Assembly (NCBI GenBank): GCA_905221605.1
Contig: CAJNDS010002124.1
Span: forward strand, 844,921 to 908,920
DNA length: 64,000 bases
From: Symbiodinium natans
Lineage: Eukaryota; Sar; Dinophyceae; Suessiales; Symbiodiniaceae
Reading direction: 5' to 3'
Of this stretch, positions 1-64,000 are shown piece after piece. Each line of letters starts with the position of its first letter. The stretch's first letter is position 1. The notes under the pieces were generated by a model. That model was not told where the DNA came from, searched no databases, and worked only from the letters and a program-made list of their open reading frames with translations. A program made the position numbers and the translations under genes.

Positions 1-1393
1 TATTCAGGAGCTGCTCTACTTCAGCGGCCATTCCTTCAATCAGGGGTTTTGGGAGTTCTGGAAAGGTTGGGGTTGTCCTCCAGTACCGAAACCTCGAGCC
101 TCGAGCGGCCATGCTTCTGGAAATACTGGAGGACGATCTGATGGACCCGCCCACTGGTACATGAAGCAGGGTTTATATTACTGTTATTGGTGAGTGTATA
201 CAAGGCTCCTTTGTAATATTGGTGAGTGTCTATCCTTGGTGTCCTTTTGGGGGACAAGAAATATATACCCTACTTCACATGAGACCGGGAGAGAGGACAG
301 ACGCGCACGCAACAAGCACGAAGGAAGAGGGGAGCAGCACATGTGCAACAGGGCGGCCAGAGCATGGGGCGGACAAGGGTGCGCAAGCACCGGGGCACCT
401 TGATCACGTGCTTCGAGCGCAGAGCTGTACTTACCTAGAGGGTCCACTTGCATTACTATTATGGCATCAGGTACCCAAAAACCATACTAAATAGGGTTTT
501 GGGGTACCTAATTCCATAATGGTACTACAAATGGAGCCTCTGGGTTAGATATCCTCGCCGTGAGTCGTGTTGGAGGGAAGATTTTTGCATCAACTGTCAC
601 TGGAAATCACGTGTGAGCATGATGAATCTCGCCTGATGCCTAAAACTTATTTATCCCCTAAGCTCTAAACCCTAAAAAGCCTGAACCCTACTTGCCAAGC
701 CCTCCCCCCCCCCCCCCCCCCCCCCCCAAACCCCAAAACCCCAAAATCCCAAACCCTAAACCCTAAACCCTAAACCCTAAACCCCAAACCGTCCCCCTTG
801 CGGGCCCTTAAGGAAGTTGGCGATCCCGTGCAGCAGACAATGAGCATGACGATCTCGCCAAATGCAACTCTGCGGCGCTTTAGGGTTCAGTGGGTTTAGG
901 GTTGAGGGTCTAGGGTTTAGGGTTTAGGGCTTAAGGCCCTAAACCCTCAACCCCAAACCCTAAACCCTAGCTTCAGGGTGGAGGGTCGTGGGTTTTTTCG
1001 GGATTGAGGCGGTTGAGGGTTTGAGGGCTACAGAGTTCAAGGCTTGTGGGGTTTAGGGTTTAGGTGTGCATGGGGTTTGTCGGGGGGGGGGGGGGGGTAG
1101 GATTTAATGGGTTCAGGGATTTACCAGCTAGGCCCTTGGGATATCTTACATATCCCTTACTTGGGTTTAAGAGGGTCATCTTTAGGAATATCTTTCAGAG
1201 GGTTTCAAGGGCCATCCGGGTTTAGGGTTTAGGGTTTAGGGTTTAGGGTTTAGGGTTTAGGGTTTAGGGTTTAGGGTCTAGGGTTTAGGGTTTTAAGGGG
1301 ACTGGGGGGTTCAGGGTCGCATCGTTCTTAATGAGGGCCAGGGAGGTGGTCAGAGCCACTCAAACCCGGTTCGTTTGGGACCTTGTGGTTCGG

Positions 1394-1545
1394 ATTTAGG
1401 GTTTAGGGTTTAAGGTTAGGGTTTAGGGTTTAGGGTTTAGGGTTTAGGGTTTAGGGTTTAGGGTTTAGGGTTTAGGGTTTAGGGTTTAGGGTTTAGGGTT
1501 TAGGGTTTAGGGTTTAGGGTTTAGGGTTTAGGGTTTAGGGTTTAA
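1394..1545 (+). repeat. Interstitial telomere-like block, TTTAGGG
   Basis: About twenty consecutive TTTAGGG units, nearly perfect, with the G-rich strand on +. The block starts and ends abruptly in unrelated sequence, so it is interstitial and not a chromosome end. Confidence 0.95.
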
Positions 1546-2532
1546 GGCCAATTGGGGTTCAGGGTTTAGGGTTTAGGTTTTAAGGTTAGGGTTTAGGGTC
1601 TAGGGACTTTGGGGTTTAGGGTTTAAGGTTAATTTGGGTTTAGGGATTTGGGGTTTAGGGTTTAAGGTTTTGAGTTGGTCCATGCTGTTGGCATGGGCGC
1701 AATGACGGTTCCTTACAAATGTCGCTTGTATTTGGGGTTTAGGGTTTATAGGGTGTAGGGTGTCCATGTGAGGGTTTAGGGTTTCCGGATACAAGGAGGA
1801 ACCCCCAAAAGAGACCCTTCATCTTGTTCCACGTCAGCCAGAAGACTCTTGACGCCGGAGGAGATCTGGCAGGGACACAGACTGCCGGGAGAGCTCCTGT
1901 TTGCCTGGACAGCTGACGGCCACTAACACAGCTGGTTTCGGCCAGAGGACTGTGGCTCCAGGGCAGGCGATGCACAGGTCTCATTCCGTGGGACGCGGTC
2001 CTTCCTTTTGTCGATGATTCTTGGAAAGGCATTCGGTGCTGTGGGTAAGAATCACTAAGTTCTTTCCCCTGCAATCTCTGTAGATTCAACGAAGCAACTA
2101 CAGTACCCAAAACTACCCATTCCTAAACAATGTGCCCCCGTGGGTTCCGGGGGGCTTCAGGGTTGGACTACAATTTGGCAGTGACGTCCGAAGTAGCCCT
2201 TCATACCGCCAAGCCCGCAAAGCCCTCAAACTAGATGCACCCGATTCAATGACTCCATAAGACCTCACCCTACATAGTCAGGATAGACGCTAAAACGGCC
2301 CTTGATTTCGGTCCCCCCCCCCCCCCGGCGCACCACCACCTCCCCTAAACCCTCAACCCCCCGAAACCCTGATGCTAAGCCCTAAGCCCTAGACCGCCAA
2401 AGTCTCTGAATCCCTAAACCCTCAAGAAGCCTAAACCCCGGACAGGTTTAGGGTTTAGGCTTCAGGGTTACATCCCCAACGCTGTCAAAACACCTAAACC
2501 CAAAACTTGGAACCCAAGCATTAGTTCAGGGC

Positions 2533-2620
2533 TGGGATGCTCCCCCTCATACGAACAGTCCTTCATAGGGACTACAGCAGTGGGTACCATAATCCCTATA
2601 AAGGACGGCGAAGCATCCCA
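2533..2620. mobile_element. MITE-like element, family 2 (GGGATG TIR)
   Basis: A short element that begins TGGGATGCTCCCCC and ends in an inverted copy (GCATCCCA). Related copies at 30,772-30,872 and 31,657-31,758 share the ends and an internal ACAGTCC-type segment. It has no coding capacity. The ends are inferred from comparing the copies. Confidence 0.6.
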
Positions 2621-4498
2621 AGTTTAGGGTTGGGCGCTTAGGATTTTCAGTCCTAAACCCTAAACCCGAAACCCTAAACCCTAAACCCTAAACCTTTAAA
2701 CCCTTAACCCTTAAACCCTAAACCCTTAACCCTTAACCCTAAAGCCCTAAAACCCTCAACCCGAAACCCTAAACCCGAAACCCTCAACTCTAAACCCTAA
2801 ACCCTAAACCCTAAGCCCCCACCTGCTGCCCCCTTTTGGCCCACCTCGGCAGGGCAGCTTCGAGCATGATGGCGGAGGGGTCGGGTCCTGAGTGCCGAAG
2901 TTTATTACTATCATTATTCTTATTATTAGTATTAATTATTATTATTACGATTATTATTATTATTATGGTAATCATAATAATTAACACTTTTTTGGTTCTT
3001 TTTCCTTCTGATTCTTGTGATTACGATGAATTGTCTCATTCTTCTCTTATATTCATTAGTATCATTGTTTTTTTTACTTTCGGGGACTGGGGGGTGGGGG
3101 GTGGGGGGTGGGGCGTTAAGTTAGGGTCGGAAGCCTCTGCGGTTTGGGTTGTCTTGCTTGTTTTTTGGAAGGGCGGGTTGGGGGTGTGAGGGTTTAGGGC
3201 TTCCCATGTCTTTGAGTTTTGGGTTCAGGAGGTTGAAGGTTGAAGTATGTGGCTAAGCCCCATCCAGCCCCCAAACCCTAGACCCTGAACACTGAACCCC
3301 TACCCTAAAGGGTCCATGTACCTAAACAGCGAGTACTTGGGCCTTAAAGCGCCTGCTATGTAAGTACTTTGGGGCCCAAGTATCCCCTAAACCCTTTACG
3401 CTAAGCCCTAAACTCTAAACCCTAAACCCCATTGGGCCTCAGGAGACAAGACGCGCCGGGAGGCGGCGAATGCCGCTGAGCTGCATGGTGATGTTCAAGG
3501 GTTGAGGGTTTTGGGTCGGTCGACCCTATTACAATTTTAGTGTTTAGGGTTTAGGGTTTTAGGGATTTCGGGTTGAGGGTTTAAAGGTCTGAGTCTAGTT
3601 GCTTTGCAAAATGCGTGGTTGGGTGATCCCAGAAGCCCTGCCGGCGATGGAACTGAACGCCCCGGAACGGCAGGCGTTCGACGCGTGCTGGGTGGCTGCA
3701 CCACACAAAAACAATCAATGCCTACTGTCGGGGGTGAAGACAACGGGGCGAGCTATGACCGCCACCGTGCATCTTGGCTATACGACTCCATCAAAGAAGG
3801 TGTTCCTCTGCCCTACATTGTCTCAAACCTTAAAGACCCTAAACCCTAGACCCTAAAACCTTAGAACCTGCTTAACCCTGAACCCTACTCCCTAAACCCG
3901 AAACTCTACCAGCTTCCCCAACCGTCCGAAGCCACAAGCGCTGCACTGTGGGCCTCTGACTTACTCTTGGTGAGGAGGCAAGGAGCAGTTTTCATCATTG
4001 TAAGAATCGTCGTTGTAGCCATGGCACGTCGTTTTTCTAGTAAGCATTGCAACAACGGAAGAAAGACATGTGGTAGCAGCAACAGAACAGAAGTAGTAGT
4101 AGCAGTCGGTGTTGTTGTAATTCTAACAATGCCTCAGTCCTTCAGTCCTGACGGAACTAACAGGACTTTGATTGCCTCTCCTTGCGGAGTTCATGGTTTA
4201 GGGTTTAGGGGTTGAGGGTTCCCTAAACCCTAAACCCTAGACCCTAGACCCTACACCCTAAACCCTAAACCCTAAACCCTAAGCCCTAAACCCTAAACCC
4301 TAAACCGGCCGAACGAACCCTGGTCTGCAGCGGGCCTTTGTTTCCCGAGGACGTCGGTTTTTTTTTTCCGGCTCATGGTCTGAACCGACGGAGCCTTGCT
4401 AGTTAGGCCTTTGGAGTATGGTAGATTTCCGCTTGTTGGGCTGACTAATGAAGAGCATCGCTTTGGAAGGAAGACTGCTCAGAGGGTTTCAAAGGCAA

Positions 4499-4655
4499 AC
4501 CCTAAGCCCTAAGCCCTAAGCCCCAAGCCCTAAGCCCTAAGCCCCAAGCCCTAAACCCTAAACCCTAAACCCTAAACCCTAAACCCTAAACCCTAAACCC
4601 TAAACCCTAAACCCTAAACCCTAAACCCTAAACCCTAAACCCTAAACCCTAAACC
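4499..4655 (-). repeat. Interstitial telomere-like block, CCCTAAA with CCCTAAG lead-in
   Basis: A lead-in of degenerate CCCTAAG/CCCCAAG units passes into about fifteen perfect CCCTAAA units. The graded edge suggests divergence from one end of the block. Confidence 0.9.
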
Positions 4656-5545
4656 CCAACCTCTGCCATCCAAGGAATGAGAGACTCCAGGAGAAGGAAA
4701 GACAGGCCGGGTGCTTCAGGGATGAATGGTTACTGCTTCAGGCCTTTCGTCTTTGGAGTTGTTTTAGTGCGAAACAAATCGAACCATAACAAATCGAACC
4801 ATAAATAATGCATTATATAAATCATATATCGTACTCACACGTATTCTCCAACAGTCTACAGACTTGGCACCCTTTTGCAATATTTTTTTGGTTCTTGGTT
4901 CCCTTGTCAAGCAGCCAACCCTCCAAAAAGGGTACTCTTATGATGACATGGTTACTGGGTCACCCGGCAGATGCTTGCCTGAAATCAATGGCACTGGTTG
5001 GGATGTCCCCCCCCCCCCCCCCCCCTTATAACCAACAGTCCTGAAAAGTGATTATAATTGGGGGGGGGGGGTACTGTAATCCCCACAGCACATTGCGCCT
5101 TTTTTTTGGTTGAGAGCTCTGTGAGATCGCTGTTGGAACGCACGTTGAGCCCTAAACCCTAAGTCCTAAACCCTATTTCTCCCCTCCACTGTCGTGGAAT
5201 TGGGGCTCTAGGGCGTCGGCTACTCAAACGCTCAGGATGTGTTAGATAGGTCATCCCCCTCCCCCTCAGGGGAAGCTCTAAACCCTCAAGACCCTGAATT
5301 GAAAGCCGCGACTGTTGTTTATAGGGCTTCGGGTTCAGGGTGTAGGGTTTAGGGTTCAGGAAAGTTTGTGGGGCTTGCGGAATCTAGAGGGGTTAAGAGG
5401 GGGGCTTTCTGGGTTTAGGGAGGCTTATGGTGTGAAGGGTGTAGAGCTTGATGTTACTTAAAACGTAACCCTATCAACCCGAACGCTAGCACCCTCAGCC
5501 CCGAAAGCCGAAGCCCTGAACATCCTTGCAGGTTTAGGGCTACGC

Positions 5546-5660
5546 AAGGGTTTAGGGTTTAGGGCTAGGGTTTAGGGTTTAGGGTTTAGGGTTTAGGGTT
5601 TAGGGTTTAGGGTTTAGGGTTTAGGGTTTAGGGTTTAGGGTTTAGGGTTTAGGGTTTAGA
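5546..5660 (+). repeat. Interstitial telomere-like block, TTTAGGG
   Basis: About fifteen near-perfect TTTAGGG units on +, about 320 bp from an oppositely oriented block at 5,984. Confidence 0.9.
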
Positions 5661-5714
5661 AAACCCCAAACCTAAATCCTCATTGACCAAGCAGTCTGAG
5701 CGCAAGTGCTTCTG

Positions 5715-5863
5715 TACTTAGAGATTCATGGTACTGTACTCATGAACCAATTATTTCTGTACTTATAACTGCATATATAACAATATCAGGGCACGTAAGG
5801 GGCTTCTAAGTGGGTGATAAGTACAGTTCTAATTGGTTAGTAAGTACCATGAGGCTCCAAGTA
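5715..5863. mobile_element. MITE-like element, family 1 (TACTTGGAGGTTCATG TIR)
   Basis: Starts with TACTTAGAGATTCATGGTAC and ends with the inverted form TACCATGAGGCTCCAAGTA. The interior is AT-rich with no reading frame. The same ends bound elements at 9,556, 15,164 and 26,779, which defines a family of about 110-170 bp. A solitary end of the same type lies at 5,961-5,981. Confidence 0.7.
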
Positions 5864-5983
5864 GGGGGTTTAGGGGGATTTAGGGCGGTCCAGGGGGGTT
5901 TAGGGGGTTTTGGGGGGTTTTGGGGGGTTTAGGGGGGTTCAAGAGGGTTTAGGAGTTTAGAGTACCATGAACCTCCAAGTACT

Positions 5984-6056
5984 AAGCCCTAAACCCTAAA
6001 CCCTAAACCCTAAACCCTAAACCCTAAACCCTAAACCCTAAACCCTAAACCCTATG
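5984..6056 (-). repeat. Interstitial telomere-like block, CCCTAAA
   Basis: About ten perfect CCCTAAA units directly abutting a solitary family-1 MITE end (CCTCCAAGTAC). The junction suggests the MITE or the block inserted at the edge of the other. Confidence 0.9.
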
Positions 6057-6924
6057 TTAGTTCTAACGATGTCCCGTGCCGAAGGGAGCCGTGGGCATGG
6101 CCGATGGCGACAGCCTCTTGGATTCAGGACACAAGACCACTTGGGAAACCCCTAGCCAGTTTAGGGTTTAGGGTTTAGGGTTTAGGGTTTAGGGTTTAGG
6201 GCTTAGGGCTTAGGGCTTAGGGTTTAGGGTTTAGGGTTTAGGGTGCCCTAGAAGCCCTAGAAGCCCCAGAAGCCTATAAGCCCTTTATGTGCCTATAAGC
6301 CCTAGAAGCCCTGCAAGCCATCAACTCTATAAAACCAAAACCCTAAACCCCATCATCATACACCCTAAACGAAAGCCTGCGCTCGCATTTGTAGCGGCGG
6401 CGGGGGGGGGGGGGGGGGGGGGGCTTGGGCTTGGGAGGTCTCGACAGTCCCAGGTTTCAAGCCCTAAGGAATCCTGTGTGCAGACGCCGGTGCCAATAAC
6501 TCGCAATCTGAACTCCGTTAGCTTTAGGTTTGGCTTTAGGTAGAGTTAAGCATTCGGGTTTAGTTTAGCTTTACAGGGTACTGCCCCCAGCACGGCATTG
6601 ATTCAGGAAGGCTGAATCGCCGCTAAACACCACGACCACGCCCAAAAATAACACTAAACCCTAAACGCTAAACCCTAAACCCTAAACACTAAACCCTAAA
6701 CCCTAAACCCTAAACACTAAACCCTAAACCCTAAACCCTAAACCCTCCATTCCCTGAAGCCCTCGTCTTAGAGCACCCTGAACTTCCTCAAGCTTGAAAC
6801 CCTACTGTAAGTCCTGAGTCGCGTTAAGCCCCAGAGCTCTAACTCCTAAGCGCAAATTCCCCTTAAGCCCTACATTTTCCCTAAACTCTACTTGCCCTAG
6901 AACCTAAACCTTAAACCCTATGCA

Positions 6925-7135
6925 CCTCATAAACCCTATAAACCCTATAAACCCTATAAACCCTATAAACCCTATAAACCCCATAAACCCTATAAACCCT
7001 ATAAACCCTATAAACCCTATAAACCCTATAAACCCTATAAACCCTCTAAACCCTATAAACCCTATAAACCCTATAAGCCCTATAAACCCCATGAACCCTA
7101 TAAACCCTCTAAACCCTAAACCCTAAACCCTAAAC
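6925..7135 (-). repeat. Variant telomere-like array, 9-bp unit CCCTATAAA
   Basis: About twenty units of a 9-mer (CCCTATAAA) in which the telomeric 7-mer has gained TA. The array is homogenised over about 190 bp and ends in ordinary CCCTAAA units. Both strands are open for over 60 codons, giving artificial Ile-Asn-Pro or Gly-Phe-Ile repeats that are not genes. Confidence 0.95.
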
Positions 7136-7619
7136 CCCCCCTTAAACAACCTGAATCCCATATTGCCAAGCTTAGGCGTCGCGGTGCTTCCTCCCGAGGG
7201 CGAGGAGAAGCCACGCGTTTCTTTGTGTCGCAGCAACCTGTGCCTTCTCTTGAGAGGGTTTAGGGTTTAGGGTTTAGGGTTTAGGGTTTAGGGTTTAGGG
7301 TTTAGGGTTTAGGGCTAGGGTTTAGGGTTTAGGGTTTTGCTTGGTAGATCGGACTTCGTTCTCGTAAGTAGTCACTGAGTGGGATATTAAGGATAGCCCC
7401 AGCTAGCGTCCTTTTTTCAGTGCATTCCCGACACTACTTTCTACCTCCTTGCCAAGTTCCTCGCCCGCGATCCCCTTTAGGAGGATTTGAGAGTTTGGCA
7501 TTTGCCGATTCAGGCTGTACAGTTTCCAGCCAGAAGCGACAAGGCCAACCCGAAAACCTGCGAGTTTTTTCTTATGCCATCTTTATTGCAAAGCTACCAC
7601 TCCTCCATGGGACAGGGTG

Positions 7620-7880
7620 GTTATATGTATATACAGCATCTTCATATACATATATATATATATATACATATTTGTGTGTGTATTCACATTTATGTCTACA
7701 ATATGCGCATACAATTCTATTAATTCTACATGCACATATACACGTGTGTATGTATGTTATATACATATACATTAATATATATATATATATACGCACGCAC
7801 ACTGAATTTCATACAAATCGTACAACTCTGTATATGTATACATCATACATGTATACGGATGCATGCATATACCTACGTAC
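7620..7880. repeat. TA/TG-rich compound microsatellite
   Basis: Mixed (TA)n, (TG)n and (CA)n runs with repeated TACATA words. Overlapping open frames on both strands consist of Tyr/Ile/His runs and are low-complexity artefacts. Confidence 0.9.
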
Positions 7881-9555
7881 ACATGCATGAACATAGGCAG
7901 GTGCCCCTATCAACAAACTCACCCTAAACCCTAAACCCTAAACCCTAAACCCTAAACCCTAAACCCTAAACCCTAAACCCTAAACCCTAAATAGGATTTG
8001 TCTGCAGCCACGAGGTGCTTCCTCTGTGCAAACGATTCGGCACAAAACCCGTGAGCGCTCGCAGCCTTCTAAGGACCAGCGGTTCACGGTTTAGGTTTTT
8101 AGGGTTTAGGGTTTAGGGTTTAGGGTCTAGGGTCTAGGATTTAGGGTTTAGGGTTTAGGGTTTAAGATTAAGGGCCAGAAAAGGCTTGCTACAGGAGACT
8201 GAAGAATTCCCAAGAAAACAGCATCCCCTTATGACCGCGGTGTAGATATAATGTAAACTACACCAGGTACAAGGTTTTAGGTATTTAAGGTTTGGGGGTG
8301 CAACCGGAACGAGAAGTACCTCACCTATAGTTCCCTTTATACATTTTAGAACCCATAGATTAGGTCCCTCGACAATTCGAACTACAACTGAGGCTCTAGG
8401 TCGTTCCGTTGAAACTCTAAGACATTTGGTGTGTTTCAAGCAGCAGCTCAACAAACAGCCCCTAAATCCGCAAGCCTGCGTCCGCTATCAACCAGGGCCT
8501 AGACCTTAGACCCTAAAGCTAGGTACCACCACTCAGAGAGTTTGACAAGGAATGCTTGGAACAGTCATGATCATAGTAAGTGGTGTTAGCTGGGGTATTC
8601 TACTCTATACCTTACCAAGTCTTACCGTCCCCCAAGCACCCTGAACCCGAAACCCTGGGTCTGGCAAGGGTCGACGACAGAGTCTCGTTGTCCCATAGGG
8701 TTTAGGGTTTAGGGCTTGGGGTTTAGGGTTTGCTGTTTAGGGTTTAGGGTTTGAGGTTTAGGGTTTAGGGTTTAGGGTTTAGGGTTTAGGGTTTAGGGTT
8801 TAGGGTCCAGGGTGGTGCACCCTCATCTTGTTTCGGATGCTTATTATATGGCTTGGGGGGGGGGGGGGGGCGTTCAACAGCACTTACAGTCCGCCTTCTG
8901 GAAGGTCCGCGCGGCCCTTACCAAGGAGACTTTACAAGGATCGATAAAATGCGATCTAAAATGTTCTTTCCTATTGGCTCTTAGGAGGGAGTGAGAGAGT
9001 GCGGTACCTTATAGAATCCCCTGCAAGGTTCAGATAGGGGGATATAACGGAGGTGAGGCCCTAAACCCTAAACCCTAAACCCTAAACCCTAAACCCTAAA
9101 CCCTAAACCCTAAACCGAGGTACCTCACTCCCTCATTCCCTGCTAAGAGCCAGTAAGACGTTCTTGCAGAAGGGTCAAGCAAGGGCTGTCTGGAGCAGGT
9201 GAGGATGCCCCCAGCACGTTGTCTTCCTCCTCTCCAGCCTTGTAAACCCGAAGCCCCACACCCTAAATCCCTAGTCCTAGGTTTAGGGTTTAGGGTTTAG
9301 GGTTTAGGATTTAGGGTTTAGGGTTTAGGGTTTAGGGTTTAGCTTGATTTTGAGCTTTCCGCCCTGCCCGACGACGCCCTTAGATCACTTGCAGGGGCTC
9401 GCACGGAGGCAAGCCATCCCATGACACTACACCCTAAACCCTAAACCCTAAACCTTAAACCTTAAACCCTAAACCCTAAAAAGCCATCCCATGAAACTAC
9501 ACCCTCCACTTGGCGAATTCATGGCACCCCTCGACCCCCAAACCCCACACCCTAC

Positions 9556-9667
9556 TACTTGGAGGTTCATGGGTACTTATAACCACAGTTCTAAGTCACT
9601 TATAACCGACTTGGGGGACTTAAGTACAGTTATAAGTAGGGTTATAAGTACCATGAACCTCCAAGTA
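9556..9667. mobile_element. MITE-like element, family 1
   Basis: Starts TACTTGGAGGTTCATGGGTA and ends with the inverse TACCATGAACCTCCAAGTA, an almost perfect terminal inverted repeat of about 19 bp. The AT-rich interior contains repeated ACTTATAAC words and no gene. Confidence 0.75.
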
Positions 9668-11358
9668 AGCCCCGCCCTCACAGCACGCGGGTGTGGGGCA
9701 CCCTAAACCCTGCAAACTGTTCAGCGCTTGATGGGTTTAGGGTCCCAAGAAACCCTATAACCCTAAACCCTGTATAACCCTTAGCCTAAACCCGAAACCA
9801 GGGCGATAAGGTCAAAGGGTTTAGAGCTCAGGGCTCGCATATGTGAACCCCTCGTTAACATCCTCCGCCTACAGCTTGAAACCCTAATCCTTGAGCTTTT
9901 AAACTCAAAAACCCCCAAAAACCCAAACCCGAAACCATACCCTAAACCCTACAACCCTAAACCCTAAACCCTGTAGACTCTGGACCCTAAACCCTATAAA
10001 CCCCCGAAACCCTATCGACCCTAAACCCTATAGACCCTATACCCCTGAACTATAGACTGCCAGAAAGTGGAAGTTGCCCCCTGCACGTAGCTTCTTGCGA
10101 GCCTTTCTCGTGCGCCAGAGAGGCCGTGTCGGTGCGGACGGGTTTAGGGTTTAGGGTTTAGGGTTTAGGGCTTAGGGTTTAGGGTTTAGGGTTGAGGGTT
10201 TAGGGTTTAGGGTTTAGGGCGTCTGTTCGTCGGTTCTTCTACTTTCGGAGTTGTTGATTCGGCGCCGGGATGCTTCATTATAGGACCTCAACCCTGGAAA
10301 CCCGAACCCTAGGAGCTTTCATGGGGTCGAAGGGTCCCCTAAACCCTAAACCCTAAACCCTAACCCCTAACCCCTAACCCCTAAACCCTAAACCCCTAAA
10401 CCCCTAAACCCCTATGTCGCTTTGCCCGGCCCCACGGCCTTCTTGGCGTTGCCATAGACCGCCGAAGTTCAGCAATCTTCGGCGAAACGGTTCACGGTTC
10501 CATCCGACCTGTCTGTCCAAAGGACAGCTTGACTCAACTGCTTTCGCTGCTGCCCCCCCCCCCCCCCCCCCACAGTTGGGGTCAAATGTCTAGGCAGGCC
10601 ATTGAAGCATTGGGTTTAGGGTTTAGGGTTTCGGGTTTAGGGTTTAGGGTAAGCGGGTCATAAGCAGGAATATTTTTTCAGCCGATGGAATGAGAATGGG
10701 TATCTTGGGTGACTAGGTCCAGATAAAGGGTGTCTAAGGGCACGTTCTTGGTAAGTGCCGTGGTTTCTGCCTGCTGCGGATTCTGTATTCAACCTAAATA
10801 ACACCCTAAACCCTAAACGCCGGGATTTGGGGGCCAAGGTTTGGGTTTGCTTTTTGCGCAGGTCTTAAACCCTAAACCCTAAACCCAGGTTCATGTATGG
10901 GGGGGCTTAGAGAAGAGATGCAAGCGACATGCCGATTGGGGTCAACAGTGATGGCAGCAGTGAATGAGATGTTCGGCTCCCGGCTGAGCAAAAGAGGCCG
11001 AGAGACCCTGAACCCTAAACCCTAAACCCTAAACCCTAAACCCTATTGAGGGTTATGGTTTTAGGCTTTAGGGTTAGGGTTCAGGGAGCCTAAACCCTAA
11101 ACCCTAAGGGTTTGTAGGAAGTTTGAGGGCTTGGGGGCTTTAAAGGGTTTAGGATTTATAGGTGCAAACCCTAAACCCTGAACCCTAAACCCTAAACCCT
11201 AAGGCCTAAAGCCTAAACCCTAACCCGAAACCCGAAACCCTAAGCCCTTGAGAAGGCCTCAACTGGCTGCGCCAAGGCGTCGGCACCAAGTTCATGCCAG
11301 CAGCTGCCGGTCGACAGGATGGGCATCGCGACGACCTTGGCTGGAGGGTTGAGGGGTA

Positions 11359-11497
11359 GCCCTAAACCCTAAACCCTAAACCCTAAACCCTAAACCCTAA
11401 ACCCTAAACCCTAAACCCTAAACCCTAAACCCTAAACCCTAAACCCTAAACCCTAAACCCTAAACCCTAAACCCTAAACCCTAAACCCTAAACCCTA
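11359..11497 (-). repeat. Interstitial telomere-like block, CCCTAAA
   Basis: About twenty perfect CCCTAAA units with sharp edges, among the longer perfect blocks in the window. Confidence 0.95.
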
Positions 11498-13739
11498 TCC
11501 AGGGCGGAGGTGTGTGCAGGCGCAGGTCCAATCGAGCGGTTTTGTGTTGAGTTGAGACCGGCTTAAAGGGAGGAGCCGCTCAGTGATAAGTATAGAGATA
11601 TAAGGACCGGACCCTGAATTGGGTTTGAAGGATCCTGACTAACTTAGGTCAAATGTGCCTTAGCAAGAGTTAGTCTAGTAAGGGCTCCTTGTAGTGTCTA
11701 GTTGAGGGTGACAACCTCGAAAGACACTACAGCTCTAACGCTGTCTAACACCCTATGACAATAGCATTGGCCTACCATAACCCGATAATCACCCCAGAAT
11801 AACCCTAAAAAAAAACTACAATAACCTGTAGTTCGACCCCAACATAATTTTGCCCGGCACCAGGTTCGAGTTTGATGGGTTTATAGGGTTCAGGGGGTTT
11901 AGGGGTTTGCAGATGGCAGGCTTCTCATGTATTCTGCTGTGGGGCTCAGGGCTTATCTCTTTGTGGTACTTTACCGCAACTTTAGATCCTTACCTTTTTG
12001 GGGTTTATTGGGCTTCTTAATAAGGCAGCTAAAAGTTTAATTTATAGCTACCCTCCTGAGTGCAGCCAAGATCTGAAGTATCAGGGAACTTAGAAGCAAG
12101 TGCGGTTTGGGGTTCAGGGTTTAGCGTGTGGGGTTCGGTCGGACTTTCGTCTGTCATCAATCAAACGGTTTATGTTCATAGGGTTCTTTAGGGAGGGGGG
12201 GTTCAAGGGCAGCATGTAACCCAAAGTTCACTTTTTCTCCCCACTTCTCCCAAAGCCTCCCTAAGCTTCCCTAAGATTCCCGAGGTACCCACCCCTCTTG
12301 AACCACTCTCCCTTAAAGAACCCTCTTTAAAAAAAGTGAAGGGTGCCACAGTGCACGAAATTTTCGATGAGACCAGTAGTACCATTTTTCCTTTCGGGTT
12401 AGGGTTTCTTACAAACTAGGGTTTAGGGACATTATAGGGGCACACCATAAACCCTTACCCCTATGAAAAGGCCGCGAGCGAATTCGCGATTCACACGCAG
12501 AGGCCCTCACTCGGCGTCGGTTGAGTTGAGGTTTACGACAGTTCTCTGAAGGTTTCTGGATTAGGAACCCGAAACCCCATCCGGCTCCAGTATACAGGGT
12601 GCCCGAGCAGGGACCCTTGGTAGAGGGGTCTACCAGTAGGTTTAGGGCTTATGTAACTCTAAAAAAGTAGGGGCCCGCCCCAACAGCGACAAAAACACGT
12701 AACAACAAGTACTCTCCAGGGATCGGTGACGACATGATTCTGGCTGTTTCGCAGTTGACAGTGTGCTGATCTTGAACCCTACACACCCTCTACGCTGGAA
12801 GCCCTATACAAAGCAAACCCACAAACCCAGTATAAGCCCTGCACAGTTCTAGCTTTCAAGGTTATAAGTTATGAGGGTTTTGTAAGCCCTCGCCTCTCGA
12901 AGCCTTCGCTGCTACACATCCCCCAGCCCAAAACCCTAAACGGACACCACCCATTGCCCTGTACACTGCATGCCTGGTATGCCAGATACCGGACACCCTG
13001 CATACCCTGTATCCTGTATTGCCCTGATCCCTTCCCCCTTGTACCCATTACCCGCCAATCCCAAGTCCCTAACAGCGCAGCCGCAAGTGTTCCAAAGCAA
13101 GTTTCAAGATATGGGTTGTTCGCCCGCCAAAGCTGCCGCTGGCGTGCAGGCGCAACACATGAGCCACCGACGGGGTTCAGGATTCAGGTTCATCCTCACT
13201 ATGGTGCTCCTTTGCATGTCAGCTTTCCGCCAGAATGCCTCACGAAAGGCCCTAAACCCTAAACCCTAAACCCTAAACCCTAAACCCTAAACCCTATTCT
13301 GAGCCCCTGACCCCAATTTTGCTTACAGGATGCCCGATCTCTTGTCGAATTCGGTTCAGGAGTTTACGAAGGCTTTAGGCTTGGAGAAGGCCCTAAGCCC
13401 TAAACCCGAAACCTGTTATGGCTCTGTAGGGTTTAGGCTTTAGGAGAGAAGGGCTTGTCAAGAGCATCGAGGTGAAAGAGGTCTCTCGAGTCTCTCGAGC
13501 CTTTGCAGGAGCGAAGCCTCCACCCTGCAAACCCTAAACATCCCACACACCCTAAACATGAAAAAAAAAAACCTACAAACCTTGCAAACCCTAAACATGT
13601 CACGGCCTGGGACTGCGGAACAGGACAAGTTGGTAACCCTAAACCCTAAAGCCTGGAGCGGCCCGAGGGCTCAACCAGCCCCCCTTCCCCAAGGCTGCGC
13701 GACAAGTCCCCATTCCTGATCTGGCCCTCGGACCCCCAA

Positions 13740-13850
13740 GCAAGTTTAGGGTTTAGGGTTTTGGGTGTTTAGGGAGTTTAGGGAGTTTAGGGAGTTCAGG
13801 GAGTTTAGGGAGTTTAGGGAGTTTAGGGAGTTTAGGGTTTAGGGTTTAGG
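13740..13850 (+). repeat. Variant telomere-like array, TTTAGGGAG
   Basis: About eight units in which TTTAGGG is extended by AG, flanked by ordinary TTTAGGG units. The extended unit is shared by adjacent copies, implying local spread after the first change. Confidence 0.85.
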
Positions 13851-15163
13851 AAACGAAGCAGGTGCCGCCCACAAGCGATGCACCGACTGGATACTCGTGC
13901 GCCCGGGGGGTAGAAGTGTAAGATGCGCCCTTTTGCTTGTTGAGGTTAGGGGTTTGGAGTCTGTTTTATGGGGCTTCAGGGATTCAAAATGGGGGTTTAG
14001 GGTTACGGTTAGGGGTTCAGGTTTAGGGCGATCCCGAACTGCACCCCTAACCCCTCAACCCTAAACCCATGGTGCTACGTTTTGGGTTGAGGGTTTATGG
14101 TTGTGTTGTTTTGCGTGTTTTTTTGTTTGGAGGGCGGTGGTGAGGGGATTAGGATTTAGCGTTTGCAGGACATGCTTCCTTCCGTAGCATCGACTCTCCA
14201 TTTCTTGAGCAGCTCCTTTGCGCAGAGAGACCCAGACAACGCTGCCAAGGGAGTTCTTGCTGGCTGCTTCGGGTTTGTTCCTAGGAGTTCCAGAGCAGTG
14301 GAGCTTGAAAAGTGCCCTGCCTGTGGCAGATGCCCAGGGTTTAGGGTTTAGGGTTTAGGGCTTAGGGTTTAGGGTTTAGGGTTTAGGGTTAGGGTTTAGG
14401 GTTTAGGGTTTAGGGGGGGCTGCAGACCTGTTGGTAGGTTCAGGGCTTCCGCTCCGCACCAGCAGGGCTGTAGAGGCGAACCTCCTGATGCAGGTCCTTA
14501 TTCATTCGGCCAAAGAGGGTGCCATGGATGCTGCTAGGGTTCCATATGTAGGATGTGCAAGGATGTGCCTTGGCTGGAAGCATCGCGGAGTACATGAACC
14601 CTAAACCCTGAACCCTAGAGCCTAAAGCCTACACCCTAAACTCATGGACTTTTTCAGCTTCTTCTAGGGCCCCAAAACCACCCCTGAGCCCTAGACCCTT
14701 AAGTTTTGGGTGGCTAAAGCCTCAACCCCTTCAGGCTCAGGGTCTAGAGTTTAGGGTTCCAGGTTTAGGGTGAAAGGCACCCCCCACAAAAAAAAAAAAA
14801 CAATAGAAAAGATATGTTTCCAAAACAAGGAACAACAAAAGATCGCGCAGGTACTATGTGACGTCTTCCTACCCTTCGCCCGAGAATCCTACGCCGCTTC
14901 GGCCTCTTAGTGGGTTGAGAGGCTTAGGGTTCAGAGGCTTAGAGTGTAGGGATGAATTTGGGGTTCAGGGCAGGTTTGTATTTCGCGTTCAGGTTGTTGT
15001 ATGGTTAAGGGTTAGGCTGGGGTAGCAGATGCACTGTTTGTGACAAGCTTCTTTGAGCACCTTCTCTTCTTCTACTAATCCTGCTGTTTCTTTCGCATCA
15101 GCGACAGTGAGCCACTTAGCTTCCCCCAACAAGTATTGCGAGGTCTCTTTCCAGGATTGAGGA

Positions 15164-15309
15164 TACTTGGAGGTTCAGGGTACTTACTAACCAATTACAA
15201 CTGTACTCATAACCCACTTATAAGCCGCTTAAGTGCCCTAAGATGGTTATATAATTGGGATATAAGTACACCTATAATTGGATCAATAAGCACCCTGAAC
15301 CTTCCAGTA
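15164..15309. mobile_element. MITE-like element, family 1
   Basis: Begins TACTTGGAGGTTCAGGGTAC and ends with the inverse ACCCTGAACCTTCCAGTA. The interior (ACTCATAACCCACTTATAAG and a CTTAAGTGCCCTAA segment) is clearly shared with the copy at 26,779, confirming common descent. Confidence 0.75.
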
Positions 15310-16861
15310 TTCCTTTGCCCGCAAACAAGTAAGACTCAACCCCCAACCCTAAACCGCGTCATTGGTGATGCCGACCTGGCACTTCTTACAAGGTTTCGGG
15401 TTTAGGTTTCAGGGTTTAGGGTTTAGGGTTTAGGGTTTAGGGTTGAGGGTTTAGGGTTTAGGGTTTAGGGTTTAGGTTTTTTGGGAATTGGCGCGAGTAC
15501 GTCCTGCATCAGCAGTATGACATCTTTCCCACCCTAAACCCTAAACCCTAAACCCTAAACCCTAGATTTCTGGGCTTGGGGCCTGTACATCCAGAGCCTC
15601 AAACATATGTTTTTGCTTCTGGTAGCTTCAACTTGCGAAGCCCTAAACCCTAAACCCCAAACCCCAAACCCTAAACCCCAAACCCTAAACCCCAAACCCG
15701 AAACCACCTTTCTGAAGCTGCAGGCTGCTCTCGTCGCCGAAGCACCGTGACACGGGCAAAGTGGCTGCAGGCCCACAGACTTCCTGCGGTTGAGGGTGGT
15801 TTAAGGGTTTAGGGTTTAGCGTTTAGGGGTTAGGGTTCTATCTATTAACTTGTGTGTGGGGTGGTCGTACGCATGCTTATGTTCTTTTTCAAGGGAACTC
15901 TAGTTGTTCTTGGGCTCCAGGGTTTCGGGTTCCTGTTTCCAATCTTGCGGAGGGTGTCTAATGGGTGGCGTGCACCTGGCGGGGCTCTAGAGGGTTCGTT
16001 TAGGGTTTAGGGTTTAGGGCTTAGGGTTTTAGGGTTTAGGGTTTAGGGTTTAGGGTTTAGGGTTTAGGGTTTAGGGTTTAGGCCTCCAACATGTTTTAAG
16101 ATCCTCTGGCTGCCGAGCCAAGGCTCGCAATCACCGAGTAGGCCAAAAGGTTTAGGGTTTAGGGTTTAATTTGGGTTTCGGGTTTGGGCGTAGGCTTGGG
16201 GTGGGGGCGTTTGTTTTTGATCACAGGGGGCACTGTGCAGGGGGTGATAGGGAGGTTGGGGTTGAAGGGAAGGGGGAGGGGCGCCAGGAATACAAGACGC
16301 CAGCGGTGCGGGCACGCCGCCCAGGGTGGCGGACACTTGAGCTCAAAACCCTATAAACCCTAAACCCTATAAACCCTAAACCGCAAACCCAGCTCCTGAG
16401 GCTTTCCAGAGAAGGATTCCGAAGGCCAGGAGGACTCGCCGGTCGCGCAGGCCAGCCGCCGGACATCTTTTCTGTCCCTGGGATCTCCTTTGTGTTGTTT
16501 TGTTTTTGTCTAATCTGTCTCTGTCCGTATGTATTATAGAAATACATAAATATAGAGATATATTTTTTACATACAGAACCCAAGGGTTTAGGGTCTAGGC
16601 TGCATACTTAAGCTTTCAGGGTTTATAAACCCTACACCCCCTGAGCCCTGACCCAAGACCCCCCCGTGACTCAAACCCTAAACCCTACACCCCCTGAACC
16701 CTGACCCAAGCTCCCGTGAACCTCCCAAAACCCTAAACCCTAAACCCTAAACCCTAAACCCTAAACCCTAAACCCTAAACCCGAAGTCAGCTGCCAGGAA
16801 GCACTGGCGGCCGAGGTTCCAGGAGCTGTGGGTCGGTCCACACTTCCCGGGAAAAAGGAAA

Positions 16862-16978
16862 CTAAAAGCCCTAGGTCTCACATGTTTTGTGGGTCTAGAG
16901 TAGTTTAGGGTTTAGGGAAACTAGTAGCCCTAAGGTCTCTAAATGTTTTGTGGGTCTAGTGTAGTTTAGGGTTTAGGG
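16862..16978. repeat. Tandem duplication of about 58 bp
   Basis: Two adjacent diverged copies, each running from GAAACTA(A/G)(A/T)AGCCCTA through GTTTTGTGGGTCTAG to a TTTAGGG end. The copies contain a telomere-like word, so the duplication happened after that word was in place. Confidence 0.75.
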
Positions 16979-17629
16979 CTTGGGGTTCGTGACCTAAACC
17001 CGAAACCCCGACATGCCCAAATCTTGGGCCCTTGGGCGATTGGGGCTGAGTCGCTCTTCAAGAAGGATCCTTAGCGCACTTGGGCCTGGTGGGTTTCCTC
17101 ATACGGTTTACTGTTTGGGAGTGTGTTTGCGGGTTATGGCTTGGGGTTGAGGATCTGTTTTTTGAGGTTGGGGGCCCAAGGACGAAAAAAGTCAGGTGCA
17201 AGGTCACAAGGTCGGCTTATTCTCTATCGTGCAGACTCCTGCCTTTTCATCTGCCTAGACAGGGGAGTTTATCCTGAAAGTTAAAGCCTAAGGCCTCTAG
17301 ACCTCGTCCTAAGTAAACCCTAAACCCGTACAGCAAGGAAGCTAAGAGAAGAACAACAACCAGTTCGGATACAAGGGTCAAGGCAGGGTGTGGAGTCTGG
17401 AGTTTAAACGAGGGTCCCCCAATGCACTACACGTTTGGGGAACGGCTAGTTAAGGCTTTGAATTTAGGGGCTTTTGAAACCAACTGCATGTTCAACAACC
17501 ATGATAAGGTTTACTGGGGAGGGAAGGTATACTAGACCCTTTTCCCTTTTATTTTTTTGTGGAGGGGGGGGGGGGGGTGGAGGGACAAAACCCTGCACCC
17601 TAAACCCTAAACCCAAGGTAAACCCAACC

Positions 17630-17690
17630 CTAAACCCCAAACCCCAAACCCCAAACCCCAAACCCCAAACCCCAAACCCGAAACCCGAAA
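17630..17690 (-). repeat. Variant telomere-like array, CCCCAAA then CCCGAAA
   Basis: A run of CCCCAAA units passes into CCCGAAA units. Two different single-base variants of the telomeric 7-mer are each homogenised side by side. Confidence 0.85.
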
Positions 17691-20600
17691 CCCGAAAACC
17701 TAATCCAAAGGGTATGCTCTCTAGTTCCTGCGAGGATGCGGGGGGACCCCAAGTCCTGAACCTGGTTTGTGTTTCGGGTTTAGGGTTCAGGGTTTTGGGT
17801 TTAGGGTTTAGGGCTTAGGCTGTAGGGTTTAGGGTTTAGGGTGCAGGGTTCTTAGTAGGGGATGAGGGATTCTGGAGTGAGAGCAGCTTTTCGTCGCAGT
17901 TGCTGCCGCCGTGAGGAGAGGACATGTTGCAACACATCTCCCTGTGAGCCGACGTGAGTTGGGTTCTGTGGCGACTTTATTCAGGTAGGGCTTTAGGGCC
18001 CTTTCGGCTTTGGGGTTCAAGATTTGGGGTTTAGGGCTTAAATAAAGTCTAGGGTTGGGAATTGTTGCAGTAGACATGCTGACTTGAGATTCGGTCTTAT
18101 GTGACCTGCGTGCTCTGTGAGCAGCCACGGGCATATCAAATCCCAAGAAGCCTCTCCAGCCCATAAACCCTAAACCCTGAACCCCCCACACCCTAAACCC
18201 TAAACCCTAAAACCTAAACCCTGGGATCTCCCTTTCTGAAGCACTTGGTCGAACCGCAGAGCTGCATGCACTGCAACGAAGCTCGGCAGTGGACGCGTTT
18301 CGGGTTTGTAGGGTTAGGGTTTAGGGTTTAGGGTTTAGGGTTTAGGGTTTAGGGTTTAGGGTTGTTAGTCATTGTGGCTTGCGGAATCGTGCTGCCTGCC
18401 GAGGGGCAACTTGCAGGAGGAATTCGCGCGCGCAGGTGTCTGCTCAGGCTGTTAGATAATAGGGTTCCGTTTCGTTACGATAGCTCCTACCTTCCCGTTT
18501 AGTAGCTGCCTCTGGTTTAATCAGGACGGACATGCCAGAAAGTAAGTGTAGGTAACCCTCAGCCCTAAACCCTCAACCCTAAACCCAAAACCCTAAACCC
18601 TAAACCCTAAGCTGTGTGACAGGTAGGGTTTAGGTGCATGATGGCCCGAGGCCGTGTGGTGGAACCCTCCAACCTTAGCCCTGAATCCCGAGGCTAGGGC
18701 GTCAGATTTTCGTTTAAGGTATAGGGCTTGCGGAGAGTTCAGGGTACTCAGAATTGAGGGTGCATTGTTTTGGGCTGAGGTCTGTAGGGTTTAGGGTTTA
18801 GGGTTTAGGGTTTAGGGTTTAGGGTTTAGGGTTTAGGGTTTGAAGACTACAGGAGAAATTCGGGGCTTTAGGGTTTAAGGGCTGCAGATGGCTGTAGGGT
18901 TTTAGGCTTTGAGGGCCTTATGGTCGTGTCTTTATGACTTGTGGTTTTGTGAGGTCCCTGGGCCCCAGGTTTCCCTACTTTTTTGAAGGGTTTAGGGTTT
19001 AGGGTTTAGGGTTTAGGGTTTAGGGTTTAGGGTTTAGGGTTTAGGGTTTAGGGTTTAGGGTTTAGGGCATGTGGGGTTTGTACGCGGTGCTTTTGCAGAG
19101 TCTAGCCTCAACCTGAACCCTACACTTCAATCCCTCGGGCCCTGAACCCGAAACCCACCCTTGGTGTTTGGGCATCATGAAGGCATGTATATCAAGGGAA
19201 GCCTTTAGGGGTACAGGCTAGTTCAGTGATCCCTCAAGAATGGTTTGGGGTGTATGAAGCTTAGGCTTTCATTAGGGTGTTTGGTTTAGGGTTTAGGGTT
19301 TAGGGTTTGTAACAGGTTGCCTAGCCCCTCGGACTCCCCTAAAGCATATTCCAACCTGCGTGTTAACAAGCCTATGTTGCTTGCGGGGTGGGTGGGGGGG
19401 ACGAGTTCTACCCTAAATCCTAAACCCCTGTGAAGCTTGTGACTTTGTCTTTTGCCTCCGAGCGTGCCCTGCATCATGCGGGAGCAAGGGGGGACCTCTT
19501 CCCAAGTGCCACAACCCTAAACCCCAAACACCGAAACCCCTAAAGCCCTAAACCCTAAACCCTGCAGCCCTAAACCCTAAACCCTACACCCTAAACCCTA
19601 AACCCTAAACCCTGCAGCCCAAAAACCCCAAGCCCAAGTCCCTGAACCCGGGTCCTCTAGACCCTGAACCCTAAGTGGGCTGCCTTAAGATGCGGCACCT
19701 TCAGCCTTTTTACCCTTTTAGGGTTCAGGGTTCGGGTTTTAGGGTCACTCTTATGGACCTATGAATTGTATTCTGTGCCCCTTTTTTAGAGTAAACTCCC
19801 TGATGTCAACCTGATAAAAGATAAGGCAGCCTTTTTTCCGATAGGTTGCTGGAGAGTCTTTTTCAGGCTCTGGGCAAGGCTGCTTCCGTGCTCCCGCTTA
19901 AGCCCAAAGAGGTGTGTGGGTTTGTGTTCGAGCTGTGAACGGCTGAGCGCAACAGTTTTTTTCGGAGGTACACGACGATCGGTATGCGACAAGAGTAGGT
20001 GGGTAGGCTATCGATCTGTTTGCCCAGGGTACCGTGAGACGATCCTACAGAGTCCGCGACGTCAGCGTATACGGACTTGTGACAGGATTGGCTGGAGAGA
20101 GCAATCATGCCGAATCTTGCCCTAAACCCTGAACTTATAAGTGTGACACGCACAGTCGTTCGAGCCAGTGCAGTGTCTGAAACTTGACACAGCAGTTGCC
20201 AGACTTGTGGGTTTACGAAAAATAAGTGACCCCTAATATAAACCTCATATAGCAGACCTGTGCTAAGTCGCTTTTCGGAGCAAGTCGTAGAAACTAGGGG
20301 CAAAATTGTGAAGCAGGTTTTTATTGAAGACCTGGATGTTTCATGTCATTGGCCTTGCCTGCCCCCGCCAGACTGCAGCTTCTGTCAGGCGGCACCTAAA
20401 CCTAAAGCCGCCCTAAGCCCTAACATGTTCCCTTTCTTGTGTGCCCATAAACATGCGTGATGCATAGCGAAAACATACTGCTTGCCACGATGTGGCACTC
20501 TTATCCCGCGTGCCGAGTCTACATGTGTAGGGTTCATAGGGTCTTAGGGTCTAGGGTCTAGGGTTCAAGGCTTTTGGTTTAGGGTTTAGGGTTTAAACTG

Positions 20601-21305
20601 TTTAGGGTCTAGCGCTTAGATGGGCTTGGGGTTTAGTAAGGTTTCGGGTTTAGGGGCTTTTCTATAAGCCAAGTAAGCGTCTCAAGAATCCGTAAAGAAG
20701 AAATGACCTTCGTACCCTTTTCGGCTCTGAAAAGCCATGCCAGAGCCCAGGCGCAAGCCCGACTGCGACGCAAGGCCGGTCGCCGAAGAACATTTTTTTG
20801 GTAGTAGAACAGCTTGCACGAGCATGTCTCCGCCACTGTCGGGCCTGCAGGCGACCGTCGCAACCTCTGCGCTCCCGGACCTGCGGCGCTTTCGAGCGGA
20901 CCGTCAGGCGGGAGCGTGGCGGGCCGACTGTCGAACCTGCAGGTCGCAGAAGGCAGGATGCATGCGTGCGTGTAGGGCGTGCGCCTTGCAAGTTTTAAAA
21001 GGGGAAGGGAAGGGGCGGGGGGGGGGGGGGGGGGGGCAGGTTCAGCCCCAAAAAGTGACAGCTCCATCAATGCCATGAAAAAGCAGTGCCAGACCTCGCC
21101 TGGCACTGCGTAGGGCCTGGTTCCAGGGTCTAGGGTTTTTAGGCTTTAACTGGGTTTAATGTTCAACGTCGGATCTAGGTTTGACCCTGGCGCCCCAAGC
21201 CCTAAACTTGAGCCTGAACTTTAAACCCTGAACTGTTGGCCTGACACCACGCCCTAAATCCCAAAATCCTAAACCCTAAGCCGTTCGTCAGACGCACTTG
21301 AAGCA

Positions 21306-24009
21306 GGTGAGCCATTCACCCCAACTTCGTTGGGTGTGCCAGTGGCCCTGACATTTGTCAGGTGAGCCATTGGCCCCAACTTCGTTGGGTGTGCCAATGG
21401 CCCTGACATTTGTCAGGTGAGCTGTTGGCCCCATCATCGTTGGGTGGGCCAATGGCCCTGACATTTGTCAGGTGAGCCATTGGCCCCTGACATTTGTCAG
21501 GTGTAGGTGTACCAAATTGCCCTGACATTTGTCAGGTGAGCCATTGGCCCCAACTTCGTTGGGTGTGCCAAATGGCCCTAACAGTTGTCAGGCGAGCCAT
21601 GCGCCTCAACTTCGTTGGGTGTGCCAATGGCCTTGATATTTGTCAGGTGAGCCGTTGGCCCCATCATCGTTGGGTGTGCCAATGGCCCTGACAGTTGTCA
21701 GGTGAGCCATTGGCCCCAACTTCGTTGGGTGTGCCAATGGCCCTGACATTTGTCAGGTGAGCCATTGGCCCCAACTTCGTTGGGTGTGCCAGTGGCCCTG
21801 ACATTTGTCAGGTGAGCCATTGGCCCCAACTTCGTTGGGTGTGCCAATGGCCCTGACATTTGTCAGGTGAGCTGTTGGCCCCATCATCGTTGGGTGGGCC
21901 AATGGCCCTGACATTTGTCAGGTGAGCCATTGGCCCCTGACATTTGTCAGGTGTAGGTGTACCAAATTGCCCTGACATTTGTCAGGTGAGCCATTGGCCC
22001 CAACTTCGTTGGGTGTGCCAAATGGCCCTAACAGTTGTCAGGCGAGCCATTGGCCCCAACTTCGTTGGGTGTGCCAATGGCCCTGACATTTGTCAGGTGA
22101 GCCATTGGCCCCAACTTCGTTGGGTGTGCCAATGGCCCTGACATTTGTCAGGTGAGCCGTTGGCCCCATCATCGTTGGGTGTGCCAGTGGCCCTGACATT
22201 TGTCAGGTGAGCCATTGGCCCTGACATTTGTCAGGTGTGGGTGTACCAATGGCCCAGACATGTGTCAGGTGAGCCATTGGCCCCAACTTCGTTGGGTGTG
22301 CCAAATGGCCCTGACATTTGTCAGGCGAGACATTGGCCCGCACCTTCGTTGGGTGTGGTGATGGTTCTGACAGTTGTCAGGTGAGCCATTGGCCCCAACA
22401 TCGTTTGGTGTGCCAATGGCCCTGACATTTGTCAGGTGAGCCATTGGCCCCAACTTCGTTGGGTGTGCCAGTGGCCCTGACATTTGTCACGTGACCAACT
22501 TCGTTGGGTGTGCCAATGGTTTTGACATTTGTCAGGTGAGCCATTGGCCCCAACTTCGTTGGTTGTGCCAATGGCCCTGGTTTTTGTCAGGTGAGCCATT
22601 GGCCCCAACATCGTTGGCCTGACAGTTGTCAGGTGAGCCATTGGCCTGTTGACATTTAGTTGAGCCATTGGCCCCAATATCGTTGTGTGTGCCACTGGCC
22701 CTGACATTTGTCAGGTGAGCCATTGGCCCCAGCATCGTTGGGTGTGCCAATGACCCTACCATTTGTCCGGTGAGCCATTGGCCCCATCATCGTTGGGTGT
22801 GCCGATGGCCCTGACATTGAGCCATGGGCCCTAACTCGCTGGGTGTGCCAATGGCCCTGACATTTGTCAGGTGAGCCATTGGCCCCAACTTCGTTGGGTG
22901 TGCCAATGGCCCTGACATTTGTCAGGTGACTCATTCGCCCCAACCTCGTTGGGTGTGCCAATGGCCCTGGCATTTGTCAGGTGAGCCCCAGTTAGGTGTG
23001 CCAAATTGCCCTGACATTTGTCAGGTGAGCCATTGGCCCCAACTTCGTTGGGTGTGCCAATGGCCCTAACAGTTGTCAGGTGAGCCATTGGCCCCAACTT
23101 CGTTGGGTGTGCCAATGGCCCTGACAGCCCTAACATCGTTTGGTGTGCCACTGGCCCTGACATTTGTGAGGTGAGCCATTGGCCCAACTTCGCTGGGTGT
23201 GCCAATGGCCTTGACATCTGGCAGGTGAGCCATTGGCCCCAACATCGTTGTGTGTGTGCCAATGGCCCTGACAGTTGTCAGGTGAGCCATTGGCCCCAAC
23301 TTCGTTGCGTGTGCCAATGGCCCTGGCATTTGTCAGGTGAGCCATTGGCCCCAACTTCGTTGGGTGTGCCAATGGCCTTGATATTTGTCAGGTGAGCCGT
23401 TGGCCCCAAGTTCGTTGGGTGTGCCAATGTGCCATTGGCCCCAACATCGTTGGTTGTGCCAATGGCCCTGACCTTGGTTAGGTGGCCCATTGGCGCACTG
23501 ACACCTGTCAGGTGAGCCATTGGCCCCAACATCGTTGCGTGTGCCAATGGCCCTGGCAGTTGTCAGTCGCGCCATCGGCCCCAACTTCGTGGGGTGTGCC
23601 AATGACCTGACCAATGGCCCTGACATTTGTCAGGTGAGCCATTGGCCCTAACATCGTTGAGTGCGCCAATGGCCCTGACGTTTGTCAGGTGAGCCATTGG
23701 CCCCAACTTCGTTGGGTGTGCCAATGGCCCTGACATTTGTCAGGTGAGCCGTTGGCCCCAACATCGTTGGGTGTGCCAATGGCCCTGACATTTGTGAGGT
23801 GAGCCTTTGGCCCCAACTTCGTGTGTGCCATTGGCGCCAACTTCGTTGGGTGTGCCAATGGCCCTGACATTTGTCAGGTGAGCCATTGGCCCCTACATCG
23901 TTGGGTGTGCCAATGGCCCTGACATCTGTCGGTGAGCCATTGGCCCCAACTTTGCGTGTGCCAATGGCCCTGGCACATGGGTTGGCCCCAGTCAGCATTT
24001 GGTGAGCCA
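21306..24009. repeat. 55-bp hairpin satellite, about 48 copies
   Basis: A tandem array with a basic unit of about 55 bp. Each typical unit has two nested potential hairpins: GCCATTGGC pairs with GCCAATGGC, enclosing CCCAAC-TTC-GTTGGG; then CTGAC-ATTT-GTCAG forms a second stem. The unit varies by substitution, deletion and partial copies. A multi-unit block near 21,360-21,600 recurs 450 bp later, showing higher-order duplication. Many long frames on both strands are produced by the 55-bp period and are not genes. The array is free of telomere-like words, unlike its flanks. Confidence 0.95.
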
Positions 24010-24072
24010 GGTGCCGAGACCGGTTAAGTGCGCTGAGTTTGCCGGGCCGGCGTCATCGTATGCAAGACAGCA

Positions 24073-24432
24073 GTGCCATCGTACTTTCCGGAGAAAGGAA
24101 GCGCAGCTTTGACTTTCACAGTGGTTGCCTTTGCACGACAGCAGAGGGCACTGTCAGACTTCCCGCCAAAGGACACAACTTTTCACCAGACTCAGATGCA
24201 ACTTGCTTTTTTCACCAGGATAGCAGTTTCAGGCCGACTTGGTTTAGCACATGTCTGTATAGAAGGAGTCCCTCAGAATAAGGACCCCAATGAGGTACCC
24301 CTAAATTCGTTGAGGACCCGTATATTCGTAAACCCCCACTTGGCTATCCTTGAGGGCAACCTCGTTTGCGACTTGCTGCATCAGGCCATTGCTCCTGCAA
24401 ACCCAACATTAAACCTACCGGGTTTGGTGTAG
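24073..24432 (+). other. Unassigned open frame next to satellite, doubtful gene
   Basis: An open frame of about 119 codons directly downstream of the 55-bp satellite. Unlike most frames in this half it contains no telomere-like or satellite DNA, and its composition is mixed. No domain is recognised, no start is compelling, and there is no neighbour to support it. It could be an exon fragment or chance. Confidence 0.15.
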
Positions 24433-24554
24433 GGTGTAGAGCTGCGAGGATCTGATCCCTAGACAGTTCAGGGTCTAGGGCTTGGGGCTTGGGATTTGGG
24501 GTTTAGGTTTGCGGTTTGGGGGTTTGGGGTTCGGGGTTGGGTTTACGGATTAGG

Positions 24555-24692
24555 GTTTTGAATGGGTACGGTAGTTTAGCAAGGGGTAGATACTGAGGAT
24601 CCTAGTTTTTACAAGGCATTTCGAATGGGTACGGTAGTTTAGCTCGCATGCGGTAGATACTGAGGATCCTAGTTTTTTACAAGGCGTTTCGC
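24555..24692. repeat. Tandem duplication of about 68 bp
   Basis: Two consecutive copies of a segment running from GAATGGGTACGGTAGTTTAGC through GGTAGATACTGAGGATCC to ACAAGGC(A/G)TTTCG, differing by a few substitutions and indels. Non-coding. Confidence 0.85.
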
Positions 24693-25050
24693 GGGGTCAG
24701 GTGCCTTCATCAACCCCGTTCAACAAGAAAGGGCCACCCTTTTCATTTTCTTAGGGTTCAGGGTTTAGGGTGTAGGGTTTAGAGTCAAACCATGTCAAGC
24801 CTAAACCCTAAACTAGTTCATGGAGCCTTCAAGCGCAAACGGCCGAAAGCTGGGTAGAGGGGCTCCCAGGAGATACGGGGCCTCCCTGCCACCATGCATC
24901 GAAGGGTAGTTTTGGGGGCCCTTTATGTGGTCCCTAACCTCCCTTAAAGGGTTCTGATGTATGGGCCCTTGGTGTGTATAGGGTACATACGGGGCAAAAA
25001 AGGTGGTCCCCGTCTTCTTCTAAGGGCCCATACTAAGGGACCGTGTAACT

Positions 25051-25330
25051 ACCCTAAACCCTACTAAACCCTAAACCCTAAACCCTAAACCCTAAACCCT
25101 AAACCCTAAACCCTAAACCCTAAACCCTAAACCCTAAACCCTAAACCCTAAACCCTAAACCCTAAACCCTAAACCCTAAACCCTAAACCTAACCCTAAAC
25201 CCTAAACCCTAAACCCTAAACCCTAAACCCTAAACCCTAAACCCTAAACCCTAAACCCTAAACCCTAAACCCTAAACCCTAAACCCTAAACCCTAAACCC
25301 TAAACCCTAAACCCTAAACCCTAAACTAAA
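25051..25330 (-). repeat. Longest interstitial telomere-like block, CCCTAAA
   Basis: About 38 consecutive CCCTAAA units over roughly 280 bp, broken by one CCTAA unit and slightly irregular edges (CTACTAAACC at the left, CTAAACTAAAC at the right). It is the longest such block in the window and retains near-perfect repeat identity. Confidence 0.95.
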
Positions 25331-26408
25331 CAACTACCCTTAGACATGCATTTACGGATGATTTGCAAGAGCAGGTCCGTCCGACCGCCCCCCGGAACCC
25401 TACTTGGAGATTCATGGGTACTTACAACTCGGGGGCTCCAGTTGTAGGGCTTTAGGGTTCAGGAGATAAGCCGTTTAAGTGTTTAGGGTTTATGGGACAT
25501 TTCTAGCTATAAGTGGTTACATAACAAAACGAAGGGCAGATACATCGGTGCTTTGAGGTAAACACATGCCGCCGCAAGCTCCGCGTGTCTTGGGGGACGG
25601 CTGTTGGTTTGTACATGACTTCCTTGTATGAGACCACACGTAGCTTTCCGAAACATGGTTTTCCAAACCCTCAAGCCCAAAACACTAAGGCTCATAAACT
25701 GTAACCTGATAAGCCTGCAAACCTTAGTAGCTGAATGAGTACACTTCACATTGTTTGGTATACTATAATCCCCTATAGAACTGACAGTAGGCTTTTTTTT
25801 GGGGGGGGGGCTGATGAACTCAGCAACTAAGAAACCCAAAACCCCAGAAATCTATATGAAGCCCTGAGCCGGCCGTCAAGTTGCGCGGCAGAAGGCCCCA
25901 ACAATAAGCGGATTAGGGATCAGGGTTTAGGGCTTAGGGCTTAGGGCTTAGAGCTTAAGGATTAGGGTTTAGGGACTAGGGTTTAGAGTTTTAGGGCTTG
26001 CGGCACTGGAGGGTCAGATCCAGCGAACCATGATAAATTGCGGGCTGGGTGCGCTGAGAGCCTACTAAATCCTAATACCCAATATCTTGCATGCAAGTCT
26101 AAACTTCTAAGACCCTAAGGCCTCTACAGCCCTGAAAAAAGCCCCAGGGCCCTACAATCCTAAAGCCCCACAAGCACTAGAGCCCTAAAGCCCTGAACTA
26201 CCCCTAAACCCTTCTCAACCCTGAACCCTGAACCCTAAACCCTAAACCCTAAACCCTAAATCCTAAACCCTAAACCCATTTCGTGTCAAGGGGGAGGTGG
26301 GTCGAGCCGGCCGAAGCACGGAACGCAAGTGTACAGCTGCAGTCGCGACTGCATCTTGTGGTGCGCCGCATTGAGTAGTCCAGGCTCGCGAGGGCAAAGG
26401 CTGAAAGG

Positions 26409-26548
26409 ACCCTAAACCCTAAACCCTAACCCTAAACCCTAAACCCTAAACCCTAAACCCTAAACCCTAAACCCTAAACCCTAAACCCTAAACCCTAAAC
26501 CCTAAACCCTAAACCCTAAACCCTAAACCCTAAACCCCTAAACCCTAG
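26409..26548 (-). repeat. Interstitial telomere-like block, CCCTAAA
   Basis: About nineteen CCCTAAA units with one 6-base and one 8-base slip unit; sharp edges. Confidence 0.95.
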
Positions 26549-26778
26549 GCTGAGGAGTGTGTAGAGCTTACCTATACGCTTTACTAGCCGTGTAGACAGG
26601 GAAAGTGCGCCTGAACCGGGTTTAAGGTTTACGTACGGTTTTAAGGTATATAGGATTACTGAAGCCAGGCCCTGCTGGCTTTGGTTGGGGGGGGGGGTGG
26701 GGGGGTGGTGGGGGGGCGGGGCGGGGGGTTATAGGAAGGCTTTTAGGATTATAGCAGGCTTTTTTGGATGACCCTTAG

Positions 26779-26950
26779 TGCTTGGAGGTTCATGCCCAGT
26801 TTTCATTGTACTTATAACTGACATATAACCCAATTTTCATTGTACTCATAACTCACTTATATAAGCCCCTTAAGTGCCCTAACATGGTTATAATATATTG
26901 TTATAAGTACAGTTATGATTGGATTGATGAGTGCCGTGAACCTCCAAGTA
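26779..26950. mobile_element. MITE-like element, family 1, longest copy
   Basis: Starts TGCTTGGAGGTTCATG and ends with the inverse CGTGAACCTCCAAGTA. It has a duplicated internal ACCCAATTTTCATTGTACT-like segment and the family's CTTAAGTGCCCTAA core followed by ATGGTTATA. About 172 bp, no gene. Confidence 0.75.
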
Positions 26951-27721
26951 CACGGGCCGGGATGAGGATGTGGGCTGTGCAACCTCCCCAGAGCCCATAG
27001 TGTTTGCAGGATGTAGCTTTTAGGGTTCTGAAACCCAAACCCTAAACCCTAAACCCCAAACTCTAAACCCTAATTAACCCTAAACCCTAAACCAAATAAT
27101 ACCCTAAACCCTAAAACCTTCTGAGGTTTTCTTTGGAGGGAGGAGGGGCGGCAACAGCAAGTCAATGTCAGGTCCTCGCCCGTCGCGGCTTCATGCGATT
27201 CCTCTACTTCGAGGCATTGGTGTTGAGGGTTTAGGGTTTAGGGTTTAGGGTTTAGGGTTTAGGGTTTAGGGTTTAGGGTTTAGGGTTTAGGGTTTCCGCT
27301 AACACCCTATACCTGAAAAAAAAAACCTGATATAAGCAGCAGTTGCGTAGGGTTTAGGCTGCTAGGATGCTCAGCGGCCTTTGTTTCCTAGGCCTCTGGA
27401 AAACATAGCATCCATCTGCAAGGTCCTTCAGTCAGGGAGGTGTACCCTAAGCCCTAGCTACCCTAAACCCTAAACCCTGAACCCTAACAGCCGTAAACCC
27501 TACACCCTAACAACCTTAAACTCTTGGGTCTAAGGAAGCAGTTGCTACCTTGAGGCTTAAGCAACTTCCAGGAGCCTTGGCTTAAGCGAAGCCTGAACCC
27601 GACATGCTGCAGCTATCCACCCCTAAAGTCCCAAACTGAACCCGCGAAACCCTGAACTCCTAAACTCCTTAAGCCCTAGAAACCCTAAACTCCTAAAACG
27701 CAGACCCCGAAGCCCCAAACC

Positions 27722-27790
27722 CTGAAACTCCAAACTCCAAACCCCAAACCCCAAACCCCAAACCCCAAACCCCAAACCCCAAACCCTAAA
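27722..27790 (-). repeat. Variant telomere-like array, CCCCAAA
   Basis: About eight units of CCCCAAA ending in CCCTAAA. It borders the satellite at 27,835 and is the same variant as near 17,630, so this form arose or spread at least twice. Confidence 0.85.
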
Positions 27791-27834
27791 CCTCTCTTAC
27801 CTATATATATATTTAAACCCTATAGTCAGCAAAT

Positions 27835-28680
27835 CGACCGGCCCTGTTGGTCACGCCCTAAGGGCAATCCTTCCAAATCGACCGGCCCTGTTGGGCACGC
27901 AAGGGCCTGGCCTTGTCCTGGCCCGCGCGCGTGCGGCCTTGGCCTTGGCCTTGGCCTTGGCCCTTCCAAATCGACCGGCCCTGTTGGTCACTGGCCCTGG
28001 GGCCAATCCTTAAATCGACCGGCCCTGTTGGGCACGCAAGGGTCTGACCTTGTCCTGGCCCGCGCGCGTGCGGCCTTGGCCTTGCCTTGGCCCTTCCAAA
28101 TCGACCGGCCCTGTTGGTCACTGGCCCTGGGGCCAATCCTTAAATCGACCGGCCCTGTTGGGCACGCAAGGGTCTGGCCTTGTCCTGGCCCGCGCGCGGC
28201 CCTGGCCTTGGCCCTTCCAAATCGACCGGCCCTATTGGTCGCTGGCCCTGGGGCCAATCCTTAAATCGACCGGCCCTGTTGGGCACGCAAGGGTCTGGCC
28301 TTGTCCTGGCCCACGCGCACGCGGCCTTGGCCTTGGCCTTGGCCCTTCCAAATCGACCGGCCCTGTTGGTCACTGGCCCTGGGGCCAATCCTTAAATCGA
28401 CCGGCCCTGTTGGGCACGCAAGGGTCTGGCCTTGTCCTGGCCCGCGCGCGTGCGGCCTTGGCCTTGCCTTGGCCCTTCCAAATCGACCGGCCCTGTTGGT
28501 CACTGGCCCTGGGGCCAATCCTTAAATCGACCGGCCCTGTTGGGCACGCAAGGGTCTGGCCTTGTCCTGGCCCGCGCGCGTGCGGCCTTGGCCCTTCCAA
28601 ATCGACCGGCCCTGTTGGGCACTCAAGGGTCTTTGGCCTTGTCCTGGCCCGCGCGCGTGCGGCCTTGGCCTTGGCTTTTT
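27835..28680. repeat. GC-rich satellite of about 130 bp, six to seven copies
   Basis: Tandem array whose period has two related halves, each starting AAATCGACCGGCCCTGTTGG. One half continues GCACGCAAGGG then CTTGTCCTGGCCC(G/A)CGCGC; the other continues TCACTGGCCCTGGGGCCAA. A GGCCTTGGCCTTGG microsatellite varies in copy number between units. It produces long Gly/Pro/Arg/Ala frames on both strands, including one over 270 codons, which I regard as repeat artefacts. Confidence 0.95.
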
Positions 28681-29070
28681 CAAGGTTTTTCAAGGTTTCC
28701 AGAATTTTTCAATGTTTTTCATGGGTTTTCAATGTTTTTCAGGGTGTTTCAGGGTTTGTAGCCCTCAATTCTGCCTCAAACTCCGACCCCCCCCTTGAGA
28801 GGGAAAGTTTGCCTCCAAAAACACCCCAAATGAGGGGGACCCCAGGATCGGCCCGGGTCCCAATTAAAAATGCGATTTTTTAGTACTGAAATCGACGGCT
28901 CTGAAATCGACGGCTCTGGGTGGTCTCTCGTTTTCTGGATTTTTGGCCAAAACCGAGCCTTCACCGGTTTCAGGATTTCAAGTCCCGCCCCTCTATGGGG
29001 GCCGATGAAATGGTTCGTGGGTAGGATGCTCCATGACAGAGGGAGGTTGGAAGACAGGGCTTGCTGATGA
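28681..29070. repeat. Decaying TTTTTCA repeats and AATCGACGGCTCTG duplication
   Basis: Degenerate TTTTTCA(A/T)GG(T/G)TTT words at 28,678-28,760 follow the satellite, then an adjacent pair of GAAATCGACGGCTCTG words at 28,888-28,918. The remaining sequence to about 29,070 shows no gene. Confidence 0.6.
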
Positions 29071-29181
29071 GAAATGTAAACTTTATATTTTCTTAATGTT
29101 TTGGGATTCTCTGGGTGGGTGGGTTTTTTTCCGTTGCCTACACACACTGCTGGCCTAGTAAATGCTCGAACTTGAGATGCT

Positions 29182-29252
29182 GAACCCTAAACCCTAAACC
29201 CTAAACCCTAAACCCTAAACCCTAAACCCTAAACCCTAAACCCTAAACCCTA
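29182..29252 (-). repeat. Interstitial telomere-like block, CCCTAAA
   Basis: Ten perfect CCCTAAA units. It faces an oppositely oriented block starting about 90 bp downstream, making a large imperfect inverted repeat. Confidence 0.9.
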
Positions 29253-29344
29253 GAAGCCAAGCACCCCAAGCTTTGCACTCAATGGCTGCAGGTGTTGGAG
29301 CTGCTTTCTGGCCGTGAGGCGTTCCTGGTCGAGGGTTCAGAGTT

Positions 29345-29526
29345 CAGGGTTTAGGGTTTAGGGGTTTAGGGTTTAGGGTTTAGGGTTTAGGGTTTTGGGG
29401 TTTAGGGTTTAGGGTTTAGGGTTTAGGGTTTAGGGTTTTGGGGTTTAGGGGTTTAGGGGTTTAGGGGTTTAGGGGTTTAGGGGTTTAGGGGTTTAGGGGT
29501 TTAGGGGTTTAGGGTTTAGGGTTTAG
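29345..29526 (+). repeat. Telomere-like block with TTTAGGGG variant tract
   Basis: Ordinary TTTAGGG units followed by eight or more adjacent TTTAGGGG units, then ordinary units again. The 8-base variant is confined to one contiguous stretch. Confidence 0.9.
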
Positions 29527-30771
29527 GGGGAAGAGGGTCTAGGGTCTGAGGTCTAGGAACTCGGGAAGTCATTGAGCGCAGCAGGTCTGCCCAAAATCCC
29601 TGAAGGCCTAGTGCGCTGTTACCACGGCGATGTTTGCAGACGCCTGCTCGCAAGTCCCGAAGAAAGTGCACCCTATGTTCCCTTTCTAGGGTTCAGGGTT
29701 TAGGGTTTAGGGTGTAGGGTTTAGGGTTTAGGGTTTAGGGTTTAGGGTTTTGCAAGAATGGTGTCTGCTCTTGAACTCTCATAGGACTCTACCTCGGACT
29801 CACAGGGTTGTACCCTTGGGTTTGAAAGCCCTTGTCACAGATCCTCTAAGGGAATATGAGGGCCATACTAGGAGTATGTTCAGGGAACCTCTTCGGAGTA
29901 CATCCTTCGGGGTACGAGTCTTGATCCCATGGAACTATTCGAGAGTAGATACCAGTTCAAAACTTTGCCTAAGGTAGACATTGGCTTTATGGCTTGTCTT
30001 ATAGGTTAACAAGACCTGTCCTCTGCACGAGTGAAGAGGAGCACAAAGACAAGGCCAAATACAAGACCTAAACCCTAAACCCTAAGCCCTAAGCCCTGAG
30101 CCCTAAACCCTAAACCCTAAACCCTAAACCCTAAACCCTAAGTGGCTGGATGTGGTGGTCCACTTCTAGGGCGACCAAGGCTTTGCATTTCATCGAGCGC
30201 TGACGAGGGCAGCCAAAGGGTTGCTCGAGCTGTCGCAACACTGACGAAGAGACTAGGGTTTAGGGTTTAGGGTTTAGGGTTTAGGGGTTTAGGGTTTTAG
30301 GGTTAGGGTTAGGGTTTAGGGTTTAGGGTTTAGGGTTAGGTTTTATATTAGGGTGGATGAGGCAGAGGCGGTGTGGACAGCGCGCAAGGTTGTGTCTTGC
30401 GTGCACTATAGCGCCAATGTCATCATACCAAGCTTACCAACATGCAACATGTCCTGAAACGGCTCAGGACGACGTTGCGCTCGAGGAGGGAGCTGACTCT
30501 GAGCCGACTTCTCATCTGCCCTACGTTTGGCTGCCATGCTTCAAGAGCAGCCACAGTTCTTCCGCAAGCAAAGCTCAACGGAGCTCCCCCCCCCTCTCCC
30601 CAAGGAACGGAAGAAAAGAACACACACAAACAAGAAACGAACAACATGCACAACTAGTTTGAGAGCCCTCAAACCACACCCCTAACCCTAAACCCTAAGC
30701 CCCTCAAGCAAGCCTCTTATATTTAGAGGGTTTAGGATTTAGGGTTTAGGCTTTAGGGTTTAGGGTTTAGG

Positions 30772-30872
30772 TTGGGATGTTCACCCGTATACTAACAGTC
30801 TCTAGTAGCGGTTACCGTACCCCCTACTATAATCCCTATCAAGGACTGTTAGTATAAGGGGGAGCATCCCAA
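30772..30872. mobile_element. MITE-like element, family 2
   Basis: Best-preserved copy. TTGGGATGTTCACCCGTATA and ACTAACAGTC at the left are mirrored by GACTGTTAGT and TATAAGGGGGAGCATCCCAA at the right. About 100 bp, non-coding, lying directly against a TTTAGGG block at 30,873. Confidence 0.8.
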
Positions 30873-30972
30873 GGTTTAGGGTTTAGGGTTTAGGGTTTAG
30901 GGTTTAGGGTTTAGGGTTTAGGGTTTAGGGTTTAGGGTTTAGGGTTAGGGTTTAGGGTTTAGGGTTTAGGGT
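30873..30972 (+). repeat. Interstitial telomere-like block, TTTAGGG
   Basis: About fourteen TTTAGGG units immediately abutting the right end of a family-2 MITE, with no intervening sequence. Confidence 0.9.
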
Positions 30973-31076
30973 CTATTTGGTTTTGTTTGGTTCAGGCCTC
31001 GCTTCTTTGCTCAAGCGCTGGCGGCGAGATCAGGGCAAAGGCTGCCCTGTTTGGGGGGGGGGGGGGCATGGGTAGG

Positions 31077-31177
31077 GTTCAGGGTTCGGGGTTCAGGGTT
31101 CAGGGTTCAGGGTTTAGGGTTTAGGGTTTAGGGTTTAGGGTTTAGGGTTTAGGGTTTAGGGTTTAGGGTTTAGGGTT
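31077..31177 (+). repeat. Interstitial telomere-like block, TTCAGGG into TTTAGGG
   Basis: A few TTCAGGG variant units grade into about eleven perfect TTTAGGG units. A G homopolymer run lies just upstream. Confidence 0.9.
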
Positions 31178-31656
31178 CCTTAGCCTCTAAATAAAAGAGG
31201 CGGAAGCTAAAGGTCCAGGGCTCATTCAAATTTCGTTGTAGGGTTTAGAATTCACAGATCAATAATGCTCTTGCGCGGATTCTCGTATGTTGAAAAGAGG
31301 CGGTCTCTAAACCTAGTTCCGAAGTTCCCATATGGCCACATCTCCATATTCTGGCCCCTGTTGGGGTTGCTATTCTAAGGAGGTCCCAAATACTCAGGGC
31401 ATACAAAACAGGGACCACAATTTCGAGAGCTGACCATAGATACCCCGTGAGCACAAAAAAGGGGCACCTTTTGTTTCCTAGGTTGCTTCTGTGCCTAGAG
31501 TTCAGTGTTTCAGGCTCGAGGATATAGGGTTTTGGGGTTTAGGGTTTGGGTTTAGGGTTTAGGCCCTGCATGAATGTGCCAACAGGATTGGACCTTCCAC
31601 CTCTATGTGAGCACGGCGTCGGGGCCTTGAGACTTCTGGCGTTTCGTGAGTACAAT

Positions 31657-31758
31657 TTGGTATCTTCCCCCTTATCCTAACAGTCCTGAACAGAGATTTT
31701 CATGGGGGGGGGGGGGGGTACTATATTCCCTATTAAGGACTAAGGGGGAACATCCCAA
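31657..31758. mobile_element. MITE-like element, family 2
   Basis: TTGGTATCTTCCCCCTTATC and CTAACAGTCC at the left, matched at the right by GGACTAAGGGGGAACATCCC. A poly-G run of about 12 lies in the interior. Non-coding. Confidence 0.65.
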
Positions 31759-32519
31759 AGTATATTATACAAGGAGGGGCACCCTAGTTATAAGTAGAGT
31801 TATCAGGACCCTTAACTGGAGGATAAGGATCCTCGCTAAGGTTGTGAGTCCCTTAACTATATTTAGGGCAGCTTCAGGGGGCCTCCCCCTTGTAGAGGGT
31901 GTAGGCCTTCGGCCTTCAACCCTAAGCTCCAAACCCTGCACTCTGGAGCCCCAAAACCCAACACCCTACCTGAATCCCAAACCCCAAACCCCAAACTAGA
32001 ACCCAGACTTGGCTCTTCTGCTTCGTACGAGTTACAGCTTTCAATTCCTGGCTTGCGCTTCCTGCTTTTTCGTTCTTCATTTGCAGCAAAAGACTATGCA
32101 GCCGAAACCCTAAACCTAAACCCTAAACCCTAAACCCTAAACCCTAAACCCTAAACCCTAAACCCTAAACCCCAGAGAGCGCAGCCGGTCCCTAAACCCG
32201 AATCCCTAAGCCTCGAGCTCGTGGTCTGTGCAACGGTGATTTGCTAATCCCGAGGCGCAGACTCACCGACAGCATCCTGATATTCCCACATCTGAGTGGG
32301 TTGTATTGTAAACAATCCCTAAGCCCTAGACTCTGAGCCCTAAACCCCAAAATCCTACCGCCAGTCCTAAACCACCCTCCCCTGGCTAATTAATATAGGG
32401 GTCGGACTAACTGCTAGTATCCCCTCAGAGTTCCTACATACTACGATATCTCCCGAATCCCTATCCAAGTTCTTAAGGCCCTAAACCCGAAAACCTAAAC
32501 CCTAAATCCTCAACCTAGA

Positions 32520-32582
32520 CCCCTAAACCCCTAAACCCCCCAAACCCCTAAACCCCTAGACCCCTAAACCCCTAAACCCCGA
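32520..32582 (-). repeat. Variant telomere-like array, CCCCTAAA
   Basis: About seven units of the 8-mer CCCCTAAA, the reverse-strand form of the TTTAGGGG variant seen near 29,440, again in one contiguous tract. Confidence 0.8.
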
Positions 32583-33530
32583 CATTCAGCCTCCTGAGCC
32601 TTCAAGACACCAGGATGAGCTATTATACCCTATAATCCTTTAGAAGGCCCTTTATAGGGTTCATTCTGGGGAGGTTAAGGCCTAATAGCCAGCCCTAAAC
32701 CCCTAAACCCCTCAACCCTAAACCCTAAAGCCCTAAACCCTGAGCCCTTGAGCCCATCCTGGCAAGGCCATGTGGCGCAGCGAGCTGCACGCGGAGCGGA
32801 GCCCATTCGAAGGCTCGCTCGGAGATCTTGTTGAGTTGGGTTGAGGGTTGAGGGTTTGGGGTTTAGGGTTTAGGGCTAGGGTTTAGGGTTTGGGGTTTAG
32901 GGTTTAGGGTTTTGGGTTTTAGGTTATGGGTTTTGGGTTTTGGGTTTTCGTTTTCCCTTCGCTATAGCTAGTGTAGGGTTTGGGGTTAAAGGGAATACTC
33001 GGGGGTTTATGGGTACTTGCTTAGAACCACAACTATGAGTCTACTTAGAACCTGCTTAGAGGACGTAGAGGTCCCAACCGTAAAGCCTAACCCCCCTAAA
33101 CCCCAAACCCTACAACCCTATGCCCCTAAACGCCTTAAACCCGAATGCCCCAAATCCTAAACCTTAAGCCCTAAGCCCGAAGCCCCTAAACCCTAAAACC
33201 CTAAGACCCTAAACCCTAAAACCCTAAACCCTAAACCCTAAACCTTAAACCCTAAACCCTAAACCTCTGCCCTGCAACTCAGGCGGCATTCCCTTTCTAC
33301 ATCAAAGGAAGCGGAGACCCGGAGGTGGGTGCGGAGTCGGTTTAGAGTTTCGGGTTACCCTAAACTCTAAACCCTAAACCCTAAACCCTAAACCCTAAAC
33401 CCTAAACCCCCCCATGAAGATAACCCTCGCATATTGGGCCTAAAGACCCTTCCCCCAAGAGTTTCTAAAACCATGACCCAGCGATTCTAGGAGCCCTGGG
33501 TGGGACACCACGGACTCGATTTCCAGGTGA

Positions 33531-33923
33531 GTGCAGCCGCATGCAGCCTTGCGAAACCATGTGCAACCTTTTGTGCCGGCTTATCCGTGCGCATTCCACT
33601 CTCTGAGATGTGGTGGGGTCTTGGCAGCACAGTCCCAACGGCCCAGTGCACCCACCTACGGCCATGCCTTCTGCAATCGCAGAATGTGGTACACGCTAGA
33701 CCTGCGTGGCCACCACGACTGTGACGGCTGCAAGAAAGAGGCAGTTCACTGGCCAGCACTCCTCAGAAACATGCGGGCACTCAAGCGGCTGATTCGAGAC
33801 ATCAGGCGGCTTCGTGCATATGGCTCGGTATTTCCTATGATCAGATTAATAAGAGGTCCCCTAATCTACCCCGAAAACACGACAATCTCTCTGTATAGGA
33901 ATTTCCCCGCAACGCCTGGTTAG
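33531..33923 (+). other. Possible exon fragment in repeat region, doubtful
   Basis: An open frame of about 130 codons in one of the few repeat-free stretches of this half. After an AG that could be a splice acceptor (near 33,682) the frame reads MWYTLDLRGHHDCDGCKKEA and continues with an Arg/Leu-rich helix-like segment. That tract looks protein-like and has a Cys-x-x-Cys pair, but no family is recognised and nothing nearby continues it. A captured gene fragment is as likely as a gene. Confidence 0.2.
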
Positions 33924-35136
33924 GAGCGCTCATGTGCGGCACGAAGCTTGAGGTTTTATGTTTGAAGCAGCTGGTTGTGGGGGCAATAAGGGTTTATAGT
34001 GTTTAGGGCTTTGAAGCTTCGAGTCTTTACGCTTTGCAGAGCATGTAAAGTCGAAAATCTAGTGCCATAGAACTCTCAAAGCCCAAAACCCCCAAAAGCT
34101 TCAAGCCCGAATTACCAGAATGCTCGGGGAACTTAGTAAGTAGGGTGCAGGTGTAAGGTTTAGTAGCAAGTATCCCAATGATAGCGTGATTTCGTGGCCC
34201 CACCTACGCGGTTCCCCGCACATGGGAGTCATGCCCTAGTTCGACCCTTAAGCCCTAAAATCCTAAAATCTTCAACCTTAGTCTTTCAGGTTCTTAGTCT
34301 GAGGGAATGAGGGAAGGAACTACCTTATATGGCCCTACATAGAGCCCTGAAGGGGTGATGTAGGCTACTCATCCCCTGCGAAGAACCAGTAATGCTGGGA
34401 CCCAAAGTATTTGTTCAACGCGCAAGCCACATGTCGGCGGCCGTCAGCACCGACACTTTTTCAAAGCAGCGATTAGAGAGCGAAGAATTCCCAGTGCAAG
34501 ATGCCCTTGTTCCTTTTTGTTTGGGGTTTATTGCCGGTTTAGGGTTTAGGGTTTAGGGTTTAGGGTTTAGGGCTACTGGGAATCTTTAATAAGGCTTTAA
34601 CACTGAAACCCCTATACCCTTAAATCCTAAACCTCTAACACCCTAAGCCCCAAACCTAAACCCTAAAACCCTGAACCCTAAGCCCTCCCTAAACCCAAGA
34701 ATCCTAAGCACTAAACCCTCAGCCCTAGACCCTAAAGCCCTAAAGCCGTAAACCATAAAACCCTACGCCCTAAACCCCAAAAGCCCCCGAAACCCTACAA
34801 CCCTAGAACCCTAAAACCCTGACCCTGAGACCCTGAAACCCGAAGCCCTAAAACCCTGAACAGAACCCCCAAAACCGTAGACCCCCCAAACCCAAAACCC
34901 CCAAGCCCCAAACCCTAAGCCTTGAACCCCTAAACCCTACAACCCCAAACCCAAAACCCTACAACCCTAAGCCTTGAAAGCCTGAAACCCTGAACCTTCA
35001 ATACCCTAGACCCCAAGCCCTAAACCCTAAGCCCTAAACCCTAAGCCCTAAACCCTGAAAACCAAAAATCCTAAACCCTCAGCCCTAGACCCTAAAACTC
35101 TAAAGCCCTAAAACCCTAATTTCTAAAACCCCAAAT

Positions 35137-35229
35137 TCTAAAACCCTAAACCCTAAACCCTAAACCCTAAACCCTAAACCCTAAACCCTAAACCCTAAAC
35201 CCTAAACCCTAAACCCTAAACCCTAAACC
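35137..35229 (-). repeat. Interstitial telomere-like block, CCCTAAA
   Basis: About thirteen perfect CCCTAAA units at the end of a 500-bp zone of increasingly degenerate CCCTAA words. This suggests a once larger block with one decayed side. Confidence 0.9.
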
Positions 35230-36009
35230 TTGGCACAAATTGTGCACCCCGAGGCTCCCCCTGGCTGCTGCGCTGTGGAGGCGGGCATGTAACTCCCCAA
35301 ACTCTGACCCAGCTTGAGGTTGAGGGTTGGGAGTTTAGGGTTTAGGGTTTAGGGTTTAGGGTTTAGGGTTTAGGGTTTAGGGTTTAGTGTTTAGTTAGGG
35401 GGGAACACAAGCCGTTCGGCTTCCAAATCGAAGAACGCAGCTTCAAACCGGACTAAACACAACTAGGCAGGCCTAGTGATATTTCGTAATCTCCCTCATT
35501 TGGGTTTAAGAGGAGCAAATTTAGGTTTTTTCCTCAGAGGGTTCAAGGGGGCAACTTAGACAAAGATTCCACAGGGCTTTTTGGGTTTCGCTTGAGGGGC
35601 TCGGGGACATAGCTATAGGTAGGGCTCCAAGTACCCTAAGTATCCCTTATACCCTGAGCCCTTAAGTAAGAGCCATCAGAGGCTTAGGGTTTAGGCTTTA
35701 GGGCTTCCGGCTTTTGAGGTATCAGATTTTGGGCCGAGGGCCTTCAGAACTTTGAGGGTCGCCGGTGTGGTGGCGAAGGGCTGTAGCTATCGGTTGTACC
35801 CCTAAAGTTTCCCCGTAATGTACTCCTCATATGTCCCGTATATTTTTCCCTTAGGGATACCCTTAAGGGCCCAAGGTAGAACCCCGTAGCTAGCACCCAG
35901 ACCGTACGCAGACTCCCCAAGAGTTGTTCCTTTTGCTCCTTTGCAAGGTGCTGTCAGGATCCACTCAAAAAGGCCTGAAAATGCTCCTATTGGGTTTAGA
36001 GGTTCAGGG

Positions 36010-36092
36010 GTTTAGGGTTTGTAGGGTTTGTAGGGTTTGTAGGGTTTGTAGGGTTTGTAGGGTTTGTAGGGTGGGTTTGTAGGGTTTGTAGA
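36010..36092 (+). repeat. Variant telomere-like array, TTTGTAGGG
   Basis: About eight units of TTTGTAGGG, a two-base expansion of TTTAGGG. It is homogenised over about 80 bp and bounded by ordinary TTTAGGG words. Confidence 0.9.
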
Positions 36093-37970
36093 ATTAGGGT
36101 TTTGGGTTTAGGGCAACACCGTTTGTTGTTTACAAAGGGACATGCGGAGGTGGCGTCCCGCGGGGGACAGTGACGATCTCAGTTTCAATAGGAGCCTAGA
36201 CATGGGTTCACGCTGTATCGAGCAGGAGTCGCTTCAGCAACCCTGTGAACCCTAAACCCTGAAAGGGTTTAGGGTTTAGGGCTAGGGTTTCGGGTTTCGG
36301 GGACACCCTAGACCCAATAAAACCCATCAATTTGTGACATCTCCGCATAAATCAAGCTTGGCTCAGGGCCTCCTTGGGGGGCCGCTGGCAGTCAGTCTGC
36401 TTAACTTTCGTACATTCCATCCATACCCCGCTCCTGGCAACTCGTGGCCGGGGCGATGTGATCCTCGGCCTTGATGTTTAGGGTTTAGGGTTTAGGGTTT
36501 AGGGTTTAGGGTTTAGGGTTTAGTTTAGGGTTTAGGGCTTCGGGCTTCGGTTTTTGGGCTTAGGACATCTCCACTTTGGGCCTCAACGAGCTCTCTACAT
36601 GCATCCATGCAGCCTCCAGACGTGGTAAAAAAGGTTGCATCAGGACCCCCCAAACCGAACCCTAAACCCTAAACCCTAAGCGCTAACCCCCTAAACCCTG
36701 AACCCTTAACCCCAAATTGTAAGAAGCAGGCAACAGCCTGCACAGCTCTTTGTGTATTTGTCCCAACCCGGAACCCTGAACCCTGAAACCGCACCTTGCG
36801 AATCACCCCAAACCCTAAAACCCTGAACCCTAACCCCTCTCGACCCCGAAGCCCCGAACCACCAAAAGTCGAAAACCCTATACACCTGAACCTCAGACCC
36901 TCAACCCCAACAATTTGTGCTGCAGCGTCACGCCTCCACCACCGAAGCCATCTACTTTCTAACCCAAACCCTTAACCAGGAACTTTAAACCCGAAGCCCT
37001 GACCTCAGGAAAGCCGAGTGCAGTGTGCTTCAAGCTAGACAGACTTAAGGGGTAGACTTAAGGGGTCCTTAGTATAGAAATCAAGATCCCTGTGAGCCCG
37101 AACTCCTGAAAACCTTACGCCCTAAACCCCTAAACCTGCTCTACGCCCTCAACCTCAAACCCCGAACTCCAAAACCCCAACCCTAAACCCTCGACCCGTG
37201 GAACTGCGCATCTCAGACACGCCCAAGGCAATGGCGGACGCTGTGTTCAACGCTTGCCGGGCTCCCGAGGATAGTTTAGGGCTTCGGGTTTAGGGTTCAG
37301 GGTTTAGCTAAACCCTAAACCCCAAACCCTAATCCCTAAATCCTAAACCCTAAACCCAAAACCCTATAGGGTTTAGGGTGAGAAGCCGAGGCTGGGGTCT
37401 GATAGGGATCCGGGATTGGGGCTTGTAGGGTTTGTCATTAGGGTGCGGGTTTACTTCGGGCTTATAAGCATGTGCTGCGTAGGGTTTATACGGTTTGGGG
37501 TTTAGTGTTTAAGGGTTGGTTGGGGTCTGAGGTTTACAAGATTTTCTTATGGTTTGGGTCCGGGTTAAATTCGGGCTTCTAGGATTTAATTCGGGTTTCT
37601 AGGGTTTGGGATTTGGGATGTATAGGGTTTGATTACTGGGTAGGCATTTCGGACATTTTGTTTTTTTTTTGCTTTTTTCTTTGTTCTGGGCAAGGGTTTA
37701 TGTACAGGGTTATTTGCCTGTGAGTTTTCAGTGCTTTGGGTTCAAGGCGCTTCCCAAAAGCAAGTGTGAGACCAGTGCCAGGTCTCCCATTTGCTCTTGG
37801 GAAGTGACAGGCTCAGGGTTGGGGGTCAGGAGCAACCCATGAAATCCCGATCCCAAACCTTCAGGGTCATGCCCTCAGCCCTGTTTCATGCGCATCATCC
37901 TGGACGACTTCGACGCCATGGAGGCCCGGCGCAACAGGGTCATCAGTTTTGAGCAGCCTGCATTTGGAGG

Positions 37971-38666
37971 GACCGACCTGGTCCTGGGTGACCGATCTGG
38001 TCACCCGTGACCGATCTGGTCATTCCTAATAATAAGTGGTGGTGGGGCGGGGTGTGGGTGGTTGGCGGGCCTGGGGGGGGGGGGGGCGGAAGGTGGGTGG
38101 CATGGGCGTGGGGGGGGAGGGGGAACATTCACTTAATTACCTGGATGTGAGGGTCAGGAGAAATGGTGGAATTATATTAGAATCTGTTGCGGGCTGGGGT
38201 GGTGCGTGACCGATCTGGTCATTGCAAGGTGACCGATCTGGTCTCCCGTGTGTGGGGGGGGGCGGGGGGGGGGGGGGGGGCAAAAAAAAAATGAATTGAA
38301 AGGGTCCCATTAAATTGAATTTCTTGTTTACAAACCTTAAGTCATTCTGAACTTAGCAAGTTGTTAAAATCACGTGGAAGGATGGTAGGTGACTGACGCG
38401 TTTCTTGTGTGGGAGGTCCATTAATTAATAAATACCAATCATATATACTCGTCTACTAAGACTTATGACAAATCAAACTAGAACTAGACTGGCATAACAG
38501 CAGGGTGCATTAACTGTGGAGGTGACCGATCTGGTCGCTTCTTGGCGTGGGCGAAATTATTTGAGTTAATTTCTGAAATCACAAATGTTAAAGTGTTAGT
38601 GGTCAAATGATGGAATGTTGGCAAGTGTAAAAGTGATGGGTGGGGATGACAGTGACCGATCTGGTC
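37971..38666. repeat. Cluster of GACCGATCTGGTC motifs
   Basis: A 13-bp quasi-palindrome centred on GATC. Copies lie at 37,971 (one mismatch), 37,990, 38,009, 38,208, 38,231, 38,524 and 38,654. The first three are spaced exactly 19 bp apart. Most are preceded by GT and followed by A or T. The same 13-mer occurs four more times at 45,326-45,991 and nowhere else I noticed. It could be a protein-binding or recombination site; that is inference. Confidence 0.85.
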
Positions 38667-38799
38667 ATTTCCTTTGCGGTGGCGGGCAGGGTTAGGGGCG
38701 GGTCCTTTGGAGGATGAAAATTAAACGACTGATGAGTAAGAAAGTCAGCAGGCTCAGATGATTGGTAGCTTTTTATACACTCTTGACTGGTGGAAATAT

Positions 38800-39140
38800 G
38801 GATAATGTCATTATTTTGTTACTATAAGTATAAAATACTTATTATTGATTCTATTGTTATGATTATTCCAAATTAATGATCTATTCTTGGTATTATTCTT
38901 GTTATCAGTATAAAATTAAATTATTGTTATCATTATTATTCTTATAATAATTATCGTTTACTAGTTTTTCTGATTCTGTTTATTATCACCGTTGTTATCA
39001 TCATTATTCTTAAGATTGTTATGATTATGATTGTTGATATTATTCCTATTTTTCATTTAATTTAAAATTTAGTATTGCTACCATGAATATTAATAACTAT
39101 TATTGTTATGATGATGATGATGATTATTATTGTTCAAGTT
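38800..39140. repeat. AT-rich ATT/GTT tract
   Basis: About 340 bp of degenerate TATTATTATTGTTATGATTATT-like sequence, far more AT-rich than its surroundings. A smaller similar tract lies at about 2,905-2,985. No gene. Confidence 0.85.
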
Positions 39141-39195
39141 AGTAAGAGTTAAATGCGTGCAGTGCCGGGGTCATTGTTAGATAGTGCAGTAACGG

Positions 39196-39256
39196 AAGTT
39201 ATTAATCCAAAGATTTCCCGGGTAACGGAAGTTATTAGTCCAAAGATTTCCCGGGC
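39196..39256. repeat. Tandem duplication of about 33 bp
   Basis: Two adjacent copies of a segment GTAACGGAAGTTATTA followed by ATCCAAAGATTTCCCGGG (first copy) or GTCCAAAGATTTCCCGGG (second copy). Near-identical, so recent. Confidence 0.9.
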
Positions 39257-39989
39257 TGCTTGAGAAGTAATTTCAAATGTAACGGGGAGAGAGGAAGTGA
39301 CAACATTCTTAGTGCTGATAATATGATGGTTCGGGCGATAGTGTTATATCATGTCCCCGGTCACTCACTGACCGGCAGTCCATATCATATATAGATTAAA
39401 TATTTCTGAGTCTGAACACAAGCTGAATTATTAAATTATTTGTTTATAGCGAGTGGAGGTGGTGGGGGATTTTTGCAGAGGTGTGCGGCGAGGGAGTCCT
39501 GAGGGTCATATTTGGAGGGTGGTGGGCAAGCCCCTAGTTGCCCACTTGCGCTGGCAGGCAGCCTGCGCCCGCCGTGCCACTCCAGGGCCGCCTGCCGAGG
39601 CCAGAGGGTCATTCACGGGTGGGATCAGCCTGGGCATAGTGTACCTGACAAACCATAATACTCTTACTGCCATAATTTTAAAAGCCACAACCCCCAAACC
39701 CTATATAAGCCCATAATAAGGCGGATTTCTGGGCGTTCTTAAACTTAGACACGTTGTGTGTAGGGTTGAGGTCAGGGCAGACTCAGGGGTGTCAGGCCTT
39801 CATCATAATTCAGGGTCAGACACACCTCTTCATGCAAGCCCATGAGGCTCAAAGGACACTGACAAGTCTCATGTCAGTGTCAGGCGTGTCAGCAGCACGC
39901 AGCAAGCACGCACACACACACACACAGAGACAGAGACGGGGGAAGGGGGGGGGGGGAGAAAAAAAGTTTCACCAGTCACCCTAAGGGTC

Positions 39990-40309
39990 ATGGATCGTCC
40001 GCGCCCTGAGAAGCAGCAGCAGAAGAAGAAGAAGAACAAGAGGGGTGGAGAAAAGTGTCGCAAGAAGCGTTTCAAGAAATTCCTGAAAGCAAGACATGGC
40101 GAACCTTGGGTCAAAACGGTCTTAACTTTTGCACTTATTGTCATCAAGTTGTTTGCCAGCCATAACCGTATTGATTTAATTGAGCTGCTTGATGAAGCCG
40201 GAGTGCAGCTCAGGTAATTCTGGAAGGGTCAGAAGAGGAGGAGTCTGGTGATGCTGGGGAAAGGGCTCCGCCAGGTCCAGCTCCAAGCGCGCATGGACAG
40301 CAGCTATGA
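39990..40309 (+). CDS. Small basic protein with acidic tail, two exons
   Basis: The proposed start ATG overlaps an AGGGTCATGG word. The N-terminal exon (39,990-40,118) is extremely basic, with Gln/Lys runs followed by a CRKKRFKKFLKARHGEPWVK segment. An intron with GT-AG ends (40,119-40,213) joins in phase to a second exon reading VILEGSEEEESGDAGERAPP and stopping at 40,307-40,309. Predicted length is about 74 residues. If the intron is retained the protein instead stops after 75 residues. No family recognised; the charge pattern suggests a nucleic-acid-binding or nuclear protein. First of a same-strand array. Confidence 0.45.
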
Positions 40310-40389
40310 ATGTTTATATTTTCAGAAATAAGGCGTTCCGTGCAGGGTTGTTGTTTGGTCTGTGTTGATGAAGCCACAAGGCGTCGCTT

Positions 40390-41350
40390 ATGGCGTTGTC
40401 GTCGAAGGCTCCACCGCCTGATGCGATTCCACTGCCGTCAGGGCCGTCAGGGTCAGCAGCGCCTGAGATTGAGGAGGTGCCGCTTCAGCCACCAGCTCCA
40501 GACTATAATATTGTGGGGGACTTGGTAGGGGGCTGCGCAACCCCGATACCATCGCCATCACCATGGTCAGATACAGAGGAGCCTGTTGTGCCTGCTGCGT
40601 TGCCTATGGCTTCTGCCCCCCCCCCAATTCCAGGGGCTTCCACTTTGGTGCCACTGCCTGCTGCTGCCAGTGGCGAGCCTGAATCCGCACCACCTCCTCC
40701 AAAGCGGAAACAGTCACGGAGCCCGGAAGGGTCAGCACCTTCTTCAGAGTCCTCATCCAGCTCTTCCTCAGACTCAGGGCCAGAGTTAACGCAGGAGCAG
40801 CGCCTGGAGGCCATGGTCGAGGAGACCATTGCAAAGCACCTGCCAAAGGCTATTGCCAGGGCCACAGCTCAGGCCCAGCGCAATGTGCCGTGGCATAAAT
40901 CATTGGCGAACTTTTGGAAAGCTGGCAAACCTTATGAACTTTCTTAAGTTTCCCCTTATATTTAATTCCGATTTGCTGCATTTTCAGACAACCCAGGCGC
41001 AGCAACTGATTGCAAAGGAGAAGGCTGCGGCCAAAGCAGCCAGGGCCAAAGCAGCCAGGGCCAAGAAGGCGGCGGAGCGAGAGGCCAGGGTCACGGCAAA
41101 GCAGCAGGCGCCTGCCGTCGCGCACCAGATTGATGGCTACTTGCTCGCCGTGCAGCACATGAGGGGCCAATCCCTGAACAGGGCCATCCCTGGCACAGAT
41201 ATGCAGCCCAGGCCCAGGCAACGAGGCACAAGCTCAGGGTCACAACCCAAACCTCCTCCTCCTCCTCGTCGTCGCGCAGGGTCAGGATCATCAAAGGCAT
41301 CGACGCCCAAAGGGGAATCTTCCCCGATCCGACCGGCGTTGCCAAAGTAA
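40390..41350 (+). CDS. Pro/Ser-rich protein with Ala/Lys helix, two exons
   Basis: Starts MALSSKAPPPDAIPLPSGPS in the first exon (40,390-40,920). The first 100 residues are Pro/Ala-rich, then PPPPKRKQSRSP, then a Ser run (about residue 120), then a Glu/Ala-rich helix. A GC-AG intron (40,921-40,987, AAA|GCTGGC to TTTTCAG|ACA) keeps frame; without it the frame stops after PYELS. The second exon is a long Ala/Lys/Arg helix (AKEKAAAKAARAKAARAKKA) followed by a Pro-Pro-Arg-Arg basic tail. Predicted length is about 297 residues, mostly disordered or coiled coil. No enzyme family recognised; nuclear or structural by composition. AGGGCCA and AGGGTCA words sit inside its codons in more than one frame. 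Confidence 0.6.
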
Positions 41351-42093
41351 AAACAAGATGCTCTGAACAAGCAAACCTGCAATGCCTTGAGAATAAATCT
41401 TGTTGCATGAACTTGGAACCTCCTCAGATATTTTGCTTCTCCCCCGCCTCATTACAATTAGTAAATACCTGTGAAGAACCGCCTGCTGTGTTGTCACGTG
41501 GGTCGCCCGTTTCCCTTTCATGTTGTGCAGGCAGCCCTCCGGCGCGCCTTCGCAGGCCTGAGGGTCAGTCTCTGCAAAGGCAGCTGGAAGTTTCTGCGTG
41601 TGTGCACATGTCAGTTCTTGTAGGCAGTGCAACTGCAAGTGGCTGCCAGGGTGTGCTAGGGTTACATGTTTTGCTTTCCTGTGTGAGCTTCCTGCTGCCA
41701 GGTCGTCGTCTTCCACGGTCAGACCTCATCTTCATGATTGAGGTGCCATTCCCGCTGCATTTTGCACTTCAGTTTTGCTCAGGGTCGGTCTGCTTAGATT
41801 TTTCGTTGCAGCGTGTTCACTGCATGAGCCATTGTCGACGCAGTGTCAAGGGTCAACTGACACGTTCTGAGTGCCAGTGAGCTTTCAAGACTAAGATTAT
41901 AATCATGTGAGCTTTCAAGACTAAGATTATAATCATGTGAGCTTTCAAGACTAAGATTATAATCATGTAATTCATAAATAGCAATTAATAGTAAGGCAAG
42001 ATTTGCACTTGCAATAAATTTCAATCTCTATCGTCGTGGGCAGCAGTCTTCTTGTCAAAATCTTTAAAGAAAAACTTAAAGTTGTTTCCCGCA
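41351..42093 (+). other. Intergenic or unresolved exon region
   Basis: A long open frame (41,407-41,880) is Cys/Ser/Leu-rich and does not look coding. A different frame around 41,530-41,620 reads AALRRAFAGLRVSLCKGSWK and is more protein-like, so an unassigned exon is possible. GGGTCA words occur at about 41,571 and 41,849. The 30-bp triplicate follows at 41,879. Confidence 0.3.
41879..41968. repeat. Three perfect tandem copies of a 30-bp unit
   Basis: Three adjacent copies of TGAGCTTTCAAGACTAAG followed by ATTATAATCATG, identical except for the last base or two. They lie about 125 bp upstream of the next proposed start codon. Non-coding; perfect identity implies very recent expansion. Confidence 0.95.
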
Positions 42094-44471
42094 ATGTCCG
42101 GAAACTGGCAGGGTCAGCAGTGGGATGGTCAGGATGGGTGGCAGAACTGGGATGGATGGTCGTGGTGGCAGCCAAGGGGTGCTCCGACTCAGTGGACGCA
42201 GGGTCAGCAGCAAGGTGACGGCCAGGGTCACTGGGGTGTTCAGGCCAGGGCGAACGCGCTTCATGATGGCCGCCAACTCCGCCGGAGCCAGACTCAGCGA
42301 CAAGATGCTGCCCAGCACACCCATCAGGGTCAGCAGCACCAACCTGATGCCCAGCCCAAGCAGACCCCTCGAGGAAAACCGCACCCAAAGAGAAAGGATG
42401 CAGCAGTGGATAAGACAGTCATCATTGACACGTCTGCGCCTGCGCCAGGGCCAGGCACCCCTCTTCAGGGCATTCCGGCGCATATGATGGATTCTGGGCA
42501 GGGTCAAGGAGGTGCATCTGCGAGCGGCCATCAGCCTGGAGATGGCGCTCAGCAGTCTGGTCCAGTCCAGGGTGGAGGTGGCACTCACCAGCCTGGTCCC
42601 GTCCAGGGTGGAGATGGCGCTCCGCAGCCTGGTCCAGCCCAGGGTCAAGCTGGCGCCCCGCAGCCTGGTCCAGCAGGCCATCAGAGTGGAGACGGCGCTC
42701 CTGGTCTTCAGGGTCAAGATGGTGCGCAGCAGACTGGTGGCGCCCAGCAGCCTGGTCGAGGCCACCAGGGTCCAGATGGAGACGGCGGAGACGGTGCTCA
42801 GCAGCACTCTCAGGGTCAGTTTTGGCAAACTAGACCACCCTGGCCACGGACCACGCCAGTGACACAGTTTGCTGACCGAAGCCGCGCTCAAAGTGTGCCT
42901 GCGTGGCGTTACAACACCAGGGTCCCACGGCAGTACGACGGCGAATTGTCCAGGCCTCCACGGCAACTTGGTGATGAGGAGTTACGCACGGTTGGGTTTG
43001 TGTTCTGTCTGAGTCTAAGCCTAACAGACTACATGTTAAGTGCCTCCTCCTCAGGCAGGGTCAGACGCGCCCGCAGAACTGGCAGCCATCAGAACTGCTG
43101 CAGTATCTGCCACCGAACTTCCAGCGCGTCGCAGAGGAGCATTTCGACAGAGGGGGTCAGCAGGTTTCAAGGCTTTGTTAGTCTGCTTTGACTTGACAAG
43201 AAAAATATAAGAACAAAAAAAACCCTAAACCCTGAAGCCTGTTTTAAACGTAAAGAACCATCCTGGATCCCCAAGGTTCTCTACTTGCTTTTCAGGGTCA
43301 ACCGCAACTTCGCGGGCGACGTCTGTAAGCACCTGCGGGACCGCCCCACGGACGAGCTCCCGAAGAACCCCTCTGGCTGGGTCATCAACGCCGCTGCAAA
43401 TGTTATGGGTGGTATGCGCCAAAGCTTTGATGACGGTGATCCAGGGTCAGCCTTGAGGGCGGTGGCGGCCCTGGATGTCCACATCGTCAACGAGGCCACC
43501 AGGGTCATGACGCTTGTCTCAATTAATTCCAGTAGTATTTGTTCAATGTAATTTGTCTAACAGTTAACAAGCTAACTTCGCCCCCTCCCCCCCCCCACAC
43601 ACGCCCGCCGCCCAGGACTGAGATCCTCACGGATGTGGGCCTCGATGTCGACCTGTACATCCACCAGCTGCGCTGCCTCTATTGTTTCAGCGCTGAGGGT
43701 CATTTGCGGGCCTCGATCATTTTGACACTGGGTCACAAAATTGCAATTTTTCAATTTTGTTACTTAACTGTTAGCTGTGCTGTTATTATAATGTCACTGT
43801 TGTTAGTTGGGTCTGTGGGTTTGCCAAGGACCACTGCAATCCAGGCTCGCTATCGGTCGCCGCAGCCCCTGGACATGTGGTTTTCCAGCCGCGTGGCGCA
43901 CGAGCAGACTGCAGTTGAGAATCGCTCCGTGTGACAGGGTCACAGTCAGCGTATACTGAGACTGGGTACTTCAAGTAATGTGATAGCTTGGTCAGCATAT
44001 ATAGTCTCTGTGCCCCTAGTTACTCACACTGCAGCAACTGCACAGTGCAAGGGTCATATTTTGCGTTCACTGCCGCCCAATTTTGCATTGAACGCCGCTG
44101 GCGATGTTAATTCGCTGCTGTGAGGTCAGGGTCAGCCGCAACATGAAGTTCTGATTAAGTTGCAGTCAGATGATGTTAATACTAAGCTGGCCTGTTACTT
44201 GGATGTGTGCTTCCTGGCTCCACAGCGCTGCTGCTTCTTCCCAGGAAAAAAGGGTGTGCTGTATTGACAGTGTAGATTCCTTTCTGCAGTCCATTGGGAT
44301 CACGCATCAATTTCAGTTGCACGCAGGTGCCTTCAGAACAGCGCGGTGGAGGGTCGCACGGCCCTTTATGCCCAGGCGGGGCCTGTTGTCTCTAGTTCGG
44401 AGTGCAGTAGTGAGTCAGGGTCACAGTTCATCTTTGCGAGCACTTCTGTTGCCTGTGCGGCTTTGGTTTAA
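42094..44471 (+). CDS. Trp/Gln/Gly-rich protein with unknown C-terminal domains, multi-exon
   Basis: Start chosen at MSGNWQGQQWDGQDGWQNWD. The first 300 residues are low complexity: Trp/Gln/Asp-Gly at first, then a Gly-Ala-Pro-Gln-Gln repeat (PGPVQGG-type). Introns that restore frame: 42,991-43,058 (GT-AG), 43,160-43,295 (GC-AG) and 43,512-43,615 (GC-AG). They reveal ordered segments such as QNWQPSELLQYLPPNFQRVA, FAGDVCKHLRDRPTDELPKN and ILTDVGLDVDLYIHQLRCLY. Further probable exons lie near 43,827-43,935 and 44,129-44,276 (KLACYLDVCFLAPQRCCFFP), and the last reads GRTALYAQAGPVVSSSECSS to a stop at 44,469-44,471. Downstream splice sites are unresolved. No family recognised; the two-part layout (disordered N-terminus, folded C-terminus) recurs in neighbours. 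Confidence 0.55.
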
Positions 44472-44984
44472 AGGACCCTCCGTAGCGTTGGTGCTTCAGA
44501 ACTACTAAGCGGAATAACAGCAGATTTACATGTGCAATGCAGACTGGGTCAACCCAACAAACCATGAATAAGCAACTTGCACCCTACACCCTAAACCCAG
44601 ACATCCTAAACCCTAAACCCCGGACCCTGACCACACCTTCACCTTTCTCTGCCATCCTTCCGCCCAGGCCCAGGCTTTGGGTTGACTCCACTGACTGCCG
44701 AGGTCCAAGTCAGTGGAATCAGCTGGCTTGCAGTGAAGGTGTTGCCGGCCCCACCCGAGATTATTCAGTGAAGCAAGCAAGGGTTACTGGGTTCGTCTGC
44801 TCTGGTTTATTTAATATTTTAAGACCTACTTATTTTATAAGAATGTCTTGCCGGACACTTGTCAGGAGCACTGACCTCCCCACTCCTCCTCCTCCTAAAG
44901 CACCTTCGCAGGACCATCAAAGTAGCTCTTGGACTCTTGCAAAACCATGTGAGTATTGCGCGGTGGGGCCCAGCGTCTGGGCGT

Positions 44985-45120
44985 GTGGGTGTGTGTGGGG
45001 GTGCGGGGGTGTGGGGTGTGGGGTGTGGGGGTGTGGGGGTGTGGGGGTGTGTGTGGGGGTGTGGGGTGTGTGGGGTGTGGGGGTGTGGGCGTGGGGGGGG
45101 TTTGGGGGGTCTAGGGGGGT
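44985..45120 (+). repeat. G-rich GTGTGGGG minisatellite
   Basis: Irregular GTGTGGGGGTGTGGGG units with G runs of four to eight on the + strand. It could adopt G-quadruplex structure. Gly/Val/Trp/Cys frames across it are artefacts. Confidence 0.9.
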
Positions 45121-45536
45121 GGGGAGGTTGGCGTTGGGGGATGGGTGGGATGGGGGTGGGAAGGTAAATTTAAAGGGGAGTTACATGGCAGGCCAACCCG
45201 GACCCCGGCACCGGGTCCCGGCGCCGGGACCCGGTGCCGGGGTCCAAGCCTTCTTACTATTGAAAAGTACTTAAAACCTCTTCCAAATTGAAAAGGGTCA
45301 CTGGACTGAGAATTAAGACTAGCTGGACCGATCTGGTCTGTGCCGTTTTTAAATTCTAGCAAATTATAAAGGAAAAGGGTCACTGTACCGAGCGGGCCCA
45401 ACAAGTAAGACTAGCTGGACCGATCTGGTCTGTGCCGTTTGGGTTTTGCTGGGTCCCACATTGACAGGGGAGGCGGGGGCAGAATTCATACAAGCATTGT
45501 TTTTGTCTTGGATGTAGCTAGCCCCTAAAACTTGGG
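45084..45536. repeat. Segmental duplication, copy 1
   Basis: About 453 bp duplicated at 45,637-46,095. In order it holds a G-rich stretch, a 46-base perfect palindrome (45,200-45,245), a GGGTCA word, GACCGATCTGGTC (45,326), another GGGTCA, GACCGATCTGGTC (45,418), and a tail TAGCTAGCCCCTAAAACTTG. No gene. It may be a non-autonomous mobile element or a tandem duplication. Confidence 0.85.
45200..45245. repeat. 46-base perfect palindrome
   Basis: Starts GGACCCCGGCACCGGGTCCC, centres on GGCGCC and ends with the exact inverse complement. Very GC-rich and able to extrude a stable cruciform. Copy 2 (45,749-45,807) has gained a 13-base internal repeat. Confidence 0.95.
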
Positions 45537-45636
45537 GATGATTCATCGCTGAGAGTTTGTTGTCAGTTTCGAAAGGGCTTGTTCAATGAATTGTCAATTG
45601 TGGCAATGACAAGTCCATTCCTCCTTGACGACAAGG

Positions 45637-46095
45637 GTGGGCGTGGGGGGTTTGGGGGTCTGGGGGGGTGGGGAGGTTGGCGTTGGGGGATGGGTGGGAT
45701 GGGGGTGGGAAGGTAAATTTAAAGGGGAGTTACAAGGCAGGTCAACCTGGACCCCGGCACCGGGTCCCGGCGCCGGGTCCCGGCGCCGGGACCCGGTGCC
45801 GGGGTCCAAGCCTTCTTACTATTGAAAAGTACTTAAAACCTCTTCTAAATTGAAAAGGGTCACTGGACTGAGAATGAAGACTAGCTGGACCGATCTGGTC
45901 TGTGCCGTTTTTAAATTCTAGCAAATTATAAATGAAAAGGTCATTGTACCGAGCGGGCCCAACAAGTAAGACTAGCTGGACCGATCTGGTCTGTGCCGTT
46001 TGGGTTTTGCTGGGTTGCACATTGACAGGGGAGGCGGGGGCAGAATTCATACAATCATTGTTTTTGTCTTGGATGTAGCTAGCCCCTAAAACTTG
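45637..46095. repeat. Segmental duplication, copy 2
   Basis: Copy of 45,084-45,536, a few percent diverged by eye. It retains the two GACCGATCTGGTC words (45,888 and 45,979) and the palindrome, here 59 bases long because GGGTCCCGGCGCC is repeated. It ends exactly where the first exon of the next gene seems to begin, so it may supply that gene's 5' region. Confidence 0.85.
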
Positions 46096-47579
46096 TGCGG
46101 ATTGCTTGGCCCAGGCAGGGTCACGTCTTCTTCAAATTTTGGCCTTGGGCTCAGTCAGACTTTCAAGACACGATGCGGATCCGCCCTTGCTCATTGCCAA
46201 AGCTGTTCACACGCGTCAAGCTGCAGCAACGCTGTTCAGTTAGCTTTCCAATTGCCCCCGCACTCACTGGGCCATGTCTTCCAGGACTCTTCTTATTTGT
46301 TTGGGGCATAATAAGGTTCACGCTACCTTGGCCTAGGGAGGTCTCTGCTGCGTGTTGCCCAATCCTTGTCACAGGACTGGGCACTTGGCGTTGGATCAGA
46401 AGCGCTTCGACGCGATCAAGATGCGCCTTGAAAAGGGTCGATGCAAATGCCCGGCAGAATTCTATGACTCAGCTGAGGAGGCTAGAACACAGATATAAGA
46501 GGGTCACATGTGATTCGCATCACTCCTGCAGATTCCTGCAAATTCTGCCTTGTCTTTTTGACAGGCCGTGTGGCATTATCAGCGTTCCGTTGCAAGCAGC
46601 AGGGAGCTGAACATGAGAATCACCGAGACGGGGTCACCGCATGACGTGTCTGCGCAGAACTCCAAGTTGCAGAGGACATACCTTGACAACATGAGTCACT
46701 CACATTACTATGTTGTCAGGGTCGCGTTCAACGACATTCAGGTGGCTTTTGAGCAAAAGCTCTTGACCAAGCTCAAAGAGGGAGGCTTCACCACTAGTGA
46801 CCAGTTTCTGCTGGGCTCCAACACCAAGGACTTCACCATTGATGTTCAGATCTACACGCTTAGGGTCACGAAACCTGCCCTTCCCCTTGAGAGGGTCAAG
46901 AAGATGTTCACTTTCTACCACATCATGGACCCAATCGTTTCCAAGGTGAAGGACATTGTGTTGCGTCACATGACAGGGTCACCGCCTCCGCCAAATCACA
47001 ATTTGTTTTTTGTGGATCCCGACTCTTGTGCAAGGTTGTGCTGGCTCAGCCGCAAGTCCCACCGGGGTCAACCCATCTTCATGCAGGCCATTGGGATGGA
47101 TATCCCGCCTTGGGACATGCTGCACGCGGACAAGAGGGTCAGCCCTGTGCTTGTAACTTGGCGGTGAACGCGTGCTTAATTAAATGACTTGAGTGTGTGT
47201 GAGAATGTGGCTGACCACACACATTTGTAACTTGTTCTCACGCTTGACAGTCAAGGAGTTTTGGGCGGTGCCGTTTGACAAGATGACGGACACAACTGAG
47301 CTTGAACCGTTTCAAGCCACGGTCACCTTGGACCTCCTGGCAGAGAAGACATGGGCCCAGCTGGAGGCAGATGTTACAGACAGCTGGCGTGAGCGCCACG
47401 AGGCATATCTCCAAGGTCAAATAAGTTCTCTCGAAGGCGCTTTGAGCTCTTTCAAAGAGGAGCTGGACACCCTCCAAAGGGCCAGAGACAGCGGCGCATC
47501 ATCAGAGGCCCTGCGGCCTGTGGATCTTCCAAGTTCTGCCAAAAGGGCCAAGACCACGAAGGCCCTGCCACACTTGTGA
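46095..47579 (+). CDS. Unrecognised multi-exon protein with C-terminal coiled coil and KR cluster
   Basis: Four exons keep frame: about 46,095-46,225, 46,375-46,471, 46,565-47,141 and 47,251-47,579, separated by GC-AG introns. Protein-like segments include VFFKFWPWAQSDFQDTMRIR, KRFDAIKMRLEKGRCKCPAE, and in the long exon FTTSDQFLLGSNTKDFTIDV then LPLERVKKMFTFYHIMDPIV. The C-terminus has a Glu/Leu helix (SSLEGALSSFKEELDTLQRA) and ends PSSAKRAKTTKALPHL, a nuclear-localisation-like tag. No domain family recognised. The true start is unclear because the 5' end abuts the duplicated segment. GGGTCA words lie in exons and introns (for example 46,718, 46,862, 46,976, 47,136). Confidence 0.6.
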
Positions 47580-48448
47580 GAGCACAAGCGTACTTTCAAT
47601 TTCAGACATCATAACCACTCTATGCTCCGCGCTAGAAACTTCCATGGTTTAGCAGCCACTGGGCCGGGCCTTCTGACTTTCATTGTTTCAAATTGAGGGC
47701 TGCCTCCGTGCTTGGCTGACAAAGCAATGCGCTGCCCATGTATGATTATGGTGTGTCGATCGTACGGTTAATAAGTCATTGGTCATGGTTTTAAACAAAG
47801 CTTGTGAAGTGGGGTGTGCAGCCCACTATGATAGGGTTGCTTCTGCGCATGGCTTAGGAAGCCAGCTGCCCATCGTGCATGTCCTCCAGTCTCAGTCACT
47901 TTGCATTTTTGGGTAGGCTGTTGGCAGATTCAATCAACTGGAGGGCTGCCGCAGTGCTTGGCTTGCCAAAGCCCAGAAAGCCGTCATGCGACGTGCTCCT
48001 GTCTCCAGTGTTGAGGTCGGTCAACTTGTGACGTTAAAGGGTCAGCGTTTGCTTAGTTTACGGGTTGCTGCCGTGTCTCCAGTCTCATCAGGGACAATTG
48101 TTTACCGGTCACCTAAGTTAGTAGGATGGTTTCCACTGGAGAGATGCTTCTGCACTTGCCTGACAAAGTGGCAGTTTTTAAAACATGCACTTTGTGCAAT
48201 CAAAAAGTTTCTCGGGACATTTGTGGTAGTTGTGCTATGTTTATACAGCCATGTCTGCAGTTTGCAAAGGGCAGCGCCTGAGCACATGAGCGTGGCATCT
48301 TCTGCGCAGCTGATCTTGTCATGGCCCAAACTCGAGAATCACGCCTGATCTTTTGCACCTTTAAAACCAATGGCCAGGTAAAACATGAGCGCGTGCAACA
48401 TGTTCAAAACAAAGACAGCAGTTTGTGTGGCACTTGCTTTTTATAGCC
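47580..48448 (+). other. Intergenic region with degenerate GGGCTGCC repeats
   Basis: Contains loosely repeated segments of the form GAGGGCTGCC-x-GTGCTTGGCT(G/T)-CAAAGC near 47,694 and 47,941, and GTCTCCAGT words near 48,000 and 48,075. No convincing exon. It ends in a pyrimidine-rich TTGCTTTTTATAG just before the next ATG, which would suit a trans-splice acceptor if this is a dinoflagellate. Confidence 0.4.
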
Positions 48449-49361
48449 ATGGCGCTTGTGAAGGTCAAGTCGGAACCCAAAGAAAGCTTGGTTGAATCCT
48501 CGCCGCCAGGGCCACTGGTCAAGGCTGAGACAGGGGCAGCAGACAAGGACTGCGTCCAGGGCTTGGGCTCTGGCAAGACGGGGTTGGTTCGCCAAATGCA
48601 GCAAACTGGGAGGAGCAAGCCAAGAAGGATCACAGAAAAAGAAAGCAGCAGGAATATGAGCAGAACAGGAAGAACAAACGCAGGTCAAGGTCAGTCTGGA
48701 GACTGTTGGTGGAAGCCGACTCAAAGCATGCCATCCTTGAGGGTCAGGCAGAGGAAGCCAGGACCGCAATCCATTCTGCAAGTTTGCATTGCTTGCACAC
48801 CTTGAGCAGCACCCCTGTCAGGCAGGACATAGAAAAGCTCCAGGAAACTGTCCAGAATCTTCAGGTGGGTGTTTGCGACAGCGTAGCTCCAGAGCCCAGA
48901 GTTCACAAATGCACAGGCCACACTGAAAGACTGCCAGGGTCAGTCTATTTGGCTGCAATTCATGACAGTCTTGCTGTGTAGCCTATCTGCCGCTAGCTCC
49001 TTGTGCTTTTAAGATTGGAGCGGGCCAAGCTGGCCTTGGATGGATGCGAGGTTTTCTGGACCCCGGCTTACCGAGTATGATTGGCGTCTAGCATGTTTTG
49101 GGAAGCGCAAAGCTTCAGGCCCCTTCACTCAAGTCTTTGACATAGCTAAGGACACAACAGCTTGACGCAGTCAGGGCCAAGGTGAAGTGTTATGAGACGG
49201 TTCACGACTGGGTTTCACAAGCCGGCAAACAAACGCTGGCAGCAGCCATCGAGGGTCAGCCAGAGCAGCTGGCTGAACTGATCTCTCGTCTCAGTCTGCC
49301 AGAATTGCCTGTTCTGACTAAAGCCCTGAAGTCACGCAGGAATGCTGGGTTAAATGTTTGA
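48449..49361 (+). CDS. Unrecognised multi-exon protein with Lys/Arg-rich helix
   Basis: Starts MALVKVKSEPKESLVESSPP, preceded by a TTTTTATAGCC acceptor-like tract. A 50-base GC-AG intron (48,552-48,601) restores frame into NWEEQAKKDHRKRKQQEYEQ and a basic helix (KNKRRSRS), then LVEADSKHAILEGQAEEART and VRQDIEKLQETVQNLQ, ending near 48,864. A short exon near 49,014-49,070 reads LERAKLALDGCEVFWTPAY. A last exon (49,171-49,361) reads VKCYETVHDWVSQAGKQTLA and ISRLSLPELPVLTKALKSRR before the stop. The splice ends of the middle exon are unresolved. Predominantly helical and charged; no family recognised. Confidence 0.5.
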
Positions 49362-49557
49362 CAGCTGGGAGTCTTTCACATTCCCTGTTATTCTGCCGAC
49401 TGAAGACAGGGTCAGTGTTGCTGTTTTTTGGGTCGATGCCTGACTCAGATGAAGAGTCTTTGCATCTTTGACACATGGGCAAGGGGAACAAACAAAATCA
49501 CATGCGCAAATTTATAGGTGACAGATGTTGCTGTATTTTATATTCTTCTGGGAGCAC

Positions 49558-51838
49558 ATGGCCCCTGCGACCTTGTTGCCGGCCAAGGTGCTGCATCATC
49601 GGCCCAAGCGGCAGGCTCAGTTCCAGGTCGACCATCTTCCTAAACATTGCCATGTCCACTCCAAGAACAGGAACACCAACACCAATGGCAACGCACCCCC
49701 TTCTCCCAGCCCTGACTCAGGCCAGCCACTTGAGCCGTGAAGTGCCTGGGTTGATTGGCGACGGCGTCGTCAGCGCACGGCCCCGTTCTCAGGTTTGGGG
49801 TTTGGGGTTAAGTTGAGAAAAAAAGGGTTGGGTGTCTAAGTCGAAGCTTTTGGTTTTGCATGATGGTTGATGCCGGAACACATCATCACGGTCAAAGGAT
49901 TCACAGCGTTTCTTCATGCTACCTTTGCGACCTAGGCTGTGAAGAAATGCCATGATAGTTCAGAAGCACTGCTTTTGTAATAATGAGGCACTCTGCCCGC
50001 ATCCTGCAAATGTCAGGCCGGCCGCTTCGGCTGTGGGTGGGCCAGGGCCCCGCCAGGCACATGTTCTTCCAACTTGTGACAGGGTCTGAACCCTTGTCCC
50101 GACTGTTGTGAAACGGTGCCAGGTGGTGCCGTTTTTCATCCCCAGTCCAACGGCCGTGCCAGGGCCCTGGTCAGTGTGGAATTAATTAAGCAGCAGCCAG
50201 GCGTAGACCAGAATGCGCGCACAGTTTTGGCCAGGATTTTGGCGTGCAAGGGTGAGACTGGCCGAGGCCTCGGCTAAGCAGGCAGTGGATTGCGTGCAGG
50301 TGTCTGTCAATGAATGAGGGGAAGAGCGCAGCAGTTCTTGTCTTTGTGCACTGCTGCAGCAACCTCCAAGTCAAGCCGAGCAGCTTCGAACTTTTGACCG
50401 TGTAGTAGGGTCTGCAGCAATGGCTGAATGGTTGACGGGCTATCTTGTGGCCCACCCGTCTGACCACCACCCCGTGACTGCGGATTGGGTCAGCAGCATC
50501 ACCCAGGCCTTAGCCAAGTCGTGCAGAAAGGAGGCTCGTGAGCTGCCTAGCTTCAACACTGTCTCATGACAACGGTCATCATGTTTGAATGTATCATTCA
50601 AAAGTCCATGCTTAGACCGTCTTTGTTTTTTGCATTCATGCAAGGTTAGGCAACAAGCTAAGCGAGGGCATGGATGGTCTTCGGGGAGTGCAGCATCGAA
50701 GGGCCAACGCAGTGAAGACCAAGCAACTTTTGACTTTGCGAAAATTTCCAATCATTGAGGTCAGGGTCAAGAAGCCGCAGCTAAGCATTGAGAACAAGGA
50801 CATTGCAATGACCGCGTATGGTTTCCGCATGTTGAGGAGCCTTCGCAGCGCTGCAAAGAGCGCAGATTTTGAAGTCTTTGTCTTCAATGTCAACCTTGCT
50901 GTGCAAGTCGATGAGGGTCAGGCCCGGCTCGACAAGCCCTGGAAGTTCTTCCAGCACTTGGACGTGGACACTCATTCAGACGTGTGCTCCATGATCACAA
51001 AGAACGCACTGTTTCCCAAGAACTTTGTTGTGACTGCTGAGGCTGCTGAGGACAAGTTCTAAGGCTAAGCCTCTTAAGATTTAAGTGTTCAGGTTTTCAG
51101 GGTTGGTTGTTATTGCCTTGCGTGCTCCGAAGGCAATGTTCTTCAGTCATGTGGAACGAGCGACGCTCCTGGGGATGGTCGCTGCCAAGGGTCAGGTCAC
51201 AGAGCGCCTAGTCAGCAAAGTGTGGAAGCATCTGTTTTCCTTGACACATGGTAAGTTGCTGTGAGAGGTGAAACAGCTCAGGTTTGACATGAAATTCTGG
51301 ACTTCTACCACCAAGCCCCCGGATATGAAACACTTGGATGCCATGCTCAGCCCCATGGCAGTTCCCTGGCTCTTAATATAATACTAGGTCTGCCCAATGC
51401 TCATACTCATGCTCTGTTTCTGCGCAAGGACTTCTGGCACTGCACGGCTTCCAAGCCATTTCAGCCGGAGCCAGCGCAAACAGCAGGGCCAATTGCGCCC
51501 GACGCGAACACCCAGGCTGGCAAGGTCACTTGCAAGATTATCATCCAGCCAGACGACGACAAGGCACCGTTCCAAGTTTGGGCTGAAAGCACTCGCTTTT
51601 TGAGGCTGGAGGATGACCCATCCGGGTCACGCGCCAGCTTGAGGACATGAAGCCAGATGTTGCGGTGCTTGAGGATGAGAAGCGGGCTTTGGAGGGTCAA
51701 ATTGCAAAGCGCCCTCGCTTGGGCATGTCTTTGTCCGTTGACAACAAAGAGGTGATCCCTGCCCAGATCAAAGAGGTGATCCCGGCCCAGATTTCGACCT
51801 CCTCTGACTCATCCCAGGGAGGAGAAGACTTGGCCTGA
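49558..51838 (+). CDS. Unrecognised multi-exon protein ending in KEVIPAQI repeats
   Basis: Start proposed at MAPATLLPAKVLHHRPKRQA; it may lie further upstream. Successive protein-like exons read PEHIITVKGFTAFLHATFAT (about 49,873), RPLRLWVGQGPARHMFFQLV (about 50,015), NGRARALVSVELIKQQPGVD (about 50,142), MAEWLTGYLVAHPSDHHPVT (50,420), KKPQLSIENKDIAMTAYGFR and DKPWKFFQHLDVDTHSDVCS (50,650-51,062), HVERATLLGMVAAKGQVTER (about 51,146) and CKIIIQPDDDKAPFQVW (ending 51,581). A 56-base GC-AG intron (51,582-51,637) then restores frame into LEDMKPDVAVLEDEKRALEG, a KRPRL cluster, two KEVIPAQI copies and an acidic Ser-rich end. Most splice sites are unresolved, so this could be two adjacent genes. No family recognised. 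Confidence 0.5.
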
Positions 51839-52473
51839 ATGTCACAGGGTCAGACCGAGCCTCAAGAATGAAATTTGGACCAGGTTGGCAAGCGGCCAAG
51901 CCTCAGAAGCATGTGTGCAAGCCTAAGACTTCCATCAAGTCCATTTGAAATTTGGTGTTCTGAGGGGTTCGGCTGCGGAGCCAAGCTTAATTTCAATGGC
52001 TCTGCCAAGGTCACCTTCTTTTCCAGATTCAGTATAGCATGACACTCATGGCGTGTCTTTCTGTTGAGAGGCGGTGTAGCCAAGATGGCAATAAAACATT
52101 CTTTCATCTTAAACTGGATCCTCTGGCAGCTGCCTTGGCATTGTGTGTCCGTTTTCTTGGGGTCATCTTGCTGGCTCCTGGCACATCAGTTCGAGCCATT
52201 GCTTTGGAGTCGCAGCCTCCACCAAGAAAAGAGCTTCCGCTTCCATGATAAGGGGCTGCTGTTGGGAGCGTTGTTTTGCGCATTAATGATGTGGTTCCTT
52301 GCTGCTTTTTCTGTGTCTCATAGCTAGATCAGATGGAATTGGGAGCGCTTGTTTTTTTTTTCACACTCCAGCCTCGCCAAGGTCAACCACTGCCGAGCCA
52401 CACTGCCTGGCGAGAAACAGAGGCAAAGAATCAGTGTTGTTGCTTTAACCAGTCTTGCGAGCCCTGAAAGTGT
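51839..52473 (+). other. Intergenic region upstream of TIR element
   Basis: Unique sequence with one clear GGGTCA word (about 51,848). Frames near 52,039-52,327 are Leu/Cys-rich without a domain. No gene called. Confidence 0.4.
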
Positions 52474-52834
52474 ACACAGTGGGCCCTTTGGAGATAGGTG
52501 AGATAGTTGAGATAGGGAGTTGGTTTTAAGTGAGTTACAAGTCACTTAGGGAGGGTCTAAGTCGTTTCTATCTTTATCTTGAGATACCATCTTCATGGAA
52601 TGATAGGGAAAGATAAACGAGATAGAACAGACTTAGAAAAGATAGGTGCGGCAAAGTGCGGCAAAGCGGCACCGGTCGCCGGGAGATAAAAAAAGATAAA
52701 AAAAGATAAAAAAATAAAAAAAGATAAAAAAAGATAGTTTGAGTCGATTTTGGGATAAAATGGTCATATTGCATGTTTAGTTTAGGGCATCAAAGAATGT
52801 ACGGTGTGTACAGCTAACATGAAGCAAACCCGGA

Positions 52835-53395
52835 AAGATCCCTTGCTTAGGCCCACCCTTCTGCCCCAGAAGCAAGTCCGGAAAGAGCCCTTGCTCAGGC
52901 CCGCCCCCCGGCCCCAGAAGCAAGTCCGGCAAGATCCCTTGCTTAGGCTCCCCCTCTTCGCCCAGAAGCAAGTCTGGAAAGATCCCTTGCTTAGGACCGC
53001 CTTCGGCGCCAGAAGCAAGTCCGGCAAGATCCCTTGCTTAGGCCCCCCCTCCGGGCCCAGAAGCAAGTCCGGAAAGTAGATCCGTTGCTTCGGCCCCCTC
53101 CGGCCCCAAAAGCAAGCCCGGAAAGATCCCTTGCTTAGGCTCGTCCTTCGGCCCCAGAAGCAAGTCCGGAAAGATCCCTTGCTTATGGGCCCCCACTCCG
53201 GCCCCAGAAGCAAGTCCGGCAAGATCCCTTGCTTGGGCCCAGAAGCAAGTCCGGAAAGATCCCTTGCTTAGGCCCCCCTTCCGCGCCAGAAGCAAGTCCG
53301 GCAAGACCCCTTGCTCAGCTCCCCTTCCCGCCCCACAAGCCAATCCGGAAAGGTCCCTTGCTGAGGCTCCCCCAGTCAGGCCCCAGGCAGGCACT
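52835..53395. repeat. Satellite of about 50 bp with AAGCAAG/CTTGCTT arms
   Basis: About eleven units, each with AGAAGCAAGTCCGG, (A/C)AAGATCCCTTGCTTAGG and a GC-rich GGCCCCCCTCCGGCCCC spacer. Within a unit AAGCAAG can pair with CTTGCTT. Pro/Lys/Ser or Cys/Phe/Gly frames in both directions are repeat artefacts. Confidence 0.95.
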
Positions 53396-53799
53396 ACCGC
53401 ACACTGCCGGCCACTACCGCCCTGGAGCCCGTAAGCTTCGCAGAGGGCCTCAAGCACTACCACCCTTAAGCCCTGCAGCCCAAGCCCAGGCACTACTGCA
53501 CACTACCGCACACTACCGCCCTGAGATGTCCCACAAATAGTGCAGGTAGCGGGCTGGCCTCCCTCACACTACGGGCTCCGTAGCCTCAAAAATGCATGTC
53601 GTAGCCTGCAGCTCAAGCCGAAGCCATCTTTGCTTGCCCGCGCCTCACGGACTTCCACCGTCTTTGCTCTCAGCATGGCCACAGCCAGCGCCCACTTCGA
53701 GGACAGCTTGCGGCAAGTCTTTCCTCCACTCACAGGCCCTCCCTCAACCCGCCCCCCCCCCCCACCCTTATCGAACAAACCCATATAATGGCGGGCGAC

Positions 53800-53975
53800 A
53801 GTTGTTGGGATCAGGGTATGTTTCGCGGGTATGTTTTGGGGTATCGGGGTATGTTTCGGGGGTATGCTTCGGGTATGTCTCGTGGCATCATGAGCTACTT
53901 TACCTTCAATTTCGGGCGTATGTTACGGGGCATGTATCGGGGGTATGTTTCGGGGCATGTTTGGCGGGTGTGCAA
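53800..53975 (+). repeat. GGGTATGTTTCGG minisatellite
   Basis: Irregular units of GGGTATGTTTCGG(G) with insertions, inside the TIR element. Frames across it read Met-Phe-Arg-Gly-Tyr repeats and are artefacts. Just upstream (53,395-53,530) is a CACTACCGC-rich tract. Confidence 0.85.
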
Positions 53976-54341
53976 CCCGTGTGCCCTGCTTAAACCTGGG
54001 CCCCCAAAAAACTCACAAAGCCACATAGGGCTTCCTGTCTCCCTTCTCCTGTGCCAGCAGCCCAAACGTGAAACGAGTAGAGGCCTTTCCAGCTGGACGT
54101 GGGTGATTTTTCTACAAAGAATCTACATCTGAGCTAGTGTGGAATTCTCGCCATTTTGCTTCAAAAACAGATAGCAAAAAATAAAAGAAAATAAACAAAG
54201 ATAGAAAAAAACAAAAAAAGATATAAAACCTTAAAATGGACTTAGCCTATCTCCGTTTTATCTTTTTTTATCTCCCCTATCTCTTTCTTTCTCAACTATC
54301 TCAAAGGGCCCACTGTGTAATCAACATGTGAATCCACATAT

Positions 54342-54500
54342 CCAAACGACCCCCAGGCTAACGTTAGCCTGGGGTCGTTTGGTAAGGTGAATTCATGTGA
54401 ACATTACACTTCCATTTGCTCCCACCTCTTGAGTGTAATGGGGCGGTGAATCCACCTTACCAAACGACCCCAGGCTAACGTTAGCCTGGGGGTCGTTTGG
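54342..54500. mobile_element. Palindrome-ended MITE-like element
   Basis: Two copies of a roughly 41-base palindrome (CCAAACGACCCC-AGGCTAACGTTAGCCT-GGGGTCGTTTGG) lie at 54,342-54,382 and 54,460-54,500. They flank about 77 bases with GTGAA(T/C) words and a GAGTGTAATG segment that is inverse to CATTACACT. The copies differ only in one C/G run length on opposite arms. It lies 23 bp from the TIR element's right end. Non-coding. Confidence 0.8.
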
Positions 54501-54811
54501 GAACGTCGTCGTGTTTCAAACTCGGGAATTGAGGCGGCCAGCTTTGGGCAACCTTGCGGGGGCTGCGGCAAGGGTCCAAACCCCAGCCTCAGCCGTTGAA
54601 GTGCCTTTTGAGTGGTGCTTGGCTGGACCTCTGCCAGTTTGCCTGAGGGTCAACCTCGGCCTTCCCAGCTCTTCTCCAGGGTCCAACGCTGCAGAAGGCC
54701 TGCCTGCTCCTGTTACTGTTATCACAGCGCACTTGCATTTTGGCGAAGGTTTGCTTTACATGCCTGTGTCGCAGCCATGATTGATGAAGCAGCAGACGCT
54801 GTGTGGCAGCA
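54501..54811 (+). other. Upstream region of the methyltransferase gene
   Basis: A frame at 54,511-54,780 is Ala/Pro/Leu-rich without a domain and stops before the methyltransferase exon. It could be an upstream exon, but no in-frame junction is obvious. A stop is present in the methyltransferase frame shortly upstream, so a start inside the next exon is favoured. Confidence 0.3.
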
Positions 54812-56373
54812 ATGGATGTTCACATGAGAGATGCGCTGCTGCAAGAGAGGGCCAGGTGGCTGCAGAAGGCTGGTCTTCTGGCTGATAGGGTCACAGCTGT
54901 GAAGCAGACCGTTGGAACGGACTGCAGCGGCTTGGACTGCTGCATATTTGGTCTGCGCAAGATGCAGATACATCACCAGCACTTGCTTCTTGAGCAAAAA
55001 TGCATTTGTTTCCTCTTGTCTTCTTTAAATTATAAGTTCTAAGCTGACAGCAGACTTCCACAAGGGTCAACTCTCATTGCTTGTCAGTCCACCAAGCCTG
55101 TCAGTGAAGGTTCGCTTGTGACATCAGTGCTGCGTCAAGAGAATGGATCAGGGCCAACACAAAGCCAAACACCGTCTACGAAGACATGTACACTGTGGGG
55201 GACAGGGCCAAGCCAACTGGATACGTAGTCGGGTTTCCATGCCAGCCATTTTCAAGGCAAAATTCCAGCAGAAAAAAGGGCTGGAAGCATGCAGCCTCAA
55301 GGCTGGTGGACAGGGTCATAGATGAAACCCTGAAGCTGAACCCCTTGTGGGCAGTGTATGAGAATGTGATCAACATTGGCAAATATTTCCCCACTCTGTT
55401 CCGCAAGTTCAGGGGCCGTGGCCTTCTTGAGAAGTATAGGGTCATCATCCTTCCAGTGTGCCCAGCACGGACATTCAGGTTACCAATGCGCCGGCCAAGG
55501 TACTATTTCCTGCTTGTCCGCAAGGACAGGGCCATTGCTCAGGGTCAGCTGGTGGATTTGGTGCTGAGCATGATGGCTTGTCTCAGGGACAGTGTTGGAA
55601 AGGTTCCAGCAAAGCCATTTCCACTGACGATTGAGGGTGAGAAACCGGAGTCCAAACGGAAGCGCCCCTCGTCAAGCAACCTCTCCCAGAAGTGGCGGAA
55701 GCTTCATGCGCAAATCCGTGAGAAGCACCACATGTCTGCGCCAGAAGGGTCAGCCTACTCTGAGCTGGCCCTCACAGAACGGGAGCAGGATGTGCTGGAC
55801 ATTGCCTTGCAGCTCAGATCACAGTCAACTGAGACAGTTGTGGTGGATGTATCACAGAGTGCCACCCGTATCCCTCTTGGGGTCAATATGTTGCCCACCT
55901 TCACAACGTCAAGCAAATTGGTGGCTGTGTCCAAGGGTCACGCGCAGCTTCTATCTGGAAAGGACAAGCTGTGCTGTCTTGGCATACCAGTTCAGCAGTG
56001 CACCGTCAGCCAGGGTCACAATGCCCTGCACGACTTAGCCGGCAACGCCATGCATGTGGATTGTGTGGCGCTGGCTATGCTGCTAGCTATGTCCTGTGTG
56101 GCTTGTGAGGGTCCTCCGCCGCAGCTTCCTGGCAAGAGTTATCAGGGCCAGGCGCAGCCCCAGGTTATCACCTGGAAGAAGCTGGCAAAGCATGGCACTG
56201 GAAAGACCGGTTCCAGGGCCAAGCAGAACCGCAAACCCAAGAAGGTGAAGTCCACAGCGTCCGTCATATGCAGGGCCAAGACCAAGAAGCCGAAGAAGTC
56301 ACAGCCGCAAACCGCCGCCTTGACGCAGGGGAGTGGAAAGACCTCGCGGCTTAGAGACCTGTTTCAACAGTAA
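54812..56373 (+). CDS. DNA (cytosine-5) methyltransferase, two exons
   Basis: Transfers a methyl group from S-adenosylmethionine to C5 of cytosine in DNA. Exon 1 (54,812-54,984) carries motif I, GTDCSGLDCCIFGLRKM (residues 35-51). A GC-AG intron (54,985-55,109) joins to FACDISAASREWI. Exon 2 has motif IV GFPCQPFS with catalytic Cys at about residue 102, motif VI YENV (Glu about 142), motif VIII MRRPRYYFLLVRKD (about 184-197) and motif X AGNAMHVDCVALAM (about 368). The residue order and spacing are those of the family. Length is about 478 residues, catalytic domain plus a Lys-rich tail (KKPKKSQ), with no N-terminal chromatin domain seen. Dinoflagellates are reported to carry retrotransposon-linked DNMTs, but I see no reverse transcriptase nearby. 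The catalytic motifs look intact. Confidence 0.9.
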
Positions 56374-56694
56374 TTCAGTGATCTCTTTGTCGTGAACACC
56401 TGCCAGGGTGGACTTAGGGAAGGGTCGCACATACGCAATGGAAAACAAAGCTTTGTGCCTGTCTGTTGCAACTGGGTGTTTGTGTGACTGGGTCAAGGCA
56501 CTAGCGCGTGTTCTTGCTGCCAGGTGCTCGTCTGGTGGCAGGCAACCCATCATGTCTTGACGCTTTTCAGCTGTGCTGTTCACTGCCTGCTGTGTCTTGT
56601 CAATGGTTTTGGACATGATGTACTGTTACGGTTGTTCTGCCGCAGCTTTGCTTTGAAACAGTCAAGAGTCAGACCTCAGACATCGGTGCTGCTC
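56374..56694 (+). other. Intergenic spacer
   Basis: Separates the methyltransferase stop from the next proposed start. It contains GGGTCA at about 56,491 and a CTGTGCTGTTC/CTGCCGCAG pyrimidine-rich tract that could hold a splice acceptor before 56,660. No gene called. Confidence 0.4.
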
Positions 56695-59600
56695 ATGGAA
56701 GACGTGGAGGAGTCACCATCTGCCCCCCCCGCAAAGAGGGCCAGAGTGAAGACCCCGCCTGAGGCTGTCCCAGTGCCAGTGCCGCCGCTTGGCCCGCACA
56801 AGCCTGGGTCATCAGTTTTGTCAGGGGAGGGCTCCTGGCAGCCACCCCCTTCTGACACGGACTCCATCCTTCCCATCTTGCGCAAGATGATCCCGCAGAC
56901 CCGCGCAGCTGCGCTGGAATGGATGAAAGATCACATGCCCACTGAGGCAGGGTCAGCCACCCGCATCGAGGACATACCGCCGCTCAAGGTGGCAGCACCG
57001 TCTGGCCACGTAACGTCTGGTATCAAGGAGATCATGAATGCAAGGAACATGGAGCTGGCGCTGAAAACGCAAAAGGTTTATGAGGCAGGGTCAAGCATTT
57101 GGATCTTGTCTGCCCAGCCCACGGATGAGTTTGATGAGAGCTGGAAAACCTATGTCGATGTGGGCAACAGCGTGCCTTTGTTGATGTTATGAAGAAGTTA
57201 ATAAGCACACCTGAGCTGCTTTGAACTTGGCATGTTGTCAGTTTGTCTTCATTGCTGAAGCCTGAAACCAGCCAAGGTCTTCAGGCCCAACAAGCACACG
57301 GGTCACATCTTGCTTGAACTGGCTTTCGCAGCAAATGTGGGCGACGTGATCCCAAAGGACCTGCCGCATCATGTCAACTTAGTTTCAGGGCAGAAGGCGT
57401 TCTTTGCCTTTTATGTTGCGCTGGCCAATGCGCTCCGGATCAACGACAACGACAGGGTGAAGGAGTTGATGATCTTCTCTCTCAGCACCACAGTGAGGTT
57501 GTTTTTGGGCATGGACTCCTCAACAATGCTCCTGGAGATCAACGGGGTCAATAACCACATGAAATCCCTGGGCAACCTCTGTGAGGACTCGTGGCTGACA
57601 TGGTCACTGAGGGCGCAGGACTTCGCAGTGCTACACAATGTGAGGTTGTCAGGGTCGGATAAATGTGCTTCGAGCTTGAACAAGTTGGGCCTGAACTACC
57701 TGGGTCAGCCCCTGAACAAGAACCATGCGCACACACTTGGGCTTCAGAGCCAGATGCTGTGCGACGAAGCCATTGAGGTTCTCAGGGCCATGGACAGACT
57801 GTACAACAGCCGCCCATTGACAAAGGATTACACAAAGCTTCTGAGGTTGCTCAAAGCTGTCCAGGGTCAGGCCACAGTGGCTGGAAAGACTACTTTCGTC
57901 GCAACTGATGCAGTGACGTATGTCATCAGCTTCATCTTTGTGGAGCTCTTGAGAGGATCAATTGATGCAAACTTTTTGACGGTCGCAGCGCTGGACCCAC
58001 TTTCCAAGCCTGGGTTTGTGTCCTTGCTGCTGACAAGGCAGCGGGTGCTTCAGTATTTGAACAGTTTGGTGTCGGTCATGGAGGATTCAAAGGCCAAGAC
58101 GGAGATGCAGACGGTCATGACTGACATTTTCTTGGAGCCGGAGAGGTGGAACAACACTTTTCCCAGCGAGCATGCAACAGAGACGCATGAGGAAACGGAG
58201 GCAGGGCCAATAGGAACAGCGTCAGGAGGGTCGACGGAGCAGAGCAACACACAGGGCTCCGCCTTGGATGGTTTTCTTGCAAAGCTGCAGCATGCCAGCA
58301 GCAAGAAGTTGGCCCAGCTGGCGCACGGGGTCAATTCAGGTGACTATGACAAGGGCTTGGTGCTTGTCGCCTCGGATTCAAAGCTTGAGGAAGTCCTGAA
58401 TGACGGTGAAAGGGTCAAAAAGGAGCCCCAGCTGCAGAGCCTGAACACACATCTGCGAGCCTTCGAAGCGTTGTTGGAGACAGCTCGCGCTGTTTCGTGC
58501 TCAGGCCAAATTTCAATCACAGGTTTTGTCGTTCATCAAGTTGTATTTATACAGAACAGTGTTCATCCTGCGTTGGCCTTTAACATTCCAAGTGAGGTCA
58601 ACGTGCACCGAAGCCAGGGTCCCAACCATGAGCCTCAGGGCGTTGGCGCGGTCAATTAGTGACCCTGATCTGCCACAGCTGCAGGCTGAGGAGCGCAAGG
58701 ATGTCTGGCGGCGGGCGCAGGCCACCAGAAAGAAGTACGCCAATGTTGTGGTTGCCAATTCTCTGGAGGAGATCACGGCTGCAGTTGTGAGGTTCAAAGA
58801 GATGACCAAACCCAGGGTCAAACTGAATGAGGCTCATGAGATTGTTGTGCTGAGCTTGGACTGTGTGGAGGAGGCAGTGATGAAACCTTGGCAGAGAACA
58901 TCGCAGCTGGCTGGGCTGAGCGAGAAGACCATGCAACTGGGTTAGCGTTCAGAGCAGACCTTTGTGAAACCCGCTTCTTTTAGTCATGTTTTTGAATATG
59001 CATTTACACTTACACAGGAAGGGTCTCAACGGGTGCCTCCAGTACCTGGGACAGCTTGCAAAAAGCTTTGAGATTGGGGTCATTTTTGATGGCTGCAGCA
59101 AAGACAAGCGCCGCTCACTGGACAGCCTGACTGCCATCAGTGCCAAGGACATGAGTGAGGGGATCCTTGTCTTCGCGCCCAAGGAGAAGAACAAGACGAA
59201 GGACCAAGGTTCAGAGGTGAGAACCAGAACAGTTGCTTTCCAGGATCAGCACCACGAGACCTTCCACATGCGCTTCGGGTGTGGCAACCGCTCCAAAATC
59301 TCCAAGGGTCAGGAGGGTGACTTCCAGACCTGCTACACAGACGTGTCCAAGGTGACATGTCTTCCGAGGGTGTCGCAGGCGTCCAAGAAGGATGCGCTTG
59401 GCCTGGGTCAGGATGCCACCATGGCGCCAGCGTCATTCTCTGAAGACCAGGCTGTGCCGTGGTTCTGGGGAGAAACCAAGGGTCAGGGATTTTGGGAGAA
59501 GTTCCTGAAGAGCTACAAGGCGTCGGTGGTGATTGACCTCAGGGTCACGACTCAACTGGGCCTAGCGGCCATGTCAATGGGTCTCCCATACTTAGGAAGC

Positions 59601-59997
59601 TTGAAGGCAATTTAACTTATTGAAATGTTCTTCAAATTGCAGTTGTTGCGCTTGTACAGTTTGTGGCAAGCCTTGCTGATGTTTTCCTGAGGACTGGCGT
59701 CTGGGTCAAAGCAGGCAACCTGGATGTCGAACATTTTGGACCTAGGGTCATTGGAGCACATTGTCAAGAACCAGCATGCCATGTTCACCCAAGAACTTGC
59801 CACGGCAATCAAAGACCTGTATGCAGACGAGCTTGAGACACTAGCCTGGACAGCCGTCATCAATTTTATTTATGTTAATGATAATAGACCTAGACTGTTC
59901 TCAGGTTGAAAAGGGTGCTGTCCTGCAACTGGAAGCAAGGACGTCAGTCAATCAAGACCTGCCACCTGTTGACTCGGACGATGAGGCAGCCGACTAG
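56695..59997 (+). CDS. Long unrecognised multi-exon protein with acidic tail
   Basis: Starts MEDVEESPSAPPAKRARVKT, a disordered head with a KRARVK nuclear-localisation-like cluster and Pro-rich stretch. A GC-AG intron (57,170-57,271) joins into a long helical exon (KHTGHILLELAFAANVGDVI, KAFFAFYVALANALRINDND, MKSLGNLCEDSWLTWSLRAQ) to about 58,420-58,500. Then SDPDLPQLQAEERKDVWRRA to 58,905, a GC-AG intron (58,906-59,017), and NGCLQYLGQLAKSFEIGVIF onward to 59,606. After another intron (59,607-59,714) comes TWMSNILDLGSLEHIVKNQH then FTQELATAIKDLYADELETL, and after 59,853-59,904 an acidic end VDSDDEAAD*. The part from VVIDLRVTTQLGLAAMSMGL to DLYADELETL reminds me of a C-terminal module of many dinoflagellate hypothetical proteins; that is memory, unverified. 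One junction near 58,430-58,600 is unresolved. Confidence 0.6.
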
Positions 59998-60627
59998 TGA
60001 GGGTCAGCTTCCAGGACAGGAGCGTGCAGCGACAGGTTATCAGTGTTGTGAAGAGCTGATTTTGAACCGTGAATTTAAGCCAATCGTCGGTCTGGGGTGC
60101 ACCTTTGTGCCGGGTCACCTGTTTGAAAACCAGAGTCATGTCCACGCAGGTTCTTCCTCACTGACAGCCGTTTTGATTAGGCAGTAGCTGCGCCAGGGTC
60201 AGAACCATCTGACACACGTCTCAGTCTCACTGATTGTTTGCCACAACCAACAGGAGCAGCGTCAACATGTCTCTGCATTCTGCAGCCTTGGAGCTGAGTA
60301 TGCCCAGCCGGCCCAACCAGTTGGTGAGTTTTTCCTGCCAGGTACGAAGTCCAGGTCCAGAACATCAAGTACGTCTTCAACCCCGCTCGAGGCTTCCACA
60401 GTCTTAGGTTCAGAAGTACGTGAACAGGTTTCAGTGCGCTTCTGAACTGTGGTTCTTCTCTAAGTCTCAATAAGAAAGGTTTGCCATGAGTCGTGTTTTG
60501 CATGTGCAACAATGGGGCAGGGCCATGGGCTTTGGATGCCTGCGCAAAATCTCGGCCTGCAGTAAACCAAGGGTGTTGAAATGCGGGCGCTGGGTGTTAA
60601 AGCACACGCTGTGCTTCGTCTGCTGCC
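59998..60627 (+). other. Intergenic region
   Basis: Follows the acidic-tailed gene. Frames are short and unconvincing. GGGTCA words occur at about 60,001, 60,113 and 60,196. No RNA gene recognised. The next proposed ATG is preceded by CTGCTGCC. Confidence 0.4.
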
Positions 60628-61385
60628 ATGGCAAACTCACAGAAGTTTCTTCAGACGCTTGGTCTTCGCGATGCTCAGGGTCCGGGCAGCGCGTCGCAGA
60701 GGGCAAAGCTCTCTCACATCGTCAACCTCGTGGATGTTGACCAAGGTCAGGGTGGCAACAGTGTGTCAGAAGCAGAGACCAAAAAGCACCCTGACTACCA
60801 TCAGTGAATCATTGAATAATGTAACTCTGAGTCATGCGCCTGCTGCAGTCGCAGTGCTCTCAGCTACTAAGGAGAAAGCTGGCTACCCGTGACAGTCCCA
60901 GAGCCAAAGACAACCGCGCCTCGCCAACCACAGGGTCAGGCAAGTTTCAGCGCGCAGAACAAGCTCCTGCTGCAGCAGCTCTTTCTGGATCGGTGGTTCC
61001 TGTGCAGAGGGTCATGCCCGACCACGGCGAGCGAATTTTGATTTTGCAGCCTTTTTGGCTGCGTAAGATCTTACAGGGTGAAAAGGTCATGGAGATCCGT
61101 GGCTTTCGCTTGACATGCAGGACGAGGCATCGACCCTTCTTCCTCGGCTGCCAAGGGAAAATTTATGGACGGGCGCAGCTTGGCTTCCCTCAGTTCTTTG
61201 AGTCAATCGACACCTTCAAGGCCAGGGCCAATGAACACCTTGTACAAACAGGGCACCTCCCATACAAAAAGACGTATGGGTACGCCTTGCAAGATGTCGT
61301 TTCACTTCCCATCCCGATCCCTTACCTTCAGAAGAGGGGGAGTATCGGTATAGTGCGGTACGCCCCAGCCTCTGTCAGTCCATGA
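60628..61385 (+). CDS. ASCH/PUA-like domain protein, two exons
   Basis: Starts MANSQKFLQTLGLRDAQGPG (exon 1, 60,628-60,771). A GC-AG intron (60,772-60,848) is needed, otherwise the frame ends at 60,807. Exon 2 begins SQCSQLLRRKLATRDSPRAK, is basic and disordered, then folds as ERILILQPFWLRKILQGEKV, MEIRG, then FFLGCQGKIYGRAQLGFPQF and ends GSIGIVRYAP. The pattern hydrophobic-Gln-Pro-x-Trp, then Ile-Leu-x-Gly-Glu-Lys-x-x-Glu-x-Arg, is the signature of ASCH domains in the PUA-like superfamily, which bind RNA or modified nucleobases. Length about 226 residues. The family call rests on the motif alone. Located 4.3 kb downstream of the DNA methyltransferase on the same strand. Confidence 0.65.
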
Positions 61386-61519
61386 TTTCATTCCTGGGAC
61401 ATGAGACCTTGAAATAGAGCAGCCGTCTCGACCCTTGGCTCCTTAAGTTCAAACAACAAGAGCTCCGTTCTAGGTCTAGAGTTAAAAAGTCACAAGTGGC
61501 GGTGCTCCGTTTCACGCGC

Positions 61520-63397
61520 GTGTCAAAGGCACGTCTGGGGTCAATGCGTGCAGTGTGGGGCACTCGACGCATGTCGTTGAAACATCGCTGCGCAAGCTGC
61601 TCACCGACTACAGTGACTGTGGTAGTTGTGTATTCCCATCGCTGCTGCCAGGTTCGAAACGCGGAGGAATCGAGCAGGCACAGGTCTCAGATGTTGAGCG
61701 CAGTGTTTGGTGTCTACTTTGTCAGTATCATTTTCCGTGTCTTGTTCCAACCGACTTTTAAGCAATATCTATCCTTCCAGCAGGCAGGTTGTTCAATCAT
61801 TGAGTCCGTTTCTGTGAGGCTGTGAGGCCATCCGGACGAGGGTCACCGAGACAACTGCGAAGAGGCCTGCCAAACTTCAGAGCAGTGACAGCTTGAGGGT
61901 GTCTGCGTGGTGCAAGTTGAACTTTGGCGTTCGACAGGTTCAGGTCCGCGTGCTCCAAGTGATCCGAGGACTCCCGATCCATGTCGGATCGGGGGTAGTC
62001 GGATCACTTGGAGCCTCGCTGCGCTGAACCTCCTTCCCTCTCACAGTTGGCCAAGGCGCATCGTCTTTCATATTTCAGATTATAGTCTTTTCTGGGATGG
62101 CGTGTTCTCCGTACAAGGTCAAAACCCGGGGCAGAGCCCGGGCCAGTCAGCCGAGGGCCGTTCCAGGAAGCATTATGCCCAGGCACAGCTCGGAGATGTT
62201 GAGTGCAGTGATTGAAGCATTACAATTTAGTGATAATAGTAGGGTCATATTTTCTATCTTACTTCAGATTCAACAGACGTTGAGACAGGATACCTACCTT
62301 CCAGCACGCAGTGTTTTCAATCATCGAGTTCGGTTTCTGGCGAGGCCATCCAGACGAGGGTCACGGACACAACTTCAAAGAGGCCTGCCAAACTTCAGAG
62401 CAGTGACGGCTTGAGGGTGTCTGCGTGGTGCAATTTAAGCTTTCAAATTGGCATTTGACAGGTTCAGGTCCTCGTGCTCCAAGTGATCCGAGGACTCCCG
62501 ATCCATGTCGGATCGGGGGTAGTCGGATCACTTGGAGCCTCGCTGCGCTGAACCTCCTTCCCCTCGCAGTTGGCCAAGGCACATCGTTTTTGAGTCTAGT
62601 CTGGGATAAGTGTGATCCCCGTGCAAGGTCAAAATCCGGGGCAAAACCGGGGCCAGCCCAGGAACCGGCCAGTGCCTGAGTGACCCTGTGACTTCCGATC
62701 CATGTGGCTCCGACGTCATGGGGTCACTTGGGCAGTGGCCGGTTCCTTGGACCAGACGTATGCCCAGGCGCAGCTCGGAGATGTTGAGCGTACTGTGTGA
62801 ATCAAGCAAACTTTTTTTTTCTGACCAGTGTTCATTCTTGTTTCAATCAACAGACGTTGAAAAAATGCCTATCTTCAATCCTTCCAGCACGCAGGGTTTT
62901 CAATCATCGAGTTCCGTTATTGGCGAGGCCATCCAGACGAGGGTCACTGACACAACGGCAAAGAGGCCTGCCAAACTTCAGAGCAGTGACAGCTTGAGGA
63001 TGTCTGCGTGGTGCAAGTTGAACTTTGGCGTTCGACAGGTTCAGGTCCGCATGCTCCAAGTGATCCGAGGACTCCCGATCCATGTCGGATCGGGGGTAGT
63101 CGGATCACTTGGAGCCTCGCTGCGCTGAAACTCCTTCCCTCTCACAGTTGGCCAAGGCACATCGTCTTTCAGATTCTAAGTCTAGTCTAGTTGGAATAGT
63201 GTGATCCCCGTGCAAGGTCAAAATCCGGGGCAAAACCCGGGCCAGTCAGCCCAGGAACCAGCCAGTGCCTGAGCGAGCCAGTGACTTCAGGCTCTGATGT
63301 CACTGGGTCGCTCGGGCACTGGCCGCCGGTTCCTTGGAATTGTTCGTCCAGAAGGGTGACCAGGCGTAGCTCTGAGATGTGGAGTGCAGTGTTTGAT

Positions 63398-63444
<47 letters not shown>

Positions 63445-63660
63445 CAGTTTCAGTCCTGTTCCCAACAGCTAATCCCAAAAGCCCATCCTGCCAGCTGGCA
63501 GCTTCGATTGTTGAATTTGTTTGCGCGAGGCCATCCAGAAAGGGTCATCATTGTCGCAACTGGAGCAGGCTCGCCAAGGGTCAGTGTTTGCGATGGGCCA
63601 TTGTCAGAGTGAGGAGCGCCTTTCAACATGTGACAGGTTCAAGTCCTCAGAAATCAAGAT
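61520..63660 (+). CDS. Gene or remnant with tandemly duplicated exon
   Basis: A probable first exon near 61,535-61,645 reads NACSVGHSTHVVETSLRKLL. It is followed by three clear copies and one degenerate copy of an exon: copy 1 at about 61,829-61,938, copy 2 at 62,345-62,458, copy 3 at 62,850-63,040 and a partial copy from about 63,525. Copy 3 is the most complete: SSSVIGEAIQTRVTDTTAKR then PAKLQSSDSLRMSAWCKLNF. Copy 1 is closely similar. Copy 2 carries changes and loses frame near its end. The conserved TAKRPAKL is another KR cluster. Whether the copies are joined, alternative or dead is unknown. No family recognised. Confidence 0.4.
61952..62014. repeat. 63-base hairpin, copy 1
   Basis: Inverted repeat GCTCCAAGTGATCCGA...TCGGATCACTTGGAGC enclosing an inner CCCGATCC...GGATCGGGG stem. 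Identical hairpins lie at 62,476-62,538 and 63,053-63,115. All three directly follow an exon copy, in probable intron sequence. They are more conserved than their flanks. Confidence 0.95.
62476..62538. repeat. 63-base hairpin, copy 2
   Basis: Same sequence as the hairpin at 61,952 with no difference that I could see, although the exon copy beside it has diverged. Confidence 0.95.
62658..62750. repeat. Second hairpin type, copy 1
   Basis: Imperfect inverted repeat: CCAGGAACCGGCCAGTGCC with GAGTGACCC on the left against GGGTCACTTGGGCAGTGG and CCGGTTCCTTGG on the right. The left arm holds one of the rare reverse-strand TGACCC words and the right arm a GGGTCA. Confidence 0.85.
63053..63115. repeat. 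63-base hairpin, copy 3
   Basis: Third copy, again beside an exon copy, conserved with both stems. Confidence 0.95.
63251..63337. repeat. Second hairpin type, copy 2
   Basis: CCAGGAACCAGCCAGTGCCT with GAGCGAGCCAGTGAC on the left against GTCACTGGGTCGCTCGGGCA and CCGGTTCCTTGG on the right. Arm changes relative to copy 1 (GTGACCC/GGGTCAC versus GCGAGCC/GGGTCGC) mostly keep pairing. Confidence 0.85.
63398..63442 (+). repeat. GT microsatellite
   Basis: About 20 uninterrupted GT dinucleotides. Cys/Val or His/Thr frames through it are artefacts. Confidence 0.95.
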
Positions 63661-63817
63661 GATGTTGAGTTTTTGTGGGTATTTGAGAATTATCGTATCG
63701 TTATTATATCATCATACAGTTACAAGAAGAATCAGACCAGTCAGTCTAAGGCCTTAGGTACAAGGGCTTGGTGCTAATGTAAATGTCCTAATGAATCAAT
63801 TAAGTCACTAAAAAACC

Positions 63818-64000
63818 ATGTCTCTTCTGCGCACAAAGCGCTCATGGCTGCAAGCTCAGTTTGCTGAGGGTGATACTGCTGCTGACAGGAAGAGAAAGCC
63901 TAGTCAGCAAGGGTCACTGGCTTCAACTAAGCCTGCAAGAGGCAAGAAGCCTAAGCTGGCGAAAGTGGGGCAATCCAGGGCCAAGAGCAGGACAAACCCC
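63818..64000 (+). CDS. Start of a basic, Lys/Arg-rich protein, cut by window end
   Basis: ATG at 63,818 in AACCATGTC context opens MSLLRTKRSWLQAQFAEGDT, then ADRKRKPSQQGSLASTKPAR and a KKPKLAK-type basic stretch, without a stop to the end of the window (61 codons). It resembles the basic disordered heads of the upstream genes. GGGTCA is embedded in the codons for Gln-Gly-Ser at about 63,910. Function unknown. Confidence 0.55.
   Translation, partial: MSLLRTKRSWLQAQFAEGDTAADRKRKPSQQGSLASTKPARGKKPKLAKVGQSRAKSRTNP

Follow-up and report, generated by a model that had tools for sequence, protein, structure and literature searches.

A 31.2-kb block of the Symbiodinium natans nuclear genome is filled with the word AGGGTCA, which occurs roughly once per 200–300 bases along it and nearly always on one strand. 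The enrichment is block-specific and strand-pure, exceeds what codon usage provides and recurs at new positions in a diverged paralogue; neither the sampled loci of ordinary genes nor two more distant paralogues show it. Our preferred reading of these sequences, a tentative one, is that (C)AGGGTCA may be an address tag, under selection, free in position and read by strand, that marks one lineage of co-oriented blocks, with nascent RNA the likely substrate of its reader.

Extent and composition of the block

In the window, the whole 64,000-nucleotide stretch analysed here, GGGTCA occurs 105 times on the + strand and 3 times on the − strand between positions 37,821 and 64,000, which bears out the original prediction that the reverse complement TGACCC is rare there. 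The 27 copies predicted in 54,803–59,997 were recovered, with a single TGACCC, and the left part (1–37,820), said to hold about ten copies and to be near chance, has 10 on each strand. The span first proposed, 37,821–64,000, is right at its start (about 37,823), whereas its end is the edge of the window: the block runs on to about 69,011 and measures 31,194 bp, with GGGTCA at 129 versus 3. The boundary is sharp and GGGTCA ends at the block edges (Table 1). Telomere-like repeats were rejected as a source of the word, since their arrays stop near these edges and AGGGTTT counts 3 versus 7 in the block. Terminal repeats framing the block were likewise rejected, the edge pieces being degenerate telomere-like text with 11 to 713 matches in the same 264 kb. 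Rfam and tRNA scans of the window gave zero matches.

Table 1. Positions of the block and its parts within the window
Feature	Position	Strand	Remarks
Flank outside block	1..36673		Many scattered (TTTAGGG)n / (CCCTAAA)n arrays, without word bias
Word-bearing block, part within window	37823..64000	+	105 GGGTCA on +, 3 on −
Upstream ORF piece	47235..47465	+	Conserved at the start of paralogous block L148 as read
Longest GGGTCA-free stretch of window block	52166..54646		Contains ~96-bp tandem repeat (52821–53386)
Palindrome pair	54342..54500		Each around GGCTAACGTTAGCC, 117 bp apart; ~300 bp upstream of first DNMT piece
C-5 cytosine DNA methyltransferase gene (DNMT)	54803..56370	+	PF00145 on 55108–56370
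ORF A2	56836..57180	+	Kept in paralogous block; no assigned function
ORF B	57259..58500	+	Kept in paralogous block; no assigned function
ORF C, pieces 58589–58936 and 59010–59600	58589..59600	+	Kept in paralogous block; no assigned function

The word is more sharply defined as (C)AGGGTCA, and AGGGCCA is a second form within the window block. Three related words had been proposed. AGGGCCA shares the strand bias in the window block (25 versus 1) and not in the paralogous block (2 versus 1), AGGGTCG shares it weakly (7 versus 2), and TGGTCA, at 13 versus 9, drops out. The enrichment of AGGGCCA in just one of the two blocks was counted against the favoured reading. Spacing of GGGYCA is over-dispersed (CV 1.28 versus 0.98 for random placement), with fewer gaps below 20 bp than random (4 versus 13), which was likewise weighed against that reading. 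The 2.5 kb at 52,166–54,646, picked post hoc as the longest GGGTCA-free gap (Poisson P ~5e-5), is probably younger inserted DNA.

A block-specific mutational or gene-conversion process that writes the word without any reader is very unlikely. Such a process would fit the mild + strand enrichment of one-step neighbours (AAGGTCA 14 versus 1, TGGGTCA 16 versus 1, GGGGTCA 13 versus 0) and the small number of words multiplied through local duplication: local repeats hold a minority of words, and a few of the 105 are copies of this kind (45,295/45,857; 61,840/62,358/62,941). However, it would have to yield an exact 7-mer 96 times from different ancestral sequences, in nearly unrelated flanks, and we know of no mutation spectrum that does so. 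The word-free 2.5 kb inside the block further argues that local exposure alone is insufficient. Around the words, little is conserved beyond position −1. Insertion of introners, in the form outlined for Amoebophrya in PMC7789003, was rejected as the words lack repeated flanks.

Constraint within genes

A first-order Markov model trained on the word-rich right part itself gives a mean of 11.7 GGGTCA and a maximum of 20 over 100 runs, against the 105 observed, an excess of about nine-fold over this control and about 20-fold over the genome's own background. Synonymous-codon shuffling of seven chosen + strand ORFs (1000 runs) gives 6.9 ± 2.3 with a maximum of 15, where 32 are observed. Counts matching shuffled sequence had been named as a way to refute the original prediction, and the observed excess leaves it standing. 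Its claim that the word uses all three coding frames also holds: the 44 GGGYCA in these ORFs start at codon positions 1, 2 and 3 in 10, 21 and 13 cases. The further claim, that constraint acts on DNA or RNA and not on protein, is supported by this use of frames, by the codon-shuffle excess, by a GGGTCA at 55,064 within the inferred, homology-bounded DNMT intron and by the new positions in the paralogous block.

A Gln-Gly-Gln-rich ORF holds 8 GGGTCA (42,111–42,813), all in a single frame, as would be expected of protein-level repeats. Nevertheless, words in every frame, in the intron and between ORFs, together with the codon-shuffle excess, make protein repeats or codon bias almost certainly wrong as an explanation, and both were rejected as a general cause (32 versus 6.9). 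Word density in conserved coding sequence is 5.5 and 7.0 per kb, compared with 3.7 and 4.1 outside it. Residues beneath the words are less conserved than others (identity 30% over 129 residues versus 39% over 2470; permutation P 0.044), as expected if words settle at protein-tolerant places. A tripeptide trace of the word is visible in the proteins of both word-bearing loci (6/6 rows, 5 distinct proteins, z 2.9 to 4.8); an 881-aa protein of the wordless locus L149 also has a raised score (z 2.5), which speaks against a selected tag.

All recognized genes of the block run one way. Homology defines the DNMT gene in two pieces, 54803–54991 (the inferred first exon) and 55108–56370. Among seven block ORFs, DNMT alone passes the Pfam cut-off, and the three + frames of window 37,821–64,000 and of L121:1-6002, scanned at E ≤ 0.01, contain DNA_methylase only, with no helicase, Rep, transposase, recombinase or reverse transcriptase.

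Paralogous blocks and the rest of the genome

A different contig carries a syntenic paralogous block, L148, whose proteins are 31–43% identical to those of the window block and which has GGGTCA at 48 versus 1 in 8.5 kb, oriented as in the window block. In both, the word lies on the strand of the recognized ORFs. Between the 29 coding words of the window block and the 30 of the paralogue a single position is shared, about 0.2 being expected by chance. Across these two independent word-bearing sequences, the positions turn over but density and strand persist, so selection probably acts on the word itself. L148 also has a similar palindrome pair with the same spacing, ~150 bp upstream. Two more distant ORF B/DNMT paralogous loci, L149 and L150, lack the word and carry DNMT too; any reader would therefore not be general to these genes.

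Other sampled sequence, 298.8 kb from ten contigs, has GGGTCA at 60 versus 68 (0.20 and 0.23 per kb per strand). A genome-wide background equally rich in the word, which would have counted against the original prediction, was thus not found in this sample. HSP70 loci on four contigs (20.0 kb) hold 4 GGGTCA and 7 TGACCC, without sense-strand enrichment, and a rule covering every gene of the genome was rejected on that ground. Transcript tagging as a general rule, one of the roles first suggested, is not supported, as these loci and the two distant paralogues lack the word. Since the word fills one 31.2-kb block and the 298.8 kb elsewhere is unbiased, there is no genome-wide rule.

A paired-word scan of 759 Mb returned 183 matches, the reversed pattern giving 100; the matches listed (100) include three dense groups confined to one strand. 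By listed position the word also follows gene direction on two further contigs: C509 has 12/12 on the + strand with + strand genes, four of the twelve lying in one 48-bp repeat, and C1954 has 8/8 on the − strand with − strand genes. ORF B and DNMT match scores are equal or nearly equal for C509, C1954, C2133 and C2278, so the first two are not independent of the C2133 block; judged by match scores rather than DNA identity, the four copies look near-identical. The ORF at 57259–58656 (ORF B) matches ten other genome places. A three-word pattern (427 versus 437 matches) is uninformative, because a word-containing 21–22-bp satellite dominates the places listed.

The block could instead be of foreign origin, from the genome of a large virus or another eukaryote, for example, in which the word was genome-wide; the word would now be a fossil signature without a role. 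The sharp boundary, the presence of DNMT as the sole Pfam-passing ORF and the sole domain in + frames, and the few proteins matched by ORF B are consistent with such an origin; of two ORF B searches, each limited to scoring the 8000 candidates with most words in common, one found ORF B itself only and the other two proteins, including the C2133 protein, named as Symbiodinium natans. We nonetheless regard this descent as quite improbable: copies 31–43% identical hold similar density at different positions, unlike decay, paralogues at a greater distance within this genome are wordless, Symbiodinium supplies the best named DNMT relative, and the genes look intron-split. A viral parallel was rejected, since the 8 stretches of viral contigs inspected, from the 30 densest of at least 120, gave clustered local repeats. 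In the nearest case inspected (L022), AGGGTCA counts 29 versus 0 in 14 kb, mainly in three clusters and alongside many other skewed words.

Possible readers and comparison with known systems

We infer selection as the force that keeps the word, and a trans-acting factor as its reader. Block-level addressing in a dinoflagellate nucleus, advanced here with reserve, would consist of an oriented heptamer running through exons, introns and spacers and rewritten at new positions as the proteins diverge, by which one factor recognizes the transcripts or DNA of the lineage to the exclusion of other genes. This lineage would comprise co-oriented multigene blocks of the S. natans nucleus (DNMT, A2, B, C and further orphan ORFs). 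Because the word has to be told apart from its complement and is present in exons, an inferred intron and inter-ORF sequence of a one-way block, the simplest reader would be an RNA-binding protein. This putative protein would recognize AGGGUCA on a nascent transcript that spans the entire block, with many weak sites adding up along it, and might lead block transcripts to be retained, protected, eliminated or processed in a regulated way. Transcript direction and block direction are inseparable here, as the recognized genes all point one way. Predicted local folding, a weak proxy, counts against an RNA tag: the word appears slightly more paired than GGG-containing permutations, with mean unpaired probabilities of 0.355 versus 0.395 in the block (P 0.07) and 0.322 versus 0.424 in L148 (P 0.015).

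The main rival to RNA reading is a VANC-like, DNA-binding reader: a block factor that binds the word on double-stranded DNA (CAGGGTCA) and sets the methylation or chromatin of its own copies. VANC21 motifs of Arabidopsis VANDAL transposons are described in PMC5735166 as dense, single in orientation and family-specific, with C/T variants among subfamilies; the AGGGTCA/AGGGCCA pattern here comes close to this. Likewise, the short word here is dense, oriented and confined to one lineage (129 versus 3; 48 versus 1), as are VANC21 and VANC6 targets; moreover, DNMT is conserved in both word-bearing blocks, and the near-equal scores on the four contigs indicate several copies of block relatives. However, the account in PMC5735166 has VANC motifs bound as double-stranded DNA, mainly in non-coding sequence and spreading by tandem repeats, whereas the block words occupy all frames of coding exons, mostly outside tandem repeats, at a density in coding sequence at least as high as outside it. 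Their flanks are nearly unrelated, a double-stranded DNA reader by itself needs no single orientation, the wordless L149 and L150 likewise have DNMT, and mobility of the block is at most a candidate property, with no transposase detected in the + frames scanned. We therefore consider such a reader unlikely, if deserving of attention. SymbioLINE-Dnmt and SymbioDIRS-Dnmt3, retrotransposons that multiply DNMT genes in Symbiodinium, carry intronless DNMTs alongside reverse transcriptase according to PMC5890265; the block DNMT, in contrast, appears intron-split, and the + frames scanned contain no reverse transcriptase.

The RNA-tag reading finds its closest likeness in fission yeast, where Mmi1 reads DSR hexanucleotides in transcripts, as reported in PMC3352096. 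As there, the word lies on the predicted sense strand, here that of the ORFs; single-stranded accessibility is not indicated by the modelled folds, the word itself differs, and both the RNA role and the reader are putative in the block. DSR words are position-free, occur in selected transcripts and are read single-stranded as RNA, and their copy number matters. To our knowledge, DSR is not known to cover exons, introns and intergenic sequence alike over 31 kb. The bacterial words Chi and KOPS are oriented, coding and non-coding, free in position, genome-wide in known cases and tied to replication direction. A similar word, giving polarity to a DNA machine that translocates or acts on one strand in recombination, replication or rolling-circle copying, would suit the near-perfect orientation over 31 kb, at free positions in coding and non-coding sequence alike. 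It is improbable here, since the word is confined within the edges of one eukaryotic block lineage as far as sampled, the sampled background shows no polarity and the + frames scanned hold no domain of such a machine.

Literature searches found no description of this word. Dispersed address words are known from bacterial DNA machines, from some yeast transcripts and from a plant transposon system, there mainly in non-coding DNA. If true, a word spread across coding exons in every frame, through a 31-kb eukaryotic nuclear block and, at new positions, its paralogue, would give a strong, testable example of protein-coding sequence shaped by a trans-acting reader.

Strand bias and extent of the word

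By direct count, the right part of the window (37,821–64,000) holds 105 copies of GGGTCA on the + strand and 3 on the − strand, and this word is both the most frequent 6-mer there and the one with the highest strand skew among all 6-mers. The original prediction of about 27 + copies in 54,803–59,997 with a rare reverse complement, and of a near-chance level in the left part, agrees with the counts (27 vs 1, and 10 vs 10 in 1–37,820). The consensus is A-GGG-T-C-A with a preferred preceding C (45 of 96 AGGGTCA sites in the word-rich block), and AGGGCCA, already proposed as a related word, is a real second form in this block (32 vs 1 over its whole length).

First-order Markov resampling of the right part (100 runs) yields a mean of 11.7 GGGTCA and a maximum of 20, against the 105 observed. 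Seven + strand ORFs picked from an ORF list contain 32 GGGTCA and no TGACCC, compared with 6.9 ± 2.3 (maximum 15) and 1.0 under synonymous-codon shuffling (1,000 runs), an excess over codon usage. In the same ORFs, the first base of the 44 GGGYCA words (T or C form) falls on codon position 1 in 10 cases, on position 2 in 21 and on position 3 in 13, so that all three frames are used, as predicted. That the word is constrained at the level of DNA or RNA, as had been claimed from the outset, is well supported in this analysis.

With 100 kb added on each side of the window (C1812:844,921–908,920 in an assembly of 759,417,921 bp and 2,543 contigs), the 31,194-bp block contains 129 vs 3 GGGTCA, or 4.14 per kb on its + strand. 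The sampled sequence outside it, 298.8 kb on ten contigs (C1812 flanks, C100, C500, C2000, four HSP70 contigs, C164 and C48), is not word-rich, with 60 vs 68 copies (0.20 and 0.23 per kb). Since the four HSP70 loci (20.0 kb; gene on − in one, on + in three) carry 4 vs 7, the word as a general mark of transcription is rejected.

Scattered TTTAGGG-type arrays occur in the left flank up to C1812:881,593 and again from 914,235 on the right; two-unit arrays are absent from the seven 4-kb bins wholly within the block. The left part has 51 copies of AGGGCCA in reverse orientation, and 38 of them fall in the 4-kb bin with a 55-bp satellite.

With gene limits set by homology to a paralogous block (L148, on contig C2133) and by ORFs, conserved CDS carries 5.5 GGGTCA per kb within the window's share of the block, against 3.7 per kb for the remaining sequence there; the corresponding L148 values are 7.0 and 4.1. 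One copy (55,064) lies inside the homology-bounded intron of the C-5 cytosine DNA methyltransferase (DNMT) gene. Local duplication accounts for a few of the words (45,295/45,857; 61,840/62,358/62,941). The 2.5-kb stretch 52,166–54,646, which includes a tandem repeat, has no GGGTCA (Poisson P ~5e-5 for a stretch picked post hoc), as would fit younger DNA with words still to be acquired.

Coordinates of the block and of repeats in the window and in its paralogue L148
Feature	Window	L148 or other	Remarks
Word-rich block	37,823–69,011	C1812:882,743–913,931	
Palindrome pair	54342–54500	L148 2375–2505	~40 bp each, around GGCTAACGTTAGCC, 117 bp apart; common to both blocks
Local duplications	45085–46095; 61765–63396		~370–660 bp, 79–94% identity; several hold the word
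55-bp satellite	21304–23972		unit includes TGGCCCT, CAGGGCCA on the − strand
Short (TTTAGGG)n/(CCCTAAA)n arrays	1–36673	L122–L140	very numerous, both orientations, >90 kb either side of block
Inferred DNMT intron		L148 2944–3136	AGGGTTT, telomere-like: 11 on +, 0 on −

Paralogous blocks and turnover of positions

ORF B (57,259–58,656), one of three ORFs (A2, B and C) that follow DNMT, has ten additional genome matches: four of near-equal score at 38% (C509, C1954, C2133, C2278) and distant ones at 23–25% (C164, C48, C1790, C2260, C1744, C868). A DNMT search returns 30 match rows, the window's own ranking first, followed by the same four contigs (41%), by C1447, C1767, C1933 and C2080 (32%) and by others; the best named relative is from Symbiodinium sp. 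CCMP2592. Such sets of three or four equal or near-equal scores on different contigs, which also include C48/C1790/C2260, may reflect recent duplication, mobility or assembly duplicates.

Three of these loci were read. L148, which belongs to the 38% group of four and was read over 8,457 bp as far as the end of its contig, has the same gene order and strand as the block (upstream ORF, DNMT, A2, B, C), with 31–43% protein identity in the main matches, and carries 39 vs 0 AGGGTCA and 48 vs 1 GGGTCA. The palindrome region, which precedes the first DNMT piece by ~300 bp in the window block and by ~150 bp in L148, is their only blastn alignment at E 1e-3. The distant loci on C164 and C48 (8,000 bp each) also have DNMT close to B/C, in a different gene order, and show no GGGTCA enrichment (1 vs 2 and 0 vs 1).

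Aligned coding pieces contain 29 GGGYCA words in the window and 30 in L148, of which one shares a codon column (~0.2 expected by chance). Identity is 30% for residues under AGGGYCA and 39% elsewhere (permutation P 0.044), and gaps are also more frequent under the words (13% vs 7%), suggesting that words may be lost and regained at sites where the protein tolerates them, with orientation constant and density similar. Word-spelled tripeptides are over-represented in proteins of both word-bearing loci (z 2.9 to 4.8; six rows, five distinct proteins, P0007 being the L148 DNMT). Of 11 other proteins, 10 lack the excess (z −1.8 to −0.1) and one, from the C164 locus, shows it (z 2.5).

Paired words across the genome

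Two CAGGGTCA spaced 17–47 bases have 183 genome matches, and the reversed pattern 100; placements rest on the first 100 places listed, ending at C1954. Among the matches listed, all 12 on C509 are on +, as are ORF B and DNMT there (four lie within one 48-bp repeat), and all eight on C1954 are on −, as are its genes. The six listed at C1225:413,879–416,001 are all on −, with neither a DNMT nor an ORF B hit listed there; this is possibly a third word-bearing block. Other one-strand groups among the matches listed are compact (C659, C779, C1873, C1920) or looser, kilobases apart (three on C1832, two each on C1713 and C1930). The pattern is insensitive, with only one place listed within the window block itself, so that little can be read from its listing no match at C1447, C1767 and C1933, three of the 32% DNMT loci. 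Taking C509, C1954, C2133 and C2278 as one lineage, two independent word-bearing sequences have been read, together with one group known by position alone. A 21–22-bp satellite, AGGGTCATTTCTTCGTGGCTA, present on many contigs (C36, C57, C77, C275, C283), includes the word heptamer and makes up most listed matches of a three-word pattern.

Candidate readers of the word

The single orientation of the word in a block whose recognised genes all point one way points first to a putative reader acting on RNA; counting against this, the word is not left unpaired in local RNA folds. A polarity word of a DNA machine, and a fossil signature of foreign origin carried by the word, are less likely. No description of AGGGTCA in dinoflagellates or of GGGTCA in Symbiodinium was found in the accessible open-licence literature, which does not prove absence, and the main text of an S. 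natans-inclusive genome comparison (PMC8045281) does not use 'motif' or 'telomer'. By analogy, a DNA-binding reader of the kind of VANC, the anti-silencing proteins of Arabidopsis VANDAL transposons, would also fit. VANC target motifs lie chiefly in non-coding, tandem DNA (PMC5735166), which speaks against such a reader, whereas the lineage specificity of the word and its one-letter variant agree with it.
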